Source: Candidatus Hydrogenedentota bacterium (GTDB lineage: Bacteria; UBA8481; J006). Taken from it: a DNA stretch of 57,520 nucleotides. Where the stretch lies: positions 1 through 57,520 of the forward strand of contig RFFU01000120.1 of the NCBI GenBank assembly GCA_003697085.1, in the 5' to 3' direction. Both the position numbers and the translations under genes were made by a program. This document shows positions 1 to 57,520 of the stretch, piece by piece (position 1 is the first letter of the stretch; every line of letters begins with the position of its first letter). The notes under the pieces are model-generated. The model searched no databases and was not told where the DNA came from. It worked only from the letters and a program-made list of their open reading frames with translations.

Positions 1-3000
1 CCCGAGAAGATCTCAGTATGATCCTGGCGCCGATGGCCGTCAGAGGCCAGGAACCCGTCGGCTCGATGGGGATGGACGTGCCCCTGGCGGTCCTTTCCGA
101 CAAGCCTCAACTCCTCTACAACTACTTTAAACAAACCTTTGCTCAAGTGACGAATCCCCCGATCGACCCGATCCGCGAGGAAGCCGTGATGTCCACGATG
201 ATCTGTGTCGGTGGTGAAGGAAACGTCCTCGATGAAAATCCGATGCAGTGCCACCAGATCGAACTCGAACAGCCGATATTGACGAACGAGGAGTTGGAAC
301 AGATCCGGCACTTCTCGATTCATCATTTTCGCACGATCACGCTTCCGATTCTGTACCACTGCGAGGAAGGAGGGAAACGCCTCCAGTATGCTCTCGACGA
401 ACTCTGTCGGCGCGCCTCGGACGCCGTCGCCGCCGGTTACTCGATCTTGATTCTTTCCGACCGGCACGTCGATGCCTTCCGGGCTCCCATCCCGGCGCTC
501 CTGGCCGTCGGTGCGGTCCACCAACATCTGATTCGCGAGGGGACGAGGACAAAGGTCGGCATTCTTCTTGAAAGCGGTGAACCTCGCGAGGTTCATCACT
601 TTGCCCTGCTGTTGGGGTATGGAGCCAGCGCCGTCAATCCCTATCTCGCGTTCGAGACGATCGACGAAATGGCTCGCACCGGCCAACTCGAACCCGGGCT
701 CACCCGTCGAAAGGCCCGCGAAAACTACGTCAAGGCCATCCGAAAAGGTCTTCTTAAGATCATGTCCAAGATGGGTATCTCGACGCTTCTCTCCTACCAC
801 GGGGCTCAGATATTCGAAGCGCTCGGAATCTCTCAGGAACTCATCGACCGTCACTTCACCGGAACCCCTTCGCGCATCGGAGGAATCGGAATGGATGTCA
901 TCGCCGAGGAATGCCGAATGCGGCACGAAAAGGCTTTCCCTCACGACGCCGATCCTCCCGACTTTCTCGACCCCGGCGGCGTCTACTTCTGGCGCCGGGA
1001 CGGGGAACGCCACATCATCAATCCGGAGACCGTCAGCCGCCTCCAGAAGGCCGTCACACTCGGATCCTTCGAAAACTATTTGGAATACGCTCGCATTATG
1101 AACGAGGAGGCCCAGCGCCTCACCACTCTTCGCTCCCTGTTGCGCTTCCGCCCCGGCCATCCGGTCCCCCTCGAAGAGGTAGAGCCGGCATCTGAAATCG
1201 TCAAGCGGTTCGTTACGGGCGCTATGTCTTTCGGCTCCATCAGTCGTGAAGCCCATACCACCCTGGCGATCGCGATGAACCGCATCGGTGGAAAATCGAA
1301 CACGGGCGAGGGCGGCGAGGATCCCGAACGCTTCCGCCCGTTGCCCAACGGAGACAGCGCCTGTTCCAAGATCAAGCAGGTCGCCTCAGGGCGGTTCGGA
1401 GTCACGACCGAATATCTGGTCAACGCCGAAGAACTCCAAATCAAGATCGCGCAAGGCGCGAAGCCGGGAGAAGGCGGGCAATTGCCGGGACACAAGGTGA
1501 ACGAGGAGATCGCCCGCGTGCGTCATTCGACGCCCGGCGTCGGACTCATCTCGCCTCCTCCCCATCACGATATCTATTCGATCGAAGACCTGGCACAGCT
1601 GATCTTCGATCTGCACAACGTCAACCCCGAAGCACGGGTGAGCGTGAAATTGGTTTCCGAAACCGGCGTCGGAACGATTGCCGCCGGAGTTTCCAAGGGG
1701 AAGGCGGATATGGTTCTCATCAGCGGCTACGACGGAGGAACCGGTGCCTCTCCCATATCTTCCATTCGGCACGCCGGAACTCCGTGGGAACTGGGGCTTT
1801 CCGAAACCCACCAGGTCCTTGTCCGCAACGACCTCCGAGGCCGCATCCGCGTCCAGGTCGATGGAAAACTCACTACCGGGCGGGACCTTGCTATTGCGGC
1901 GTTGTTGGGGGCCGAGGAATTCGGTTTCTCCACCTTCCCCCTCATTACGATGGGTTGTATAATGATGCGGAAATGTCATCTCAACACCTGCCCCGTCGGA
2001 ATTGCGACCCAGGATCCCGAACTGCGACGGAAATTTGCCGGAACACCGGAACGGGTTGTCAACTTCTTCTTCTTTCTGGCCGAGGATCTGCGTCGGATTA
2101 TGGCGGATCTTGGGTTCCGCACGGTCGATGAGATGGTAGGAAGAACCGACAGGCTGGAACCGGTCGAGACGGACCATTGGAAAGCAAAACACCTTGATCT
2201 CTCGGCCCTCCTCCACCGCCAGCGCGTTCCCCGATCCATTCCCGCACGCTGTGTCGCTCCGCAGGACCACGGCACCGCAGACGTTCTCGATAAGAAACTC
2301 ATTGCGTTGGCGAAACCGGCTCTGGAACGCGGCGAAAAAGTGCGCAAAGAACTTTCGATCCGCAACGTCGATCGCACCACGGGCACGATGCTTTCGGGAC
2401 AAATCGCCCGCCGGTACGGCCACGCGGGGCTCCCCGAGGACACGATACATTTCACCTTTCGTGGATCGGCGGGCCAGTCGTTTGGAGCGTGGGGCGCCGC
2501 CGGGCTCACCTTGGAACTCATCGGCGATGCCAACGACTACCTCGGGAAGGGACTCTCCGGGGCACGGATCATAGTAAAGCCGGAGGAAGAAGCCGCTTTC
2601 CTTCCCGAAGAAAATATCATCGTGGGGAACGTCGTCCTGTACGGAGCCATTTGCGGGGAACTCTTCGCGCGGGGGCGCGCGGGGGAGCGATTCGCCGTGC
2701 GGAATTCGGGAGCCCACGCCGTCGTTGAGGGGGTGGGTGACCATGGATGCGAATATATGACCGGCGGTCGCGTCATCGTTCTGGGCCCGACCGGAAGAAA
2801 TTTCGCCGCCGGGATGAGCGGGGGGATAGCCTATGTTTATGACGCCGACGGCACCTTCCCCGCAAAATGCAACACGGCGATGGTCGGTCTGGAATCTCTC
2901 GCGGAGGAAGAAGAAATCGCCTTCGTCAAGCAACTCATCGCCCGTCACATCCAATATACGGGGAGCACGCCGGGGCAAAAGATTCTCGACGCTTGGGATG

Positions 3001-3131
3001 ACGCCGTCGGTCGTTTCGTGAAGGTGATGCCGCACGATTACAAGAGAGTGCTTGCGGAACGTCGCCGGAAGGAAACGACGGAAGGCGTAAAGTCACAACC
3101 GGCCGTTGCCGTGGGCGCGGGAAAGGCATAG
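1..3131 (+). CDS. gltB: Glutamate synthase large (alpha) subunit, 5'-truncated by the window edge
   Basis: Synthase part of GOGAT, which makes glutamate from 2-oxoglutarate and glutamine-derived ammonia using FMN and a 3Fe-4S cluster. The frame is open from base 3, and the codons before the first ATG (base 18) already read REDLS as in the family, so the true start and the N-terminal class II amidotransferase domain lie outside the window. Visible are the central linker domain, the FMN-binding barrel ([10 protein letters not shown] near codon 435, [10 protein letters not shown] near 578), the iron-sulfur loop CHLNTCPVG near 658, and the C-terminal GXGXG beta-helix ([10 protein letters not shown]). 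It ends 5 nt before gltD, so the two form an operon for ammonia assimilation. Nothing looks degraded; only the edge truncates it. Confidence 0.97.
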
Positions 3132-3136
3132 GCGTT

Positions 3137-4564
3137 ATGGGTGATCCCCGCGGCTTTCTCACCATTGAACGGACCGCCTTTCGGAGGCGGCCGGTTGAAG
3201 AGAGAATTCGCGACTTCCGCGAGATCGAATTTCCGCAGCCCGAAGTGGAAGTGCGACGGCAGGGAGCGCGCTGTATGGATTGCGGGGTTCCCTTCTGCCA
3301 TTCCGGGTGTCCGCTCGGAAACCTTATTCCCGAATGGAACGATCTGGTCTATCGCGGACGCTTCGAAGAAGCGGTGGAACGGCTCCATGCCACGAACAAT
3401 TTCCCCGAGATCACCGGCCGCGTCTGCCCGGCTCCCTGCGAAACATCCTGCGTCCTTGGCATCAATGAACCGGCCGTTGCCATCAAACAGAACGAATACT
3501 TCATCGCCGAAAAAGCCTTTGATCTGGGCCTCGTTGTGCCTCGGCCGCCCACCTACCGAACGGGGAAACGCGTCGCGGTCATCGGAAGCGGCCCCGCCGG
3601 CCTGGCCGCCGCTCAGCAACTCAACCGTTTCGGACATACGGTTACACTCTTCGAACGCGCGGACCGGATCGGCGGCCTCCTTACTTACGGGATTCCCGAC
3701 TTCAAACTCTCCAAGTCCATCGTCCAACGCCGCCTCGACCAGATCCGAGCGGAAGGGGTGATCTTTCGAACGAACGCCGAGGTTGGAAAGAACGTGGAAT
3801 GCGACTGGGTTCGGAACGAATTCCATGCGATCATTCTCGCCGGCGGAGCCACGAAACCGCGCGATCTCTCCGTGCCGGGCCGTGACCTGCGCGGCATCCA
3901 TTTCGCGATGGAGTTTCTTCCCCAACAAAATCGTCGCGTTGCGGGAGAGATCATTCCCCCCGAGAAAAGCATTACCGCGGAGGGGAAAAACGTTGTCGTT
4001 ATCGGCGGGGGGGATACCGGAAGCGACTGCGTCGGAACTTCCATTCGCCAGAAGGCCGCCTCGGTCACCCAGATCGAGATCCTCCCGGAACCGCCCCGCG
4101 AACGAACATTGGAGAATCCCTGGCCCGAGTGGCCGCGGATCCTCCGGACCTCCTCTTCTCACGAAGAAGGCTGCAAGCGGCTCTGGTCCGTGAATACCAA
4201 AGCCTTCGAAGGTGAAGGGGGAAAGGTGCAGCGGCTCCGTTGCGTTAAAGTTGATTGGAAGAAGGACGCCTCGGGTCGTTTTCGAATGGAGGAAGTCCCG
4301 GGAAGCGAATTCACACTCGACGCCGATCTTGTTCTCCTCGCAATGGGCTTCCTTGGACCGGAAACGGACGGAATGCTTTCCCGCTTCGGCATTGCGCTCG
4401 ACAACCGCGGTAACGTCGCCACGGATATGCATTTTATGACGAATATTCCCGGAATCTTTGCGGCCGGAGATATGCGTCGCGGACAATCTCTCGTGGTGTG
4501 GGCGATCACCGAGGGGCGGCGAGCGGCCGCCGCGGCCCACCGTTACCTTAAGACGAAATTCTAA
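3137..4564 (+). CDS. gltD: Glutamate synthase small (beta) subunit
   Basis: NADPH-oxidising partner of GltB: electrons pass from NADPH through FAD and 4Fe-4S clusters to the alpha subunit. The N-terminal cysteine clusters are CMDCGVPFCHSGCP (residues 46-59) and CPAPCETSC (near 95). The FAD-binding motif GSGPAGLAAAQQ lies near residue 150 and the nucleotide motif GGGDTGSDC near 290. At 475 residues it has the usual family length. Position directly after gltB separates it from related glutamate synthase-like oxidoreductases such as the dihydropyrimidine dehydrogenase N-terminal domain and NfnB. The ATG follows gltB by five bases, so translational coupling is likely. Confidence 0.97.
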   Translation: MGDPRGFLTIERTAFRRRPVEERIRDFREIEFPQPEVEVRRQGARCMDCGVPFCHSGCPLGNLIPEWNDLVYRGRFEEAVERLHATNNFPEITGRVCPAPCETSCVLGINEPAVAIKQNEYFIAEKAFDLGLVVPRPPTYRTGKRVAVIGSGPAGLAAAQQLNRFGHTVTLFERADRIGGLLTYGIPDFKLSKSIVQRRLDQIRAEGVIFRTNAEVGKNVECDWVRNEFHAIILAGGATKPRDLSVPGRDLRGIHFAMEFLPQQNRRVAGEIIPPEKSITAEGKNVVVIGGGDTGSDCVGTSIRQKAASVTQIEILPEPPRERTLENPWPEWPRILRTSSSHEEGCKRLWSVNTKAFEGEGGKVQRLRCVKVDWKKDASGRFRMEEVPGSEFTLDADLVLLAMGFLGPETDGMLSRFGIALDNRGNVATDMHFMTNIPGIFAAGDMRRGQSLVVWAITEGRRAAAAAHRYLKTKF

Positions 4565-4603
4565 TTCTGAGGTAACTTGGAGAAATGTTTCCTCATTTTG
4601 TCA

Positions 4604-4630
4604 GTCGTTCCACTTCCTTCCCGGAACGAC
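4604..4630. terminator. Hairpin between convergent gltD and lipoprotein gene
   Basis: GTCGTTCC and GGAACGAC form a perfect 8-bp stem around an 11-nt loop, in the 67-nt gap between two convergent stop codons. There is no clear T-run on either side, so intrinsic termination is only a possibility; the position suits a shared bidirectional barrier. Confidence 0.4.
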
Positions 4631-4631
4631 G

Positions 4632-6092
4632 TCAGTAAATGATTTCGCGCAGAGCGTTTCCCGTATTTTCGTAGGCGGGAAACAGCGGCCTTTCCCTCAA
4701 GGTTCGAATGTCGATGACTCGTAGCGCCGCTCTTCCCCCTTGCATTCGGGAAAAAAGAATACGTCGGGAATCGGAAAACCAGTGTGGATTAAACTTTTGC
4801 TCCGGACCGCGCGTGATACGGCGGGTCCTCTTCCCATCCGGCGACGAAATGTAAATGTCGGAATTGTTGCTGTTCTCTCCTTTTCTGCTCAGGTCATAAG
4901 CGATCCACCTTCCGTCCGGCGACCAAGCGGGATGAGCCTCGATCGCACTCCGGCTTGCTTTGAAGGGAATAATTTCTCCCGTAGAAATGTCCAAAAACGC
5001 TAGATCTTCCAGCACTGCGGAAGACTTTCGAGTCTGAAAACATATTCTTCTCCCCGTCGGATCGACAGTGACTCCGCTTTCCGTCGGAAACCGAGGTGTA
5101 AATGTCAACCGTTGAAAAAGGCCCCCCGGAACCGTTACGGAGGCCAAATCATCGCCGCCATGGAGGCTGAAAAATATCTTTCTTCCGTCCGGCGACCAGG
5201 CCGGCGCTATATCCGAACCGTTGTTTGTGATTTGGTACCCCGTTCGGTCCTCGATATTCACGATCCAGAGTCCGTTATCTTTCGTCCCCACGGCGAGAAA
5301 TCGCCCGTCCGGGTGCCAACAGAAACCGCTTTCGCGATCAGGAAATCTTATTGCCAGAACCATCTCAGGCTCTTCGAATTCCAACACGTGAACATACGGT
5401 GTATGGCCGTTCCCGACTTTAAAAGCGATACGTTTTTCGTCCGGAGATATGACTCCGAACGGGATCGATTGCCGCAGCACGGTCGCCGCCGGCACGGTGG
5501 AGAACTCCAGAGATGCCTCTGACGTTCCCGAAGGGTAAATCGTCGTCGTGGCCGTCGTTGTACTACGGGAAACGGAGGGCGACGGAGTATAAAGGGAAAG
5601 TTCGATGCTTTTGACAAATCGGCCGTCCGGGGTCGTCTTAACATCCAATAAAAGGGTATTGCACACGAGATATTCACCGTGACCTAAAGATTCCCCCGGG
5701 AGTTCTCTGACGGGAAAACGCTTTTTCGGATACACCGCCTGCGCGGCCGCGGCCGAATTCCGCACCCTCTCCGGAAGAACATCCTCGGAAAGGATAGCCT
5801 CCACAGCCGTCACCACCGGTAAATCTTCAATATCCTTGGTGAATTCCACGAGAATGGATTTTGTCGGGTAATAATAGACGAATTCCGAAGAAAACGGCTT
5901 GGCGTATTGCAACGCCGGTTCCCCCATCTCCGAAAGCACCTTATTCAGGGACATTCCCGGAGCCAGCGAGGCAATCTTTCCATCCTTTAATTCGTCAAGA
6001 CGGAGACTCTCCTCGGGTTCTTTTCCGCATGCAACAAGGAACAAGACAACTATCAGCATCGCTCCGCAGTATTTCTTCTCTCCCCGGTCCAT
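4632..6092 (-). CDS. Lipoprotein with SmpA-like segment and TolB-like beta-propeller
   Basis: Predicted envelope lipoprotein of 486 residues. A signal peptide (MLIVVLFLVAC) ends in lipobox LVAC with Cys22 as the lipidation site. Residues about 35-90 (LAPGMSLNKVLSEMGEP) resemble the SmpA/OmlA fold. The C-terminal half carries PD40/WD40-like blades: WHPDGRFLAVG, WSPDGRKIFFS, WSPDGRWIAYD and WFSDSRRILFS. The start is well supported: AGGGAGG lies six bases before the ATG. TolB-like propellers usually act in protein-protein contacts in the periplasm, but tolA, tolQ, tolR and pal are not nearby, so the partner is unknown. It converges with gltD and appears to be a single-gene unit; the next gene on this strand starts over 600 bases away. 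Confidence 0.8.
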   Translation of the reverse strand: MDRGEKKYCGAMLIVVLFLVACGKEPEESLRLDELKDGKIASLAPGMSLNKVLSEMGEPALQYAKPFSSEFVYYYPTKSILVEFTKDIEDLPVVTAVEAILSEDVLPERVRNSAAAAQAVYPKKRFPVRELPGESLGHGEYLVCNTLLLDVKTTPDGRFVKSIELSLYTPSPSVSRSTTTATTTIYPSGTSEASLEFSTVPAATVLRQSIPFGVISPDEKRIAFKVGNGHTPYVHVLEFEEPEMVLAIRFPDRESGFCWHPDGRFLAVGTKDNGLWIVNIEDRTGYQITNNGSDIAPAWSPDGRKIFFSLHGGDDLASVTVPGGLFQRLTFTPRFPTESGVTVDPTGRRICFQTRKSSAVLEDLAFLDISTGEIIPFKASRSAIEAHPAWSPDGRWIAYDLSRKGENSNNSDIYISSPDGKRTRRITRGPEQKFNPHWFSDSRRILFSRMQGGRAALRVIDIRTLRERPLFPAYENTGNALREIIY

Positions 6093-6298
6093 TTCAAACC
6101 TCCCTCTCGACCACTCATTCCCGCCGCCGACCGCTGTAGATCAGGATTTGCAGGCGGCCTTTGAACTCCCACAGAATCCTCCGAAGATTCCTTGCCGTTA
6201 AAAACGCCTTTCTCCTTTGAAATTTGCCGTCTGCAAATTTCTTCGCTTGCTCCACTCAGAACTTCGCAAAACGCCTGTCTTCCTCCACTTCTTCATCA

Positions 6299-6690
6299 TT
6301 ACAGCCACGTAACCTGGTTTGAAGTGCTTTTTTTCTCCTCTGCATCATTCCAAGGCGTTAGCGCCAAGTAATTCTCTCCGGGTGGTATTCCGCACCCACG
6401 TGTCATTCCAAGTCCCTCGCATCCGCTCGGGACAGGCTTCACGAGGAAACCAATTGATCCGGTACCCCCTGCCGGGGTCGGGTTGGCTACCGTGATGGAT
6501 TCCTCGTCGGGCATCACGCCCGCCTCGGAATGACACCACGGACGAATCGGCAATTCGCAGACTGGAGAGTCTGCGCTCTACATCTCCTGTTCCATTTTTC
6601 CTTTTGCCTTTTGACTTTTGATTTTCTCTTTTTTCCGTGTCTTCCGTGGTTTCCCTTCTTCCCGCGTTTTCCGTGGTCTTGTTTGACCCC
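6299..6690 (-). repeat. Composite intergenic repeat array 1 (after the permease gene)
   Basis: The 604-base gap between the lipoprotein and permease genes holds no gene. Reading away from the permease stop it contains: ccacggaaaacgcg/ccacggaagacacgg units, a purine run of caaaagtcaaaaggcaaaagg type, an 18-nt hairpin with a GGAG loop (6557-6574), and a block running from gtgtcattccgag to gaggaatcc. The same modules in the same order recur at 23771-24204, 49050-49567 and 56370-56941. Confidence 0.85.
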
Positions 6691-6696
6691 CCGTTC

Positions 6697-7554
6697 TCAA
6701 TACGTTAGATACGTTCCCTCTCGCAGAAGAGCACGGTACCCCGATTCAAGGACAAACAAGCCCACCGGAAGATAAAGAAGGCTCTGAATCCCCAGAACCG
6801 TAAGAGCCGCAGTATCCCATCTGCCATGAGCGAGCAGCGCCCGCGCGGCGTTTATCGCGTGGGTCGCCGGGAGGAGTTCGGCAAATCGCTCGAGGAAATT
6901 CGGAAGGAGACTCACGGGAAAATAGACGCCCGTGAGAACCGCTCCCGCACCGCCGAGAATCGTCGCGACTCTCCCCAGTTTGCGCAACCTCATCTCCAGA
7001 CCCGCTTGGAAGAACCCCAAGCCCAAGGAAGCCGGGAGGGCGAGCAACAGGATCGGAATAACCGCCGCTAATCGTTCCAGACGAAGATGCCCTCCCAACG
7101 AAAGCAAAACGCTCAAGACAAAAACGGCCTTGAAAACGTTCTGTCCGATCTCACGAACGACAGACGCATTCAGAAGCGTCAGCAAGGAGATACGAAGACT
7201 CAAGATTATCTCCAACGTACCATTCCCGAATTCCCTCATCAGAAACGCTCTCGGCGCGTAAACCACCCCGGCTGTTGTGCCGTAAACCACCACGCCGATC
7301 ACGGCAAAGGTAAAGTAATCGCTTCCGTTGAGCAGTTTGGAATCGACGAGTTTCGCGACGTAGAAGAGCGCCACGAAGAAAAGGAGCGCAGAAAGGCCGC
7401 TGATGAGAAAACTGAGTCTGTAGGCGACACGACCCGCCATATCCCGCTCCATCAGAGCGTAGAGCGCCGTCCAGAAGTCTCTCCCCATTCCCCGCCGTCT
7501 CTCGGCTCGGCCGTGTCCCCCCGTCTTTTCCGTCATCGAAAAGAGCTCTTTCAC
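6697..7554 (-). CDS. ABC-2 type transporter permease
   Basis: Membrane subunit of an ABC exporter, about 285 residues with roughly six hydrophobic segments (e.g. LSFLISGLSALLFFVALFYV, TILGGAGAVLTGVYFPVSLL), the usual ABC-2 layout. The GTG at 7554 is preferred as start because it overlaps the ATPase stop as GTGA and has a GAGGGGGG-type Shine-Dalgarno a few bases upstream; the ATG at 7536 has none. Together with the adjacent ATPase it makes a two-gene exporter. The substrate is not evident; DrrB-type drug or lipid exporters and polysaccharide exporters share this fold. A repeat array starts within about 25 nt of its stop codon. Confidence 0.88.
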   Translation of the reverse strand: MKELFSMTEKTGGHGRAERRRGMGRDFWTALYALMERDMAGRVAYRLSFLISGLSALLFFVALFYVAKLVDSKLLNGSDYFTFAVIGVVVYGTTAGVVYAPRAFLMREFGNGTLEIILSLRISLLTLLNASVVREIGQNVFKAVFVLSVLLSLGGHLRLERLAAVIPILLLALPASLGLGFFQAGLEMRLRKLGRVATILGGAGAVLTGVYFPVSLLPNFLERFAELLPATHAINAARALLAHGRWDTAALTVLGIQSLLYLPVGLFVLESGYRALLREGTYLTY

Positions 7555-8234
7555 CCGTCCCCCCTCGTATATTGAATCGCTCCAAAACGGCCCGCGCGGC
7601 ATTCAATTCGTCCCTCCGCCTCCGCCAGCACCTCGGGGTCATGGGTCGCAACCATAATACTTCTTCCCTTCCGCGCCAGACCGCGAATCATCGCAAGAAC
7701 GATTGCTCGCCCCTCTTCGTCGATCGAACGCGTCGGCTCGTCCAATAACAATAACGATGCACGGGTAAGCAGCGCTCGCGCCACGCTCAAACGAATCCTC
7801 ATTCCCGTCGAATAAGTCCAGACCGGCTGATGAATCGCATCTCTCTCCAACCCCGCCCGTAGCATCGCTTCCTCAATACCGGACACCGGATCCGCTGAAA
7901 GGCGGGCGAAGAATCGGAGATTCTGATACCCCGTCAGGCGCTCGTAAAATTGGCGTTCCTGCGTCGGACCGTAAAAAATTTCCTCCACAGCACGATGAAT
8001 CCGTCCGGAATCCGGTTCGAGAATCCCGGCCGCCAAACGCAAGAAGGTCGTCTTCCCGGAACCATTGGGACCATACATTGCCAGAAACCTTCCCCTCGGA
8101 ATCTCCAACGTCACTCCCTCGAGCGCCGTCACGATTCTCCGGTCCCAGTGCCAAAACCGCTCTCCCGTGCGGTGAATACGAAAGGTTTTTCTGAGGTTCT
8201 CGCATCGGAGAACCCAGTGAGCCGTTGATTTCAC
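7551..8234 (-). CDS. ABC transporter ATP-binding protein (ABC-2 exporter)
   Basis: Nucleotide-binding subunit, 227 residues. Walker A is GPNGSGKTT, Walker B is LLLLDEPT, and the H-loop histidine lies in VATHDPEV. The signature is the variant YSTGMRIRLSVAR rather than LSGGQ, as is common in ABC-2 and CcmA-like ATPases. The coding end overlaps the permease start as GTGA, so the two are translationally coupled. The 263 bases upstream, to the GYF gene stop, contain only short low-complexity sequence, so the exporter may have its own promoter there. Confidence 0.92.
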   Translation of the reverse strand: MKSTAHWVLRCENLRKTFRIHRTGERFWHWDRRIVTALEGVTLEIPRGRFLAMYGPNGSGKTTFLRLAAGILEPDSGRIHRAVEEIFYGPTQERQFYERLTGYQNLRFFARLSADPVSGIEEAMLRAGLERDAIHQPVWTYSTGMRIRLSVARALLTRASLLLLDEPTRSIDEEGRAIVLAMIRGLARKGRSIMVATHDPEVLAEAEGRIECRAGRFGAIQYTRGDG

Positions 8235-8497
8235 GTCATCTTCCCTTTACGAATGTGTGCACCGCTGAAGAAAGAGATCTCCGACGGGCGAAGCCTGTGG
8301 GCTCTGCCCACTACAAATACCCGCTCGGCGATCAGCATTCAATTTCCTAAGGAACGAAAGAGGCATTCGTTCGCCTCTGGTAAAGAGAAATCGCCCGGAA
8401 ACGAAGCACGTCCGCCGTTTCATCTCTTCTTTTTTTCTCTTCTCCGTAACCACGGTGCATCCCCGGACATCGTACGCGCGCCGTATCCGTGCCATTC

Positions 8498-8938
8498 CTA
8501 AAGATTCCGCCGCAAGATTTCTTTCTCGATCACCGCTTGCTCGCTCGGATAGTATTCCCTCCAGTGCTTCTTCTTTTGGCGGAGGAGAAGATCGTCCCCC
8601 GCCGCACGGCAGATTTTTTCGAGACGTTCGAGATCGATCCCGCCTTCCGTCCCTTTTTTTTCCTCCGCCGGAACGGAAGGTTGTGCGACCGGCGACGAGG
8701 TTGATCCCGCCTCCACAGCAACACTCTCGCTCCTTTCCGATTGTCCCGGATTGTTCGTCGCCGGAAGAGGCGGGGAAACGGCCGATGAACCAAAGAGTTC
8801 GGGAAAAGCACTCGCTTCCCTCCATTCCGCTTCCCCCTCGACACAGACCGGTTCGTCCGCCCGCACCCGACCCACTAAGTCATTTCCCTCGTACGGGCCG
8901 TCAACCTCGCCATCACGAAAAAGATAAAATCGTGTCAT
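8498..8938 (-). CDS. GYF_2-like domain protein coupled to dxs
   Basis: 146-residue protein of unknown function. The first ~50 residues (FYLFRDGEVDGPYEGNDL, then EWREASAFPEL) fit the GYF_2/DUF4339 pattern, a small fold that usually binds proline-rich or other peptide segments. A low-complexity Ser/Pro/Glu linker (about 52-92) and a charged C-terminal segment (DLERLEKICRAAGDDLLLRQ onwards) follow. There is no signal peptide or membrane segment, so it is probably cytoplasmic. The ATG overlaps the dxs stop as ATGA, so it is likely made together with Dxs. The link to isoprenoid synthesis is positional only. Confidence 0.7.
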   Translation of the reverse strand: MTRFYLFRDGEVDGPYEGNDLVGRVRADEPVCVEGEAEWREASAFPELFGSSAVSPPLPATNNPGQSERSESVAVEAGSTSSPVAQPSVPAEEKKGTEGGIDLERLEKICRAAGDDLLLRQKKKHWREYYPSEQAVIEKEILRRNL

Positions 8939-10911
8939 ACAGAAAGAGGCGCGGCGGCCCGCACGACCTCGAGAACAGCACGTCGAATGTCTTCCTTCCC
9001 CATACCAAGATCGTTCTTCACGAGTTCCGGAACTCCATGCTCAACAAAGCGGTCTGGAACTCCAATACGTCTCAAGACGACCTTGGCTCCCGCGTCCGCG
9101 AGCGCTTCAGCCACCGCCGAACCGGCCCCGCCCGCAAGAACTCCCTCTTCGATCGTCACCATCCGGGGAACCTCGCGGGCCAATTCGAGAAGGAGGGGAA
9201 GATCGAGGGGTTTGACGAAACGCATATTGACGACGCCGACGGAAAGTTTTTCCGATTCCTCGAGCTCCTCGGCGATCTCGAGCGCCTCGAGCGCTGCGGG
9301 ACCGAACGCAAGGATCACTGCGTCGCGACCTTCCCGCAATCGCTCCGCCCGACCTCGGCGCACCGGTGAAGTGAGTTTCGTTATACCGAAGGCGCTTCCT
9401 CGCGGATACCGTACCGACGCCGGTCCCGGCAGACTCAAGCCCAGTCGCATCATCGCCCGTAACTCGGCATCGTCCTTCGGAACCATCACCGTCATATTCG
9501 GTATCATACGCATATACGCCATATCGAAGACCCCTTGATGTGTCTCGCCGTCGTCTCCGACGATGCCCCCGCGATCCATCGCGAAGAAGACAGGGAGATT
9601 CTGAATCGCGACGTCATGAATGATCATATCGAAGGCTCTTTGAAGGAAGGTGGAATAGACGGCGACGACGGGTCGGAGTCCCGCCGCGGCCATCCCGGCC
9701 GCCGCCACGACGGCGTGCCCTTCCGCGATCCCTACATCGAAACACCTCTCCGGAAAGACCTTCCGGAACTTGTCCAGTCCCGTCCCGCTGGGCATCGCCG
9801 CGGTCAACGCCACGATATCCTTGTTCTCCCGCGCCATCGCAATCAATTCCTCTGAAAAGACCGCCGTCCATGTCGGAACCGAACCCCCGCTTCCCTTCTT
9901 CACTACCTCCCCTGTCTCCGGGTTGTAGCCCGGCTTGGCACCATGATATTTCTCGGGATGCGTCTCCGCCCATTCGACCCCCTTGCCTTTCTGTGTAATC
10001 GTGTGAAGGAGAATCGGGCCCCGCATCTTCTTGATCTGTTCCAGCATCGGAATCAAAACCGAGAGGTCGTGGCCGGGGATCGGTCCGTAATACGTAAATC
10101 CCAATTCCTCGAAAAGAATGTTCGGAAGGACCATATGCTTGAGACTTTCCTTGAGCTTATGAGCTTTGTCGAGAATCTGATTTCCCAGTTTTGCGATCGT
10201 GGGAAAACGCTTGTCAATCAGCGCTTTCTCGTTCAGATGATTAAGAAGATCCTCGATGTCGTCCTTGGCGCGATGGTAAAGAGGAGCTGTCAGGAGGCGA
10301 TTGAGAAAATTTGAAACCGCGCCGACGTTCTCCGCGATCGACATCATATTGTCGTTGAGAATAACGAGGATATCCGTTCCGAGGTCTCCGGCGTTGTTGA
10401 GCCCCTCGTAGGCAAGGCCGCCCGTCATCGCGCCGTCGCCGATGATGGCAACGACCTTCTCGTCCGATCCCCGCAGATCACGAGCCTGGGCGAAACCGAC
10501 GGCGGCCGAGATCGAGGTGGAGGCATGACCGGCTCCGTAACAATCGTACTCGCTCTCGGAACGTTTCAAAAACCCGGCGATCCCTTTGTACGAACGCAAT
10601 GTCGGAAAGACGTCCCGCCGCCCCGTGATGATCTTGTGAGCGTACCCCTGGTGCCCCACATCGAAGATAATCTTGTCCCGAGGAGCGTCGAAAACCTTGT
10701 GGACCGCCAACGTCAACTCGACCGCTCCGAGCGGAGCCCCAAGGTGCCCGCCGCGAACCGAGGTTACCTCAATAATATACCGCCGTATCTCCGCCGCCAA
10801 CTCCTTCAATTCCTCGATGGAAAGCGCCTTCAGATCGGCCGGACTTTCGATCCGCTTCAACAGTTTCATCTTCCGTGCCCCTTCTTCACTCGATGACGGC
10901 TTCCTCTTCAT
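8935..10911 (-). CDS. dxs: 1-deoxy-D-xylulose-5-phosphate synthase
   Basis: First enzyme of the MEP isoprenoid pathway: thiamin-diphosphate-dependent condensation of pyruvate with glyceraldehyde 3-phosphate. Motifs: FDVGHQGYAHKIITGR, the ThDP/Mg loop GDGAMTGGLAYEGLNN...ILNDN, and the transketolase-like pyrimidine domain (AMDRGGIVGDDGETHQGVFD). About 658 residues, usual length is 620-650. The ATG at 10911 is preferred because AGGAGG sits about 5 nt upstream; an earlier in-frame ATG at 10926 shares a base with the ispA stop (TGATG). Preceded by ispA and followed by the GYF gene, so precursor and prenyl chain synthesis are co-expressed. Confidence 0.97.
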   Translation of the reverse strand: MKRKPSSSEEGARKMKLLKRIESPADLKALSIEELKELAAEIRRYIIEVTSVRGGHLGAPLGAVELTLAVHKVFDAPRDKIIFDVGHQGYAHKIITGRRDVFPTLRSYKGIAGFLKRSESEYDCYGAGHASTSISAAVGFAQARDLRGSDEKVVAIIGDGAMTGGLAYEGLNNAGDLGTDILVILNDNMMSIAENVGAVSNFLNRLLTAPLYHRAKDDIEDLLNHLNEKALIDKRFPTIAKLGNQILDKAHKLKESLKHMVLPNILFEELGFTYYGPIPGHDLSVLIPMLEQIKKMRGPILLHTITQKGKGVEWAETHPEKYHGAKPGYNPETGEVVKKGSGGSVPTWTAVFSEELIAMARENKDIVALTAAMPSGTGLDKFRKVFPERCFDVGIAEGHAVVAAAGMAAAGLRPVVAVYSTFLQRAFDMIIHDVAIQNLPVFFAMDRGGIVGDDGETHQGVFDMAYMRMIPNMTVMVPKDDAELRAMMRLGLSLPGPASVRYPRGSAFGITKLTSPVRRGRAERLREGRDAVILAFGPAALEALEIAEELEESEKLSVGVVNMRFVKPLDLPLLLELAREVPRMVTIEEGVLAGGAGSAVAEALADAGAKVVLRRIGVPDRFVEHGVPELVKNDLGMGKEDIRRAVLEVVRAAAPLSV

Positions 10912-10925
10912 TCCCCCTCCTCTCA

Positions 10926-11795
10926 TCAAGATCGCCTCTCAAACACGAAACGTAACAACTCAGTCAATATAGTACTCTCCGCATCGCATTTCTTCAACCC
11001 TTCGACGGACCTTTCAATCAGTTCCGCCGCACGCCGGCGCGACTCCTCAATCCCCAAGACACTCGGATATGTCGTCTTCTTATGTTCGCCGTCCGCTCCG
11101 ACCGGTTTTCCCATCGCTTCTTCCGTCGAGGAAACATCGAGCAGATCGTCAACAATCTGAAAAGCCAGCCCCGCCGCCCGCCCCACCTCGCCCATCGCCG
11201 CGATCGTCTCCCCGGGAGCACGAGCGACAATCGCCCCTCCGACTAGAGACGCCCGGATCAACGACGCGGTCTTTCCAAGATGAATCTCCTCCAACCGCTC
11301 GCCCGTGGCCTCCCGTCCTTCCCCCAATATGTCCAACGCCTGTCCTCCCACCATTCCCCGAACCCCCGCCGCTCCTTCCAATAACCGAACCATTGGAATC
11401 CGAAACCCCTCCTCCAGAGGATCCAGAGCCAGAAAGGCCGCACCGAGAAGAAAAAGCCCCGCGCGAACCGCCGTCGCAACGCCGAAAACCTTGTGGCAGG
11501 ACGGTCTCCCTCTCCGCAAAGCGTCATCGTCCAAGAGCGGAAGATCGTCGTGAATCAGCGAATAGGTGTGAATGTATTCGAAGGCTTTCGCGGCTCGCCA
11601 AGCATGTTCCCCCACCTCCTCCAACCGGATATTCCGTAAAGCGCAAACCGTCCCAAGAAGAAGCCCCGGCCGAAGCCTCTTCCCCCCTCCTTCGAGAACG
11701 TACCACGCCGCCTCGCCCACCCTGCCCCCCTCCTGGAAATCTCCCCGTGACCGAGACAGCAGCCCCTCTCCGACCTGAATCAGAAATTCCTTCAC
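10926..11795 (-). CDS. ispA: Polyprenyl (farnesyl/geranylgeranyl) diphosphate synthase
   Basis: Trans-prenyl chain elongation from IPP and allylic diphosphates. The first Asp-rich motif is DDLPLLDDD (from residue 83) followed by RRGRPS, and the second is FQIVDDLLD (near 215). The bulky residues upstream of the first motif and the length of 289 residues fit a short-chain (C15/C20) synthase, but product length cannot be fixed from sequence. The start is GTG without a strong Shine-Dalgarno, so it may be imprecise. It lies between xseB and dxs, an arrangement seen in many bacteria. Confidence 0.95.
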   Translation of the reverse strand: MKEFLIQVGEGLLSRSRGDFQEGGRVGEAAWYVLEGGGKRLRPGLLLGTVCALRNIRLEEVGEHAWRAAKAFEYIHTYSLIHDDLPLLDDDALRRGRPSCHKVFGVATAVRAGLFLLGAAFLALDPLEEGFRIPMVRLLEGAAGVRGMVGGQALDILGEGREATGERLEEIHLGKTASLIRASLVGGAIVARAPGETIAAMGEVGRAAGLAFQIVDDLLDVSSTEEAMGKPVGADGEHKKTTYPSVLGIEESRRRAAELIERSVEGLKKCDAESTILTELLRFVFERRS

Positions 11796-11947
11796 GGATT
11801 TTTCACTCTCTTCCTTGAATGATCACACATGTTAACATTGAATTGTTCCCGCCGCGCTTTCCAAAAATTCACAGCGAACTCCGAGGATGGGAAAACCGGC
11901 CCCCCCACCGTAATACTCTGTTTGAAATTAATCGGCACGAATCCATT

Positions 11948-12298
11948 CTAAAACGTTACGCCGTCATCATCGTCGGAAAGAGCGGCGACGCTGAAGAGAT
12001 CATCCCCCCCTTCCTCGCCATCTTCCTCCTCCTCGGTTCCTTCGCTTATCCCTTCCTCTTCCCCGGCGATCCGTTTTTCCAATTCCTCAATCCTCAACCG
12101 CGCACGATTGAGCATTTTCGAGGATTCCGCGTGAAGTTTGATTCCCTTTTCGTACAGATGAATGGCTTCTTCAAGCGGCACATCCTCTTTCTCTAACTCG
12201 GCCACCACCCGTTCCAGTTCCTCCAACAACTCCTCGAACGTCTTTCCTTTTCCCTTCCCGCCCTTTCCGGTTTCCTCCGGCTTTCTCTTCGCCATCAT
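11948..12298 (-). CDS. xseB: Exodeoxyribonuclease VII small subunit
   Basis: Small helical subunit of ExoVII, which degrades single-stranded DNA in mismatch repair and recombination; several copies bind each XseA. Core motif: TFEELLEELERVVAELEKEDVP, then LEEAIHLYEKG. The start ATGATG overlaps the xseA stop as ATGA; AGGAAGG and GGAGG lie upstream. The first ~15 residues are Lys/Gly-rich, and the C-terminus carries an acidic tail (EEEEDGEEGGDD), making the protein longer than the ~80-residue norm. The tail is probably disordered. About 150 bases separate it from ispA. Confidence 0.93.
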   Translation of the reverse strand: MMAKRKPEETGKGGKGKGKTFEELLEELERVVAELEKEDVPLEEAIHLYEKGIKLHAESSKMLNRARLRIEELEKRIAGEEEGISEGTEEEEDGEEGGDDLFSVAALSDDDDGVTF

Positions 12299-13722
12299 TC
12301 CTCCACCTTCCTTTCCTCGACTCGACACCTCAACCCCCCCTGAAACAGACGGACGTCCACTCGCTCACCGACGGCCACCTCCGCCGCGGCACGGACGGAC
12401 CGTCCCTCTCGAAATACGACAGCATACCCCCGCCTCAAAATCGCGGTGGGATTGAGCGCGTCGAGGCGGGCGCGAGCAAGCCCCAGGCGGGATTCGTGCC
12501 GTTTCCAATGTTTCCGTGCATCGAGGCGCCCGCGGACAAACCGTAACCGGTTTTCGTGACGTTCCCGGTGGCGGCGCAGCCCCGCCGCAAGCGACTTGAA
12601 CGACGATTGCAACCGCATCGAAAACTCCATCAAGACTCCCCGCGGAGTCCGACGCATCAGAACCGCCCCGGCCCGCTCCAACCTCCGATCGTACCCTTCC
12701 ATAGCGGCGTGGGCACGGATATGGAGGCGTTCCAGAAGTTCACTGATTCGTTGAATCCGAGAATCGATCTCCCTCCCCGGCGATCTGAGAATTCTTCGGA
12801 GTTGAGAGAGATGGCTCCCGTGGCTTTCGATCCGTCGCACCAGCAGATCCCGCAAAGTCCACCGATGGGACTCCAAGCGCTGGAGAAGTTCCTCACGCGA
12901 CGGAGTCATCAATTCCGCCGCCTCCGTCGGGGTCGCCGCGCGCCGGTCCGCCACGAGATCGGCGATCGTTGTGTCCGTCTCGTGTCCGATCGCCGTCACA
13001 ACAGGCATGGGAAGACCCGCGATCGTCCGGGCGACCTCCTCGGAGTTGAAAGCCCAAAGGCTCTCGATGGACCCTCCCCCGCGACCGACGGCAACGACAT
13101 CCACTCCGCCCCGTTCGGCGATCTCGCGCAAGCCCCGCACGATCTCCGGCGCCGCCTCCGCTCCCTCGACCGGCACCGACCGGATCAGAACGGTTGCCAG
13201 AGGATACCTCCTCCGCAAAACCTTCAGAATGTCCCGAAGCCCGGCGCTGTCCCGAGAGAAGACCAAACCGATCCGGCGCGGAAACGGCGGCAGAGGCCGT
13301 TTTCGATCGGCGCTCGTCAATCCCTCCGCAACCAGCCGCTTCTTGATCTCCTCGTACTTGCGATATAACGCTCCCGTCCCGCTCTCGATCATCCGCGCCA
13401 CATTCAACTGGTAACGCCCCCCCTTTTCGTAAACCTGAACCTGCCCCTCCGCAATCACCTCCATCCCCTCCGCGGGCTTGAAGGTCAACGTGCTGTTCCG
13501 GCCGCGGAAAAAGACGCAGTTGAGAACGGACCCCTTGTCCTTGAGGGAAAAATAGATGTGCCCGCTGGTGTGCCTCTTGAAGTTGAAGATTTCTCCGAGA
13601 ACCGCGACATGCGAAAGCCGTTCCTCGCCCTCGATCAGTCTCTTCACGATGCGGGTCACCTGGGTCACCGAAAGGGGAGACAAAGCACCGGCCTCGACAG
13701 GCGCCGAAGAAAAAGAGTTCAC
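12295..13722 (-). CDS. xseA: Exodeoxyribonuclease VII large subunit
   Basis: Catalytic subunit of ExoVII. N-terminal OB-fold (about 15-110: HVAVLGEIFNFKRHTSGHIYF, 21-residue region shown only in part by FKRHTSGHIYF), then the nuclease domain with VGRGGGSIESLWAFN and the family motif GHETDTTIADLVADRRAATP, followed by a long coiled coil. About 475 residues. The GTG start at 13722 overlaps the spoVS stop as GTGA; a longer reading from 13797 would bury the start inside spoVS and adds residues the family lacks. The Shine-Dalgarno is weak, consistent with re-initiation after spoVS. Confidence 0.96.
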   Translation of the reverse strand: MNSFSSAPVEAGALSPLSVTQVTRIVKRLIEGEERLSHVAVLGEIFNFKRHTSGHIYFSLKDKGSVLNCVFFRGRNSTLTFKPAEGMEVIAEGQVQVYEKGGRYQLNVARMIESGTGALYRKYEEIKKRLVAEGLTSADRKRPLPPFPRRIGLVFSRDSAGLRDILKVLRRRYPLATVLIRSVPVEGAEAAPEIVRGLREIAERGGVDVVAVGRGGGSIESLWAFNSEEVARTIAGLPMPVVTAIGHETDTTIADLVADRRAATPTEAAELMTPSREELLQRLESHRWTLRDLLVRRIESHGSHLSQLRRILRSPGREIDSRIQRISELLERLHIRAHAAMEGYDRRLERAGAVLMRRTPRGVLMEFSMRLQSSFKSLAAGLRRHRERHENRLRFVRGRLDARKHWKRHESRLGLARARLDALNPTAILRRGYAVVFREGRSVRAAAEVAVGERVDVRLFQGGLRCRVEERKVEE

Positions 13723-13979
13723 ACGCTGGCGAGGAAGAATTTTATCGCTGTCTTCTCCCTGTCGTCGATCTTGATATCGACGAAGGCGGGACGGCAAACA
13801 AGATCGATCCCGTTGGGTGCCACGTATCCTCGGGCGATCGCAATCGCCTTCACCGCTTGATTGATGGCACCAGCACCGATGGCCTGCATCTCACCCTTCC
13901 CCGTCTCCCGGATCATACTGGCCAATGCCCCCGCCACGGAAGCGGGATTCGATTTTGCGGAAACCTTCAATACTGTCAC
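13719..13979 (-). CDS. spoVS: Stage V sporulation protein S (SpoVS, Alba-like)
   Basis: 86-residue protein matching SpoVS across its length (MTVLKVSAKSNPASVAGAL; MQAIGAGAINQAVKAIAIAR; FVDIKIDDREKTAIKF). In Bacillus it is needed for spore coat and cortex assembly, but the family is widespread in non-sporulating bacteria and has an Alba-like nucleic-acid-binding fold, so its presence does not show sporulation. The GTG start overlaps the ymdB stop as GTGA and its end overlaps xseA as GTGA. It keeps its conserved place after ymdB. Confidence 0.95.
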   Translation of the reverse strand: MTVLKVSAKSNPASVAGALASMIRETGKGEMQAIGAGAINQAVKAIAIARGYVAPNGIDLVCRPAFVDIKIDDREKTAIKFFLASV

Positions 13980-14827
13980 GTCTGCGGGACCTCCTGGATC
14001 CGGGTGATGGAAAGCGCTCGGCCGGTCCGGTAGTCCACCTCGACGACTACCGCCGAAAGAATCAGCCGCCCCGTCCGCGCCACGTCAAGCCGCCGCGGAA
14101 CCCCGGCCATGAACCTTTCGATCACCGCTTTCTTACTCATACCTATAACAGAATCCCGAGGTCCTGTCATCCCCACATCCGTAATATAGGCCGTGCCTTG
14201 ACTCAAAATCTGCTCGTCCGCCGTCTGGACGTGAGTGTGCGTCCCCACCACCGCGGAAACGCGGCCGTTGAGATACCACCCCAGTGCTTGCTTCTCCGAC
14301 GTCGCCTCGGCGTGAAAATCCACGACCGTAACGTGCGTCTGCGCGCCGATCACCTCCAATGTCCGCTCCACCGCGTCGAACGGCGATCCTTCCACGAAGT
14401 TCGGGTCCATAAAAATCCTCCCCATCGCGTTGACCACACCGATCTTCCTCCCGTTCCTCCCCGGAAAGATCCCAAATCCGCGCCCCGGCGTCCTCCTTCC
14501 GGAATTCACCGGTTTAAGAACGTGGATATTCCTCTCCAAAATCTCGAGAATATCCTTCTTCTCCCAAATGTGATTCCCCGAAGTGAAGACATCCACTTCC
14601 GATTTCTCGATTTCTTGAAAAACCCGTGCGGTCAGCCCTCGTCCTCCCGCCGCGTTCTCGATGTTGGCGATCACCAGCTCCGGTTCAAATCTCTCCACAA
14701 CTCCGGGAAGGAGTTCTTCGAGCGCGCGGCGGCCCGGACGACCGACAACGTCTCCCACGAAGAGAACGCGGGTCAGTTCCGGCTTCTTTCGCGCTCGGGA
14801 GGCCGCCGAAGCCGCCGACGCGATCAT
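13976..14827 (-). CDS. ymdB: YmdB-family metallophosphoesterase (TIGR00282)
   Basis: Two-metal phosphodiesterase of the family shown in Bacillus to cleave 2',3'-cyclic nucleotides and to control biofilm and motility choices. Metal and active-site motifs are intact: GDVVGRPGR, NIENAAGGRG, SGNHIW, DFHAEATSEK, GTHTHVQTAD and TDVGMTG. Length 283, slightly above the family's ~265 because of an N-terminal extension (MIASAASAASRARKK) that may not be translated. Normally beside rny; here a toxin/antitoxin cassette and repeats separate the two. Confidence 0.93.
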   Translation of the reverse strand: MIASAASAASRARKKPELTRVLFVGDVVGRPGRRALEELLPGVVERFEPELVIANIENAAGGRGLTARVFQEIEKSEVDVFTSGNHIWEKKDILEILERNIHVLKPVNSGRRTPGRGFGIFPGRNGRKIGVVNAMGRIFMDPNFVEGSPFDAVERTLEVIGAQTHVTVVDFHAEATSEKQALGWYLNGRVSAVVGTHTHVQTADEQILSQGTAYITDVGMTGPRDSVIGMSKKAVIERFMAGVPRRLDVARTGRLILSAVVVEVDYRTGRALSITRIQEVPQT

Positions 14828-15124
14828 CGTCCGAGCCCTTTTCCCCCGATCCGAATCCTCGCACTCATATCGCCGTCTTCCCTTCCGTCACGTCTCACTG
14901 CCTTTTCTACCCAAAACACGAAGAGAACCAGCAACTTATACCGGTTCTGTTGATTGAGCACCTGTCACGCCCTTGCTGGCAAAGAATAAACAATAAATCA
15001 ACGTATGACACGAGGAAAAAACGGGGGACGGGATTACCTCCGGCCGATCCGAAAAAAATCACGCAAACGCCCGCTGATCTTGTTCATCATAAGATTTCCG
15101 TCATAACCGAACGATCGAATTCCG
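14828..15124. other. Gap between ymdB start and toxin reading-frame end
   Basis: AT-richer than its surroundings (14930-15010). Probably holds the promoter of the ymdB operon: a TATAAG lies near 14936-14941 on the minus strand, but I found no -35 at the right spacing. No gene or hairpin seen. Confidence 0.4.
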
Positions 15125-16075
15125 TCACCGCAAATCAGAATCTTTACCGGAGTTCTCCAGGATCCCGCAAAAAGAAAGAATTGCCACAGAAGAGAAAGGT
15201 GAGGAAGAAGGCAAGATGCAGAAGGAAAAAGGAAGAAGGAAAGGGCAAAAGGAAATGCAGCGCAGGTTCTCCAACCCGGGAGCGAAGGCATCCTGCCTGC
15301 AGAAATAAGAGCGGGATATAGGCTTGGCATGGAGGGTAGGTTCTCCAACCTGCGGTGGGGTGATCGGCATGGCGCAGACAGGAGTGTCTACGCTCCACAT
15401 GAAACGGTAACGGAGCGCGAACCCCACAGAGCCGGTCATGGGGGATTGGGATGTCTCGGACAAGAGCATCCGGGCTCCAATACCGTGCTCCAATATAAAG
15501 GTACGTTGTACTACTCCGCCAAGGACCATCAGTATCTCCATCGTCTCCGAGGAAATCCCAGGGTAATCGTCGAACGAAAGAAGCGCGCCCAGAAATATCT
15601 CGTACGACTGATCCGGAAACTTCCGCTCGAAATCGCGCTTGATCTCGGCCTTCGCCCAGCCGTGCCGGTTGTAGAGGAAGGCCGCATCAACCGGATCCTT
15701 CGGTTCGATCGGCCGCCCGGCCGCGTAGATTTTATTGAGAAAAATATCGTAGTCGGAGGCCATTCGGATCCCTTCCCACTTCTCGATCGGATCGATCCGT
15801 GAAAAGGGAAAGAAAACAAACGAAACCTTAACGCCCTCGATCCACAAATCGATATTGTCGATCCCCTCCGTCTCCGACTCCACATCGAAAAAAGAACGCG
15901 CCTTCGTCGAAACCCTTCGAAAAGAAAACTCCTTCTCGTAAAAGAAATCGAGGTCGATGCTCTCCCGGTACCGATGCCGGAACATCACGGCCGAGCCGCC
16001 CGCGAGATGGAATTCCGGAAATGTCTCCCCGACCCGTTTCGCCAGTCCCCTAAGTCTGTTAATCCTTTCCTTCAT
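15125..16075 (-). CDS. AbiEii-type nucleotidyltransferase toxin with a repeat-derived C-terminal tail
   Basis: Residues 1 to about 195 match the AbiEii/DUF1814 nucleotidyltransferase family of type IV toxin-antitoxin systems: GGSAVMFRHRYRESIDLDFF at 26-45, with Asp41 and Asp43 as predicted metal ligands, and DYDIFLNKIYA further on. In characterised members the enzyme modifies tRNA or other targets and is countered by the upstream antitoxin. From about residue 196 the frame runs into intergenic repeats (VGEPTLHA, QVGEP, GLENL and hydrophobic runs come from hairpin and polypyrimidine modules), so the last ~120 residues are not native. The start overlaps the antitoxin gene by 17 nt, typical of co-translated pairs. 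Activity cannot be judged because the tail may destabilise it. Confidence 0.75.
   Translation of the reverse strand: MKERINRLRGLAKRVGETFPEFHLAGGSAVMFRHRYRESIDLDFFYEKEFSFRRVSTKARSFFDVESETEGIDNIDLWIEGVKVSFVFFPFSRIDPIEKWEGIRMASDYDIFLNKIYAAGRPIEPKDPVDAAFLYNRHGWAKAEIKRDFERKFPDQSYEIFLGALLSFDDYPGISSETMEILMVLGGVVQRTFILEHGIGARMLLSETSQSPMTGSVGFALRYRFMWSVDTPVCAMPITPPQVGEPTLHAKPISRSYFCRQDAFAPGLENLRCISFCPFLLPFSFCILPSSSPFSSVAILSFCGILENSGKDSDLR
15180..15410 (+). repeat. Composite repeat array 2 (inside the 3' part of the toxin frame)
   Basis: Contains a purine-rich run (15180-15255), GGAG-loop hairpins at 15262-15279, 15336-15353 and 15374-15391, and a gcatcctgcctgcag segment near 15289. The segment 15235-15279 matches 16393-16439 on the same strand, so similar copies flank the toxin/antitoxin genes as direct repeats. 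Confidence 0.8.
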
Positions 16076-16331
16076 TCCATCGTCTCAACCAGTATCGTAC
16101 CCCGCGTCTGACGGAGTATCGATTTGCCGTCTCGAATGTTTCCTTCGGATACCGGGAGTAAAGTTGCGATATCTCCGTGAAGTCTCCATGTTCCAGAACG
16201 CGAACGAGCAGTTTTTCGAGAGGAGCGAATCCATCCGGGTAATCCCAGAGATACCTTCGCCACACCTCGGGAACCTCGACCTCCTGAGGACAAATCCAAG
16301 GTATTCTTTTTTCACGCGCTCTCGTCTGCAT
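16059..16331 (-). CDS. DUF6922-like antitoxin partner of the AbiEii-type toxin
   Basis: About 90 residues from the ATG at 16331 (MQTRAREKRIPW). The body (VWRRYLWDYPDGF, LLVRVLEHGDFTEISQLY, then RRGVRYWLRRWN) follows the pattern of small proteins commonly found directly upstream of AbiEii/DUF1814 toxins. It is probably a transcriptional or neutralising antitoxin, though no classical helix-turn-helix is obvious. Its end overlaps the toxin start by 17 nt. No Shine-Dalgarno was found, and the frame stays open upstream into repeat sequence, so the start is uncertain. The original promoter may have been replaced by the repeats. Confidence 0.65.
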   Translation of the reverse strand: MQTRAREKRIPWICPQEVEVPEVWRRYLWDYPDGFAPLEKLLVRVLEHGDFTEISQLYSRYPKETFETANRYSVRRGVRYWLRRWNEGKD

Positions 16332-16369
16332 CGCGTGGGAATGCACAGGTACATGGTGAGCCACCTGGA

Positions 16370-16477
16370 GCGGCAAGGAAAAAGGGGGAAGGGAAGGAAA
16401 GGGCAGGAGAAAATGGAGCGTGCAGGTTCTCCAACCTGGTCTGAAACTGTCAAACTGTAAGAATGACACCTTTTGTC
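16370..16477. repeat. Composite repeat array 3, with end module abutting the rny stop
   Basis: Purine run, a GGAG-loop hairpin (16422-16439), then the end module (tgtcaaactgtaagaatgac, 16448-16467, followed by acctttt), which stops directly against the rny TGA. Matching end modules abut rplU (24173-24204) and mfd (49538-49567). The internal purine run is inverted relative to those arrays. Confidence 0.8.
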
Positions 16478-18058
16478 TCAGCGTGCGTAATCCGTAAATT
16501 TCGTCTCGCGAATCACCGTAACGCGGATCTGCCCCGGATAACTCAACTCCGATTCGATCTTTCTCGCGATCCTCTTCGCGATCTTCTTCGCCTTCTGATC
16601 GTCCACCTTCGAATGGTTCACAAGGACCCGCACCTCGCGCCCGGCTTGTATCGCGTATGCCTTGCTGACTCCTTCCTCTTCCTTCGCCAGGTTTTCGAGC
16701 GTCTCGAGCCGCTTGACGTAATGCTCGGCGCTCTCCAACCGCACGCCGGGACGTGACGCGGAGATGGCATCCGCGACCTGCACGATCACCGCCTCCAGGG
16801 ACTGCTCCGTATCCCCATGGTGTCCAGCCACCGCATCGACCACGATCGGAGCCTCTCCGTAACGCTTCAAGAGATCCGCGCCCACGAGCGCGTGCGGACC
16901 CTCGACCTCGTGATCCACCGCCTTCCCAATGTCATGCAACAAACACGCCCGTTTGCAAACCTCCACGTTCAACCCCATCTCCGTCGCAATCATCGTTCCG
17001 ATGTGCGCCACTTCTTTCGAGTGAGCCAAGACATTCTGGCCGTAACTGGTCCGAAAGCGCAAGCGCCCCAGGATTTCTATGATCTCCGGACGCAGGTTGT
17101 GGATTCCCAACTCGTACGCCGCTTCGTCCGCCGCACGCCGCATCGCCTCTTCCGTCTCACGCCGCGCCTTCTCCAGAACCTCCTCGATCCGCGTCGGATG
17201 AATCCGTCCGTCCGCGACGAGTTTCGTCAGAGCCAAACGCGCCACCTCTCGCCGAACCGGATCGAAACATGAGACGCTGACGGCTTCCGGCGTGTCGTCG
17301 ATGATCAGTTCGACTCCGCTGAGCCGCTCGAATTCCCGGATGTTGCGGCCTTCCCGGCCGATAATCCGCCCTTTGAGGTCATCCGAAGGCAGCGGAACCG
17401 TCGTCACCGTCCGCTCGGTCGTCACGTCCGACGCGTACCGCTCCAGAGCAATGGTCAAGATCCTCCGGCTCTTCTCCTCCGCGGTCTTCTCCGCCTCCTG
17501 CTCGATCTTCCGTACCAGAGCCGCCGCTTCCGCACGCGCCTCGTCTTCCACCATCTTGACCATCTCCGCCTTCGCTTCCGCGGCACTGAGACCGGCCAGT
17601 TTTTCCATCTGCGCCGTCACCTCCGCCTTCTGCTTCTCCAACCGGTCCCGTTCCTCCCCTAAATCCTTCTGCAACTGCTTGAGACTTGCTTCGAGCCGAC
17701 TTATGTTCTCTTCCCGATCCTTGACCCCCTTTTCCCGACTTCGCAGTTTCTCCTCGAAACGCTTCAGTTCCGTCCTCTGCCGGTCGATCTCCTTCTCCTG
17801 TTTCCGGCGTTGACGCAGGATCTCGTCCTTTCCCTCGAGGACAGCCTCCCGCTTCCGAACCTCAGCCTCCCGCTTTGCCGTCTCGATGATCTGCTTCGCC
17901 CGGCTGTGCGCCGTCGTCTCCTCCTTCCACTCCTGGAATCTCCGGAAGAAATATCCGAAGACCCCCGAAGCAGCGATGGCAAGAAGAAAGAAGGAATAGA
18001 ACTGGGATGGCGTCATCTCGGACACCATGCCCGCAAGGTGCTGTAAAAAATCCGTCAT
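16478..18058 (-). CDS. rny: Ribonuclease Y
   Basis: Membrane-anchored endoribonuclease that starts mRNA decay. 526 residues: an N-terminal transmembrane segment (FLLAIAASGVFGYFF), a long coiled coil (about 30-200), a KH domain (GRIIGREGRNIREFE) and an HD domain with LLHDIGKAVDHEVEGPH as metal ligands. The start is supported by GGGAGG nine bases upstream. In Bacillus, rny, ymdB and spoVS are adjacent, and the order here is the same except for the inserted toxin/antitoxin cassette. No interruption seen. Confidence 0.97.
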   Translation of the reverse strand: MTDFLQHLAGMVSEMTPSQFYSFFLLAIAASGVFGYFFRRFQEWKEETTAHSRAKQIIETAKREAEVRKREAVLEGKDEILRQRRKQEKEIDRQRTELKRFEEKLRSREKGVKDREENISRLEASLKQLQKDLGEERDRLEKQKAEVTAQMEKLAGLSAAEAKAEMVKMVEDEARAEAAALVRKIEQEAEKTAEEKSRRILTIALERYASDVTTERTVTTVPLPSDDLKGRIIGREGRNIREFERLSGVELIIDDTPEAVSVSCFDPVRREVARLALTKLVADGRIHPTRIEEVLEKARRETEEAMRRAADEAAYELGIHNLRPEIIEILGRLRFRTSYGQNVLAHSKEVAHIGTMIATEMGLNVEVCKRACLLHDIGKAVDHEVEGPHALVGADLLKRYGEAPIVVDAVAGHHGDTEQSLEAVIVQVADAISASRPGVRLESAEHYVKRLETLENLAKEEEGVSKAYAIQAGREVRVLVNHSKVDDQKAKKIAKRIARKIESELSYPGQIRVTVIRETKFTDYAR

Positions 18059-18300
18059 CGTTCAAGACCTCCCTGCGGTCCGGAGGTCCCGATCAACCGG
18101 TAGTGAACGGATCCTCCAGGCCGGGGGCGGAAAGAACGATTCCGTCTCCGCCTCCCTTGGTATCGAGGGAAAACACTCCGTTATTCACGCTTATTCCTTT
18201 GTTCATCGTCTTCATCACCGGTTTTTCAGAACCAACCTTCCGCGGTATTCCGCATGGTAATTCCACTTGGTATTATCATGCCGCCGTAAAATTGCCCGCG

Positions 18301-18340
18301 TCCCGGCACCGGCTCCGCTTCGCAAAGCGCAGTACCGGGA
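18301..18340. repeat. Imperfect 40-nt hairpin, REP-like
   Basis: TCCCGG pairs with CCGGGA at the ends and CGCTT with AAGCG around a CGCA loop, with two internal mismatched zones. No T-run follows on either strand, so it is more REP-like than terminator-like. Confidence 0.5.
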
Positions 18341-18350
18341 GCGAGAATCG

Positions 18351-18369
18351 TTACGTTCGCCGAACGTAA
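18351..18369. promoter_or_regulatory. 19-bp palindrome TTACGTTCGCCGAACGTAA
   Basis: Two perfect 9-bp arms around one central base, about 290 bases before the rny start. The size suits a dimeric DNA-binding regulator, but no regulator gene is adjacent; it could also be part of a REP-like repeat with the hairpin beside it. Confidence 0.4.
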
Positions 18370-18456
18370 TTTCCCCAACAACATCCGCCTCATCATCCCT
18401 GAAAAAGACGAACACGTTTTTCAACCCATTCTCCGCGTGGATTCCGTTTCTTTCAA

Positions 18457-20535
18457 TCAGCCGACACGCGAGCGAAGGTCGGCGTTGCCCTCGGGATCAA
18501 GTTCCAAGGCCTTCTTAAAGTGTTCCTTCGCCTCCGCTTTCCGTCCCAACTGCTCCGCCGCCAACCCCCAAAGCCTGTGGAAGAACCCGGCTTGCGCGAC
18601 GTCTTTCCCTTTGAGCACTTCGCGAAAGTCCGCTATTGCTTTCTCATATTCCCCTTTCGCAAACCGAAGATAACCACGGGTACGAAGAATCGGGGCCTTG
18701 TCCAACTCGGGATAGATCTCCTCCAACGCGGAAATTTTGGCCAAGGCATCATCAAGATTGCGGCCGAGCCTCGCTGAAACCCAGCCGTAGGAGAGCAGCG
18801 CCTCCGGATTCCGCGGTTCTGCTTCAACCCATGCCTGCACCACGCGGTAGGCCACTGTTTCCTGCCCCGCAGCAAAAAGCGCGTCGGAGAAATACCGCTT
18901 TTCAACAGTCAACATTCCCCCGTCCAGAAGAGCCTTGACCGCATCCCTTTCCCGTCCCGCCATCCGGTAAAGCCGGGCCAGGTCGCGGTAATAGGCAGCG
19001 TTAAGCGGATCGCGATCGCGCGCCGACTCCAGAACAACGATACCGTCATTGAGAACCTGTCGAGCCTTCTTTTCGTTTCCCCGCTCCTTGTAAAACGTAT
19101 GCAACACGATGTATCCCGCCGCGCTTTCCTTGTTCTTCTCCACCAACTTCCGCAGGACCATCTCGGCTTCGTGCGTCTTTTTGGCGTCGGCAAGTATCCC
19201 CGCTCGACGGACCGTGAGTTCGAACGCCTCCGGAGCATTCGGATTCAGATCGATCCATTTGTCGAGCAGAGCGACGGCATCCTCATGCCGCCCTTCCCGC
19301 GCCAAAGCCACAGCGGTGCGATCCAGAATGTCCACCTGGTCCCACCGGCCCTGGAGAAGGTCGATACCACGGGCGTAATCCCGAGCCGCTTCGAGAAATT
19401 CGCCTTCGTCATAGGCCAAATCCCCCAGCCGCGGATAAGCCAGTTGATTTGCGGGATTGCGCTTCAGCGCCTCCTCATAGGCCGCCTTCGCACCCTCTGA
19501 ATCGCCCGCTGCTCGGAGAAGGTCTCCCAGAAAGATCTCCGCATAGGAGTGTTCGGGATACTTTTCCGCTGCTTTGCGAACGATCGCAATCCCCTCCTCC
19601 GCCTTACCATCCTTCTTCAGTTTCCAGCCCTTCTCCAACATCCCCTTGGCCGATTCCTCGACCAGCCTCTTCAGTTCCTTTTCTCCCAAGAGTTTCTTGA
19701 ACGTCGTAAGTCTGCTCGAAGGCCCTTCCTGGCGAACCTGATCGAGAACAACCGAAATCTCGGGTTCATCGAAATTGAGCGCCGTCTCGAGCTCCTTGCG
19801 GGCTTCGTCTTTCTTACCGAGTTGTGCGAACGCGGCGGCAAGATTTACGTGCACCGTACCGTTGTTGACGCCCAAGGCAATGGCATTCCGGCTCTCTCGA
19901 ATCGACTTCTCGAATTCCTTCTTAAGAAAATATGCACTTGCCAAGTGTGCGTGTAACCGGCCGTCGTCGGGAGCCAGAGCGATCGCCTGCTGAAGCAACT
20001 GAATCGATACCTCAGGATCATCCATCGGCAGGGCATACTGCAGATATCTCCCGATGAGAAAACGCCGCATCACCTCAAGCGCGGGAACTTTCTCCGCAGC
20101 CGCCGCAATCGAGAAACGAAAGGCATTTTGATAATGGAAGAGCGCCAAGGCCGGATCCTGCGATTCGACAATCCTTCCGATCGCCATATGCACCCGCGGA
20201 TCACTGAAGTCGATCTTCAACGCCGCTTGAAACCGATCCAGCGCAGCCTGTAATTGCCCGGCACGCTCATACTGAAGCCCTTCGGAATAAAGCTGATCGA
20301 CACGCTTCTCAGCGCTGGAAATCTTCTTTGGTTGCTTTAAAATCCCAAAAAGCGTCGAAACCGCCTTTTCCGCCACGCGCGCCTCTTGCGCGTTCCGTTC
20401 AACACGACTCTTCCTCTTCTGCTCGTAGGTGTTCCCGGCAGCCGAGGCGGCAATGGTCGCACCGAACAAAAGAACCGTCGCCACCGCAACCACAAAAGCA
20501 GCACTCCTTGTAAACCAACCTTTTCGCCCGATCAT
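18457..20535 (-). CDS. Secreted or membrane-anchored TPR repeat protein
   Basis: 692 residues. The N-terminal hydrophobic segment (AAFVVAVATVLLFGATIAASAA, a stretch near 12-33) followed by AAG suggests a signal peptide or anchor; the rest is a chain of tetratricopeptide repeats, for example YERAGQLQAALDRFQAALK, YAEIFLGDLLRAAGDSEGAK and LGRKAEAKEHFKKALELDPE near the end. TPR arrays scaffold protein complexes, often in envelope biogenesis. The start has AAGGAGA about eight bases upstream. It is followed after ~400 bases by rny and preceded by a 424-base gap, so it is probably monocistronic. No specific role can be assigned. Confidence 0.88.
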   Translation of the reverse strand: MIGRKGWFTRSAAFVVAVATVLLFGATIAASAAGNTYEQKRKSRVERNAQEARVAEKAVSTLFGILKQPKKISSAEKRVDQLYSEGLQYERAGQLQAALDRFQAALKIDFSDPRVHMAIGRIVESQDPALALFHYQNAFRFSIAAAAEKVPALEVMRRFLIGRYLQYALPMDDPEVSIQLLQQAIALAPDDGRLHAHLASAYFLKKEFEKSIRESRNAIALGVNNGTVHVNLAAAFAQLGKKDEARKELETALNFDEPEISVVLDQVRQEGPSSRLTTFKKLLGEKELKRLVEESAKGMLEKGWKLKKDGKAEEGIAIVRKAAEKYPEHSYAEIFLGDLLRAAGDSEGAKAAYEEALKRNPANQLAYPRLGDLAYDEGEFLEAARDYARGIDLLQGRWDQVDILDRTAVALAREGRHEDAVALLDKWIDLNPNAPEAFELTVRRAGILADAKKTHEAEMVLRKLVEKNKESAAGYIVLHTFYKERGNEKKARQVLNDGIVVLESARDRDPLNAAYYRDLARLYRMAGRERDAVKALLDGGMLTVEKRYFSDALFAAGQETVAYRVVQAWVEAEPRNPEALLSYGWVSARLGRNLDDALAKISALEEIYPELDKAPILRTRGYLRFAKGEYEKAIADFREVLKGKDVAQAGFFHRLWGLAAEQLGRKAEAKEHFKKALELDPEGNADLRSRVG

Positions 20536-20959
20536 CTTACGTCTCCTTCTTCGAACTCGAGGCGGACGCCGCCGAGCCGAAACTCATCCAAAATTTCTTC
20601 CCCCGGGAAAAACCCCGATTCCTCCGGCCTTCCCCTCTACGACCCGCTCTGGTCTCGTCCCGCAAAAAGATCGCTTTATCGCTATCCCCGCGCGCCGTCT
20701 TACGGCAAACACGCAAGGCGTACCGCCTTCGGCGATTAGCAGGGCGAGAACTCCCAGAACCGATCTGGAAACCCCAGCGTGGGATTTTCCCGAACATTAC
20801 TTTCCTGTCAAGGGAAAACATCAAGCAAGAATCGTTCCCGCGCTGTCCGTTGGTCCGCTGTTTCCCGCTTCTTCATTTTGCGCTCTTTTTTTCTCGTTAA
20901 CCGTTCGCGCACGAGGACGTCCGCCCCTTTATCGCTTCACCGCGGCAAAGTTGTCCGCG
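20536..20959. other. Upstream region of the TPR gene
   Basis: No convincing gene. A perfect TTGACA on the minus strand (20811-20806) could be a -35 element, but the following -10 candidate (AAAATC, 17 nt away) is poor. No composite repeat module seen. Confidence 0.4.
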
Positions 20960-21214
20960 TCAACCAGCACTTCCTCCGGGCGGTCCCAGACAATACGGAC
21001 AACCCTTGATCACAATCCGTTCGCGTCCGTCTTTCACCACCCCTGTCCGCTCCGCCAACAGATTCTCCCCTTCCTTCAATTCCTTCCCGCAAACCGGACA
21101 GGCCCGCATTCGAAGTTCCCTTCCCGTGGAAGACGTCTTCTCCGGTGGAAACTGCAGCAAAAGAAGTACGGCGAGAAGAATCACGATCCCAAGCCCCACG
21201 AGCAAAACCGTCAC
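20960..21214 (-). CDS. Small membrane protein with a four-cysteine zinc ribbon
   Basis: 84 residues: one N-terminal transmembrane helix (VLLVGLGIVILLAVLLLLQF), a short linker, then CPVCGKELKEGE and, 30 residues on, CPYC, together a likely zinc ribbon on the cytoplasmic side. The GTG start is supported by GGGAGGA six bases upstream, which argues that the gene is real despite its size. It lies 124 bases after obgE on the same strand. I do not recognise a named family; similar ribbon proteins often act as adaptors. Confidence 0.7.
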   Translation of the reverse strand: MTVLLVGLGIVILLAVLLLLQFPPEKTSSTGRELRMRACPVCGKELKEGENLLAERTGVVKDGRERIVIKGCPYCLGPPGGSAG

Positions 21215-21338
21215 TTCGGTTCCTCCCGATTCTCCCCGTCACACCCCGTCTCAAGTCGTTCCCGTGCCGAACCCCGCCCGCGAAGCATCCCGAGACTGTT
21301 GTGAAGGTCCGCCTCTGCCGCCCCCCTTTTGGTCCTCC

Positions 21339-22586
21339 TCATTCGAAGTACTCCATTTCACGCCCCTCGACAATCACGGTCTCGCCGTCCCGTACGCCCG
21401 CTCCACGCAATTCGTCCACGGCACCGATCCGCTCCAGAAACCTCCAGAACCGCCTCCATCCCTCAAGGTCACCGGGATCGTATTTCTCCAGATATCTCCT
21501 CACGGCCGCGCTCTTCAATTCGTAGATTCCCTCTTCCACCTTCTCCACCTCGATCGGCTCCGCTCCCCGCTCCGGCGACGCCCCCGAAACAGGAACAACA
21601 ATCCCCTCCGCCGGATACGGCTCCGGAGCAGGAAGTTCCTTCAGTTTCGCAATGAGATGATCGAGAAGCGACTCGATTCCCTCGCCGGTGACGGCGCTGA
21701 TCTCCATAAGAGCCGCATCGAGACGCGGCCGGGCGAAACCCAGATCGGATTTCGTTATGACCACCATCTCCGGCTTCCGCACCGTATCCCCCGGATATTC
21801 CTCCAGTTCCTTTCGAATCAACCGGTAGTTCCTTTCCGGATCCGGAAGGGACCCGTCCACCAGATGCAACAGAAGCCTCGTCCGCTCAATGTGTCTCAAG
21901 AAACGCAACCCCAATCCTTTCCCGGTGTGGGCCCCTTCAATCAAACCGGGAAGATCCGCCACGGTAAATGTCTCGCCCTTCCACTCCACGACTCCCAACT
22001 CCGGTTGCCTTGTCGTGAAAGGATAGGGTGCGACTCGCGGGCGCGCCGCGGATATGCGGGACAGAAGCGTCGACTTCCCCGCGTTGGGGAGACCAACTAA
22101 GCCGACATCGGCAATGAGACGAACCTCGAGGCGCACGCGAACCCGTTCTCCCGCTTGCCCCAAGCCGCGCTGACGCGGAGCCCGTCGCGTGGGGGTTGCG
22201 AAGGCCGCGTTCCCCTTGCCTCCCTTTCCCCCGCGCGCAACCACAAGTGTCTCGCCTTCCTCGAAAAGGTCCGCCAAAACCCTGCCGTGATCGGCCTCGC
22301 GGACCACGGTACCGCACGGGACCTCCAAAATACGATCCTTACCCCGGCGCCCCGTCCGATTCCTCGGCCGTCCTGAGGCACCGCCCCCGGCTTCAATTCT
22401 TCTTATCGACGAAAGATGCGAAAGCGAACGAAGATGGCGTGAGGCTCGGAAAAGAATATTCCCTCCGCATCCGCCATCCCCCCCGTCCGGTCCTCCAAAC
22501 TCGACAAATTTCTCCCTGCGGAACGAAACGCACCCGTCTCCGCCTCGGCCGGCCTCCAGTTCCAATTCTACCTCATCGACCCACAT
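21339..22586 (-). CDS. obgE: GTPase Obg/CgtA
   Basis: Ribosome-associated GTPase needed for 50S assembly and stress response. Domains: glycine-rich Obg fold (residues 1-155, AGRGGDGCVSFRREKF), G domain with G1 GLPNAGKST, G3 DLPG and G4 TKSD, then a C-terminal OCT-type region of about 70 residues (GIYELKSAAVRRYLEKY). The start was set at MWVDEVELELEAG by comparison with the family (M-F-V/I-D-E); an in-frame ATG four codons earlier is possible. It follows rpmA on the same strand, a common arrangement, with a terminator-like hairpin between them. Confidence 0.96.
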   Translation of the reverse strand: MWVDEVELELEAGRGGDGCVSFRREKFVEFGGPDGGDGGCGGNILFRASRHLRSLSHLSSIRRIEAGGGASGRPRNRTGRRGKDRILEVPCGTVVREADHGRVLADLFEEGETLVVARGGKGGKGNAAFATPTRRAPRQRGLGQAGERVRVRLEVRLIADVGLVGLPNAGKSTLLSRISAARPRVAPYPFTTRQPELGVVEWKGETFTVADLPGLIEGAHTGKGLGLRFLRHIERTRLLLHLVDGSLPDPERNYRLIRKELEEYPGDTVRKPEMVVITKSDLGFARPRLDAALMEISAVTGEGIESLLDHLIAKLKELPAPEPYPAEGIVVPVSGASPERGAEPIEVEKVEEGIYELKSAAVRRYLEKYDPGDLEGWRRFWRFLERIGAVDELRGAGVRDGETVIVEGREMEYFE

Positions 22587-22627
22587 TCGCCACAGCATCC
22601 CATCTGAGATTTCCCCGAAAACAACAA

Positions 22628-22651
22628 AGCCGCCTTCTCTCGAAGACGGCT
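22628..22651 (-). terminator. Intrinsic terminator after rpmA
   Basis: On the minus strand AGCCGTCTTC, loop GAGA, GAAGGCGGCT form a 10-bp stem with one mismatch, followed by TTTGTTGTTTTC. It sits about 100 bases after the rpmA stop and before obgE. Confidence 0.6.
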
Positions 22652-22749
22652 CGGTGCTCTAATTCACATTCCGGAACCCAGAGTCATTCGTGACGGCGGC
22701 GCACGGCGTTTTTGAAAATGGTCTCCTCGCCCGAATGCGGTGCCCGAAA

Positions 22750-23010
22750 TCAGGCGCTCTCGACCGCGTAAACCGATACGACGCGGCGATTGCCCTTCCG
22801 CTCGTTCACCACGATTCCGTCGCGCAGAGCAAAGAGCGTATGGTCCCGGCCGCATCCGACCCCCGGCCCCGCCGAAACCTTTGTTCCCCGCTGCCGCACA
22901 AGAATCGCGCCCGCACGGATTCTTTGCCCACCAAAAACCTTATAGCCCAAACGCTTCGATTCGCTGTCCCGGCCGTTGCGGGAGGAACCAACTCCCTTCT
23001 TGTGTGCCAT
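22750..23010 (-). CDS. rpmA: 50S ribosomal protein L27
   Basis: 86 residues, standard L27 ([36 protein letters not shown]). The N-terminus reaches toward the peptidyl-transferase centre. It starts directly with MAHKKG, and an in-frame TAG lies two codons upstream of the ATG, so the N-terminal extension that Prp removes in Firmicutes cannot be encoded. AAGGAG lies eight bases upstream. It follows prp after 175 bases. Confidence 0.98.
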
Positions 23011-23185
23011 CTCCTACTCTCCTTCTCGTCTTCTTCCTTGAACCGCCGGCCGGGGATTGTGCATCACCGCGAAATAATCCCCAGTTCGGCGGCATTCGCT
23101 TCTTCCGATCCTAAAAAGGCCCTTCGCATTCTCGCGCGCCAACCTCCGGATCAGGAATCTATTCTACGCCATACACATTCCCGCT

Positions 23186-23497
23186 TCAATCAAATTCCGC
23201 ACTTCCCCTCACCTCGATCGCCTCCGGATGTTTTGTTTCCATCTCCCGCAACCCCAGTTCCAACGTCCGAAGGAGAACCCGTCCTTTCTCACCCAATCGG
23301 TCCCACCGAACCCTTATCTCCCCCCTCTCGACTTTTTCAACTTCAATCATTTCCCCCGCCACCTCCTCCAACGCGGTTGTGATCGTGTGAACAAGTGTCG
23401 AGACGCCGGCACAGACGAGATCCTCTCCCCGGGGGGCCACACCCGAATGCCCCTTTACCGTCAATCCATTCTCCTTCAAGAATATGCGAATCACCAC
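23186..23497 (-). CDS. prp: Prp-type ribosomal processing cysteine protease (YsxB family)
   Basis: 103 residues with the family's two catalytic motifs: GHSG (His; VKGHSGVAPRGEDLV) and CAGVS (Cys; VCAGVSTLVHT). In Staphylococcus this enzyme cuts an N-terminal extension from L27. Gene order rplU-prp-rpmA is the normal one. Start is GTG GTG with no Shine-Dalgarno. It is separated from rplU by ~700 bases of repeats, so it may no longer share the rplU promoter. Its substrate here is unclear because L27 lacks the extension. Confidence 0.9.
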   Translation of the reverse strand: MVIRIFLKENGLTVKGHSGVAPRGEDLVCAGVSTLVHTITTALEEVAGEMIEVEKVERGEIRVRWDRLGEKGRVLLRTLELGLREMETKHPEAIEVRGSAEFD

Positions 23498-24204
23498 GGA
23501 AAAAGGATAGCAAGGTCGATCTCAAAAAGAAACCGAAAGCCTCCGGCGAGCGACCCGCTGGTCGCCCCCTCCCTCTTCTCCGCCCAGACAAGATGCCTGC
23601 GCTCCCCCCCCCTCCCTTGTTCATGTCCTTGCACTTGCCCTCGCCCTTGCCTTTGCCTTTCCGTCGTCTTCTTTCGTCGTTTTCGTCGTTTATCGATTTC
23701 CGTTTACCGTCTTTCGATTTTTTTCTGAACGCATTCGGAACACCCAAGAGTCTCTTCGCTGACAAAAGTGTCCACACCCCATATTGCGGCGAAAATGGCG
23801 CATGGGTTCTCCAACCTGCGGACGGCAAATCGTGCACTCGTGGAAGATTCCTCGTTGGGCTGCGCCCGCCTCGGAATGACACTACGGGCGGATCGCCCGT
23901 CGCCGCTACAAGCGCTGGTCGCGCCAGGAGGGCGACCGGCCGGTCGCCCCTACAGTCCGCGATCCAATCCATCCGCCTCCTTTTCTCCATCGTTTTTCGC
24001 AGACGAGAGAGTCTGTGCTCTACTCTCCCTTTTTCCTTTTCCTTTTTGCCTTTTGACTTTTGCCTTTCTCTTTCCGTGTCATTCCGTGTCTTCCGTGGTT
24101 TCATTCCTTCCGCTTACTTCGCGTTTTCCGTGGTTAACTGCCTTTCCGTGCGTTCCCGCAATACTGAAAGTGTCAAACTGTAAGAATGACCCCTTTTTTG
24201 ACTT
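23498..24204 (-). repeat. Composite repeat array 4 (between rplU and prp)
   Basis: The longest array. Reading away from the rplU stop: end module (24173-24204), ccacggaaaacgcg and ccacggaagacacgg units, the 7-bp purine repeat, a gcacagactctctcgtctgcg segment, the 20-bp palindrome at 23930-23949, a block from gtgtcattccgag to gaggaatc, and a GGAG-loop hairpin (23802-23819). The stretch 23780-24150 is nearly identical to 49170-49510. The part nearest prp (23560-23760) is polypyrimidine-rich and less ordered. No gene seen. Confidence 0.9.
23930..23949. repeat. Perfect 20-bp palindrome in array 4
   Basis: GGGCGACCGGCCGGTCGCCC is its own reverse complement. The matching site in the array after mfd (49323-49342) has one mismatch, and a more degenerate version is seen near 56606-56625. 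Confidence 0.85.
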
Positions 24205-24549
24205 TTAGATCCCCTCGATCGATTCGATTCGAATTCGTGTCAGATCCTGGCGATGCCCGCGTTTGCGCCGGTAGTCCTTCCGGCGCTTAAACTTGAAAAC
24301 CAGTATCTTTTTCCCGCGCTCGTGAGAAATCACGCGGGCCTTTACCGTTACGCCTTCGAGGCATGGAGATCCGATCTTAACCTCGCCGGATGCTTCCGCC
24401 GCCAGGACCCGATCGAGGACCACGGTTTCCCCCGGCTCCGCGTCAAGGCGATTCACCAAGAGAATATCGCCTTCCTCGACACGGTATTGTCGCCCATCGC
24501 AATCAACGATCGCGTAACGCTCTTCGTTTTTCTCCATAACCGCCATCAT
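24205..24549 (-). CDS. rplU: 50S ribosomal protein L21
   Basis: L21 (RYAIVDCDGRQYRVEEGD, KVKARV-type core, FKFKRRKDYRRKRGHRQ). The start is set near MMAVMEKNEERYAIV, close to the usual family start; the frame is open 22 codons further to 24615, but those residues (KKLVAPGVGLSYNPP) are not part of L21. First gene of the rplU-prp-rpmA group. Its stop codon is directly followed by a repeat array. Confidence 0.95.
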   Translation of the reverse strand: MMAVMEKNEERYAIVDCDGRQYRVEEGDILLVNRLDAEPGETVVLDRVLAAEASGEVKIGSPCLEGVTVKARVISHERGKKILVFKFKRRKDYRRKRGHRQDLTRIRIESIEGI

Positions 24550-24615
24550 AATCGAGGGCGGATTGTAGGAAAGACCCACACCCGGCGCAACAAGTTTCTT
24601 CGGATTTTTTCTCAT

Positions 24616-24925
24616 CCCTCTTTCGAAGTCGAGCCAGGGCAGGCGTACGCTGTACCGTTCCCGACCCGCGAAGTCCTCGAAAAGTCGTCCGCTTTTTTCG
24701 TCGGAATCGAAAACGGCCCTTCCCCCTGCCGCTCCGCGAAGAACCTCAAATCCCCCCCCGCCTTGGTTGATCCTATTCCCGTTCTCAAGAATCGAAAAGC
24801 CGTCCGTTCCCGAAACCGAGAATTCATTTTATCAGTGAACCTCGAAATGCCACAGAACAGGAACATAACTGCCGTAATTTCAAATTGTTTCCTCCGGCAC
24901 ATCTTTTGCTTTTTGGAATTCCGTT
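24616..24925. other. Divergent promoter region between rplU and the pyruvate oxidoreductase gene
   Basis: 310 bases, AT-richer than average near 24830-24910. Must hold promoters for both directions. A sigma-54-like site is listed separately; no convincing sigma-70 pair was found for rplU. A 96-codon minus frame here has no recognisable domain. Confidence 0.5.
24895..24910 (+). promoter_or_regulatory. Sigma-54-like -24/-12 promoter candidate
   Basis: CGGCAC-ATCTT-TTGCT matches the sigma-54 consensus TGGCAC-N5-TTGCW at all but one position, with GG and GC ten bases apart. The predicted transcription start (about 24921) would leave only ~5 nt before the ATG, so the mRNA would be almost leaderless, which weakens the call. 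A sigma-54 activator gene lies just downstream of the oxidoreductase gene. Confidence 0.4.
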
Positions 24926-27900
24926 ATGAAAAATCCAACGACGATCGACGGAAACGAGGCGGCGGCTTACATTGCTCACAAGACGAACGAGGTGATTTCG
25001 ATCTATCCGATCACCCCGGCAAGTCCGATGGGCGAATTAGCGGACGAATGGACCGCGCGGCGATACACCAACCTCTGGGGCACGGTTCCGGAAGTCATCG
25101 AGATGCAGTCGGAGGGCGGCGCGGCGGGGGCGGTCCACGGCAGTCTTCAGACCGGAGCACTGACAACGACCTTCACGGCCAGCCAGGGGCTTTTATTGAT
25201 GATTCCGAATATGTACAAGATTGCCGGGGAGTTGACCCCGACCGTCTTCCATATCGCAGCGCGGACGGTGGCCACCCACGCCCTCTCTATCTTCGGCGAC
25301 CACAGTGACGTGATGGCGGCGCGAGCCACGGGGTTCGGAATGCTCTTTTCGGGAAGTGTTCAGGAAGTGATGGATCTGGCTCTGATCGCTCAGGCCGCGA
25401 CGTTGAAGAGTCGGATCCCGTTTTTGCACGTTTTCGACGGGTTCCGTACATCCCATGAAGTCTCGAAGATTGAAAAGATCACGGAAGATCAAATCCGCGC
25501 GATGATCGATGAATCGTACATCCGAGCCCACCGCGACCGCGCACTCTCTCCGGACCATCCGGTCCTGCGAGGATCGGCTCAAAATCCGGATGTCTTCTTC
25601 CAGGCCCGAGAAGCCGTGAATCCTTTTTACGCCGCCGCCCCCGGAATCGTGGCACAGGTTATGGATCAGTTTCACGCCGTTACGGGAAGGCGTTATCATC
25701 CCTTCGATTACTTCGGATGCGATGACCCGGAACGACTCCTCATCTTGATGGGATCGGGAGCGGAAACAGCCGAAGAGACGGTGAATGCGCTGCTGAAGCG
25801 CGGCGAAAAGGTCGGGCTCATCAAGGTCCGGCTTTATCGCCCCTTCTCTCTTGGTCACTTCATTCGCGTTCTTCCGCCGTCCGTAAAGGCGATCGCGGTG
25901 CTCGACCGGACAAAGGAGCCGGGCGCGGCCGGCGAGCCGCTTTACCAGGACGTCGTCACGGCGGTGAACGAGGCGCTGGACAACGGAGTGATCTCGTTCG
26001 ACGAACGCCCGCGGATCGTCGGCGGCCGATACGGACTCTCCTCGAAGGAATTCACTCCCGCGATGGTGAAGGCGGTTTTTGATGAGTTGAAATCGCTCAA
26101 ACCGAAAAATCATTTTACCGTTGGGATCCACGACGACGTTTCCGCATCCAGCCTCGATTTCGATCCCACGTTTACGGTCGAAAACCCGGGTACATTCGAA
26201 GCGGTCTTCTGGGGATTGGGGTCGGACGGGACGGTCAGTGCCAACAAAAACTCGATCAAGATCATCGGCGAGCAGACCCCGAATTTCGCTCAAGGTTATT
26301 TCGTTTATGACTCGAAGAAAGCCGGTGCGGTCACAATCTCGCATCTTCGCTTTGGACCGAACCCGATCAAAAGCACCTATTTGGTTCAGAAGGCCGATTT
26401 CGTCGGCGTCCATCAATTCAACTTCATCCAGAAGTTCCGCGTCTTGGAAAAGGCCAAAAAGGGAGCCGTATTCCTCCTCAATAGTCCGATCCCGGCGGAG
26501 GAAATCTGGAGCCATCTTCCCCGCTCGCTCCAGAAGGACATCATCGAAAAGAACATCCGTTTCTACGTCATCGACGCCTACGCTGTGGCCTCGGAGACGG
26601 GAATGGGACGCCGCATCAACACGATTATGCAAACAGCCTTCTTCGCAATCAGCGGCGTCCTCCCACGGGAAGAGGCCATTGAACGGATCAAGGCGATGAT
26701 CAAGAAGACGTATGGGAAGAAGGGAGACGAGGTGGTGGAACAGAACTACCGCGCGGTCGATTCCGCGCTCGACCATCTCCAGGAAGTCTCCGTTCCGGAC
26801 ACGGCCGACAGTACCTTCGATCTTCCCGGCCTCGTCCCTGACACGGCGCCGGAGTTCGTCAAGAGGGTCGTCGAGCCGATCGCGGAGGGGAAGGGAGATG
26901 CGATTCCTGTAAGCGCCTTCGCCCCCGACGGGACCTTCCCAGTGGGAACAGCTCGGTGGGAGAAGCGGGACATTGCGCTGGAACTGCCGGAATGGGTTCC
27001 GGAACTCTGTATCCAGTGCGGGAAATGCGTGATGGTCTGTCCTCATTCCTGTCTGCGATCCAAGGCATTCGAGAAGGAAAAAGCGGCGGAAGCCCCCGAG
27101 AGTTTCAAGACGATGCCGGCCAAGTGGAAGGAGCTGCCGGAACATCTCTATTCAATTCAACTGTCTCCGCGGGATTGCACAGGATGCACACTTTGCTTCG
27201 AAATCTGTCCGGCCCACGACAAAAAGGATCCTTCCCGCAAGGCTATTCGTATGGTGGCGCGGGAGGAGGCCTTTGTGGAGCGGGAAGACGCCAACTGGAA
27301 CTTCTTCCTCGATCTTCCCGATATTTCGGTCTATGAGGGACCCTTGCGTTTTACGACGGTCAAGGACGTCGGCCTGTTGAGGCCATTGTTCGAATTTTCG
27401 GGGGCTTGCGCGGGCTGTGGCGAAACCCCCTATCTTAAATTGATGTCCCAGCTCTTCGGGGACCGCGCCTACGTTGCCAATGCGACGGGATGTTCCAGTA
27501 TCTACGGCGGGAACCTTCCCACGACTCCATGGACGACGAATGCGCAGGGGCGGGGGCCGACTTGGAGTAACTCGCTCTTCGAGGACAACGCGGAGTTCGG
27601 TTTGGGAATGCGTTTGGCCGTGGACAAGCAAGCGGGTTACGCTCGCGATCTTCTTCAGGAACACAGAAACGAACTTCCCGCCGCGCTCGTCGATTCCTTG
27701 CTGGAGGCCCCCCAGACGACAGCGGAAGAGATCGCTGAGCAGAGGAACCGGGTGGAAGACCTCAAGGCCGCGTTGCGCAAAATCGATGCGGCATGGGCCG
27801 CCGACCTTTCTCGAGTGGCCGATATGCTCGTGAAGAAATCCGTCTGGATCGTCGGAGGAGATGGTTGGGCGTACGATATCGGGTTCGGAGGTCTCGATCA

Positions 27901-28483
27901 TGTCTTGGCCAGCGGTCGCGACGTCAACATCCTCGTTCTCGATACCGAGGTCTATTCGAACACCGGCGGCCAAGCGTCGAAGGCCACCCCGTTCGGAGCC
28001 GTTGCCAAGTTCGCGGCCGGTGGAAAACCAACCGGTAAAAAGAATTTGGCCGAGATGGCGATGAGTTACGGAAACGTTTACGTCGCCACCGTGGCGTTGG
28101 GCGCCAGCGACGTCCAGACGATCCGCGCGTTTCGGGAGGCGGAATCCTATCCCGGAACGTCGCTTATCGTCGCGTACGCTCACTGCATCGCACATGGTGT
28201 GGATATGAGCCACGGTTTGAATCAGCAGAAACTCGCTGTTCAGTCGGGCTGGTGGCCGCTCTTTCGCTTCGATCCACGCCTCCACGATTCCGGCAAGTCC
28301 CCTCTTCAACTCGATTATCGCCAGCCGAAGGTCCCCGTCGCGGAATTTCTCCGACACGAAGGACGTTTTCGAGTCCTGAAAAAGACCAATCCCGAACTGG
28401 CAGGTCAGCTCGAAGAGATCGCCCAGAGAATCGCCCAGGAACGTTGGGAACATCTCAGTTCCTTGAGCGGAGCGTGGCATTGA
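24926..28483 (+). CDS. nifJ: Pyruvate:ferredoxin (flavodoxin) oxidoreductase, single-chain
   Basis: Oxidatively decarboxylates pyruvate to acetyl-CoA and CO2 with reduction of ferredoxin or flavodoxin. 1185 residues, the usual homodimeric single-chain length. Domains in order: ThDP-binding domain I (GNEAAAYIAHKTNEVISIYP; TPASPMGE), transketolase-C-like domain II, gamma-type domain (WGLGSDGTVSANKNSIK), ferredoxin domain with CIQCGKCVMVCP (from residue 695) and CTGCTLCFEICP (from 751), and ThDP domain VI (GACAGCGETPY; GGDGWAYDIG; DTEVYSNTGGQ). All iron-sulfur cysteines are present. With acetate kinase nearby it suggests anaerobic acetate production; no phosphotransacetylase is in the window. 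Confidence 0.97.
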   Translation: MKNPTTIDGNEAAAYIAHKTNEVISIYPITPASPMGELADEWTARRYTNLWGTVPEVIEMQSEGGAAGAVHGSLQTGALTTTFTASQGLLLMIPNMYKIAGELTPTVFHIAARTVATHALSIFGDHSDVMAARATGFGMLFSGSVQEVMDLALIAQAATLKSRIPFLHVFDGFRTSHEVSKIEKITEDQIRAMIDESYIRAHRDRALSPDHPVLRGSAQNPDVFFQAREAVNPFYAAAPGIVAQVMDQFHAVTGRRYHPFDYFGCDDPERLLILMGSGAETAEETVNALLKRGEKVGLIKVRLYRPFSLGHFIRVLPPSVKAIAVLDRTKEPGAAGEPLYQDVVTAVNEALDNGVISFDERPRIVGGRYGLSSKEFTPAMVKAVFDELKSLKPKNHFTVGIHDDVSASSLDFDPTFTVENPGTFEAVFWGLGSDGTVSANKNSIKIIGEQTPNFAQGYFVYDSKKAGAVTISHLRFGPNPIKSTYLVQKADFVGVHQFNFIQKFRVLEKAKKGAVFLLNSPIPAEEIWSHLPRSLQKDIIEKNIRFYVIDAYAVASETGMGRRINTIMQTAFFAISGVLPREEAIERIKAMIKKTYGKKGDEVVEQNYRAVDSALDHLQEVSVPDTADSTFDLPGLVPDTAPEFVKRVVEPIAEGKGDAIPVSAFAPDGTFPVGTARWEKRDIALELPEWVPELCIQCGKCVMVCPHSCLRSKAFEKEKAAEAPESFKTMPAKWKELPEHLYSIQLSPRDCTGCTLCFEICPAHDKKDPSRKAIRMVAREEAFVEREDANWNFFLDLPDISVYEGPLRFTTVKDVGLLRPLFEFSGACAGCGETPYLKLMSQLFGDRAYVANATGCSSIYGGNLPTTPWTTNAQGRGPTWSNSLFEDNAEFGLGMRLAVDKQAGYARDLLQEHRNELPAALVDSLLEAPQTTAEEIAEQRNRVEDLKAALRKIDAAWAADLSRVADMLVKKSVWIVGGDGWAYDIGFGGLDHVLASGRDVNILVLDTEVYSNTGGQASKATPFGAVAKFAAGGKPTGKKNLAEMAMSYGNVYVATVALGASDVQTIRAFREAESYPGTSLIVAYAHCIAHGVDMSHGLNQQKLAVQSGWWPLFRFDPRLHDSGKSPLQLDYRQPKVPVAEFLRHEGRFRVLKKTNPELAGQLEEIAQRIAQERWEHLSSLSGAWH

Positions 28484-28801
28484 CCGCTGTTTTCCTCCGG
28501 CTGCGAGGCGCAATAATCTTTTTTTGATCTTCTCTCTCCAGGCTTCGCAGCACGAAATCCTCTTCGTGCTCTTGTCATCGGTTTGTAGGAGGAGTATCTT
28601 TCGCCGCAACGGATGATGATTTTTCTTTCTTGTCAATGTTTCGCCTGGAACGGCGGTTTCCTTCGCGGTAACGACAGCCGGGCCATACGTTCACGTCGGT
28701 TGCGGCGAGGAAGAATAAATCCGGATCAGAAAAGATCGCCCTTGGAAGATTTTGCGTGAAGATTCTAGGAAAAAATCGAGGTGCGGCATGAGAGGTGGAT
28801 C
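28484..28801. other. Gap between pyruvate oxidoreductase and the NtrC-type regulator
   Basis: About 318 bases without a gene. Contains a T-run (28519-28525) and a hairpin at 28549-28570. Likely holds the end of the oxidoreductase transcript and the regulator's promoter; no clear promoter motif was found. Confidence 0.4.
28549..28570 (+). terminator. Hairpin after the pyruvate oxidoreductase gene
   Basis: AGCACGAA and TTCGTGCT form a perfect 8-bp stem with a 6-nt loop, 65 bases after the stop. It is followed by CTTGTCATC rather than a T-run, so termination is uncertain. Confidence 0.35.
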
Positions 28802-30142
28802 GTGAAGCGCCCGAAGCGGATTCTCGTGGCGGAGGATGAAATCCCTTTCCGCCGGACAGCGGTCGAGGCGTTACGGGATCGCTTATTCCACGTCGAGGAG
28901 GCTTCGGACGGAGACGAGGCTTGGCGGCTCTTTCGCCGTCACCAATACGATGCCGTTTTGACGGATATTCGAATGCCCGGTATGGACGGTTTAACGCTTC
29001 TCGACAAGATCCACGAGACCAACCCGGGAACGCCTGTAATGGTGGTGACCGCCTTCGGCTCGCTCGACACGGCGGTCGAGGCTCTGCGGCGTGGGGCGAG
29101 GGATTATGTCACGAAACCCTGCGACCTGGACGAACTCTGTTTTCGGGTTGAGCGTATGGTGAACGAGCGTTTGGCGGAACAAAGTCTCGTGGCCCTTCAG
29201 AAAGACACCCGCGCCGAGCTCTTCGATCGAATCGTCGGGGAATCCCCTCTGATGAGGGAAACCTTTCGCTTGATTGAAAAGGTAGCGCCCACCACCTCCA
29301 CGGTGCTGATCGTCGGTGAATCGGGAACCGGAAAGGAACTGGTGGCCCGTGAGATACACCGCCGCAGCGGTCTCGATCGCTTTGTCCCCGTGAACTGCGG
29401 CGCCATCCCTGAGAACCTTCTGGAATCGGAACTCTTCGGCCATCGCAAAGGCGCCTTCACCGGAGCCACGGCCAACAAGGAAGGCCTCTTCCGCCTCGCC
29501 GACCAGGGAACACTCTTCCTCGACGAGGTCGGAGAACTTCCTCTCGCTCTTCAGGTCAAGCTTCTGCGCGCCCTCGATTCCGGAGAGGTTCAACCGGTTG
29601 GAGCCCCGGGACCGGTCAAAGCCTCTCCGCGCGTCCTGGCCGCCACGAACCGAAATCTCCAACGCGGTATCGAGGAGGGGTGGTTTCGCGAGGACCTCTA
29701 TTACCGCCTGAATGTCATCGAGATAAAGATCCCGCCGTTGCGCGAACGAACCGAGGATATCCCGGCCCTGGTGGAACATTTCATCCGGCGTTTCGCAAAG
29801 AGAACCCGAAAACCGATACGGGGAATAACTCAAGAAGCCTTGTCTCTTCTCCAGACCTATCCCTGGCGTGGCAATGTCCGCGAATTGGAGAATGTAATCG
29901 AACGGGCTGTAATCCTCTCCGATGGGAATCGGATCACCGTTGCGGATCTTCCCGCCGGCTTCGATTCGCCCGAACCGGTGTCGGAGCAGGAGTTGTGCGA
30001 CCTCCGGACCGCCGTTATGCGCTTCGAGCGGGATCTGATTCTCAAAACCATTCGTCGAATGGGAGGCGACAAGAAGGCGGCCGCCGGAGCCTTGGGAATC
30101 GGTCTCTCTTCGTTGTATAGAAAACTGGAAACTCCGGTCTAA
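28802..30142 (+). CDS. Sigma-54-dependent response regulator, NtrC family
   Basis: Receiver domain (VAEDE, phospho-acceptor Asp55 in DIRMPGMDG, TAFGS, KPCD), AAA+ domain (Walker A GESGTGKE near 172, GAFTGA near 217 for sigma-54 contact, Walker B GTLFLDEVGEL, arginine finger region FREDLYYRLNV) and a Fis-type helix-turn-helix at the end (DKKAAAGALGIGLSSLYRKL). The GTG at 28802 is preferred because AGAGGTGG lies just before it; the GTG at 28781 would add seven residues. No histidine kinase is adjacent, so it is an orphan. It probably opens promoters held by sigma-54; a candidate site lies before the pyruvate oxidoreductase gene. Confidence 0.95.
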   Translation: MKRPKRILVAEDEIPFRRTAVEALRDRLFHVEEASDGDEAWRLFRRHQYDAVLTDIRMPGMDGLTLLDKIHETNPGTPVMVVTAFGSLDTAVEALRRGARDYVTKPCDLDELCFRVERMVNERLAEQSLVALQKDTRAELFDRIVGESPLMRETFRLIEKVAPTTSTVLIVGESGTGKELVAREIHRRSGLDRFVPVNCGAIPENLLESELFGHRKGAFTGATANKEGLFRLADQGTLFLDEVGELPLALQVKLLRALDSGEVQPVGAPGPVKASPRVLAATNRNLQRGIEEGWFREDLYYRLNVIEIKIPPLRERTEDIPALVEHFIRRFAKRTRKPIRGITQEALSLLQTYPWRGNVRELENVIERAVILSDGNRITVADLPAGFDSPEPVSEQELCDLRTAVMRFERDLILKTIRRMGGDKKAAAGALGIGLSSLYRKLETPV

Positions 30143-30144
30143 CT

Positions 30145-30174
30145 ATGTCCGATTTCGCCTCTCATCAGCCGTGA
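30145..30174 (+). CDS. Nine-codon micro-ORF linking the regulator gene to mobBA
   Basis: ATG two bases after the regulator's TAA, encoding MSDFASHQP and ending in a TGA that overlaps the GTG start of the MobB-MobA gene as GTGA. No Shine-Dalgarno. Too short to show coding character; it could relay ribosomes into the weakly initiated downstream gene. Confidence 0.2.
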   Translation: MSDFASHQP

Positions 30175-31328
30175 CTGCTCCCTCTGTGGTCCGCTCGGTT
30201 CTCGCTATCAACGGCCCTTCCGGGGCCGGTAAAACCACTTGGTTGAGCCGTGTGATCGAGAGCCTCGCCCGCCTCAACGCGGCCCCGGCTGTCGTGAAAA
30301 CCTGCCATCACGCTCCCGATATCGAGCCGCGGCGGAAAGACTCGGCGCGGCATCTCGAAGCCGGAGCGACGGCCGTTCTTCTTGCTTCCCGTACCAAGAT
30401 CGCACTTACACGTCGCACGAAGGAAACCGTGGCCGATGAAATACGTCGCTTTGTCGATACAGCACCTTCCTCCATCATCCTTATCGAAGGAGGACAAGAG
30501 ACTGACTTCCCCAAGATCGCCGTGAACAGTACGGGAATCGAATGGTCCAAAAGTCCTCCCTTCCCTGTATTGGCTTACGCGGGACGACGCGAGATGATTC
30601 CCGCTGTCTGCGATCGGAATTGGTCGAACCCGGAAGCCGCCGCGGACGAGATACTCGGTTGGCATAACCTTCGAAAACGTACCGCCTCCGTTCTTGGCGT
30701 CATTCTCTCCGGCGGCGAGGGAAAACGCCTTGGTGGCCTCCGGAAAGGCGCTCTTCTTCTGGACAATCTCCGCCTCGATGACCGCGCCTTCAGGATGCTC
30801 AGAACTTTTCTTCACGACGTCCGCCTTTCGACTCCGCGCGCCGATGAACGAGCGTCTTCGGAATCCGGCGCGAAACGTTCCGGTAATTCTTCCCGCGAAT
30901 CCTCCGTCTTCGTCCCGCCCCCTCCCGAAATTCCCCTCCTGCTCGATCCCCCCGGCATCGCCGGGCCGGTCGCGGGAGTCGCCGCGGCCGTCGAGTTCGC
31001 GGAGAAAAACAACGCTTCCGGAATCTTACTCCTTGGCGTCGATCACTGTCGTCTCCCCCTCTCCGCTCTCGAATCTCTTCTGCGCATCGGTCTCGATGGG
31101 CTCCCCGCCGTCGCCTCTTCACAAGACGGCCTCACGCCCACGATCTGCTTCTTTCCGAGGAATTCCTTTTCGAACCTCCGAAATGCCATCTCCGCCGGCG
31201 CCCGATCCCTCAAAGCGCTCTTTTCTTCCCTAGATTTCCGACCGCTCCCTCTTGAAAAGGACCTTCTCCAAGACATTGACACCCCGGAGGACATCGAACG
31301 CCTTGGAATCAAGATTTCTTCTGCATAA
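30171..31328 (+). CDS. MobB-MobA fusion, molybdenum cofactor guanylylation
   Basis: 385 residues. N-terminal MobB domain: P-loop GPSGAGKTTW near 15, VVKTCHHAPDIEPRRKDSARH matching the family's K-H-x-H-H...GKDS region (positions about 43-63), and LIEGGQ. C-terminal MobA domain from ~175: GVILSGGEGKRLGG, LLGVDHCRLP and DIDTPEDIERL, the nucleotidyltransferase that adds GMP to molybdopterin. A Ser/Pro-rich insert (about 225-255) sits inside the MobA part. The domains are usually separate proteins. GTG start without Shine-Dalgarno. No molybdoenzyme or moa/moe gene is in the window, so the target enzyme lies elsewhere. Confidence 0.88.
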   Translation: MTAPSVVRSVLAINGPSGAGKTTWLSRVIESLARLNAAPAVVKTCHHAPDIEPRRKDSARHLEAGATAVLLASRTKIALTRRTKETVADEIRRFVDTAPSSIILIEGGQETDFPKIAVNSTGIEWSKSPPFPVLAYAGRREMIPAVCDRNWSNPEAAADEILGWHNLRKRTASVLGVILSGGEGKRLGGLRKGALLLDNLRLDDRAFRMLRTFLHDVRLSTPRADERASSESGAKRSGNSSRESSVFVPPPPEIPLLLDPPGIAGPVAGVAAAVEFAEKNNASGILLLGVDHCRLPLSALESLLRIGLDGLPAVASSQDGLTPTICFFPRNSFSNLRNAISAGARSLKALFSSLDFRPLPLEKDLLQDIDTPEDIERLGIKISSA

Positions 31329-31807
31329 ACTCTGACTAGCCGCCGCGGCCGCGCGACAACCGCCTGCCCTTCTTTCTTTTTAAATTCATCAGATGAATTC
31401 ATCAGAAAATTTTGTGAGGACAAGACCGCTGTTTTTTCCTTTTTCCTTTCGCCTTCTTCCTTTTTCCTAGAAGCGGTTTCATAAGGCTTTCATTCCCCTT
31501 GATATTGCAGGATTTTCGAGGCCGGAGCGGTACTTATGAAACCGCTTCTAGTGACTTTTGCCTTTTTCTCTTCCGTGTCTTCCGTGGTTTTCTTCCTCCG
31601 TGCATTCCGCGTTGTTCCCAAATTTGAAAATTCCGCTTACTTGTTCCTTCATTTCACAAGAGTTGCAGGCGGCACGAGTCCTGCTAGAATCCTTTCCCTA
31701 AACGCCAAACGGAGTTACAAATTTCGCCGCAGAGGAAATTCGAGAGGAATTTAGGCAACAGCGCGCGAAAATCATCCGATTCAAGCCGAAAAGGAGGCAA
31801 AAGTAAG
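31329..31807. repeat. Composite repeat array 5 with nested inverted-repeat element
   Basis: 479 bases between mobBA and ackA without a gene. Near 31384-31406 a 10-bp direct repeat (aattcatcag) occurs twice three bases apart. Polypyrimidine runs and ttccgtgtcttccgtgg units on the plus strand (31430-31610) are the composite modules in the minus orientation, opposite to the upstream gene. An 85-bp element is inserted at 31467-31551. The final ~60 bases before ackA carry its GGAGG. Confidence 0.8.
31467..31551. mobile_element. 85-bp MITE-like element with perfect 19-bp terminal inverted repeats
   Basis: CTAGAAGCGGTTTCATAAG at 31467-31485 is exactly reverse-complemented at 31533-31551, around a 47-bp centre. 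It interrupts a polypyrimidine run of the composite repeat, whose copies elsewhere are continuous at this point. It is too short to encode a protein. CTAG at each tip may be part of the repeat or a 4-bp target duplication. Confidence 0.65.
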
Positions 31808-33049
31808 ATGAAACCGATGCGAATCCTGACGCTGAATTGTGGTTCCAGTTCTGTGAAGTTTTCCGTGTTCGAGACATCGAGGATACTGATCGCGAAACGA
31901 GAGGATCGTAATCTTGTCCGCGGCCTTGTCGAACGAATAGGGCAGGATCCGTCGTTTCTTAGAATTCGCGTATCCGGATCGGGCGAGAAGTCGGGGTACC
32001 AGAGGAAAGTCATTGCGGCGGCGGACCATACGGCGGCAATCCGGGTGGCATTGGAACACATTTCGGAATCCGTGGAAGGCGAAATCGAGGCGGTTGGGCA
32101 CCGTGTCGTCCACGGAGGTGTAAAGTTGGGCCGCTCCTGCTTCATCGACGATGACGTCGAAAAAGAGATCGAGAATGCCATCGATTTCGCTCCGCTTCAC
32201 AACCCGCACAATCTTTCGGGGATTCGAGCCATCAAGGAATTGCTACCGGGCGTTCCGAACGTCGCGACCTTCGACACGGGTTTTCACCGCACGATACCTC
32301 CGCACGCGGCGACTTACGCCCTGCCGCGGGACCTCGTCCAAAAACACAATCTTCACCGGTACGGATTTCATGGCCTTTCCCACCGCTATCTCGTCTTTCG
32401 TCTCGAACGCTTGTTAAACCGGAGCCGTGACGAGCTCCGGCTCATTACTTGTCACCTTGGAAACGGCTGTTCGATAACGGCGGTGGAAAAAGGGCGATCC
32501 CTAGATACCTCGATGGGATTTACGCCGTGTGAAGGTCTGATTATGGGAACGCGTCCCGGAGACACGGATCCGGGTCTCCTTCTTCAGTTGATGATCCGCG
32601 AAAATATGAGTGTCCAAGAGATGGAGACATTGATCAATCGCCGTTCGGGTTTGCTTGGTATCTCGGGCGTCAGCAACGATTTCCGGGAGATTCTCGCGGC
32701 GCGGGCCCGTGGAAACGAAAACGCGGCCCTGGCCGTCGACGCCTTTTGTTATCGTTTGAAGAAGTATATTGGAGGCTATGCAGCAGCGCTCGAACATGTC
32801 GATGCGATAGCGTTCACCGGAGGGATCGGCGAACACGTTCCGGAAGTTCGCCAACGCGCTTTGGAGGGTGCCCGCGCTTTCGGCATCAAGATCGATCCTG
32901 CTGCGAACGAAGAAGCGGGCTCTTCGGAATGTAAAATTTCCGCCGAGGATTCCGCGGTTCAGGTCTGGGTCATCCCAACCGATGAAGAACTCGTCATCGC
33001 CCGCGACACGGCCCGATGCGTAGAAGACCTCCGCATGCTCTCGACCTGA
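31808..33049 (+). CDS. ackA: Acetate kinase
   Basis: Converts acetyl phosphate and ADP to acetate and ATP. 413 residues with the family signatures NCGSSSVKF (from residue 9), GHRVVHGG, FDTGFHRTIP, YGFHGLSHRY and HLGNGCSITAV, plus GGIGEH near the end. GGAGG lies ten bases before the ATG; a second ATG three codons on (MRILTLNCG) is also possible. No pta is adjacent. With pyruvate:ferredoxin oxidoreductase it fits substrate-level ATP formation from pyruvate. A repeat array lies upstream. Confidence 0.97.
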   Translation: MKPMRILTLNCGSSSVKFSVFETSRILIAKREDRNLVRGLVERIGQDPSFLRIRVSGSGEKSGYQRKVIAAADHTAAIRVALEHISESVEGEIEAVGHRVVHGGVKLGRSCFIDDDVEKEIENAIDFAPLHNPHNLSGIRAIKELLPGVPNVATFDTGFHRTIPPHAATYALPRDLVQKHNLHRYGFHGLSHRYLVFRLERLLNRSRDELRLITCHLGNGCSITAVEKGRSLDTSMGFTPCEGLIMGTRPGDTDPGLLLQLMIRENMSVQEMETLINRRSGLLGISGVSNDFREILAARARGNENAALAVDAFCYRLKKYIGGYAAALEHVDAIAFTGGIGEHVPEVRQRALEGARAFGIKIDPAANEEAGSSECKISAEDSAVQVWVIPTDEELVIARDTARCVEDLRMLST

Positions 33050-33205
33050 CCCGATTCGGCCCCCGGCACCCGTTACGATATTTTTTCCTCCTCGACCGTC
33101 TTCCCTCGCGATACAGACACTTTTCCGCAAAAAATTCCGCGTCCTTCCCTTTCTTCCCGACCTTTCCCCTTGAACATCTCGGAAGAACGACATATTTTTC
33201 ATTCT

Positions 33206-33586
33206 ATGATGGGTTCGGCTCGAGGCGGGAAACCTCCCGAAAAAGAACGGCGGCGTTTTCCGAGAACGAAAGTCGTCGCCAGCGTCCGCGTTTTCATCAA
33301 CGATGAGGGCTGTCGCGCTACGTTGGTGGATATCTCGATCGGGGGAGCACTGATGGTCGCGGAGATTGATCTCGTCCCTTCGGGCAACGAAGATACCGTG
33401 ACACCTCGCGTCGAGGTCGGTGATCCTGTCTCGATGGATATTCCCCGGCTCAGACTCTACAACCTCCGGGGGCGCGTCGTCAGAACAAACGCCTCGGGAA
33501 TCGGACACCACGTCGCCGTCGAGTTCGAGAAACTGGAGCCGGCGGTGCCTTTACGGATCATCGAACGTTTCGCCAAAGCCCGCTGA
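33206..33586 (+). CDS. PilZ-domain protein, probable c-di-GMP receptor
   Basis: About 126 residues. Has the PilZ arginine motif (ERRRFPRTKV) and the DISIGGAL (D/N-x-S-x-x-G) motif about 30 residues later, the two elements that bind c-di-GMP. No other domain. Start is set at the ATGATG 33206-33211; a TTG at 33170 would add 12 residues. No Shine-Dalgarno in either case. Such stand-alone PilZ proteins often control flagella or exopolysaccharide; the flagellin gene is 13 kb away and no cyclase or phosphodiesterase is nearby. Confidence 0.85.
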   Translation: MMGSARGGKPPEKERRRFPRTKVVASVRVFINDEGCRATLVDISIGGALMVAEIDLVPSGNEDTVTPRVEVGDPVSMDIPRLRLYNLRGRVVRTNASGIGHHVAVEFEKLEPAVPLRIIERFAKAR

Positions 33587-33694
33587 TTTTTTTCCGGAGT
33601 CACCTCGAACACGAATAGGGGGTTCGTTCCTTCATCTTTCCTGCTGATAAATTGATCCATTGCGCCGAGTTCATCCGCTCTCTACACTGATTCT

Positions 33695-36403
33695 ATGACG
33701 AAAGCATCTCCTCTTTTGATCATCGACGGGCACGCGTTGGCCTTCCGCTCTTTTTACGCGATGCCGCCGTTGAGCGCACCGGACGGCACCCCCACCGGCG
33801 CCATCCACGGGTTTCTCCGGAAACTCTTCTCGCTCGTTCGGGAAAAGCCGGCCGGAATCGCTGTCGCCTTCGACGGGGAAGCCCCGACCTTCCGCAGCCG
33901 GATCGCGGAATCCTACAAAGCCACCCGCCGGGAAACTCCTCCGGAACTGGTTGCACAGCTCGCCCTCCTTCCGGATCTCGTGCACCGCCTCGGATTCCGC
34001 GTCTTTCGCGCGGAAGGGTTCGAAGCGGATGATCTCATCGCCACCCTCGTCCGCCGGTTTCCCGCCTCTCCGATTCGAATTCTTTCCGGCGACAAGGACC
34101 TTGCCTCCCTCGTCTCTCCCCGAGTTCATCTCCGTTTCCCCGGCCGAAAACGCGATGAAGAAACTCTCCTCGACCCGCGAGGCGTTGAAGAAAAATACGG
34201 TGTTGCCCCAACGGCGATTCCGGACCTTCTCGCCTTGATGGGTGATTCTTCCGACAATATCCCCGGTGTTCCCGGCATCGGAGCCAAGAAGGCGGTGGAC
34301 CTCTTGCGAAAATATGGCTCCGTCGATTCTCTTCTCCAACACCTCGACGAGCTTCCTCCGGGAAAGAAGAAAGTTCTCTGTGAAAATCGTGACTCTCTCG
34401 ATCTCTCACGCCAACTCGTTCGTCTTCGCGACGACGTTCCGATCGAACTGGACGAGCGCCCTCTTCCGCAACAGTGTCCTCCTATTCCAAACCCCGATCC
34501 GGGTGTTCTCGAGGAACTCGAGCGTCTTGGGCTCAAATCCATCATCAAAGAGCTTCAACAATACACGCGGCAGGAATCCCACGAAAAAGGACGAAAGGAG
34601 GGGGAGGCCGGCAGGAATGCTTTTCTCGAAACTGTGCGGATTCTGGAACCGACCGAAATCGCCGGTTTTGTGCGGGGCCTAAAAGAAGAACCCTACGTTG
34701 TCGTGGACACCGAAACGACCTCGCTTTCCCCGCACTCCGCCCAGCTACTTGGAATTGCATTCGCCGCACCCGGAACTCCCCCCGCTTTCCTTCCCCTCGA
34801 TCCCCGCTTTTCCAAGCCCAACTCTCAATCCATGAAGCGCCGCCTCGGACCTTTGAGGGCCTTCCTTGCGGACGCACGCTCTCCGAAAGTCGGCCATCAT
34901 TTCAAATATGATCTTCAGGTCTTGTGGAACGCGGGATTCGAGACGGATGGATTCGTCGAGGACACGATGCTGGCGGCCGCCTTGCTCGACCCGACGCTTC
35001 GAACTCATTCCCTCAAGAACCTCGCGGAACGGGAACTCGGCTACGAGATGATCTCGTTCGACTCCCTGGGAAATCTCGAGGACGTCTCTCTCGAACGCTT
35101 GGCGCGATACGCGGCGGGCGACGCAGCGGCCACGGAAGCGCTCCATCGCCTCTACCAAGAAAGGCTCACGCATCATCGCCGTCTCGCGACCGTCTATCGG
35201 GATATCGAGGTTCCGTTGGAGAGGGTTTTGGCGGAAATGGAATGGAGGGGGGTTCGAATCGACAAGAGGCTTCTCAAACGGGTAGGAAAGGAATTTCGCC
35301 GCGAGATGGAAGCCCTCGAGAAGAAGGCCGTGGTCCTTGCGGGTCGGGATTTCAACGTTGCTTCGACCCAACAACTCGCCAAGGTTCTCTTCGATGAGAT
35401 CGGGCTGAAGGCGCGCCGGAAAACGAAACAGGGGTTCTCGACCGATTCCGCAACCCTGGAAGCATTGGTCGAGGAACACCCTCTTCCGGGAGTGATCCTT
35501 GAATATCGCGAGGTCGCCAAGCTTCTCAACACCTACATCAACCCGCTTCTCGAGATGATCCATCCCGCGACTGGCCGACTCCACACCTCATTCAGCCAAG
35601 TTCGTACGGCAACGGGAAGGTTGGCCAGTTCGAACCCCAATCTTCAGAACATCCCCATTCGAACCGAACGGGGGAGAAGGATTCGTGAAGCCTTTGTCGC
35701 GGAACAAGGCCACGTGCTCATCGCCGCCGATTATTCACAGATTGAATTTCGGATCGCGGTGATTCTGGCCGAAGAGGAAGCGATGCTGGAGGCTTTTGAA
35801 AAAGGATACGACATCCATGCCGCCACGGCATCCCGGGTCTGGGGCGTTCCCTACGACGACGTGCCCCCCGATCTTCGAAGAAAGGCCAAGGCGGTTAATT
35901 TCGGCATTCTTTACGGCCAATCTCCCTTCGGATTATCACGTTCCCTAAGAATCCCGATGGGAGAAGCCAAGGAAATTATTGAGACCTATTTCCAGACCTT
36001 TCCGCGCCTCCGCCGATGGATCGATTCCGTAATGGAAAAGGCGGAGGAGGAAAACGGTGTCGAAACTTGGTACGGCCGATACCGGCCGCTCCCTGAGATT
36101 AATTCGAGCCGGAAGAATATCCGCGAGGCGGCACGAAGGATGGCGGTCAATACCGTCGTGCAGGGAACGGCCGCCGACATCATCAAACTCGCGATGATCG
36201 CCTGCCGAAACGAACTGGAATCGCTTCCCGGTTCTGCTATGATTCTCCAAGTCCATGATGAACTTCTTGTGGAAACTCCGACGAAGCACGCTGATGAAGT
36301 CGCGCGGATTTTGAAAGACGCGATGACCTCGATCGAACCCTTCGGAAGTCGGCTCTCCGTCAGTCTCGGGCGCGGCCGGAACTGGAACGAGGCGGGTCAT
36401 TGA
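33695..36403 (+). CDS. polA: DNA polymerase I
   Basis: 902 residues, full-length Pol I. 5'-3' nuclease domain (LLIIDGHALAFRSFYAMPPL; GDKDLASLV; GIGAKKAVDLL). 3'-5' exonuclease domain with its acidic residues intact: DTETTS near 338, HHFKYDLQVL, YAAGDAAAT, so proofreading is expected, unlike the inactive domain of Taq or Bacillus enzymes. Polymerase motifs A (ADYSQIEFRI), B (RRKAKAVNFGILYGQS) and C (QVHDELLVE near 853). The stop overlaps the TTG start of the next gene as TTGA. No Shine-Dalgarno upstream of the ATG. Confidence 0.98.
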   Translation: MTKASPLLIIDGHALAFRSFYAMPPLSAPDGTPTGAIHGFLRKLFSLVREKPAGIAVAFDGEAPTFRSRIAESYKATRRETPPELVAQLALLPDLVHRLGFRVFRAEGFEADDLIATLVRRFPASPIRILSGDKDLASLVSPRVHLRFPGRKRDEETLLDPRGVEEKYGVAPTAIPDLLALMGDSSDNIPGVPGIGAKKAVDLLRKYGSVDSLLQHLDELPPGKKKVLCENRDSLDLSRQLVRLRDDVPIELDERPLPQQCPPIPNPDPGVLEELERLGLKSIIKELQQYTRQESHEKGRKEGEAGRNAFLETVRILEPTEIAGFVRGLKEEPYVVVDTETTSLSPHSAQLLGIAFAAPGTPPAFLPLDPRFSKPNSQSMKRRLGPLRAFLADARSPKVGHHFKYDLQVLWNAGFETDGFVEDTMLAAALLDPTLRTHSLKNLAERELGYEMISFDSLGNLEDVSLERLARYAAGDAAATEALHRLYQERLTHHRRLATVYRDIEVPLERVLAEMEWRGVRIDKRLLKRVGKEFRREMEALEKKAVVLAGRDFNVASTQQLAKVLFDEIGLKARRKTKQGFSTDSATLEALVEEHPLPGVILEYREVAKLLNTYINPLLEMIHPATGRLHTSFSQVRTATGRLASSNPNLQNIPIRTERGRRIREAFVAEQGHVLIAADYSQIEFRIAVILAEEEAMLEAFEKGYDIHAATASRVWGVPYDDVPPDLRRKAKAVNFGILYGQSPFGLSRSLRIPMGEAKEIIETYFQTFPRLRRWIDSVMEKAEEENGVETWYGRYRPLPEINSSRKNIREAARRMAVNTVVQGTAADIIKLAMIACRNELESLPGSAMILQVHDELLVETPTKHADEVARILKDAMTSIEPFGSRLSVSLGRGRNWNEAGH

Positions 36404-37563
36404 GCGGGCGCGCTCCTCGCAAGGAACGAGGAAGGCGCTTCTTCTTCTCCTGTTGCCTTGCGGCCGTCTTGGTTGCTTTCCTTCCGCGATCCGCGGCCGC
36501 GGTTCCCATTCACGATTATCATCAGATCACGACCCTGTTGCGGAATATCTCCGGAGCCTCTTCGGCCTCCGAAGTTCGTCGGCTTCTTTCGGAGGCGGCG
36601 AAACAAGAACATTATCTTCCCGCCGATTATCCCCTCCACGAAGGCGAAAAAGGCATCGGAGTCATTTGGTGGGACGGCGGGATCCCGCGATGCCGTGTCT
36701 GGCTCAAGAATGTCGATGCCGGAAAACTCTTTCGGGATATCCTTCCGAGCCGTTATTTCGCCGAGGGCGTCACGGCTTCCGGAAAGATCGACATCGACGC
36801 GGAAATACTCTCCGGAGACGCGCCGCAACTCCGGGGAACGCTTCGCCTCAGGGACCTCACGGTTCAGTGGACGCGGGGAAAGATCGCTTTGAAAGGAGTC
36901 GAGGGAACCGTTCCGTTCCGCCGGTTCATCGGCTTGGCCCGCCGGAACCGCCCCGCGCTCCAACCCCGGTCCGTCCATGTCGATCATCTCGTCTGGGCCG
37001 GACGAGACCTCGCCGACAGTTTCGAGGCGCGGGCCGCCTACGAGAACCGGATTCTTCGTTTCGAGGGGATGTCCTTCGTCGCTATGTCCGGTTCCGTCAT
37101 CGGCAGCATGGTCCTCGACCACCGATCCGCCGAATGGAAGACCGCCGTTCTGCTTCGGCTCCGCGGGATCGATCTCTCCCGCCTCGAGGAACTGCTTCCC
37201 GGCCTCCCCATCCTCGCCCGTTTCACCGACGCTCATATGGACGGTAAGATCGGCATCGCGTTCCTGGCACCGGACCGCCTTCAGGTCACCGGCCGACTTG
37301 AATCCACCGACCCGGGGATGATCGAAATCTCTCCCCGCCTCAAACGCCTTCTCGAAAAACGAGTCGCCAGTCGCTCGATTCCCTTCTCGAAATTGAAAAT
37401 CTCCTTGGAGCAACGCCGCTCCGGTCCACTTCAGGCACGGATCGACCTCTATCATAAAACCGCTCAGACCATCGGAGAACTTCTCAGCGGAGAACGCTTC
37501 GCTCCCGGCGTCACCACCATCCGCTTCCCGTTGATTCCGCTCATCCGCGAATTGAGTCGCTAA
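36400..37563 (+). CDS. Secreted AsmA/YdbH-like protein
   Basis: 387 residues. N-terminal signal sequence (FFFSCCLAAVLVAFLPRSAAA, about 14-34). The rest is beta-rich with the pattern of AsmA/TamB/YdbH C-terminal regions: FAEGVTASGKIDIDAEILSG, LRGTLRLRDLTVQWTRGKIA, DAHMDGKIGIAFLAPDRLQV. Those families form grooves that move phospholipids between membranes; this protein is shorter and lacks the large N-terminal repeats, so the role is tentative. TTG start overlapping the polA stop as TTGA suggests coupled translation, odd for an envelope protein behind a polymerase. Confidence 0.65.
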   Translation: MSGRAPRKERGRRFFFSCCLAAVLVAFLPRSAAAVPIHDYHQITTLLRNISGASSASEVRRLLSEAAKQEHYLPADYPLHEGEKGIGVIWWDGGIPRCRVWLKNVDAGKLFRDILPSRYFAEGVTASGKIDIDAEILSGDAPQLRGTLRLRDLTVQWTRGKIALKGVEGTVPFRRFIGLARRNRPALQPRSVHVDHLVWAGRDLADSFEARAAYENRILRFEGMSFVAMSGSVIGSMVLDHRSAEWKTAVLLRLRGIDLSRLEELLPGLPILARFTDAHMDGKIGIAFLAPDRLQVTGRLESTDPGMIEISPRLKRLLEKRVASRSIPFSKLKISLEQRRSGPLQARIDLYHKTAQTIGELLSGERFAPGVTTIRFPLIPLIRELSR

Positions 37564-38038
37564 AAAAAAGCCCCAACTCTCCACTTTCTCCCTCTCCTGG
37601 GTTTCCGCGTGTTCCGAGTCTTTCCGTCTGCTTGGTGGTTTACTTCGTTTCCTGTTTTTCGTCTTCCGGTCTTCGTTTTCCATTTTCAAACGTTTTTTCC
37701 CTTTTTCTTTTTGCCCTTTGCCTTTTGACTTTTGCCTTTTTCTCTTCCGTATCCTCCGTGTGCTCCGTGGTTCCACCTCGTCGGTGTATTCCGTGTTTTC
37801 CGTGGTCCCCCCTTCCGCGCGTCCGCGTTTTTGTTGTGGTTTCCCTCGTTTACCGTTCTTCATTCACCGTTTTCGTTTCTTCGCCGAAACCTTTTGGAAT
37901 GCCGACCCGTTCTTTCGCAAACTGGAGAGTCCGCGCTCCACATCTCCTGTTCCCTTTTTCCTTTTTCCTTTTGACTTTTGCCTTTCTCGTTTCCGTGTCT
38001 TCCGTGGTTCCCCTTCTTCCGCGTGCTCCGTGGTCGGG
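37564..38038 (-). repeat. Composite repeat array 6 (two tandem copies, after aroD)
   Basis: 475 bases without a gene. Reading away from the aroD stop: ccacggagcacgcgg and ccacggaagacacgg units start within about 10 nt of the stop, then the purine repeat, a GGAG-loop hairpin (37917-37934), and a second set of ccacggaaaacacgg units and purine repeat (37690-37815), ending near the AsmA-like gene stop. Confidence 0.85.
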
Positions 38039-38767
38039 TCAGGAGATCAGTTCCCGCACTACCTCATATCGTATCTGACCGGGAGCAACCGGTTTCTCCC
38101 AAACACAATAAACCGGCCCTCCGAGAAGCCGTGGGAACATCCACCTCGTGCTCACGGTCTTCTTCCCCATTCCGATCATCGTCACCGGCAGGAAACACGC
38201 GATCTCTTCCGCCTGTCTTTCCAGAGTGCGCACATCCGAGACCCGCGTGGTCCGACAGGCGATCTTGATCCGCGTAACGTCCAACCGCCTTCCGGCACGA
38301 AGAATTCGCTTGAGAACGTAGTCGGGAACAATTCCGGAGAAATCGTGGTGAGAGAGCAAAATCGCCATGTCGGGACGAATCCGTCTGATCTTGCGGACCC
38401 ATCGCGCGCAATCCCACTCGATATCGACGGCATCCGCAACGTCGAGCCATTCCATTATCTTTTCCAGTCGCCCTGCTTCATCTCGATCACACCACCGCCC
38501 CCCGTCCCGCCTCCTGCGAACCGTTACGAGAACCGCCACTCCGTCCTCCTTCAGAATCTCGATCTTCGTCCGGAACAGCGTTTCTTCACGCGGAGGGACG
38601 AGGTCCAAGCGGGCCTCGACGGCCACCGGGGGATCCCGGCGGATCTCCTCGAAAAGCATCTCGGATAAGGAAAAGAGGATCAGGACGGGAAACGCCGCCG
38701 TCCGAGACCCCCATTCGACCCTTCCTCGCTTCCCTTTCGTCCCTCGAATCCGCCTCCGTCTAACCAT
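38039..38767 (-). CDS. aroD: Type I 3-dehydroquinate dehydratase
   Basis: Third step of the shikimate pathway, through a Schiff base with lysine. 242 residues. Recognisable: VEARLDLVPPREET, VAVLVTVRR, DIEWD, LLSHHDFSGIV (general base His), RIKIACRTT (Schiff-base Lys), MIGMGKKTVSTRW and YCVWEKPVAPGQI. The N-terminal ~30 residues (RRRRIRGTKGKRGR) are basic and not part of the family. The ATG overlaps the glycosyltransferase stop by 8 nt. No other aro gene is nearby. A repeat array begins right after the stop. Confidence 0.92.
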   Translation of the reverse strand: MVRRRRIRGTKGKRGRVEWGSRTAAFPVLILFSLSEMLFEEIRRDPPVAVEARLDLVPPREETLFRTKIEILKEDGVAVLVTVRRRRDGGRWCDRDEAGRLEKIMEWLDVADAVDIEWDCARWVRKIRRIRPDMAILLSHHDFSGIVPDYVLKRILRAGRRLDVTRIKIACRTTRVSDVRTLERQAEEIACFLPVTMIGMGKKTVSTRWMFPRLLGGPVYCVWEKPVAPGQIRYEVVRELIS

Positions 38768-39626
38768 CAGACCTTCCCCTTCCTCCCTGCGAAGGAATCT
38801 TACCGGTCCGTTGAATCTCCCACAAACGAATGTAGTTGAAAAAGACCGCCAGCGCCGCCGACACGGAGACGAAGAATCCCGCGAGACCGTCGAAAAATCC
38901 GCGCTGAAAGAGATATTTCTTCACGAAAACGATCATCGGTTTGAAAAACAGATGCCACGGAGCGTTACCGGCGGTCAGCCGTTCTCCTCTCTCCCACTTC
39001 TCCCGCGCCTCGCATCGCGTGAAGTGATCGAGTTTCCGGAGATAAAGCCCGATCGACGGAAAGGAATAGTGTTCGAGGGGAGTCTTCAGGCGCCCGGCAC
39101 CGCCGGGAACCGATGGTGTCTCATGAACTCCCGGCGGCCACGAGACCTTCTCCTTGCGATAGAGTCTGACGACATAACCGGGCCACCAACCGCAGGAGCG
39201 GATCCAGCAATCCAGAAGATAGGTCCGCCGAGCCACCTCGTATCCGTCATACTGCGGATCCTTCAGTACATCGCGGATCTCGTCCGCCAGTTCCAGGGGA
39301 ACGATCTCGTCCGCGTCCACGGAAAGAATCCATTCATGCCTCGCCTCTTCCGCGCCGAGGTTCTTGTTTCCGTTGAGCCCGACTTCCGAGGCGGAGTGTT
39401 CGATGATCCTGTCGGCGAAAGGCCGTGCCCGCTCGACCGTTCGATCCACGGAACCACCGTCCACGACGAGAATCTCGGCGCAGAACCGAAGCGAACGCAG
39501 GCAGGCTTCGATCCGCTCTTCCTCGTTCTCGGTAATGACCACCGCCGTAATCGGAAGCCTCTCCGGACAGCCGGCGTTTCCGTTCGAACTTTTCTCTTCC
39601 GAGGGACCTCTTCTACGTTCCGTCAT
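38760..39626 (-). CDS. Family 2 glycosyltransferase, WaaE/KdtX-like
   Basis: 288 residues. GT-A fold motifs: TAVVITENEEERIEACL, ILVVDGGSVDRTVE, the donor-binding GLNGNKNLGAEEARHEWILS region with metal-binding DADE just after, then WPPGVHETP. A membrane-associated amphipathic segment lies near the end (FFVSVSAALAVFFNYIRLWE). WaaE-type enzymes add glucose to lipopolysaccharide core heptose, which supports an outer membrane here; the exact acceptor is not known. Overlaps aroD by 8 nt; the first ~25 residues are low-complexity, so the start may be slightly downstream. Confidence 0.85.
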   Translation of the reverse strand: MTERRRGPSEEKSSNGNAGCPERLPITAVVITENEEERIEACLRSLRFCAEILVVDGGSVDRTVERARPFADRIIEHSASEVGLNGNKNLGAEEARHEWILSVDADEIVPLELADEIRDVLKDPQYDGYEVARRTYLLDCWIRSCGWWPGYVVRLYRKEKVSWPPGVHETPSVPGGAGRLKTPLEHYSFPSIGLYLRKLDHFTRCEAREKWERGERLTAGNAPWHLFFKPMIVFVKKYLFQRGFFDGLAGFFVSVSAALAVFFNYIRLWEIQRTGKIPSQGGRGRSDG

Positions 39627-39741
39627 GATCCGTTCTCACCCCGCGCAGTATAAATCCCTTCTCCCTCCCTTGTTTCCAAAAAAACTACCGGCGGGAGCAG
39701 CATTGAACAAGCAACACCTAAGAACGTCGGCCGCGCACACT

Positions 39742-40470
39742 CTACGGAGTATGGGCCAGGACGGCGATGTCCGTCGAAACCACCGCCGGTTCTCGAGCGA
39801 GAAGACGCACGGCGGCATCAAGTGTGGCGCCGGTGGTCGTGACGTCATCCACCAAAAGGACCATACCGGAAACCCGGCCCGACCGCAATCGTAGGACGCG
39901 TTCGGCGTTCTCGAGGCGTCGTATCCGCGAGAGCGTTCCCTGACGAGGCGCGGTCCTTCGCCGCCGAATCGCCCGGACGATCTCCCCTCCGAGCCGCCGC
40001 CGAAAACACCGCGCAAGGCGACCGTTGAGCGAATGATCGCTGGGAATCGGAACAATCGTGTCGTACCGTCTCTCTCCGATTCTCTCGAGGAGGTTCTCGA
40101 CGAAGGGGTTCACGGCATCGAGAATATTTCCGAACTTGGCCGCCATCACCAGCGTCCGCGCGGTTCCCTCGTAGGCGGCCGCGATGAACCGCACCCTGTA
40201 TCGGCCCTCCGTCCCCGCTTCGCCTCGGCAGGCGGGGCAGAGTTCTCCCTCGTGCGGGTAGGGAAGCGAACAGCGCGGACAGACCTCGTCCGGCGAATAA
40301 AGGAAAAGATACGGACGGCACTCCGGACAGAGCCAGGACTCCACCCGCGTATCCGCCCGCTCGCAACTCAGACAGTGTTGCGGGAAGAAGAGGCGCCCGA
40401 GCGAACGGCGCAGAAACGAGAGGGGCGAACGAGAGCCGATCCCCTCTGGAAACTCACCCCGCGAACTCAA
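39742..40470 (-). CDS. comF: ComF-family phosphoribosyltransferase-like protein
   Basis: N-terminal double zinc-finger (CLSCERAD, LCPECRP, CPRCSLPY, LCPACRG) followed by a type I phosphoribosyltransferase fold with the PRPP loop VLLVDDVTTTGAT. ComF supports DNA uptake in naturally competent bacteria by acting in single-stranded DNA handling. The TTG at 40470 is favoured: it overlaps the transpeptidase stop as TTGA, with AAGGTG about eight bases upstream; GTG at 40479 is the alternative. Last gene of the gap-pgk-tpiA-gpmI-transpeptidase run. No comE genes in the window. Confidence 0.92.
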   Translation of the reverse strand: MSSRGEFPEGIGSRSPLSFLRRSLGRLFFPQHCLSCERADTRVESWLCPECRPYLFLYSPDEVCPRCSLPYPHEGELCPACRGEAGTEGRYRVRFIAAAYEGTARTLVMAAKFGNILDAVNPFVENLLERIGERRYDTIVPIPSDHSLNGRLARCFRRRLGGEIVRAIRRRRTAPRQGTLSRIRRLENAERVLRLRSGRVSGMVLLVDDVTTTGATLDAAVRLLAREPAVVSTDIAVLAHTP

Positions 40471-41153
40471 TAGATATACACCTTCGTTCCGACCTTCACG
40501 TACCGTCTCAGAATCCTCAGGTCGCGTTTGCCCACGCGGATGCACCCGTGAGTGACGTATTGTCCCAGCGAACCTTCCTCCTTCGTTCCGTGAATGGCGT
40601 ACCCGTGGCCGAGCCGAAAGGCATATTCTCCCATCACTCCCGGGAATTTTCGCTCTTCCCAGGTGAGCCCTTCCGGAACCGTCTCCCCCTTTTCTATCCA
40701 GTACCAGTCCGGGGCGACCCAGACGGGATCCTTCTCGATCTTGAGGATCGTGTGAACTCCGGTGGGGGTCTTGAATTCATATTTCTTCCCGAACCGTTCG
40801 ATCTCTTTTCCGCTCCCGGTGGAGACGCGGACAGTACGTATCGTCCGATTCCCGCGCATTAAAAAGAGAAGATTCTCATCGAGCGAAACCGCAATATGAA
40901 TCGAAGAATCCTGCTGCGCCGCCAGGGCGGTCCGAAGTCCAAAAACGCGCCGGGCCGTCTCGTTCAAGCGGTTCGAGAGCGCCACGGAGCGAGCGCCGCT
41001 TTTCAATGCCGCAACGGCCGCCCGATCCGCGTACCGAACGGTAAGCGAAAGAATCAGGACGAACGAAAGCAGAGCGAGGAAGACCGCGGTCCGCGCGAAA
41101 AGAAACGATCTTCCCGGCAACACGGAACGGGGAAAGGGGAAGCGGCGGTTCAC
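40467..41153 (-). CDS. L,D-transpeptidase (YkuD/ErfK family)
   Basis: 228 residues: one N-terminal transmembrane segment (AVFLALLSFVLILSLTV), then a YkuD domain with the active-site signature HGTKEEGSLGQYVTHGCIRV, catalytic Cys at residue 204. Such enzymes make 3-3 peptidoglycan cross-links or attach lipoproteins to the wall. The GTG start overlaps the TGA of a 22-codon micro-ORF as GTGA; there is no independent Shine-Dalgarno. Encoded in line with glycolytic genes, an unexpected mix of wall remodelling and central metabolism. Confidence 0.93.
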   Translation of the reverse strand: MNRRFPFPRSVLPGRSFLFARTAVFLALLSFVLILSLTVRYADRAAVAALKSGARSVALSNRLNETARRVFGLRTALAAQQDSSIHIAVSLDENLLFLMRGNRTIRTVRVSTGSGKEIERFGKKYEFKTPTGVHTILKIEKDPVWVAPDWYWIEKGETVPEGLTWEERKFPGVMGEYAFRLGHGYAIHGTKEEGSLGQYVTHGCIRVGKRDLRILRRYVKVGTKVYIY

Positions 41154-41218
41154 GCGTCCGGAGCCGGCGGAGAAAGCGCCTCGAAATCGACCCGGGATGA
41201 CTCTTCGAAGCGCGTCAC
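41150..41218 (-). CDS. 22-codon micro-ORF bridging gpmI and the L,D-transpeptidase
   Basis: The GTG overlaps the gpmI stop as GTGA, and its TGA overlaps the transpeptidase GTG as GTGA. The peptide starts VTRFEESSR and ends SPPAPDA. It exactly fills the gap between the two genes in a third frame. It may carry ribosomes across the gap; no known family. Confidence 0.35.
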   Translation of the reverse strand: MTRFEESSRVDFEALSPPAPDA

Positions 41219-42741
41219 GGTGTCATGATGAGGTTCTCTCCGGTCATCTCGGGAGGCTTTTCGATTCCGAGTAGCGCGAGAATCGTGGGAGCGATGTCCG
41301 CGAGCCGTCCTCCGGAACGAAGCGAAACGTCGCCCGCGCCGCAGACGGTGAACGTGACGTCGTAGGTCGTGTGTTGGGTGTGGGGCTCGCCGGTTTCGTA
41401 CCAGATCATCTGTTCCGCATTACCGTGGTCGGCCGTGACAAGCGCCACTCCACCTTTTTCCAGAACCTTCGGAACAATCTGACTCACACCTGCATCAACG
41501 GCCTCGACGGCCCGGATGGCGGCTTCGAGTATTCCCGTGTGTCCGACCATATCCCCGTTGGCGTAATTGACGATGATGAAATCGTAGTCGCGATCGAGTG
41601 CTTCGAGAACGGCTTCCGTAACCCCCGGCGCGCTCATTTCAGGCTGAAGATCGTACGTGGCGACCTTCGGCGAGGGGATCAACTTCCGATCTTCTCCGGG
41701 AAAAACGTCTTCGCGGCCGCCGTTGAGAAAGAATGTCACGTGGGCGTACTTTTCCGTCTCGGCCGTATGGAACTGCTTCAACCCGCGATCAGAGAGAACT
41801 TGAGCGAGAACGTTGTGGAGATCCTCGGGGGGAAAGGCCGCCGGAAGCGGAAAATTCTCGTCATACACGACCATTCCGAGGTAATGGATTCGGGGAAAAC
41901 GCTCCCGGGCGAAGCCGTCGAATTCCGGATCCATCAAAGCCCGCGTCATTTGCCGCGCACGATCGGGCCGGAAATTCCAGAAGAAGACGGCGTCTCCTTC
42001 CTCGATCCGGCACCCGGCTTCCTTTTCACTCGGGCCGATCCGAACGGGGAGAAGAAATTCGTCCGTTACCTCGGCGGAGTAAGACTCCTCGACCGCCTCG
42101 ATCGCGTTCGGTTTCCACCGCCCCCGCCCTTCGACAATCACCTCGTAAGCCTTCGCGGTCCGGTCCCATCTCCGGTCACGGTCCATTGCGTAATAGCGGC
42201 CGGAAAGAGAGGCGATGCGTCCGATACCGACCGCGGCGATCTTTTCCTCGAGACGCCGCACGAGGTTGACGCCGGAACGCGGCGGCATATCGCGCCCGTC
42301 GAGAAACGGATGGAGCACGACCTTCTTCAACCCGGCTGCGGCCGCGGCATCGAGAATCGCCTCGACGTGTCCGATGTCTCCGTGAACCCCTCCGGTGGAA
42401 AGCAAACCCATCAAATGAAGAGTGCCGTCTTCGAGTTCTGAGAAGACCCGCTGAATTTCGGGATTCGACGCGAACGTCTTCTCACGAATGGCCTTGTTGA
42501 TGCGAGTGAACGGCTGGTAAACGACACGGCCCGCTCCAATGTTGAGATGCCCGACCTCGGAGTTTCCCATCACACCGTCGGGTAACCCAACATCCTCACC
42601 GCTCGTCTTGATCCGCGTCACGGGGTAGCGCTCCCACATCTTTTCGAGAAAGGGTTTTCGCGCGAGAACGACGGCATTGGCTTCCTTGCGCGGATTGATT
42701 CCCACCCCGTCCATAACGACGAGGAGAACCGGACGAGGCAT
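41215..42741 (-). CDS. gpmI: 2,3-bisphosphoglycerate-independent phosphoglycerate mutase
   Basis: Interconverts 3- and 2-phosphoglycerate using two Mn ions. 508 residues with the alkaline-phosphatase-like metal site MDGVG, the phospho-acceptor Ser61 in GNSEVGHLNIGAGR, HPFLDGRDMPPRSG, FFNFRPDRARQ-like FWNFRPDRARQMT, and VTADHGNAEQM. Start ATG overlaps the tpiA stop as TGATG. Fourth gene of the lower glycolysis operon. Confidence 0.97.
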   Translation of the reverse strand: MPRPVLLVVMDGVGINPRKEANAVVLARKPFLEKMWERYPVTRIKTSGEDVGLPDGVMGNSEVGHLNIGAGRVVYQPFTRINKAIREKTFASNPEIQRVFSELEDGTLHLMGLLSTGGVHGDIGHVEAILDAAAAAGLKKVVLHPFLDGRDMPPRSGVNLVRRLEEKIAAVGIGRIASLSGRYYAMDRDRRWDRTAKAYEVIVEGRGRWKPNAIEAVEESYSAEVTDEFLLPVRIGPSEKEAGCRIEEGDAVFFWNFRPDRARQMTRALMDPEFDGFARERFPRIHYLGMVVYDENFPLPAAFPPEDLHNVLAQVLSDRGLKQFHTAETEKYAHVTFFLNGGREDVFPGEDRKLIPSPKVATYDLQPEMSAPGVTEAVLEALDRDYDFIIVNYANGDMVGHTGILEAAIRAVEAVDAGVSQIVPKVLEKGGVALVTADHGNAEQMIWYETGEPHTQHTTYDVTFTVCGAGDVSLRSGGRLADIAPTILALLGIEKPPEMTGENLIMTP

Positions 42742-43508
42742 CAGGAATTCGATTTCGGAGCGGATTTAACGATCGCGACGAAATCCTCGGCCTTCAAACT
42801 GGCTCCGCCGACCAACGCGCCGTCGATCTCACGCTGGCTGAGGAGATCCGCCGCGTTCGAGGGTTTGACGCTTCCTCCGTATTGAATCCGAACGGTCTCC
42901 GCCGTCATGGAATCAAACATTTCCGCCAGGAGCGTGCGGATCGTCGCATGAACCGCGTTGGCGTCTTCCGGCGTCGCTGTCCTGCCGGTTCCGATCGCCC
43001 AGACCGGCTCGTAGGCGATGATCGTGTGCCGCATCTGATCGGTGGAAAGCCCAGAAAGGCCGTTGCGAACCTGCACCGCCACCACGGTTTCCGTCTCTCC
43101 CGCCTCGCGCTGCTGAAGCGTCTCGCCGACACAGACGATCGGCGTCAATCCGTGTCGATGCGCCGCGGCGACCTTCTTCGCGACCCCTTCATCCGTCTCT
43201 CCGAAATACTGTCGCCTCTCGGAATGTCCCAGTATTACGTAGCGACACCCGAGGTCCGCAAGCATGGGGGGAGAAATCTCGCCCGTGTACGCTCCCGAAT
43301 CCTCGTGAAACATATTCTGCCCGCCCCATCCGATCGCGGTATCCCGCAAGAGTTCCGCCACCGCCGCCAGTGCGGTGAAAGGCGGGCAGACTCCGGTCTC
43401 GACGTCCGGACGTTCCTGGAGTTTTACCTTAAGCGAACGGACGAGAGCAAGAGCCTCGGACCGGGTCATGTTCATCTTCCAGTTTCCGACGACGACGGTC
43501 TTCCTCAT
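42741..43508 (-). CDS. tpiA: Triosephosphate isomerase
   Basis: 255 residues. GNWKMN (catalytic Lys), VILGHSERRQYFGETDE (catalytic His) and AYEPVWAIGTG (catalytic Glu) are all present, then the phosphate loop IQYGGSVKP. Overlaps pgk upstream and gpmI downstream by one base each (TGATG), so the three are translationally coupled. Confidence 0.98.
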   Translation of the reverse strand: MRKTVVVGNWKMNMTRSEALALVRSLKVKLQERPDVETGVCPPFTALAAVAELLRDTAIGWGGQNMFHEDSGAYTGEISPPMLADLGCRYVILGHSERRQYFGETDEGVAKKVAAAHRHGLTPIVCVGETLQQREAGETETVVAVQVRNGLSGLSTDQMRHTIIAYEPVWAIGTGRTATPEDANAVHATIRTLLAEMFDSMTAETVRIQYGGSVKPSNAADLLSQREIDGALVGGASLKAEDFVAIVKSAPKSNS

Positions 43509-44734
43509 CAGGCGGCTCCTTCGACCGCCGCTTCGCGGGCGGAGGACTCCGCTTCATCGAGCGCAGCGACGCCGGGCAATTCCTTCCCTTCCAGAAATTC
43601 GATCGTGGCTCCCCCCCCCGTCGAGACATGGGTGAGGCGGTTTTCGAGTTGAAGGCGGCTTACGGCCGCTACGGAATCTCCTCCTCCCACGATCGAGACG
43701 GCAGAACTTGTCGCGACCGCTTGCGCGATTCCCAGGGTTCCCGAAGCAAACTGCTCCTTCTCAAAAACCCCCATCGGTCCGTTCCAGACGACTGTTCCCG
43801 CCTCCCGAATCACGTCCCCGAACCGGTGCACCGTTTCGACACCAATGTCATAACCGGCCTGGTCGGAGAGAATCGTATCGATGGGAACCGTCCGAGCGTC
43901 CTCCGGATTTTTCATATCGGAGGCGACGACGACATCCACGGGCAAGAGCAACTTCACCCGCCGCTCCTTCGCCTTTTTCAGAAATCCCCGCGCCATCTCG
44001 ATCTGGTCTTCTTCAAGGAGAGAGCGTCCGACGTCGTATCCTTGAGCCTTGAGGAAGGTGAACGCCATTCCGCCTCCTATGAGCAGGGCATCGACCTTCT
44101 CGAGCAAACTCTCGATGACCGGGATCTTGTCCGAAACCTTAGCACCACCGAGAATCGCGACAAACGGTCGTTTCGGGTTGCTCAAGGCTTCTCCCAAATA
44201 CTTCAACTCGGCCTCGATCAAAAACCCGGCGACAGCGGGCTTGAGGAGGGCGGGGACACCGACGGTCGAGGCGTGAGCCCGATGCGCGGTTCCGAACGCA
44301 TCGTTCACGTAGAGTTCGGCTGATTTCGCCAGCGCCCGCGCGAACTCGGGATCGTTCTTCGTTTCACCCTTGTGAAAACGAAGATTCTCCAAGAGGAGAA
44401 TCTCTCCGTTCTCCAACTCCGCGGCGGCCTTCTCGACCTCCGGTCCGATACAGTCCTCGACGAACTTCACCGGCGTCCCCAAAATCTCCTCGGCTCGCTT
44501 CGCCACCGGCGCCAAACTGAATTCCGGTTTTCGTTCTCCCTTGGGACGGCCGAGGTGGCTGGCGAGAATGATCCGCGCTCCGTGCTCCTTCAAATAATTG
44601 ATCGTCGGGATCGTCGCTCGAATCCGTTTGTCGTTCGTGACCTCTCCGTTCTCCACGGGAACGTTGAAATCCACCCGAACGAAGACCCGCCTTCCGTCAA
44701 CCTCGATCTCCCGGATCGTCTTTCGCGGTTTCAT
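43508..44734 (-). CDS. pgk: Phosphoglycerate kinase
   Basis: 408 residues. RVDFNVPVENGEVTND near residue 20, ILASHLGRPKGERKPEFSL, GGAKVSDKIPVIESLL, and the nucleotide loop VWNGPMGVFE with GGGDSVAAV. Makes ATP from 1,3-bisphosphoglycerate. Lies 6 nt after gap and overlaps tpiA by one base. The C-terminal ~15 residues (AESSAREAAVEGAA) extend slightly beyond the family end. Confidence 0.98.
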   Translation of the reverse strand: MKPRKTIREIEVDGRRVFVRVDFNVPVENGEVTNDKRIRATIPTINYLKEHGARIILASHLGRPKGERKPEFSLAPVAKRAEEILGTPVKFVEDCIGPEVEKAAAELENGEILLLENLRFHKGETKNDPEFARALAKSAELYVNDAFGTAHRAHASTVGVPALLKPAVAGFLIEAELKYLGEALSNPKRPFVAILGGAKVSDKIPVIESLLEKVDALLIGGGMAFTFLKAQGYDVGRSLLEEDQIEMARGFLKKAKERRVKLLLPVDVVVASDMKNPEDARTVPIDTILSDQAGYDIGVETVHRFGDVIREAGTVVWNGPMGVFEKEQFASGTLGIAQAVATSSAVSIVGGGDSVAAVSRLQLENRLTHVSTGGGATIEFLEGKELPGVAALDEAESSAREAAVEGAA

Positions 44735-44740
44735 CGCGCG

Positions 44741-45859
<1,119 letters not shown>

Positions 45860-45889
45860 CTACGTGCGCCCTGTCAAACAAAAGCGTGC

Positions 45890-45919
45890 GCGGAGTTTCC
45901 AGCGAAATCGAAACTCCGC
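45890..45919. promoter_or_regulatory. 10-bp inverted repeat upstream of gap
   Basis: GCGGAGTTTC, 10-nt spacer, GAAACTCCGC. About 135 bases before the gap ATG. Could be an operator or an mRNA hairpin. Confidence 0.4.
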
Positions 45920-45932
45920 CGCCTTCTCGAAA

Positions 45933-45951
45933 TTTCTTCCTCTGGAAGAAA
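45933..45951. promoter_or_regulatory. 8-bp inverted repeat TTTCTTCC-TCT-GGAAGAAA
   Basis: Perfect arms with a 3-base centre, operator-like in size, between the gap and flagellin start codons. No regulator gene is adjacent. Confidence 0.4.
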
Positions 45952-45995
45952 CGGAGAACCTCCTCAAAAAAACCGGCCGAAATCGGTCGATTCCC

Positions 45996-46003
45996 GCCGA
46001 TAA
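45996..46003 (+). promoter_or_regulatory. Sigma-28-like -10 element for flagellin
   Basis: GCCGATAA matches the flagellar sigma factor -10 consensus exactly. The -35 (TAAA about 15 bases upstream) is not clear: the nearest is GAAA at 45979-45982, 13 bases away. The site is about 318 bases before the flagellin ATG. Confidence 0.45.
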
Positions 46004-46320
46004 TTAGAAATGAGGAACGGAATCCTTATCTGCAGAAGGGTCATGGATGGCGCCATTGAAATCATCGATCCCTAAATAATCCGTCATTCCTGTTCCTCCC
46101 CTTCACAATAGGAACTTCCGTTCCAGGAAAGTGAATACCGTCGCGGAACCCGTTTTTTCGTCGGAAACGGAGCGGGAGTCGTCCGCCCTGTTTTCCTTGG
46201 TGGGCGTAATTCCTTTCGTTTCAGGACGCGGACGCGGCACTGGTACGGGAAGAGACGCGTATCGCCGCTTCGTCCGGCGGGGTCGGAGCGCGACGGGGGA
46301 AAGGAGTCCGTTGTGGAAGT

Positions 46321-49014
46321 ATGAGCGGGCTGCGCATTCGAGACCCCGGGCTGACCCTTTCGATGCTGAGGCATCTGAATGGGACAGGCAAAGTGGGCGC
46401 AAAAACGATGGAACAACTCGCCTCCGGAAGGCGTATCAATCGAGCAGCGGACGATGCGGCGGGACTCGCCATTTCCGAACTTCAGACAAGCCAAATCAAC
46501 GGAAAGATCCAGGCGGATCGGAATGTTCTCGACGGAGTCTCGCTCCTTCAAACCGCCGAGGGGGGATTGTCCACCATTACTGATCTGCTCCAACGAGCCC
46601 GGACTCTCTCTCTCCAAGCAGCGAACGACACGCTGGCTCTGACAGACCGGCAGGCCATCCAGAAGGAGATCAATCAGATCAACGCCGACATCGAACGGTT
46701 GGCGACCACGGTGGACTTCAACGGAAAGCCGCTGTTGACCGAGTTCAACCCGGGGAACCAAACGAAGATCACGACTCAGGCGGACTTCGAAGCGGGCACC
46801 GTTCCGCCTGAACTCGACTCGACCTCGACACCCGGCGATCTCAAACTGGCGACCGAACCCTATCAGGTCGATGCCCACCACGCCAACGCCGGTAACGAGA
46901 ACTATGTTTCCGTCGCCAAGATCGCCGTCAATCCGAACGGAAATCAATACGACGTGACGTTGGAACTGCGTTTTTCCGACGATTCCGGAACCGGTGGCCC
47001 CACCACGTTCGACGGTTCGATCACGATCAACAAGGGAAACATCACGGCCGTCGGTCCGCTGGGAGGAAACGAAGGCGGAGGCGGACTTGTCCAGGTTGGA
47101 AATACGGTCAATTTCAACATCAAGGAAGATGGCGGAAGTGGAAACGAGAGCACTTTCACGATCGATTTCACCACGACCAGCCTCGATGCCTCGTTCACGC
47201 TCGACTTGAACTCTCCCGTGGATCGCGGGATCAACCGTTATTTCAACAATACACTCATCCAAGGCGGCATTCCTCCCGGAAGTGTCACACAGAGATTCGA
47301 ACCGCTCGAGACAACGGGTACCTACACGAGCAAAATAATCGATCTCGGCGTCGATCGCCGCGCACGAATCGAATTCGATAACCAGCGCCCGACCGGAACT
47401 TCGCTTCGTTACTTCGTCCAGACAGCCGACGATCCTTCCGGCCCCTTCACGGCACCGACGGAAATCACGAACGGCGCGATCTTCAATTCCCCCAGCCGGT
47501 ATCTACGCGTCCTGACGCAGTTAGATACACCGGCCAGTTTCGCCGCGAACGGCATCGGACCGTCCCTGCAGGAAATCCGGGTCACTCCGCTCCAGGATAA
47601 CGACATAATTATTCAGGCTGACGCCAACCAGGGCGAGACGATCCTGCTCAATCTTCCGGACGTTACGACCTCGACCCTGGCGCTGACTGATATTGATGTC
47701 ACGACTCGAGCAGGCGATACGCTCTTCTCCCAAACGATCACTTCACAAAATGATTTCGAGAAGGGAACGCTCACCAATCTCAACACGCTTTTCACCCCCG
47801 GGGCCATCGAACTCGACACCCTTCCATTCGGCACCGAACCACCGCCGGCCAACAACGGTCAGGAACGCCTCGTCAGCGTCAATCGCCAATCCTCGACGGC
47901 CAACGCCAACGGAACGGTAACGACCACCGTACGCGTCGTCTCGGCATCGGACTCAACCAATCCAAACGACAACCCCCCGCCCGATCCCGGCCCGGGAAAC
48001 ACGGAGTACATCGGGCGGTTCAGCGTTATCGGCGGAACGTTGAACGATACCGACGGCGACGGCGTTCCGGATACCAACACCGTCTCGCCCGTCTCGCTCG
48101 AGGGATACGATCCCGGTAAGGATGGGGTTCCGCCGTTCTTCCACGGACAGTTCGGCAACTTCCAAGACGACTTGAACAACGCCGATCCTGGCTCCACTGT
48201 CTCGGCCGATCAATTTGTCGATTTTCGTCTGCGAACCGGTGGATTGCAGGATGGATTCGACGTGACCCTTTCGGGCCTTCCGAATATGCAGTTCCAACTC
48301 CAACTCTTTTCCGTCCAAGCCTACACCACTCCCTTCGCCCCGGTCGGCGACGCCGCCTACAACGTCTATTTCGGCGCCGGCAACATCCTGGCAACTCCGA
48401 CCGGCGCGGCAACGATCACCCAATCCTTCGAAAAACGCCAGCTGAGCGGAACTTACGAATCTCAGATTCTCGATATGGGAGAAGGCGGTCTCTTCCAGGT
48501 CGATTTCTCCGCTGTGACTCCCGGCAACACAGGCGTCACGATGGAGATCCGAACGAGCGATGATGGCATCAACTTCACATCGTATCAGGCGGTTGCCGAC
48601 GGTGGCCGGATCACGGCTCCGACCGAAAACCGGTACGTCCAGATCCGCGCTACGCTCACCGGTGATGCGGCGAACCGTTACATCTCACCGCAAGTGAACG
48701 ACATTACCGTCGCCCGCATCGCCTCGACCGACGGACCGACCGCGGCGATCGAAAAGTACACCGCGGCCATCGACCGCGTTGTCGAAGCCCGCGCCCAGAT
48801 CGGTGCCCAGGAGAACCGGCTTCGCTCGACGCGCGGCAACCTCGGTGTTATGACCGAGCGGCTTTCGGCGTCGCGCTCCAATATCGTCGATCTCGACTTC
48901 GCCGAGGCGACCATCCGGTTCGCCCGGACCCAAGTCCTCCAACAAGCGGGGACCGCCGCACTGAGCCAGGCGAACCTCCGGAACAACCTCGTCCTCCAAC
49001 TGCTGGGAACGTAA
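46321..49014 (+). CDS. fliC: Very large flagellin with a duplicated beta-rich insert
   Basis: Filament subunit, 897 residues against the usual 270-500. N-terminal D0/D1 (residues 1 to ~143) contains LASGRRINRAADDAAGLAIS; C-terminal D1/D0 (about 802-897) ends with LRNNLVLQLLGT. The ~655-residue insert holds two related units. Each has a DFE(A/K)GT motif (Asp155; Asp478) followed by a TPG segment, and a GTYxSxIxDxG motif (Gly333; Gly710) that starts a beta-sandwich with ...RYLRV/RYVQI strands. Unit 2 also has a DTDGDGVPD calcium-binding loop (576-584). Such inserts form the exposed face of the filament. No other flagellar gene is in the window. AAAGGAG lies about 14 bases upstream. Confidence 0.93.
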   Translation: MSGLRIRDPGLTLSMLRHLNGTGKVGAKTMEQLASGRRINRAADDAAGLAISELQTSQINGKIQADRNVLDGVSLLQTAEGGLSTITDLLQRARTLSLQAANDTLALTDRQAIQKEINQINADIERLATTVDFNGKPLLTEFNPGNQTKITTQADFEAGTVPPELDSTSTPGDLKLATEPYQVDAHHANAGNENYVSVAKIAVNPNGNQYDVTLELRFSDDSGTGGPTTFDGSITINKGNITAVGPLGGNEGGGGLVQVGNTVNFNIKEDGGSGNESTFTIDFTTTSLDASFTLDLNSPVDRGINRYFNNTLIQGGIPPGSVTQRFEPLETTGTYTSKIIDLGVDRRARIEFDNQRPTGTSLRYFVQTADDPSGPFTAPTEITNGAIFNSPSRYLRVLTQLDTPASFAANGIGPSLQEIRVTPLQDNDIIIQADANQGETILLNLPDVTTSTLALTDIDVTTRAGDTLFSQTITSQNDFEKGTLTNLNTLFTPGAIELDTLPFGTEPPPANNGQERLVSVNRQSSTANANGTVTTTVRVVSASDSTNPNDNPPPDPGPGNTEYIGRFSVIGGTLNDTDGDGVPDTNTVSPVSLEGYDPGKDGVPPFFHGQFGNFQDDLNNADPGSTVSADQFVDFRLRTGGLQDGFDVTLSGLPNMQFQLQLFSVQAYTTPFAPVGDAAYNVYFGAGNILATPTGAATITQSFEKRQLSGTYESQILDMGEGGLFQVDFSAVTPGNTGVTMEIRTSDDGINFTSYQAVADGGRITAPTENRYVQIRATLTGDAANRYISPQVNDITVARIASTDGPTAAIEKYTAAIDRVVEARAQIGAQENRLRSTRGNLGVMTERLSASRSNIVDLDFAEATIRFARTQVLQQAGTAALSQANLRNNLVLQLLGT

Positions 49015-49049
49015 AAGGAACCACCTCCCTCGTTCCCCCCCCCGTCACG

Positions 49050-49567
49050 TTTGCTCTCGCCCTCATCCTTGCCCTTTTTTCCGGCATTCCCTGATTTGTG
49101 TTTCCGCGCTCTTCCGCACCGCTTTTTCGTACTCTTCCGCACCGTTCTTCACAGACAAGAGCGGCGGCGCCCCAAAATACCGCGAAGATGGAGCATAGGT
49201 TCTCCAACCTGCGGAGGGCGAATCGTGCACTCGTGGGGGATTCCTCGTCGGGCTGCGCCCGCCTCGGAATGACACCACGGGCGGATCGCCCGTCGCCTCT
49301 ACAAGCGCTGGTCGTGCCAGGAGGGCAACCGGCCGGTCGCCCCTACAGTCCGCGATCCATCCGCCTCCTTTCCTCCATCGTTTTTCGCAGACGAGAGAGT
49401 CTGTGCTCTCCCCTTTTCCTTTTGCCGTTTGACTTTTGCCATTTGATTTTTGCCTTTTGCCTTTTTCCTTTTCCGTGTCTTCCGTGTGCTCCGTGGTTCC
49501 CTCCCTTCCGTGCCCTCCGTGTACTCCGGCCGCGAAATTGACAAATTGGAAGAATAACACCTTTTTT
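49050..49567 (-). repeat. Composite repeat array 7 (after mfd)
   Basis: No gene in the 553-base gap between convergent flagellin and mfd. Reading away from the mfd stop: end module (49538-49567), ccacggagcacacgg/ccacggaa units, purine repeat, gcacagactctctcgtctgcg, palindromic block (49323-49342), the block ending gaggaatcc, and a GGAG-loop hairpin (49195-49212). Nearly identical over ~350 bases to array 4. Confidence 0.9.
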
Positions 49568-52500
49568 TCAGCGGCGGAGGAGGCGGCGTAGAAGTGTCAA
49601 TTTTGCTTCTCCCGGTGGTGGGTTCTCAACGCGGAAGAGCCTGCGGCGCGGATCGAAGAAAACGAAGAAGCGCGCCCGGTAGGCCTCGGCTGTCTCGCCG
49701 AAATCCTCCGGTAAACGCTTCCACCGGATCTCCAATCCCTCCCGTGTCTCGACGACCGATTCCACGCCATCCATCGCCGCAAAGATCCTCAGGCGAGCCA
49801 GTTCGAGAAGGTTCTCGACGGGAGGCGGCGGAGTTCCAAAACGATCGATCAGTTCCTCCCGCAATCCCTCGACTTCCGTAATCGTACGCTGCGAAGCGAT
49901 CAGCCTGTGCAGATCTCCGATCAATTCCTCTCCTCCCACCCATTCCACGGGAATGAAGGCGGTGATTCCTATGTCGATCGGCGGCAACCGTTCCGCGATT
50001 TCCCTCTTCTCCCCCTTCAACTCCGCCAAGGCCTCGCGCAACAATCGACAGTACATCTCGTACCCTACCGCCTCCATCGAGCCGTGTTGAGCCGTCCCCA
50101 AGATTTCTCCGGCTCCCCGTATCTCCATATCCCGACGGGCGACGGCGTAGCCCGACCCCAAAGCGGTATGCTCGGCGATCGCCGCCAGACGAGACCGCGC
50201 TTCCGGCGTGAGAGCACCGTCGCTGGAGTAAAAGAAATAAGCATAAGCCCGCACCGTGCTCCGCCCCACCCTTCCCCGCAACTGATACAATTGCGCGAGC
50301 CCGAAACGCTCGGCGCCGTCCACGATCAACGTGTTCGCCCGCGGAATGTCCAAGCCGTTTTCGATGATCGAGGTCGAGACGAGGATACGAATTTCCCCGT
50401 CGAGAAAGCGGGTCATCGTTTCGGCCAGTTCCTCTTCCGGAAGCCGGCCGTGAGCCAGCGCGATCTCGACTCCCGAAAACTCCTCCTTCAAAAACGCTCC
50501 GATGCGATCCAGCGTCTCGATCCGGTTGTGAACGTAAAAGACTTGTCCGTCCCGTTCGAGTTCGCGGCGAATGGCACGCCGGATATGTTCGGGATTGAAT
50601 GGTTCCACGATCGTCTGGACGGCGGCGCGGCCCGGCGGAGGCGTTTCGATAATGGAAAGGCTTCTGACGCCCGAAAGGGCCATATGCAGGGTTCGGGGAA
50701 TCGGCGTCGCCGAGAGCGTCAGGACATCGACGTGTTTCCGCAACGCCTTCAAGCGCTCCTTGTGCCGGACTCCGAAACGTTGTTCCTCGTCGATGACGAC
50801 GAGACCGAGGTCGCGGAAACGAACGTTCTTTCCCAAAAGAGCATGCGTCCCGATCACGACTGGAATCTCACCCGACGAGAGCCCCTTCAGGATCCGCTTC
50901 CGCGCAGTTCCCGATTCGAAACGGGAGAGAACTTCGACCCGAATACCGAACGGTCCGAGTCGCTCGCGGAAACTTCGGCCGTGCTGGAGCGCCAAGACCG
51001 TCGTGGGACAAAGCACCGCGGCTTGACGATGATGCCGCACGGTGCGAAAGACGGCGCGCAACGCCACTTCCGTCTTGCCGAATCCCACATCACCACAGAC
51101 CAGGCGATCCATCGGATTTCGCAACTCGGATTTTTCCAGATCTTGCAGAACCGCCTCGATCGCCGCCGCCTGGTCCGGCGTCTCGTCGTATCCGAATGCT
51201 TCAACGAATTCGTCCTCGCCTTCCGCCTCGGGCAGAGGAACACCTTTCCCCGCCGAACGCAAGGCGTAGAGATCGATCAACTCGCGCGCGATCGCGGCCG
51301 TCTCCTTCTCGACCCGAGCACGAAGTTTCGACCAAGATACGGACCCCAGTTTGTCCAAACGGGGAACGGTCCCCTCCGGAATCGAATACCGCTCCAACAT
51401 CTCCGTTTCGTACGGAGGAAGATAAAGCCGATCCCCGCCGGCGTACTCGATCAAAATCACATCGCGTTCCTCCTGCATCGTCCGAATCCGCTCGATCCCG
51501 CGGAAGATGCCGACGCCGTGATTCCTATGGACGACGTAGTCCCCCGGATTGAGAACAGCCATGGAGACGGCGCGTTTCCTTCTGCCGCGATAGTGCCGCG
51601 TTCGATGACCGTAGAGGTCACCGTCTCCAACGAGAACCAGCCCCCACTCCGGTATCCGGCATCCTCTCAAAAGATCGCTCTTCACGACACGCACGCGTTC
51701 CGAATCCCCCAGAACGCGCGCGACCAAGTCCTTCGTTCGCTCCGGCAAGGCACTTCCGATCACGATTTCGTCCTTTCCCGCGGTAAGACGCTTTAAGTCC
51801 ACACGGAGAATGCCGGAATCGAGCGGAGCCGGGGGAAGAGGTTCGGTTTCGATCTCGTTTCGTTCTTCCGCACCGTACCCGCTTCCTTCGAAGGAGAAAA
51901 TTGTCGAAAGGATTTCCGTATCTTCATCTGCGAGATTCCGCTCCCAGAGAAGACGAGGATCGTACCCGACATCCGACTCAGCCGCCTCAGCGGCCGCTTC
52001 TGAAAAGAGTTCAGCGATTCTCTCGCGACAGCAAGCCGGATCCACAACGATCGTCCGCCCCCGGGAAAAATCGAGTAAACACGCGGTCTCGGCGAGAAAC
52101 GGAAGAAATAGTTCCAGCCCTTCCACAAGATTCCCCTCGCGAAGTTCCTCGAGAAAACGGTCTCGTCGAACGCTGGGAGCGACCTCCCTGGCGATCCGCG
52201 CGGCGGCAGCGTCTCTTTCGACGGCGTCGGTGGGAATGCGGATTTCGCGGGCCGGAAGAAAGGTAACGGAGTCAAGCGAATCGGAAGAGCGTTGGGTTTC
52301 GAGATCGAAGAGGCGGATCATCTCGATCAAATTATCGTCCCAAAGAAGGCGAACCGGAGGAGCCCCCGGTGAGGCGACATCCATAATTCCGCCGCGGAGA
52401 GCAAATTCCCCCGCTTCGTTCACTTCGACGACACGCCGGTATCCGATGGAAACGAGAAACCGTGCCACCTCCTGCGGAGAGATTTCATCCGCGTAGGAAA

Positions 52501-52957
52501 ACGTCTTTACGAGCCGGGAAAAGAGATCCGGCGAGAACGTCCGGCGAGCCAGAGCCGCCGCCGTGGCGACGACCAGAGCGGCACCCGGGCGCTGCCGAAC
52601 ACTGGGAAGACAGATATCCGAGAAAGAAACATTGAAATTTCGAACCGTCCCGAGAAGCGCTCCGGTCAAGGCGGCCAGCGCCTCGATGCGCGCCGCCGCA
52701 ACGGACGGTTCCGGCGACGCGGGTTCGAAGGGAAGATGCTGCCAGGGCGGAAAAAGAAAGACGCGGTCCCCGAGAAAGAGCCGCGCCGCTGCGGCGATCT
52801 CTTCCACCGACCTCGCATCCGGATGAACAAGAAGCCAGGCGGAATCCTCCTTGAGGGCGCGGCCGGCGGCATAGGCCCCCAGGGCGGCCGGATGCCCAAG
52901 CGCAGCCCCGCGTGGTAACGTTCGAATGGAATCGGGAAACGGCATCATCCGCAACAT
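49568..52957 (-). CDS. mfd: Transcription-repair coupling factor
   Basis: Removes RNA polymerase stalled at DNA lesions and recruits UvrA. About 1129 residues. UvrB-like N-terminal module (FLFPPWQHLPFEPASPEP), RNA polymerase-interacting CarD-like domain near 470 (GDYVVHRNHGVGIFRGIERI), helicase motifs GDVGFGKTEVALRA near 624 and VIDEEQRFGVRHKE near 722, LVSTSIIENGLDIPRANT, and the TRCF C-terminal domain. The frame remains open far upstream across the opposite-strand hydantoinase gene; the family start is near MLRMMPFPDSIRTLP. The ATG at 52957 or 52948 is likely; the latter overlaps the stop of a small upstream frame as ATGA. Confidence 0.96.
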   Translation of the reverse strand: MLRMMPFPDSIRTLPRGAALGHPAALGAYAAGRALKEDSAWLLVHPDARSVEEIAAAARLFLGDRVFLFPPWQHLPFEPASPEPSVAAARIEALAALTGALLGTVRNFNVSFSDICLPSVRQRPGAALVVATAAALARRTFSPDLFSRLVKTFSYADEISPQEVARFLVSIGYRRVVEVNEAGEFALRGGIMDVASPGAPPVRLLWDDNLIEMIRLFDLETQRSSDSLDSVTFLPAREIRIPTDAVERDAAAARIAREVAPSVRRDRFLEELREGNLVEGLELFLPFLAETACLLDFSRGRTIVVDPACCRERIAELFSEAAAEAAESDVGYDPRLLWERNLADEDTEILSTIFSFEGSGYGAEERNEIETEPLPPAPLDSGILRVDLKRLTAGKDEIVIGSALPERTKDLVARVLGDSERVRVVKSDLLRGCRIPEWGLVLVGDGDLYGHRTRHYRGRRKRAVSMAVLNPGDYVVHRNHGVGIFRGIERIRTMQEERDVILIEYAGGDRLYLPPYETEMLERYSIPEGTVPRLDKLGSVSWSKLRARVEKETAAIARELIDLYALRSAGKGVPLPEAEGEDEFVEAFGYDETPDQAAAIEAVLQDLEKSELRNPMDRLVCGDVGFGKTEVALRAVFRTVRHHRQAAVLCPTTVLALQHGRSFRERLGPFGIRVEVLSRFESGTARKRILKGLSSGEIPVVIGTHALLGKNVRFRDLGLVVIDEEQRFGVRHKERLKALRKHVDVLTLSATPIPRTLHMALSGVRSLSIIETPPPGRAAVQTIVEPFNPEHIRRAIRRELERDGQVFYVHNRIETLDRIGAFLKEEFSGVEIALAHGRLPEEELAETMTRFLDGEIRILVSTSIIENGLDIPRANTLIVDGAERFGLAQLYQLRGRVGRSTVRAYAYFFYSSDGALTPEARSRLAAIAEHTALGSGYAVARRDMEIRGAGEILGTAQHGSMEAVGYEMYCRLLREALAELKGEKREIAERLPPIDIGITAFIPVEWVGGEELIGDLHRLIASQRTITEVEGLREELIDRFGTPPPPVENLLELARLRIFAAMDGVESVVETREGLEIRWKRLPEDFGETAEAYRARFFVFFDPRRRLFRVENPPPGEAKLTLLRRLLRR

Positions 52958-53172
52958 TCTAAATCCGAGTCTTCCGAAATGCCACAGTCCGGCTCCAAGA
53001 GAAGGCACAAAGGCAAATCCTTCAGGAGAAAACATCCGAGAGCGTAGCCCGGTTCCGCCTTGAGAACAACTTCCACGAAGAACAAAGCGGACTTCTCTTC
53101 GCAACCCTGTCTGGGGGGGGAACACGCTCCCCGGTGTGGCGGATCGACGGCCTCTGATCCAATGCAAAACAC
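52945..53172 (-). CDS. Possible small cysteine-rich protein upstream of mfd
   Basis: 75 codons from a GTG (VFCIGSEAVDPPH) with eight cysteines and a hydrophobic middle (EVVLKAEPGYALGCFLLKDL). Its TGA overlaps the mfd ATG at 52948 as ATGA, the junction type seen repeatedly in this genome, and codon use resembles neighbouring genes. No Shine-Dalgarno and no family recognised. It may be an artefact of the mfd promoter region. Confidence 0.3.
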   Translation of the reverse strand: MFCIGSEAVDPPHRGACSPPRQGCEEKSALFFVEVVLKAEPGYALGCFLLKDLPLCLLLEPDCGISEDSDLECCG

Positions 53173-53284
53173 CTTGCCGGTAAGGAAGGAAAGAGTGTAA
53201 ACTGTGTTGCTTTGGAGGACACGGTCTCATCGCACCATCGACACTGCCGTTTTCCTCCGGCGAATCCTTCGAGGAGGGTGTGTT
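52958..53284. other. Divergent region between mfd and the hydantoinase gene
   Basis: Apart from the doubtful small frame on the minus strand, no gene. A G-run (53110-53118) and no composite repeat. A strong Shine-Dalgarno for the hydantoinase gene lies at its right end; promoters were not resolved. Confidence 0.4.
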
Positions 53285-54715
53285 ATGGGTACAATCATCA
53301 AAGGTGGTCGGGTCGTCACGGCGTCGGATTCCTTCGAGGCGGACGTTCGAATCGATGGAGAAAAAATCACGGCGATCGGCAAGAATTTGGAGGCAGGGAA
53401 CGGGGACGAAACGATCGATGCGAACGGACGCTGGATCATCCCGGGAGGAATCGATCCGCATGTCCACCTCGAACTTCCGTTCATGGGCACCATCTCGAAG
53501 GATGATTTCGATACGGGCACCCAGTGCGCACTGGCCGGAGGCACCACGACATTGATCGACTTTGCGATTCCACCGAAGGGCGAGTCGATGTTGAAGATCA
53601 TCGACGATTGGGATGCGAAGGCGAAAGACAAGGCGCGTTGTGATTACACCTACCACGCCGCCGTCACCGATTGGAACGACCAGATCGCCGAGGAGATTCC
53701 GCGGGTCGTCAAAGAGCGTGGGATCAACTCCTTCAAGATTTTCCTGGCTTATTACGGCGTCTTCGGTCTCAATGATGACGAGGCTTTCCGGGTTGTCCGC
53801 GCCGTCAAGGAAGCCGGAGGCATCGTTCTCGTCCACGCCGTGAACGGAAATGTTTTGACGGCGATGGCGACGGAGATGATCGCCAATGGACAGGGCGAGC
53901 CGATCTACCACGCTTTGTCCCAACCTCCGGAAGCGGAGGGGGAAGCAACGGGGCGGATCATCCGGTTTACCGAGATTGAAAATGGTTCTGTCTATATCGT
54001 TCACACCACCGCCATCGATGCCCTGGAGGAGATCAACGCGGGACGTCAGCGCGGCAAGGCGACGGTCCTCGGGGAAACGTGTACCCAATATTTCTTCCTA
54101 AACCAGGACCTCTACGAACTGCCGAATTGGGAAGGCGCCAAGTACGTCCTTTCCCCTCCCCTCAGACCGAAGGAACACTCCGAAGCGCTCTGGAAAGCGC
54201 TCAACAACCATACCATCGAGACGATTGGAACCGACCACTGCTCCTTCGATTACAACGGCCAGAAGAATCTGAAAGGAACACTTCCGGACGGAACACCCTT
54301 CGACGCCACGAAGGATTTCCGCTTCATTCCCAACGGTTTCAACGGGATCGAAGAGCGATTGATGATGATGTACACCTACGGGGTCAAGGACGGCCGCATC
54401 TCACCGGAGCGATGGGTGGCGACCTGCTGCACGAACGCCGCGAAGGTCTTCGGGCTCTGGCCTCGGAAGGGAACGATCGCCGTCGGAAGCGACGCCGACA
54501 TCGTGCTCTGGGATCCGGACTGCTCCGGTACCATCAGCGCAAAGACACACAAGTCCGCCGCCGATTACAACGTCTATGAGGGATACGAAATCCGCGGCCG
54601 CGCGACCACAACCTTCGTCCGCGGAAAGGTCGCGTATCGGGACGGGGAGGTTTTGGCGGAGCCGGGGAGTGGACGGTTTCTCAAGCGCGGTCCGTTCTCC
54701 GCTCATTCGATCTGA
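53285..54715 (+). CDS. D-hydantoinase / dihydropyrimidinase
   Basis: Cyclic amidohydrolase, 476 residues, opening dihydropyrimidine or hydantoin rings. Binuclear metal site: HVHLELPF (HxH), the carboxylated lysine in NSFKIFLAYYGVF, VHAVNG and HTTAIDALEEI histidines, and the catalytic Asp in IGTDHCSFDYNGQKN. The ATG at 53285 has AGGAGGG seven bases upstream; earlier in-frame starts add non-family residues. The usual HAENGD segment reads HAVNGN, which could affect substrate choice. No other pyrimidine-degradation gene is adjacent. A phosphoesterase gene follows after 37 bases. Confidence 0.92.
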   Translation: MGTIIKGGRVVTASDSFEADVRIDGEKITAIGKNLEAGNGDETIDANGRWIIPGGIDPHVHLELPFMGTISKDDFDTGTQCALAGGTTTLIDFAIPPKGESMLKIIDDWDAKAKDKARCDYTYHAAVTDWNDQIAEEIPRVVKERGINSFKIFLAYYGVFGLNDDEAFRVVRAVKEAGGIVLVHAVNGNVLTAMATEMIANGQGEPIYHALSQPPEAEGEATGRIIRFTEIENGSVYIVHTTAIDALEEINAGRQRGKATVLGETCTQYFFLNQDLYELPNWEGAKYVLSPPLRPKEHSEALWKALNNHTIETIGTDHCSFDYNGQKNLKGTLPDGTPFDATKDFRFIPNGFNGIEERLMMMYTYGVKDGRISPERWVATCCTNAAKVFGLWPRKGTIAVGSDADIVLWDPDCSGTISAKTHKSAADYNVYEGYEIRGRATTTFVRGKVAYRDGEVLAEPGSGRFLKRGPFSAHSI

Positions 54716-54752
54716 TCCCTGTCCGTTCGGCCTTCGACTCAGGGAACGAAAG

Positions 54753-55349
54753 ATGAAGATTCTCGCTTTCAATGACGTTCACACGGACCTTGCCGCCGTC
54801 CGCGCGCTCGTGGAGCGGGCCGCGGAGGTCGATCTCGTGATCGGAGCCGGAGATTTCTCGGCACAACACCGCAACCTCGATCAAACTCTCTCCGTCTTGT
54901 CCGCCATCGACAAACCGGCCCTGCTTGTCGCCGGGAATAACGAGACCGATGCCGAACTTCGCGAGGCGGCCCGCGGGTGGAAATCCGCGACGGTCCTTCA
55001 CGGAGAAACCGTCGAAATCAACGGGGAACGCTTCTTCGGGCTCGGCGGTGCCGCGGTAACCCCCTGGGACTGGAGTTTCGACCTGACCGAGGATGAATTC
55101 GAGACGGCGCTTCAAAAATGTCCCCCCGGAACCGTAATGATTCTGCACGGCCCTCCTTTCGGGTGTCTTGATAAATTCGGAGACCGGAATCTTGGAAGTC
55201 CCGCCGTCCGGAACGCGGTTGAACGCCTTCAGCCTCCGCTTGTCTTCTGCGGCCATATTCACGAACATTTCGGAACGACCGCGACAATCGGAGACTCGCG
55301 GATCATAAACGCCGGCCCCAAGGGAACCGTTATTTCCTTTCCCGCTTAG
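54753..55349 (+). CDS. Calcineurin-like metallophosphoesterase (YfcE-type)
   Basis: 198 residues. Metal-binding motifs DVHTD (12 residues in), GAGDFS, GNNETD, LHGPP and GHIHEHFG are complete. Such small enzymes hydrolyse phosphodiesters or phosphomonoesters; the substrate is not predictable. The start MKILAFNDVH is chosen because earlier codons overlap the hydantoinase gene and are not family-like; AGGGA lies about 10 bases upstream. Probably co-transcribed with the hydantoinase gene. A composite repeat starts 5 nt after the stop. Confidence 0.88.
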   Translation: MKILAFNDVHTDLAAVRALVERAAEVDLVIGAGDFSAQHRNLDQTLSVLSAIDKPALLVAGNNETDAELREAARGWKSATVLHGETVEINGERFFGLGGAAVTPWDWSFDLTEDEFETALQKCPPGTVMILHGPPFGCLDKFGDRNLGSPAVRNAVERLQPPLVFCGHIHEHFGTTATIGDSRIINAGPKGTVISFPA

Positions 55350-55520
55350 ACACGGAACAACTCGAAACCTCACGGAAGATCAAAGAAACCACGGAATGCG
55401 CGGAAGAACACGGAAAATGAGAAAGGCAAAAGTCAAAGGGAAAAAGGAAAAAGGGAGAGTAAAGCACAGACCCTCTCGTCTGCGAAGCACCGAACCGCCA
55501 ATCGCTCCCCGGTCGGCCGA
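55350..55520 (+). repeat. Composite repeat array 8 (after the phosphoesterase gene)
   Basis: Cacggaa, ccacggaatgcgcgg and acacggaa units, then the purine run (caaaagtcaaagg) and gcacagaccctctcgtctgcg, reading away from the stop codon. The later modules are missing or degraded. Confidence 0.8.
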
Positions 55521-55607
55521 GTGTGAATAAGGCGGTCGCCGGTGCCGATAGGGCATTCCTGCCGCTTACAAAGGTCCCGTGTATCTCCACCGATATGCGT
55601 TGAGGAC

Positions 55608-55628
55608 TTGACAAATGATGTAATACAT
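55608..55628 (+). promoter_or_regulatory. vapB promoter -35 and operator candidate
   Basis: TTGACA at 55608-55613, followed by ATGTA-A-TACAT (55618-55628), a palindrome between the -35 and the start codon; TAATAC also occurs twice (55621, 55636). The layout suits autoregulation by an AbrB-type antitoxin. The -10 is not clear. Confidence 0.45.
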
Positions 55629-55642
55629 GCAAAAGTAATACT

Positions 55643-55867
55643 ATGAAGGTGACGACAAAAGGTCAGGTGACCATACCGGCTCGGATTCGTGAGTACATGG
55701 ATATCTCACCGCACAGCGAGGTTGATTTCCGTATCACCGAAGGCGTCGTTGTCTTGGTCAAGAAGGAGAAGACGGATGAGCCCGCCGAAAGGTTCACCGC
55801 GTTGCGCGGCGTTTTGAAGGGAACGCGAACCACGAGGGAGTGGATGAAAGCGACTCGGGGAACCTGA
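55643..55867 (+). CDS. vapB: AbrB/SpoVT-type antitoxin, VapB
   Basis: 74 residues. Swapped-hairpin AbrB DNA-binding domain at the N-terminus (KVTTKGQVTIPARIREYMDI), then a charged C-terminal tail that would bind the toxin (FTALRGVLKGTRTTREWM). The stop overlaps the vapC start by one base (TGATG). No Shine-Dalgarno. Probably represses its own promoter through the palindrome just upstream. Confidence 0.9.
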   Translation: MKVTTKGQVTIPARIREYMDISPHSEVDFRITEGVVVLVKKEKTDEPAERFTALRGVLKGTRTTREWMKATRGT

Positions 55868-56265
55868 TGCCGGTACTGGTCGACACGAATGTGATCATCG
55901 ATGTTCTCACCGACGACCGACAGTGGGCCGATTGGTCGATCGAGCAGCTCAAAGCCAACGCCGATTCCGGGTTGATTATCAACCCGGTGGTATATGCTGA
56001 ACTGTGTTTTGGGAGTCCCTCCGTCGATTTCGTCGACGACGTCGTCAGGCAATTTGCGTTCAGATATCAGGAGATTCCCCGACAGGGGCTTTTCCGCGCG
56101 GCGAAGGCTTTTGCCCGGTACAAGAAGAGAAAGGGAACGAAGGCCGCGGTGCTCCCTGATTTCTTCATTGGCGGGCACGCTGAAGTCGCGGGCCTTTCGC
56201 TACTGACCCGCGACACCAAGAGGTTGAGCGTTTACTTTCCCGGCGTCAGACTGATCTGTCCGTAA
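55867..56265 (+). CDS. vapC: PIN-domain ribonuclease toxin, VapC
   Basis: 132 residues with the four acidic residues of the PIN active site: Asp6 (LVDTNVIIDVL), Glu45 (VYAELCFG), Asp98 (LPDFFIGGHA) and Asp116 (LTRDTKR). VapC toxins cut tRNA or rRNA sites and are held inactive by VapB. A start at 55840 is possible but would overlap vapB; the ATG at 55867 fits the family. All catalytic residues are present, so it is probably active. Confidence 0.92.
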   Translation: MPVLVDTNVIIDVLTDDRQWADWSIEQLKANADSGLIINPVVYAELCFGSPSVDFVDDVVRQFAFRYQEIPRQGLFRAAKAFARYKKRKGTKAAVLPDFFIGGHAEVAGLSLLTRDTKRLSVYFPGVRLICP

Positions 56266-56369
56266 TAAATGGTTCTGCCGCTAATCAACTCGTTATAGGA
56301 AGCGCGTGAACGTTAACCTGATTTGGTTCCACTACGCTCGCTTGATGCGGCTCCACCCGTGACTCACGA

Positions 56370-56941
56370 TATACCTGATCTGACCGAAACCACGAAAGGA
56401 AAAAGCGCGGAGCAGACAGCAGTGATGGGAACCACGGAATGTGCGGAAGAACACGGAAGGAGAGGAAGGCAAAAGGCAAAAGGCAAAAGGCAAAAGGCAA
56501 AAGGCAAAAGGAAGAAGGGAGAGTAGAGCACAGACTCTCTCGTCTGCGAGAAACGGCGGAGAAAAGGAGGCGAATGGATTGGCTCGCGGACTGTACAGGC
56601 CGACCAGCCGGTCGCCCTCTTGGCACAACCACCGCTTGCAGCGGCCACCGCCGATCCGCCCGTGGTGTCATTCCGAACAGACCGCGGGCCGACGAAAAAT
56701 TTCCCACACGCATCGTCATTCCGAGCGAACGCGAGGAATCCCCCACGAATGCGAATCAGTGCCCGTTGCGGGATACAACGTGGCGGGGATTCCTCGTCGG
56801 CGTCGCTCCGCGCCGCCTCGCTCGGAATGACAGTGGTGGTGTCGGGTTTCGCGCTCCTCGGAATAACAAGGAAAACGGGTGAGTGCCGCTTCCGCAGGTT
56901 GGAGAACCTGCGCTCCCCTTCCTGCAGGCAAGATGCCTGCG
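56370..56941 (+). repeat. Composite repeat array 9 (after vapC)
   Basis: No gene in the 676-base gap after vapC. Modules in order: ccacggaa units (56432), six perfect copies of AGGCAAA (56467-56508), gcacagactctctcgtctgcg, degenerate palindromic block near 56606-56625, gtgtcattccga to gaggaatcc block in two copies, one of them inverted, a GGAG-loop hairpin (56894-56911) and gcaggcaagatgcctgc. The last module touches the stop codon of the convergent membrane-protein gene. Confidence 0.88.
56467..56508 (+). repeat. Six perfect tandem copies of AGGCAAA
   Basis: Pure 7-bp repeat, 42 bases, with a partial seventh unit. Other arrays carry the same period with AGGCAAA/AGTCAAA variants. Confidence 0.95.
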
Positions 56942-57346
56942 CTACCAGGGATGGCGCTTCTTGCGGCGATGACGTGGAGGCGGGAGAAGAAAGGCTCCGG
57001 CCACCAGAACTCCCACCGGCAAAAGCATCGCGCCCGCAAGCAGCGAAAGAACCTGAAACACTCTGGGAAGGCGCGGGCGGAAGAGAAGGACGGCCGCACT
57101 GACAAGAAGAACAGCCGACGACACATCCGCAAGAAGCCGGAAGAAAGTCGGATCGGAACCGGTTCCCAAAGCGTTGCAATAATTCCAACAGACCCAGGAG
57201 ATATCGAGGTCATACCAGGCCATCGGTTTCGGCCTCCAAAAATGCGCGCAATAATACCGGCATCCGAATTGAAGAACCGCCGGAAGCGCCAGAAGCACGG
57301 CGGTGAGAAGGCACGATCCCCTTTCCCCTTCGCCGCTCCCCTTCAA
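56942..57346 (-). CDS. Hypothetical small integral membrane protein
   Basis: About 134 residues with three hydrophobic segments (CLLTAVLLALPAVLQFG; SSAVLLVSAAVLLF; LSLLAGAMLLPVGVLVAGAF) and a basic tail (PRHRRKKRHPW) expected on the cytoplasmic side. The segment between the first and second helix has CRYYCAHF and several Trp. Start is uncertain: TTG 57346 with AGGAG about ten bases upstream, or ATG 57430 which would overlap the preceding gene. No family recognised. The TAG stop is followed directly by a hairpin repeat module. Confidence 0.55.
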   Translation of the reverse strand: MKGSGEGERGSCLLTAVLLALPAVLQFGCRYYCAHFWRPKPMAWYDLDISWVCWNYCNALGTGSDPTFFRLLADVSSAVLLVSAAVLLFRPRLPRVFQVLSLLAGAMLLPVGVLVAGAFLLPPPRHRRKKRHPW

Positions 57347-57398
57347 TGTAAACTCACTCCTGTTCCCGCTCTTCCGCTTCGCACCGTTGCCGGCGGCA

Positions 57399-57520
57399 CT
57401 ATTTCCGGGTCCAATAATCCCGCCGCGCAACCTTCTTCAAAAGAAGATGTCTTCCGTCGCTCGAATCGTATCGAACCAAAATACGATCCGCCTCCGCCGA
57501 AAAGGCGAAGGTATCCGTCG
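57399..57520 (-). CDS. Unrecognised protein, C-terminal 39 codons only
   Basis: Frame open from the right edge to a TAG at 57401-57399. Readable protein-like sequence (ILVRYDSSDGRH, KKVARRDYW) with typical codon use, while the other two frames look random or end early. The gene starts beyond the window; too little is visible to assign a family. Confidence 0.55.
   Translation of the reverse strand, partial: TDTFAFSAEADRILVRYDSSDGRHLLLKKVARRDYWTRK

Follow-up and report, generated by a model that had tools for sequence, protein, structure and literature searches.

The locus analyzed here, a 57,520-nucleotide stretch of DNA from a Candidatus Hydrogenedentota bacterium (the window), raises the question of why short repeats of several kinds should be strung together in a fixed order between genes, and why such strings should so often begin where a gene ends. 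The initial annotation described nine intergenic arrays drawing on the same modules, six of them reading away from a gene 3' end and five of these starting within about 25 nt of the stop codon. All nine are found at the places given (Table 1). The coordinates first listed mark low edges; the heads of the arrays at 6299, 23498, 37564, and 49050 lie at the high edge, where they adjoin minus-strand genes ending at 6697, 24205 (L21), 38039, and 49568 (Mfd-like). Five of the six arrays that obey the orientation rule are within about 25 nt of a stop; the sixth, at 56370, begins some 120 nt past the stop at 56265, and its I end lies 2 nt from a minus-strand gene. The arrays at 15180, 16370, and 31329 genuinely break the orientation rule, as had been claimed, when the gene context of each is examined. 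The head of array 2 (15180) faces a gene 5' end, and this array overlaps the 3' end of an AbiEii-like ORF (15125-16075, minus strand), its far part entering the reading frame. In array 3, the end module E (16441-16474) adjoins the RNase Y stop codon (16478), E alone obeying the placement rule, and the head of array 5 (31329) is 197 nt from the start codon of the acetate kinase gene. No Rfam family matched at the gathering score within the window.

Table 1. The nine arrays and, for array 7, the individual modules, in coordinates of the window
Feature	Coordinates	Strand	Context
Array 1: A, B, C hairpin, G block	6299..6696	-	head ~20 nt from stop of ABC-2 permease gene ending 6697
Array 2 (exception): degenerate B tract 15201-15255, then I, H, C hairpins	15172..15400	+	
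Array 3 (partial): B-like tract and H hairpin	16370..16477	.	
Array 4, full copy: E, A, B, C, D, F, G, H	23498..24204	-	between rplU (24205-24615) and prp (23186-23497)
Array 5 (exception): A and B, interrupted by 85-bp MITE (31467-31551)	31433..31615	-	
Array 6: two A-B units and C hairpin	37564..38038	-	between convergent genes; head ~5 nt from stop at 38039 (3-dehydroquinase)
Array 7, full copy: E, A, B, C, D, F, G, H	49050..49567	-	head at stop of Mfd-like gene (49568)
E end module (array 7), terminal repeat of RAYT-like element	49532..49565	-	
A (array 7), 9-nt CACGGAAGA-type tandem	49471..49522	-	
B (array 7), 7-nt CAAAAGG-type tandem	49412..49472	-	
C (array 7), GAGAGCACAGACTCTCTCGTCTGCG hairpin	49386..49410	-	
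D (array 7), GTAG-tagged palindrome CTGTAGGGGCGACCGGCCGGTTGCCCTCC	49320..49348	-	
G (array 7), TGTC-tagged palindrome TGTCATTCCGAG...CGAGGAATCC	49235..49274	-	
H (array 7), CGCAGGTTGGAGAACCTATG hairpin	49190..49216	-	
Array 8: A, B, C	55350..55490	+	begins directly at metallophosphoesterase gene stop
Array 9, full copy: A, B, C, D, F, G, H, I	56386..56941	+	~120 nt past PIN-domain gene

The proximal part of the arrays is a tandem tract, in which A repeats CACGGAA and B is a 7-mer, AAAAGGC/GTC; the measured periods, 9-10 nt for A and 7 nt for B, agree with the two tandem modules first described, and the sense strand of the A/B tract contains 3.9% T. A 7-nt period runs through the arrays at 15201, 24028, 31433, 37695, 37945, 49412, and 56466, as it does through the STRR heptanucleotide repeats of cyanobacteria, which are tandem 7-nt units of variable sequence located between genes. 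The likeness of B to STRRs is one of unit length and intergenic location, not of a published unit list, and, unlike STRRs, the 7-mers here form one module of a longer composite, in a genome that is not cyanobacterial by the PsaA/PsaB test. The GGGAATC/GGGGATT heptamers of Xanthomonas and Nostoc, for which G-quadruplexes have been proposed, contain three or four Gs and are described with neither fixed partner modules nor T-depletion (PMC4692102), in contrast to the array units, which contain G pairs only. The TAACTGA direct repeats of Beggiatoaceae share with the arrays 7-nt intergenic direct repeats and a scattered phylogenetic spread, but are located immediately before start codons and include stops (PMC4679880), whereas the array tract is stop-free and follows stop codons.

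The palindromes resemble GTAG- and CGTC-tagged REPs. D (CTGTAGGGGCGACCGGCCGGTCGCCC) and C (GTAGAGCACAGACTCTCTCGTCTGCG) have the GTAG-tagged form, that is, an imperfect palindrome of 20-40 bp, one end of which carries an unpaired GTAG, and, as is the case for such REPs, their intergenic copy number is high, D being present at about 24 places and C/c at about 60 across 1.06 Mb. The G module, (T/C)GTCATTCCGAG...CGAGGAATCCCCCA, has the tag, the AT-starting stem, and the CCA-type tail of CGTC/TGTC-tagged REPs, a fit judged by eye, with a longer loop in many copies. One hairpin frame holds four stem sequences, both sides being changed. In common with BIMEs and tagged REPs (Di Nocera 2013, PMC3733652; Nunvar 2010, PMC2817692), the arrays have clustered short tagged palindromes, several families per genome, a location mostly downstream of genes, mosaic copying, and compensated stems. 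They differ in that the palindromes come after a tandem tract, in an order and orientation fixed relative to the stop codon, with hairpins beginning at least 77 nt from it. The pattern that defines BIMEs, a mosaic in which REPs alternate in orientation with constant linker motifs, is matched in part: the arrays are mosaics with conserved spacers, but contain REPs of several kinds in a set order instead of one REP in alternating orientation.

The arrays belong to a real, genome-wide repeat family. Across 1.06 Mb of stretches from this genome, partly picked for matches to one of the window arrays, 403 of 460 module pairs keep A, B, and then the palindromes in sequence (null 230, maximum 282), as the initial annotation had proposed for the fullest copies. 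Among 65 A/B arrays, 24 begin no more than 60 nt downstream of a same-strand stop, compared with 5.5 for random positions inside the same intergenic regions (maximum 15 of 3000), and the other, tail end lies at a gene 3' end in only 2 arrays (null 5.5); the blind-chosen stretches contribute only 6 arrays, 4 of them anchored. The positions and orientations in this 1.06 Mb are unlike random ones, and the rule survives the comparison that the initial annotation had named as able to refute it. A quarter to a third of the A/B arrays lie away from any gene 3' end. Such common exceptions, the evident copying of arrays as units, and the general location of REPs downstream of genes in other genomes (PMC3733652) speak for neutral or selfish accretion, whereby REPs and tandem repeats would land anywhere and survive where they are least harmful, behind stops, with the orientation a by-product of the copying of one founder arrangement. 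The anchoring pattern could also come from selection against harmful placements, without any function. Harmlessness alone, however, does not predict the strand: in convergent and codirectional gaps, it is the head, not the tail, that abuts the stop (24 versus 2). We consider accretion of this kind a serious contender, albeit a somewhat unlikely one.

The end module, alone among the modules, comes with its own transposase. In another stretch of the genome (L096), E is found at 844-864 (plus strand) and 1890-1910 (minus strand), inverted around an ORF at 868-1911 that matches PF01797 (4e-7) and, below the cut-off, the REP-associated tyrosine transposase model NF047646 (3.5e-12). This is the arrangement of a RAYT/TIR-flanked tyrosine transposase, with a Y1 ORF between inverted repeats, and E is accordingly the repeat found at the termini of this RAYT-like element. 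No RAYT gene flanked by GTAG palindromes was found, the sole Y1 transposase in this 94.6% complete genome being flanked by E. A transposase might conceivably aim insertion at gene ends, as originally suggested for the arrays at large, and E does adjoin stop codons (within 60 nt in 7 of 8 same-strand cases). This route, however, covers E alone, which is absent from most A/B arrays; A and B come with no such enzyme in view, and neither a constant terminus nor a target duplication is seen at the proximal end. Targeted insertion is, then, highly improbable.

The homologies between arrays have a different shape. In pairwise comparisons, they begin around the A tract and stop at many distal points, at about 80 to 550 nt, and, within one array pair, patches of 99% identity adjoin patches of 85%. 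Such one-ended homology suggests recombinational copying, which fits better than site-specific insertion; because the only relative of the same order is too distant for empty sites to be recognized, it is from these shapes that we infer the copying mechanism.

The tandem tract folds weakly: over the first 80 nt past the stop codon, the median is -7.6 kcal/mol for genes with an array versus -20.3 for other genes (p 6e-11). The distance between the stop and the first hairpin is 77-223 nt, with a median of 121. A full array taken whole folds no better than shuffled sequence (z -1.15). That the arrays are transcription terminators might be surmised from the rarity of canonical intrinsic terminators behind genes here (7 of 271, and none of the 24 genes with an array), as well as from Xanthomonas, where 7-mer repeats close to stops coincide more often with the beginning or end of transcripts (PMC4692102). 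The array hairpins, however, have no T-run after them, and an intrinsic terminator, that is, a hairpin followed immediately by a T-run, was found within 150 nt of the stop in none of the 24 anchored arrays, 16 of which lie between codirectional genes. Because a full array separates rplU from prp-rpmA-obg, a position in which strong termination would prevent L27 expression in the absence of a second promoter, a strong terminator is unlikely, and termination as the role of the arrays in general is very improbable.

The placement rule extends to a complete cyanobacterial genome (G048), in which 21 of 45 array heads have a stop no more than 40 nt away (null 7.8, maximum 18) and 1 tail lies at a gene 3' end (null 7.9), with the reservation that some units contain TAG, so that the called stop may fall within the repeat in about six arrays. 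The cyanobacterial arrays contain 3% T and have A or D modules downstream in order, with no A upstream, in a genome with more than 1000 B-type matches. The recurrence of head-at-stop placement in an unrelated bacterium with a different module order is a further point against accretion at harmless sites. It also bears on a possible role of Rho. In the hydrogenedentote genome, where Rho is present, the arrays might form a directional valve, such that C-poor sense RNA would escape Rho and YC-rich antisense RNA would be terminated, shielding the gene from antisense transcription; the antisense strand has a C/G ratio of 2.0 and 20.7 YC dinucleotides per 78 nt versus 1.8 for the sense strand, and the 7-nt period of the tract is compatible with this possibility. 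Cyanobacteria, however, are expected to lack Rho (PMC13289151), and G048, with its stop-anchored, T-free arrays, has no detectable Rho gene. Because this Rho-less cyanobacterium follows the same placement rule, the valve is rejected as a shared function; it could still apply to the hydrogenedentote alone, although, altogether, we regard it as very improbable.

An exact scan for A followed by B in 84,980 species yielded 16 matches, with real A/B or inverted A elements in Chromobacterium, Vogesella, Hydrogenedentes, Verrucomicrobiales, Desulfobacterales, a gammaproteobacterium, and Desulforhopalus; a minimum of five further matches fall within genes and appear fortuitous. Under strict patterns, 3 of 192 genomes share A and B, with about 2.8 expected (from 28 and 19), that is, without excess. 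In other genomes, A heads lie within 60 nt of a same-strand stop in 15 cases and of an opposite-strand start in 5, and the gene-end rule for A is clear in two genomes (G181 and G128) and absent in a third (G180). Between the arms of the inverted A elements of G181 in codirectional gaps, G.U pairs outnumber A.C (22 versus 11), an asymmetry that is partly biased by the search pattern and is suggestive only as a sign of selection on RNA. A literature search by unit sequence strings returned no relevant paper. Similar parts in the same placement in a cyanobacterium point to, but do not prove, a shared constraint on bacterial gene ends. That unrelated genomes would have filled this constraint with similar modules (CAAAAGGC 7-mers, CCACGGAG-type 9-mers, and GTAGGGGCG hairpins), acting on mRNA 3' ends or ribosome release, is a tentative proposal that we consider distinctly unlikely.

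The explanation that we favor, and to which we would give about an even chance, is that the arrays are composite mosaics of the BIME kind, made of 7-mer repeats and REPs, which recombination has spread and which are retained where they provide an unstructured leader followed by 3' UTR hairpins. A tandem that is nearly T-free on the sense strand (the A 9-mers and the STRR-type B 7-mers) is joined to GTAG- and TGTC-tagged REP palindromes and, in some arrays, to the RAYT-like terminal repeat E. These units would have spread via ectopic recombination or gene conversion, starting in the tandem tract and proceeding outward over variable lengths, and they persist mainly with the head at a stop codon and the purines on the coding strand. 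The mRNA would thereby gain a long unstructured spacer past the stop and then stable hairpins, an arrangement that may be tolerated or favored and that would hold the hairpins 77-223 nt from terminating ribosomes. REPs stabilize mRNA 3' ends, and, in E. coli, translation is affected only when they are less than 16 nt from the stop (PMC12306157). The most likely effect of the arrays would be REP-like, with the hairpins protecting or defining mRNA 3' ends or marking intercistronic processing sites; both the presence of hairpins and their spacing from the stop agree with known REP roles, so that a role at transcript ends, raised already in the initial annotation, is possible.

These observations address a long-standing open question, namely, what the numerous short repeats between bacterial genes mean, with a strict rule that can be measured (a fixed module order on one strand, with the head at the stop) and that is seen in both an uncultured bacterium and a Rho-less cyanobacterium. 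In cyanobacteria, the way in which most transcripts end has itself yet to be explained (PMC13289151). Should the tract and the hairpins shape mRNA 3' ends, this would be testable in culturable hosts by existing methods for 3'-end mapping.

Anchoring of the arrays at gene 3' ends, as claimed in the initial annotation, is borne out against random placement. The genome sample contains 65 A/B arrays that have a gene on either side. In 24 of them, the distance from a same-strand stop to the head is 60 nt or less, compared with 5.5 expected (maximum 15 in 3000 runs) when position and strand were drawn at random within the same intergenic regions. A gene 3' end borders the tail in 2 arrays (null, 5.5), and a gene 5' end borders the head in 1 (null, 3.6). 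The head being enriched at same-strand stops and the tail not, the rule is real for one end and one strand. The anchored heads fall between -18 and 49 nt from the stop, with none from there up to 90 nt, and the neighbors are codirectional genes in 16 cases and convergent genes in 8; among blind-chosen stretches, 4/6 arrays are anchored.

The sample comprises 1.06 Mb, taken from 45 whole or partial contigs of the draft Hydrogenedentota genome (3.2 Mb, 145 contigs, 94.6% complete, G+C 57.7%; the window is on contig C13), with 770 genes called by a dicodon model (83% coding), and was scanned with ten module patterns. Counts per Mb are biased because the sample was partly picked for matches to a single window array (70 BLAST matches in the genome); gene-relative positions were no part of that choice. 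Several contigs (C14, C21, C75, C86, C88, and C101) start inside an array, and arrays, therefore, break the assembly.

All nine arrays were found at the places given in the initial annotation, and the module order holds across the sample. In its 72 clusters, 403 of the 460 pairings between unlike modules keep the order E-A-B-C-D-F-G-H-I, against a mean of 230 and a maximum of 282 in 1000 shuffles. Module orientation is consistent as well (38 to 3 for C, 18 to 4 for H, and 21 to 8 for G). A common frame, GCAG...CTGC, is found in hairpins C, H, and I and in a fourth hairpin; their stem cores differ but are all fully paired (ACT/AGT, GTT/AAC, GCA/TGC, and ACA/TGT), which means that the stem has changed on both sides in concert. 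The A+B tract contains 3.9% T on the sense strand and, given that all stop codons start with T, is almost devoid of stops in all sense frames.

Array modules and window features
Feature	Sequence or unit	Place in array	Window coordinates
E (optional)	AAAAAAGGTGTCATTCTTACAGTTTGACAGTTTC	first module going away from gene	
A	9-nt units around CACGGAAGA	after E	
B	7-nt units AAAAGGC, AAAAGTC, AAAAAGG	after A	
C	GTAGAGCACAGACTCTCTCGTCTGCG or GGAGCGCAGACTCTCCAGTCTGCG	after B, then conserved spacer	
D	GTAGGGGCGACCGGCCGGTCGCCC	after conserved spacer, then F	
G	TGTCATTCCGAG...CGAGGAATCCCCCA	after F	
H	GGAGCGCAGGTTGGAGAACCTGCG	after G	
I	GCAGGCATCTTGCCTGC	last module of full copy	
AbiEii-like ORF			15125-16075 (-)
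Part of this ORF read from array			15125-15400
rplU, array, prp, rpmA, obg			21339-24615
MITE	ends CTAGAAGCGGTTTCATAAG		31467-31551
Array used as BLAST query			49080-49565
AbrB/MazE-like small ORF, then PIN-domain gene		between two arrays	55644-56265

Several further observations concern individual arrays. The last ~90 residues of an AbiEii-like ORF are read from an array, possibly as an array-made protein tail or else as a broken gene. An 85-bp MITE with perfect inverted ends interrupts array 31329 within its B tract and has three further copies in the sampled genome (two on C67 and one on C98). On contigs C5, C15, and C52, a third tandem family, AACGGTAAACGATAAACGG-like, lies between two A-B units. 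The AbrB/MazE-like ORF and PIN-domain gene are probably a toxin-antitoxin pair, the antitoxin being assigned by eye.

The initial annotation proposed insertion targeted to gene ends. For the main array, this idea finds no support: neither a constant proximal end nor a target duplication was seen among the compared arrays. When 84 arrays and their flanks are each compared with all the others, 433 pairs share at least 120 nt of homology, which mostly starts within 40 nt of the A head and ends at scattered points, about 80 to 550 nt. Adjacent patches within array pairs differ greatly in identity: C13:56471 and C39:8715 are ~99% identical over ~150 nt of the G region and ~85% elsewhere, and arrays on C34 and C52 share a distal block only, at 96% identity. 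Our reading of these sequences is that copying would occur by ectopic recombination or gene conversion starting in the tandem tract.

The end module, with 25 occurrences in the sample, presents a different case. At locus L096, a 347-aa ORF between two inverted E copies (838-1920) matches Y1_Tnp (PF01797, 4e-7) and, below the cut-off of the model, the NCBIfam REP-associated tyrosine transposase (3.5e-12). The preferred interpretation is, therefore, that E forms the terminal repeat of a RAYT-like element resembling the TIR-flanked RAYT form (PMC3733652), is separate from the main array, and also settles at stop codons. The left E repeat of this locus codes for the final residues of an ABC ATPase gene.

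A role of the arrays at transcript ends, the other idea of the initial annotation, is plausible. A strict scan detected canonical intrinsic terminators behind 7 of 271 genes, and behind none of the 24 genes with an anchored array. The first 80 nt past the stop fold more weakly in array genes (median -7.6 versus -20.3 kcal/mol, p 6e-11), and the first hairpin begins 77-223 nt past the stop (median 121). REPs are reported to stabilise mRNA 3' ends and, in E. coli, to influence translation only when less than 16 nt separates them from the stop (PMC12306157). With hairpins placed behind a weakly folding spacer, the arrays would retain the mRNA 3'-end effect of REPs but not the effect on translation. 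That the array is a strong terminator is hardly possible because a full, 707-nt copy lies between rplU and prp (ribosomal-processing protease), rpmA, and obg, splitting a conserved ribosomal operon. As for Rho, it is present in this genome, and the antisense strand of the tract is rut-like (C/G 2.0, many YC), but arrays also occur in the cyanobacterium G048, where no Rho match was found in the complete genome; G181, G128, and G041, other genomes compared, do have matches.

The strict A pattern is present in 28 of 192 genomes (66 matches in the Hydrogenedentota genome, 68 in G128, 19 in G041, and 15 in G180; reversed pattern, 0-2) and the strict B pattern in 19 of 192. The A elements of G181 are near-perfect inverted repeats with 25-30 bp stems, many starting 0-40 nt past a stop; CCACGGAG-type inverted repeats, 25-30 bp hairpins right after stops, occur in unrelated genomes (L195-L202 and L203-L232 of G181; L103, L104). 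G048, identified as a cyanobacterium because its complete genome carries PsaA and PsaB, has 1146 matches to a wider 7-mer pattern. Of 45 of its arrays that have a gene on either side, in 192 kb, 21 have the head no farther than 40 nt from a same-strand stop (null, 7.8; maximum 18 in 2000 runs), compared with a single tail at a gene 3' end (null, 7.9). These arrays contain 3% T and continue on their outer side with A-type ACCACAGAGTCACAGAGGACACAGAG and D-type GTAGGGGCG hairpins. None of 46 arrays had A upstream of the 7-mers, and the order is B, A, D versus A, B, C, D in the Hydrogenedentota genome.

In the open-licence literature, and hence as weak evidence, we did not find descriptions of the fixed composite array, of a T-free one-strand tract as the anchored head, or of like modules that recur under this rule in distant bacteria. 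The parts themselves are of known kinds, namely, REPs with GTAG or CGTC tags that lie downstream of genes (PMC3733652, PMC2817692) and 7-mer tandems, reported 0-50 nt past the stop on the coding strand in Xanthomonas and Nostoc (PMC4692102). The parts are familiar and the rule is strict; what surprises is that it recurs in a second, distant genome.

Follow-up and report, generated by a model that had tools for sequence, protein, structure and literature searches.

A large flagellin of a Candidatus Hydrogenedentota bacterium with homologous modules assigned to two separate loops of its D1 domain

The giant flagellins of Oceanospirillales such as Bermanella and Oleibacter form thick filaments (Thomson et al. 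2018, PMC6248924). In that work giant denotes more than 1,000 amino acids and 'large' more than 800, and the folding of the repeats that fill the outer region (DE) was left open by the authors. PMC5895748 compares four multi-domain flagellins, in all of which the outer domains exit D1 only after the D1 β-hairpin (residues 169–173 or 178–185 in B. cereus numbering); this position, here called site 2, is where the D2/D3 domains or insertional fusion sites of these flagellins lie. Published flagellinolysins carry a gluzincin peptidase with HExxH and a distal Glu (PMC5595980). There are precedents for large flagellins, for internal duplication of outer modules and for single inserts at either D1 loop; homologous modules in both loops of one flagellin were not found described in the open-access literature searched.

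The flagellin analysed here, designated P0001, is encoded in a 57,520 bp stretch of contig RFFU01000120.1, the whole of which is referred to as the window (Table 1). At 897 amino acids it was large by the definition in PMC6248924 and below the giant threshold. Pfam analysis revealed Flagellin_N (PF00669) on residues 12–141 (E=2.1e-30, 106 bits against a cut-off of 26.6) and Flagellin_C (PF00700) on residues 812–895 (E=1.5e-18, 67 bits against a cut-off of 23), which confirmed the conserved flagellin ends reported in a first-pass annotation of this DNA. Between the two there was no Pfam family above its cut-off, and no D2/D3 family was recognised. The protein starts with MSGLRIR, like the flagellins of its own genome (MSGLRIRTN or MSGLRIRD), and its core and C-terminus were canonical, with ~45–50% identity to the short flagellins of that genome. 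Judged from its sequence, the D0/D1 core of P0001 is intact and is opened at two loops.

Table 1. Features of the P0001 locus (window coordinates; residues are those of P0001)
Feature	Position	Strand	Basis
P0001 flagellin ORF, 897 aa	46321..49014	+	single uninterrupted ORF with flagellin N and C regions
Flagellin N-terminal core (N part of D0/D1), residues 1–147, ending in FNGKPLLTEFNPGNQ	46321..46761	+	Pfam Flagellin_N
Site-1 module (unit 1), residues 148–425, 278 aa	46762..47595	+	core HMM broken between profile positions 143 and 146
Unit 1 first lobe, residues 190–329, predicted Ig/cohesin-like β-sandwich	46888..47307	+	model residues 46–185, block pLDDT ~54–84
Unit 1 second lobe, residues 330–424, GTYxSxIxDxG domain	47308..47592	+	model pLDDT up to 91; profile A6
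D1 β-hairpin of the flagellin core (~residues 426–467) and short linker to 472	47596..47736	+	four comparisons
Site-2 module (unit 2), residues 473–803, ~331 aa	47737..48729	+	homology to unit 1, p ~6e-10
DTDGDGVPD, residues 576–584 of unit 2, candidate calcium-binding loop	48046..48072	+	sequence motif only
Unit 2 second lobe (GTYxS domain), residues 697–803	48409..48729	+	PHROG 3475 minor tail protein, E=3.9e-8
Flagellin C-terminal core (C part of D1/D0), residues 804–897, and stop	48730..49014	+	Pfam Flagellin_C
Copies of intergenic repeat	6553-6704, 23753-24126, 37700-38035, 49146-49515, 55415-55486, 56466-56707		

The region between the flagellin ends contains an internal duplication. The motif DFExGT occurred twice, at residues 155 and 478, 323 residues apart, and GTYxSxIxDxG likewise, at 333 and 710, 377 residues apart. 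The two units aligned end to end with 88 identities in 266 aligned residues, the alignment scoring 180 against a mean of 48 (sd 8) for shuffled sequences (Gumbel p ~6e-10). Two units with these offsets had been proposed previously, and the motif positions and shuffling agreed with this. The site-2 module was longer than the site-1 module in all five family members measured (319–357 aa versus 274–288 aa). The previous annotation had attributed the difference in P0001 to one ~54-residue insertion in unit 2 holding a calcium loop. This did not hold, as the extra length was scattered over several places and the DTDGDG stretch faced FDGSITIN of unit 1 in the alignments, outside the gap. No Pfam calcium-repeat family matched at DTDGDGVPD.

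The stretch between the two units (NDIIIQADANQGETILLNLPDVTTSTLALTDIDVTTRA) was compared with other flagellins in four ways. It aligned with three flagellins, one of which, a 276-aa protein from the same genome, matched through its residues 151–184 (p=8e-6). An HMM built from 24 short flagellins matched P0001 in three pieces, with profile positions 10–143 on residues 11–144, 146–186 on 427–465 and 177–277 on 796–896. Residues 655–697 of the solved flagellin 9au6, which form its hairpin, aligned with residues 417–460 of P0001. Lastly, the equivalent stretches from the dual-site family described below were made into a profile, which matched the short-flagellin profile at its hairpin columns with E=4.4e-6; the hairpin piece by itself was weak in single members of the family (i-E 0.009–0.1). 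On these alignments, residues ~426–467 are assigned to the core D1 β-hairpin, which parts site 1, the loop that leads from the N-terminal D1 helices to the hairpin, from site 2, the canonical D2/D3 insertion position after it. Because the hairpin stands between the units, the central region comprises one insert of 278 residues and another of ~331, and not the single 655-residue insert with tandem units that had first been suggested; the units occupy two different D1 loops.

An AlphaFold model of unit 1 (ma172711b224d, seven rows; mean pLDDT 67.5, residues 1–38 of the model unreliable) showed two β-sandwich lobes, and a model of the whole protein (two rows) had a pLDDT of 38.6. The best structural match of the first lobe, a model of moderate pLDDT, was the fibrillar-adhesin domain 9ifr (VIA-align; Z 9.4, 116 residues, rmsd 3.3 Å), followed by many rows of pilins, MSCRAMMs and cohesins at Z 7–8. 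Values of Z between 7 and 9.4 are common among β-sandwiches, so the first lobe is credibly placed in the Ig/cohesin-type fold class by its model and is not given a family.

The second lobe was homologous to a phage minor-tail-type GTYxS domain for which there is no Pfam model. Its profile, A6, covers residues 320–424 and 697–803 of P0001 together with L053, L055, L056, L058, L059, L060, L061, L068, L096 and L097, and scored phage minor tail proteins at 47–54 bits; those with the domain included proteins of Bacillus phage BSTP12 and Weizmannia phage Youna2. The domain recurred in secreted proteins that carry FG-GAP-like repeats, in other large surface proteins, and matched residues 1044–1148 of the solved chain 9euf_0 weakly, with the whole domain covered (i-E 0.0011). 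More generally, A6 describes a widespread extracellular domain of ~100 aa, common to secreted proteins and phage minor tail proteins, with the pattern GxYxSxxxDxG ... PxGTxxxxxxRTSxDG ... RYxQxRxxL ... P. It was also encoded on two viral contigs from IMG/VR (L099, 401–694; L100, 401–691), and one bacterial contig (L061, genome G182) encoded it together with the unit-start motif SQADWxxxGxxxNLDTxSSPGDVKL, so that the two motifs of the flagellin units are found together outside flagellins. BLIP-II was dropped as a relative, its weak partial matches being chance repeats of a W-containing motif. An identity as F5/8 type C (discoidin) or carbohydrate-binding module was likewise rejected, with F5_F8_type_C at 15.5–16.4 bits (16.4 for unit 2) against a Pfam cut-off of 28.2. 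The earlier view of the units as secreted adhesion or carbohydrate-binding β-sandwich modules thus stood as far as a duplicated module with secreted and adhesin-like pieces in place of D2/D3 is concerned; its carbohydrate-binding part stayed below the Pfam cut-off. The module was not found elsewhere in the source genome, in the plasmid collection or, when the full site-1 module was used, in the viral-contig scans. The phage collection matched with the second lobe alone, in minor tail proteins, and the complete two-lobe unit was seen only in flagellins in the genomes searched.

Taken as a whole, P0001 is probably a flagellin that assembles and that displays a homologous two-lobed module outwards from each of two D1 loops, with contact with surfaces, polymers or other cells as the likeliest role. 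As its core and C-terminus are canonical, it would be exported and would then copolymerise with the short flagellins of its genome. Each subunit is predicted to show two outer modules, amounting to four β-sandwich lobes, from two neighbouring anchor points, which would give a thickened filament with a surface of adhesin-like modules. Adhesion by these modules is plausible, and the main rival to it is a purely structural role, in which the modules do not bind a partner and pack within or between subunits to form an outer sheath, making the filament stiffer or thicker after the manner of giant flagellins and of D2/D3 ridges that interact. We regard this as a serious possibility, although one with a lesser claim. 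In its favour, the filaments of giant flagellins are thick (PMC6248924), P. aeruginosa depends on networks of outer domains to move in viscous media (PMC10256154), and both modules were kept in all six family members despite divergence to ~20–30% identity, as packing units would be. The lobe folds and the occurrence of relatives of the second lobe in adhesin-like and phage tail proteins speak against a structural role, though a shared fold proves no function.

The gene for P0001 stands alone between glycolytic genes and mfd, away from other flagellar genes, and the source genome (145 contigs) also encodes several short flagellins; for these two reasons P0001 is probably a minor component of the filament, whereas the first-pass annotation had envisaged a filament built of such subunits and bearing thousands of the domains. 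The same isolation and the same company of other flagellins would suit a secreted paralogue that does not assemble, a decoy or effector exported via the flagellar system, as would the diverged C-termini of the relatives of P0001 in another phylum. P0001 itself has the D0/D1 core and C-terminus of a canonical flagellin, at the identity to the short flagellins given above, and we consider such a paralogue improbable. A perfect GCCGATAA, resembling a sigma-28 promoter, was present ~320 bases upstream of the gene; it was discounted because four such boxes occurred in the window versus 1.7 expected, which is no better than chance. The window also contained a dispersed family of intergenic repeats, with copies of up to 214 bp that were ~80–90% alike and lay in both orientations. 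One copy was directly downstream of the flagellin gene.

A profile of both units revealed one other dual-site flagellin in 386 genomes (~327 genera), in genome G257. A site-1 profile then added flagellins of G120, G386 and G387 and a second copy in G257, all with site-1 modules homologous to that of P0001. This gave five further dual-site flagellins of 880–923 aa in four genomes, each with both modules and all from a phylum other than that of P0001; one is recorded under accession JAJRTR010000165.1 (MAG 'Dive96_bin1.91'). Four of the seven genomes of that phylum that were examined carried a dual-site flagellin and three did not. A census covered 77 flagellin-like ORFs in which both ends were present; it was drawn from searches seeded with P0001, and so not a random sample of flagellins, and included 42 with a span of at least 380. 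Three core pieces were found in just six of these, P0001 and its five relatives; the other 36 had two core pieces, with a single insert at site 1 or site 2 or, in some FlgL/FlgK-like ORFs, with the hairpin absent. One genome, G017, encoded three related flagellins of ~900 aa (L039, L040 and L041), in all of which site 1 held one insert of ~620 aa; this genome was not matched by the module profiles of the P0001 family.

The arrangement in these relatives also bears on the reading of the central region as one hypervariable insert with an ordinary tandem duplication, like DE1-DE2 of the Oceanospirillales, in which the stretch between the units is a mere linker. The units are homologous and only ~47 residues apart, and PMC6248924 provides a precedent for tandem duplication. 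However, that stretch was matched to the D1 hairpin by all four comparisons, no other counterpart of the hairpin of the short flagellins was found elsewhere in P0001, and the arrangement was identical in the five relatives. A tandem repeat within a single insert was accordingly excluded as a candidate, and on sequence grounds this reading is already largely refuted and very unlikely. That P0001 is a chimeric ORF produced by assembly or binning of a metagenome-derived genome split over 145 contigs is hardly credible, as the ORF is uninterrupted and its three-segment layout recurs in five independent flagellins on other contigs.

In a tree of D0/D1 cores, P0001 grouped with the flagellins of its own genome (97/85), and the four other dual-site flagellins included formed a clade of their own (98/97). 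The dual-site cores therefore fall, by this phylogeny, into two lineages, and either the central region was exchanged between the lineages or the dual insertion occurred twice. In a tree of the modules, those from site 1 separated from those from site 2 with weak support (68/57); grouping the two modules of P0001 itself as sisters was not rejected (p-AU 0.45).

These findings split two insertion sites that are usually lumped as "the hypervariable region", a distinction that matters for flagellin annotation and wherever flagellin serves as a display scaffold. The flagellin D1 domain apparently tolerates large folded inserts at two loops simultaneously, and copies of one module occupy both loops in two lineages, a natural experiment in outer-domain pairing and packing. 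More tentatively, the dual-site flagellins may represent a distinct class with a built-in pair of homologous modules at two D1 anchors, forming a paired-module sheath and having arisen or been exchanged in at least two phyla. If true, the sheath would be the intramolecular counterpart of outer-domain dimerisation.

Among known proteins, phage minor tail proteins (PHROG 3475) and secreted FG-GAP-type proteins have the lobe-2 domain in common with P0001 and are not flagellins. Flagellinolysins (PMC5595980) resemble P0001 in having a foreign functional domain placed within a flagellin; they have one insert and P0001 has two. HExxH was absent from the P0001 translation and Pfam revealed no peptidase family in it. 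Two further insertions were observed in other flagellins. The source genome of P0001 encodes a 531-aa flagellin (L042; contig C123 of G000, 2216–3808, +) with a matrixin-type metalloprotease at site 1 (Pfam Peptidase_M10, E=1e-22; motif HEIGHALGLGHD), which, since published flagellinolysins are gluzincins, appears to be a protease-flagellin fusion that arose separately and belongs to a different peptidase class. Genome G053 encodes a 635-aa flagellin (L045; 1690–3594, +) with a site-1 insert of repeated TSDGGYI/SDGG-type blades, which suggests a β-propeller on a flagellin; apart from a weak CarboxypepD_reg match, Pfam recognised only its flagellin ends.

The Oceanospirillales giant flagellins share with P0001 a large size, an outer region derived from internal duplication of a module and a predicted thick filament. 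Compared by layout, their DE repeats lie in tandem in one central insert whereas the copies in P0001 lie in two D1 loops; its duplicated outer modules are not contiguous within one insertion, as the core hairpin intervenes. The solved 793-aa flagellin 9au6 and similar large flagellins in the census have an insert at site 1, as P0001 does, but their site 2 is empty. Salmonella FliC and P. aeruginosa FliC share with P0001 the D0/D1 core and outer domains that follow the D1 hairpin at site 2; unlike the flagellins of PMC5895748, P0001 carries a second insert before the hairpin.
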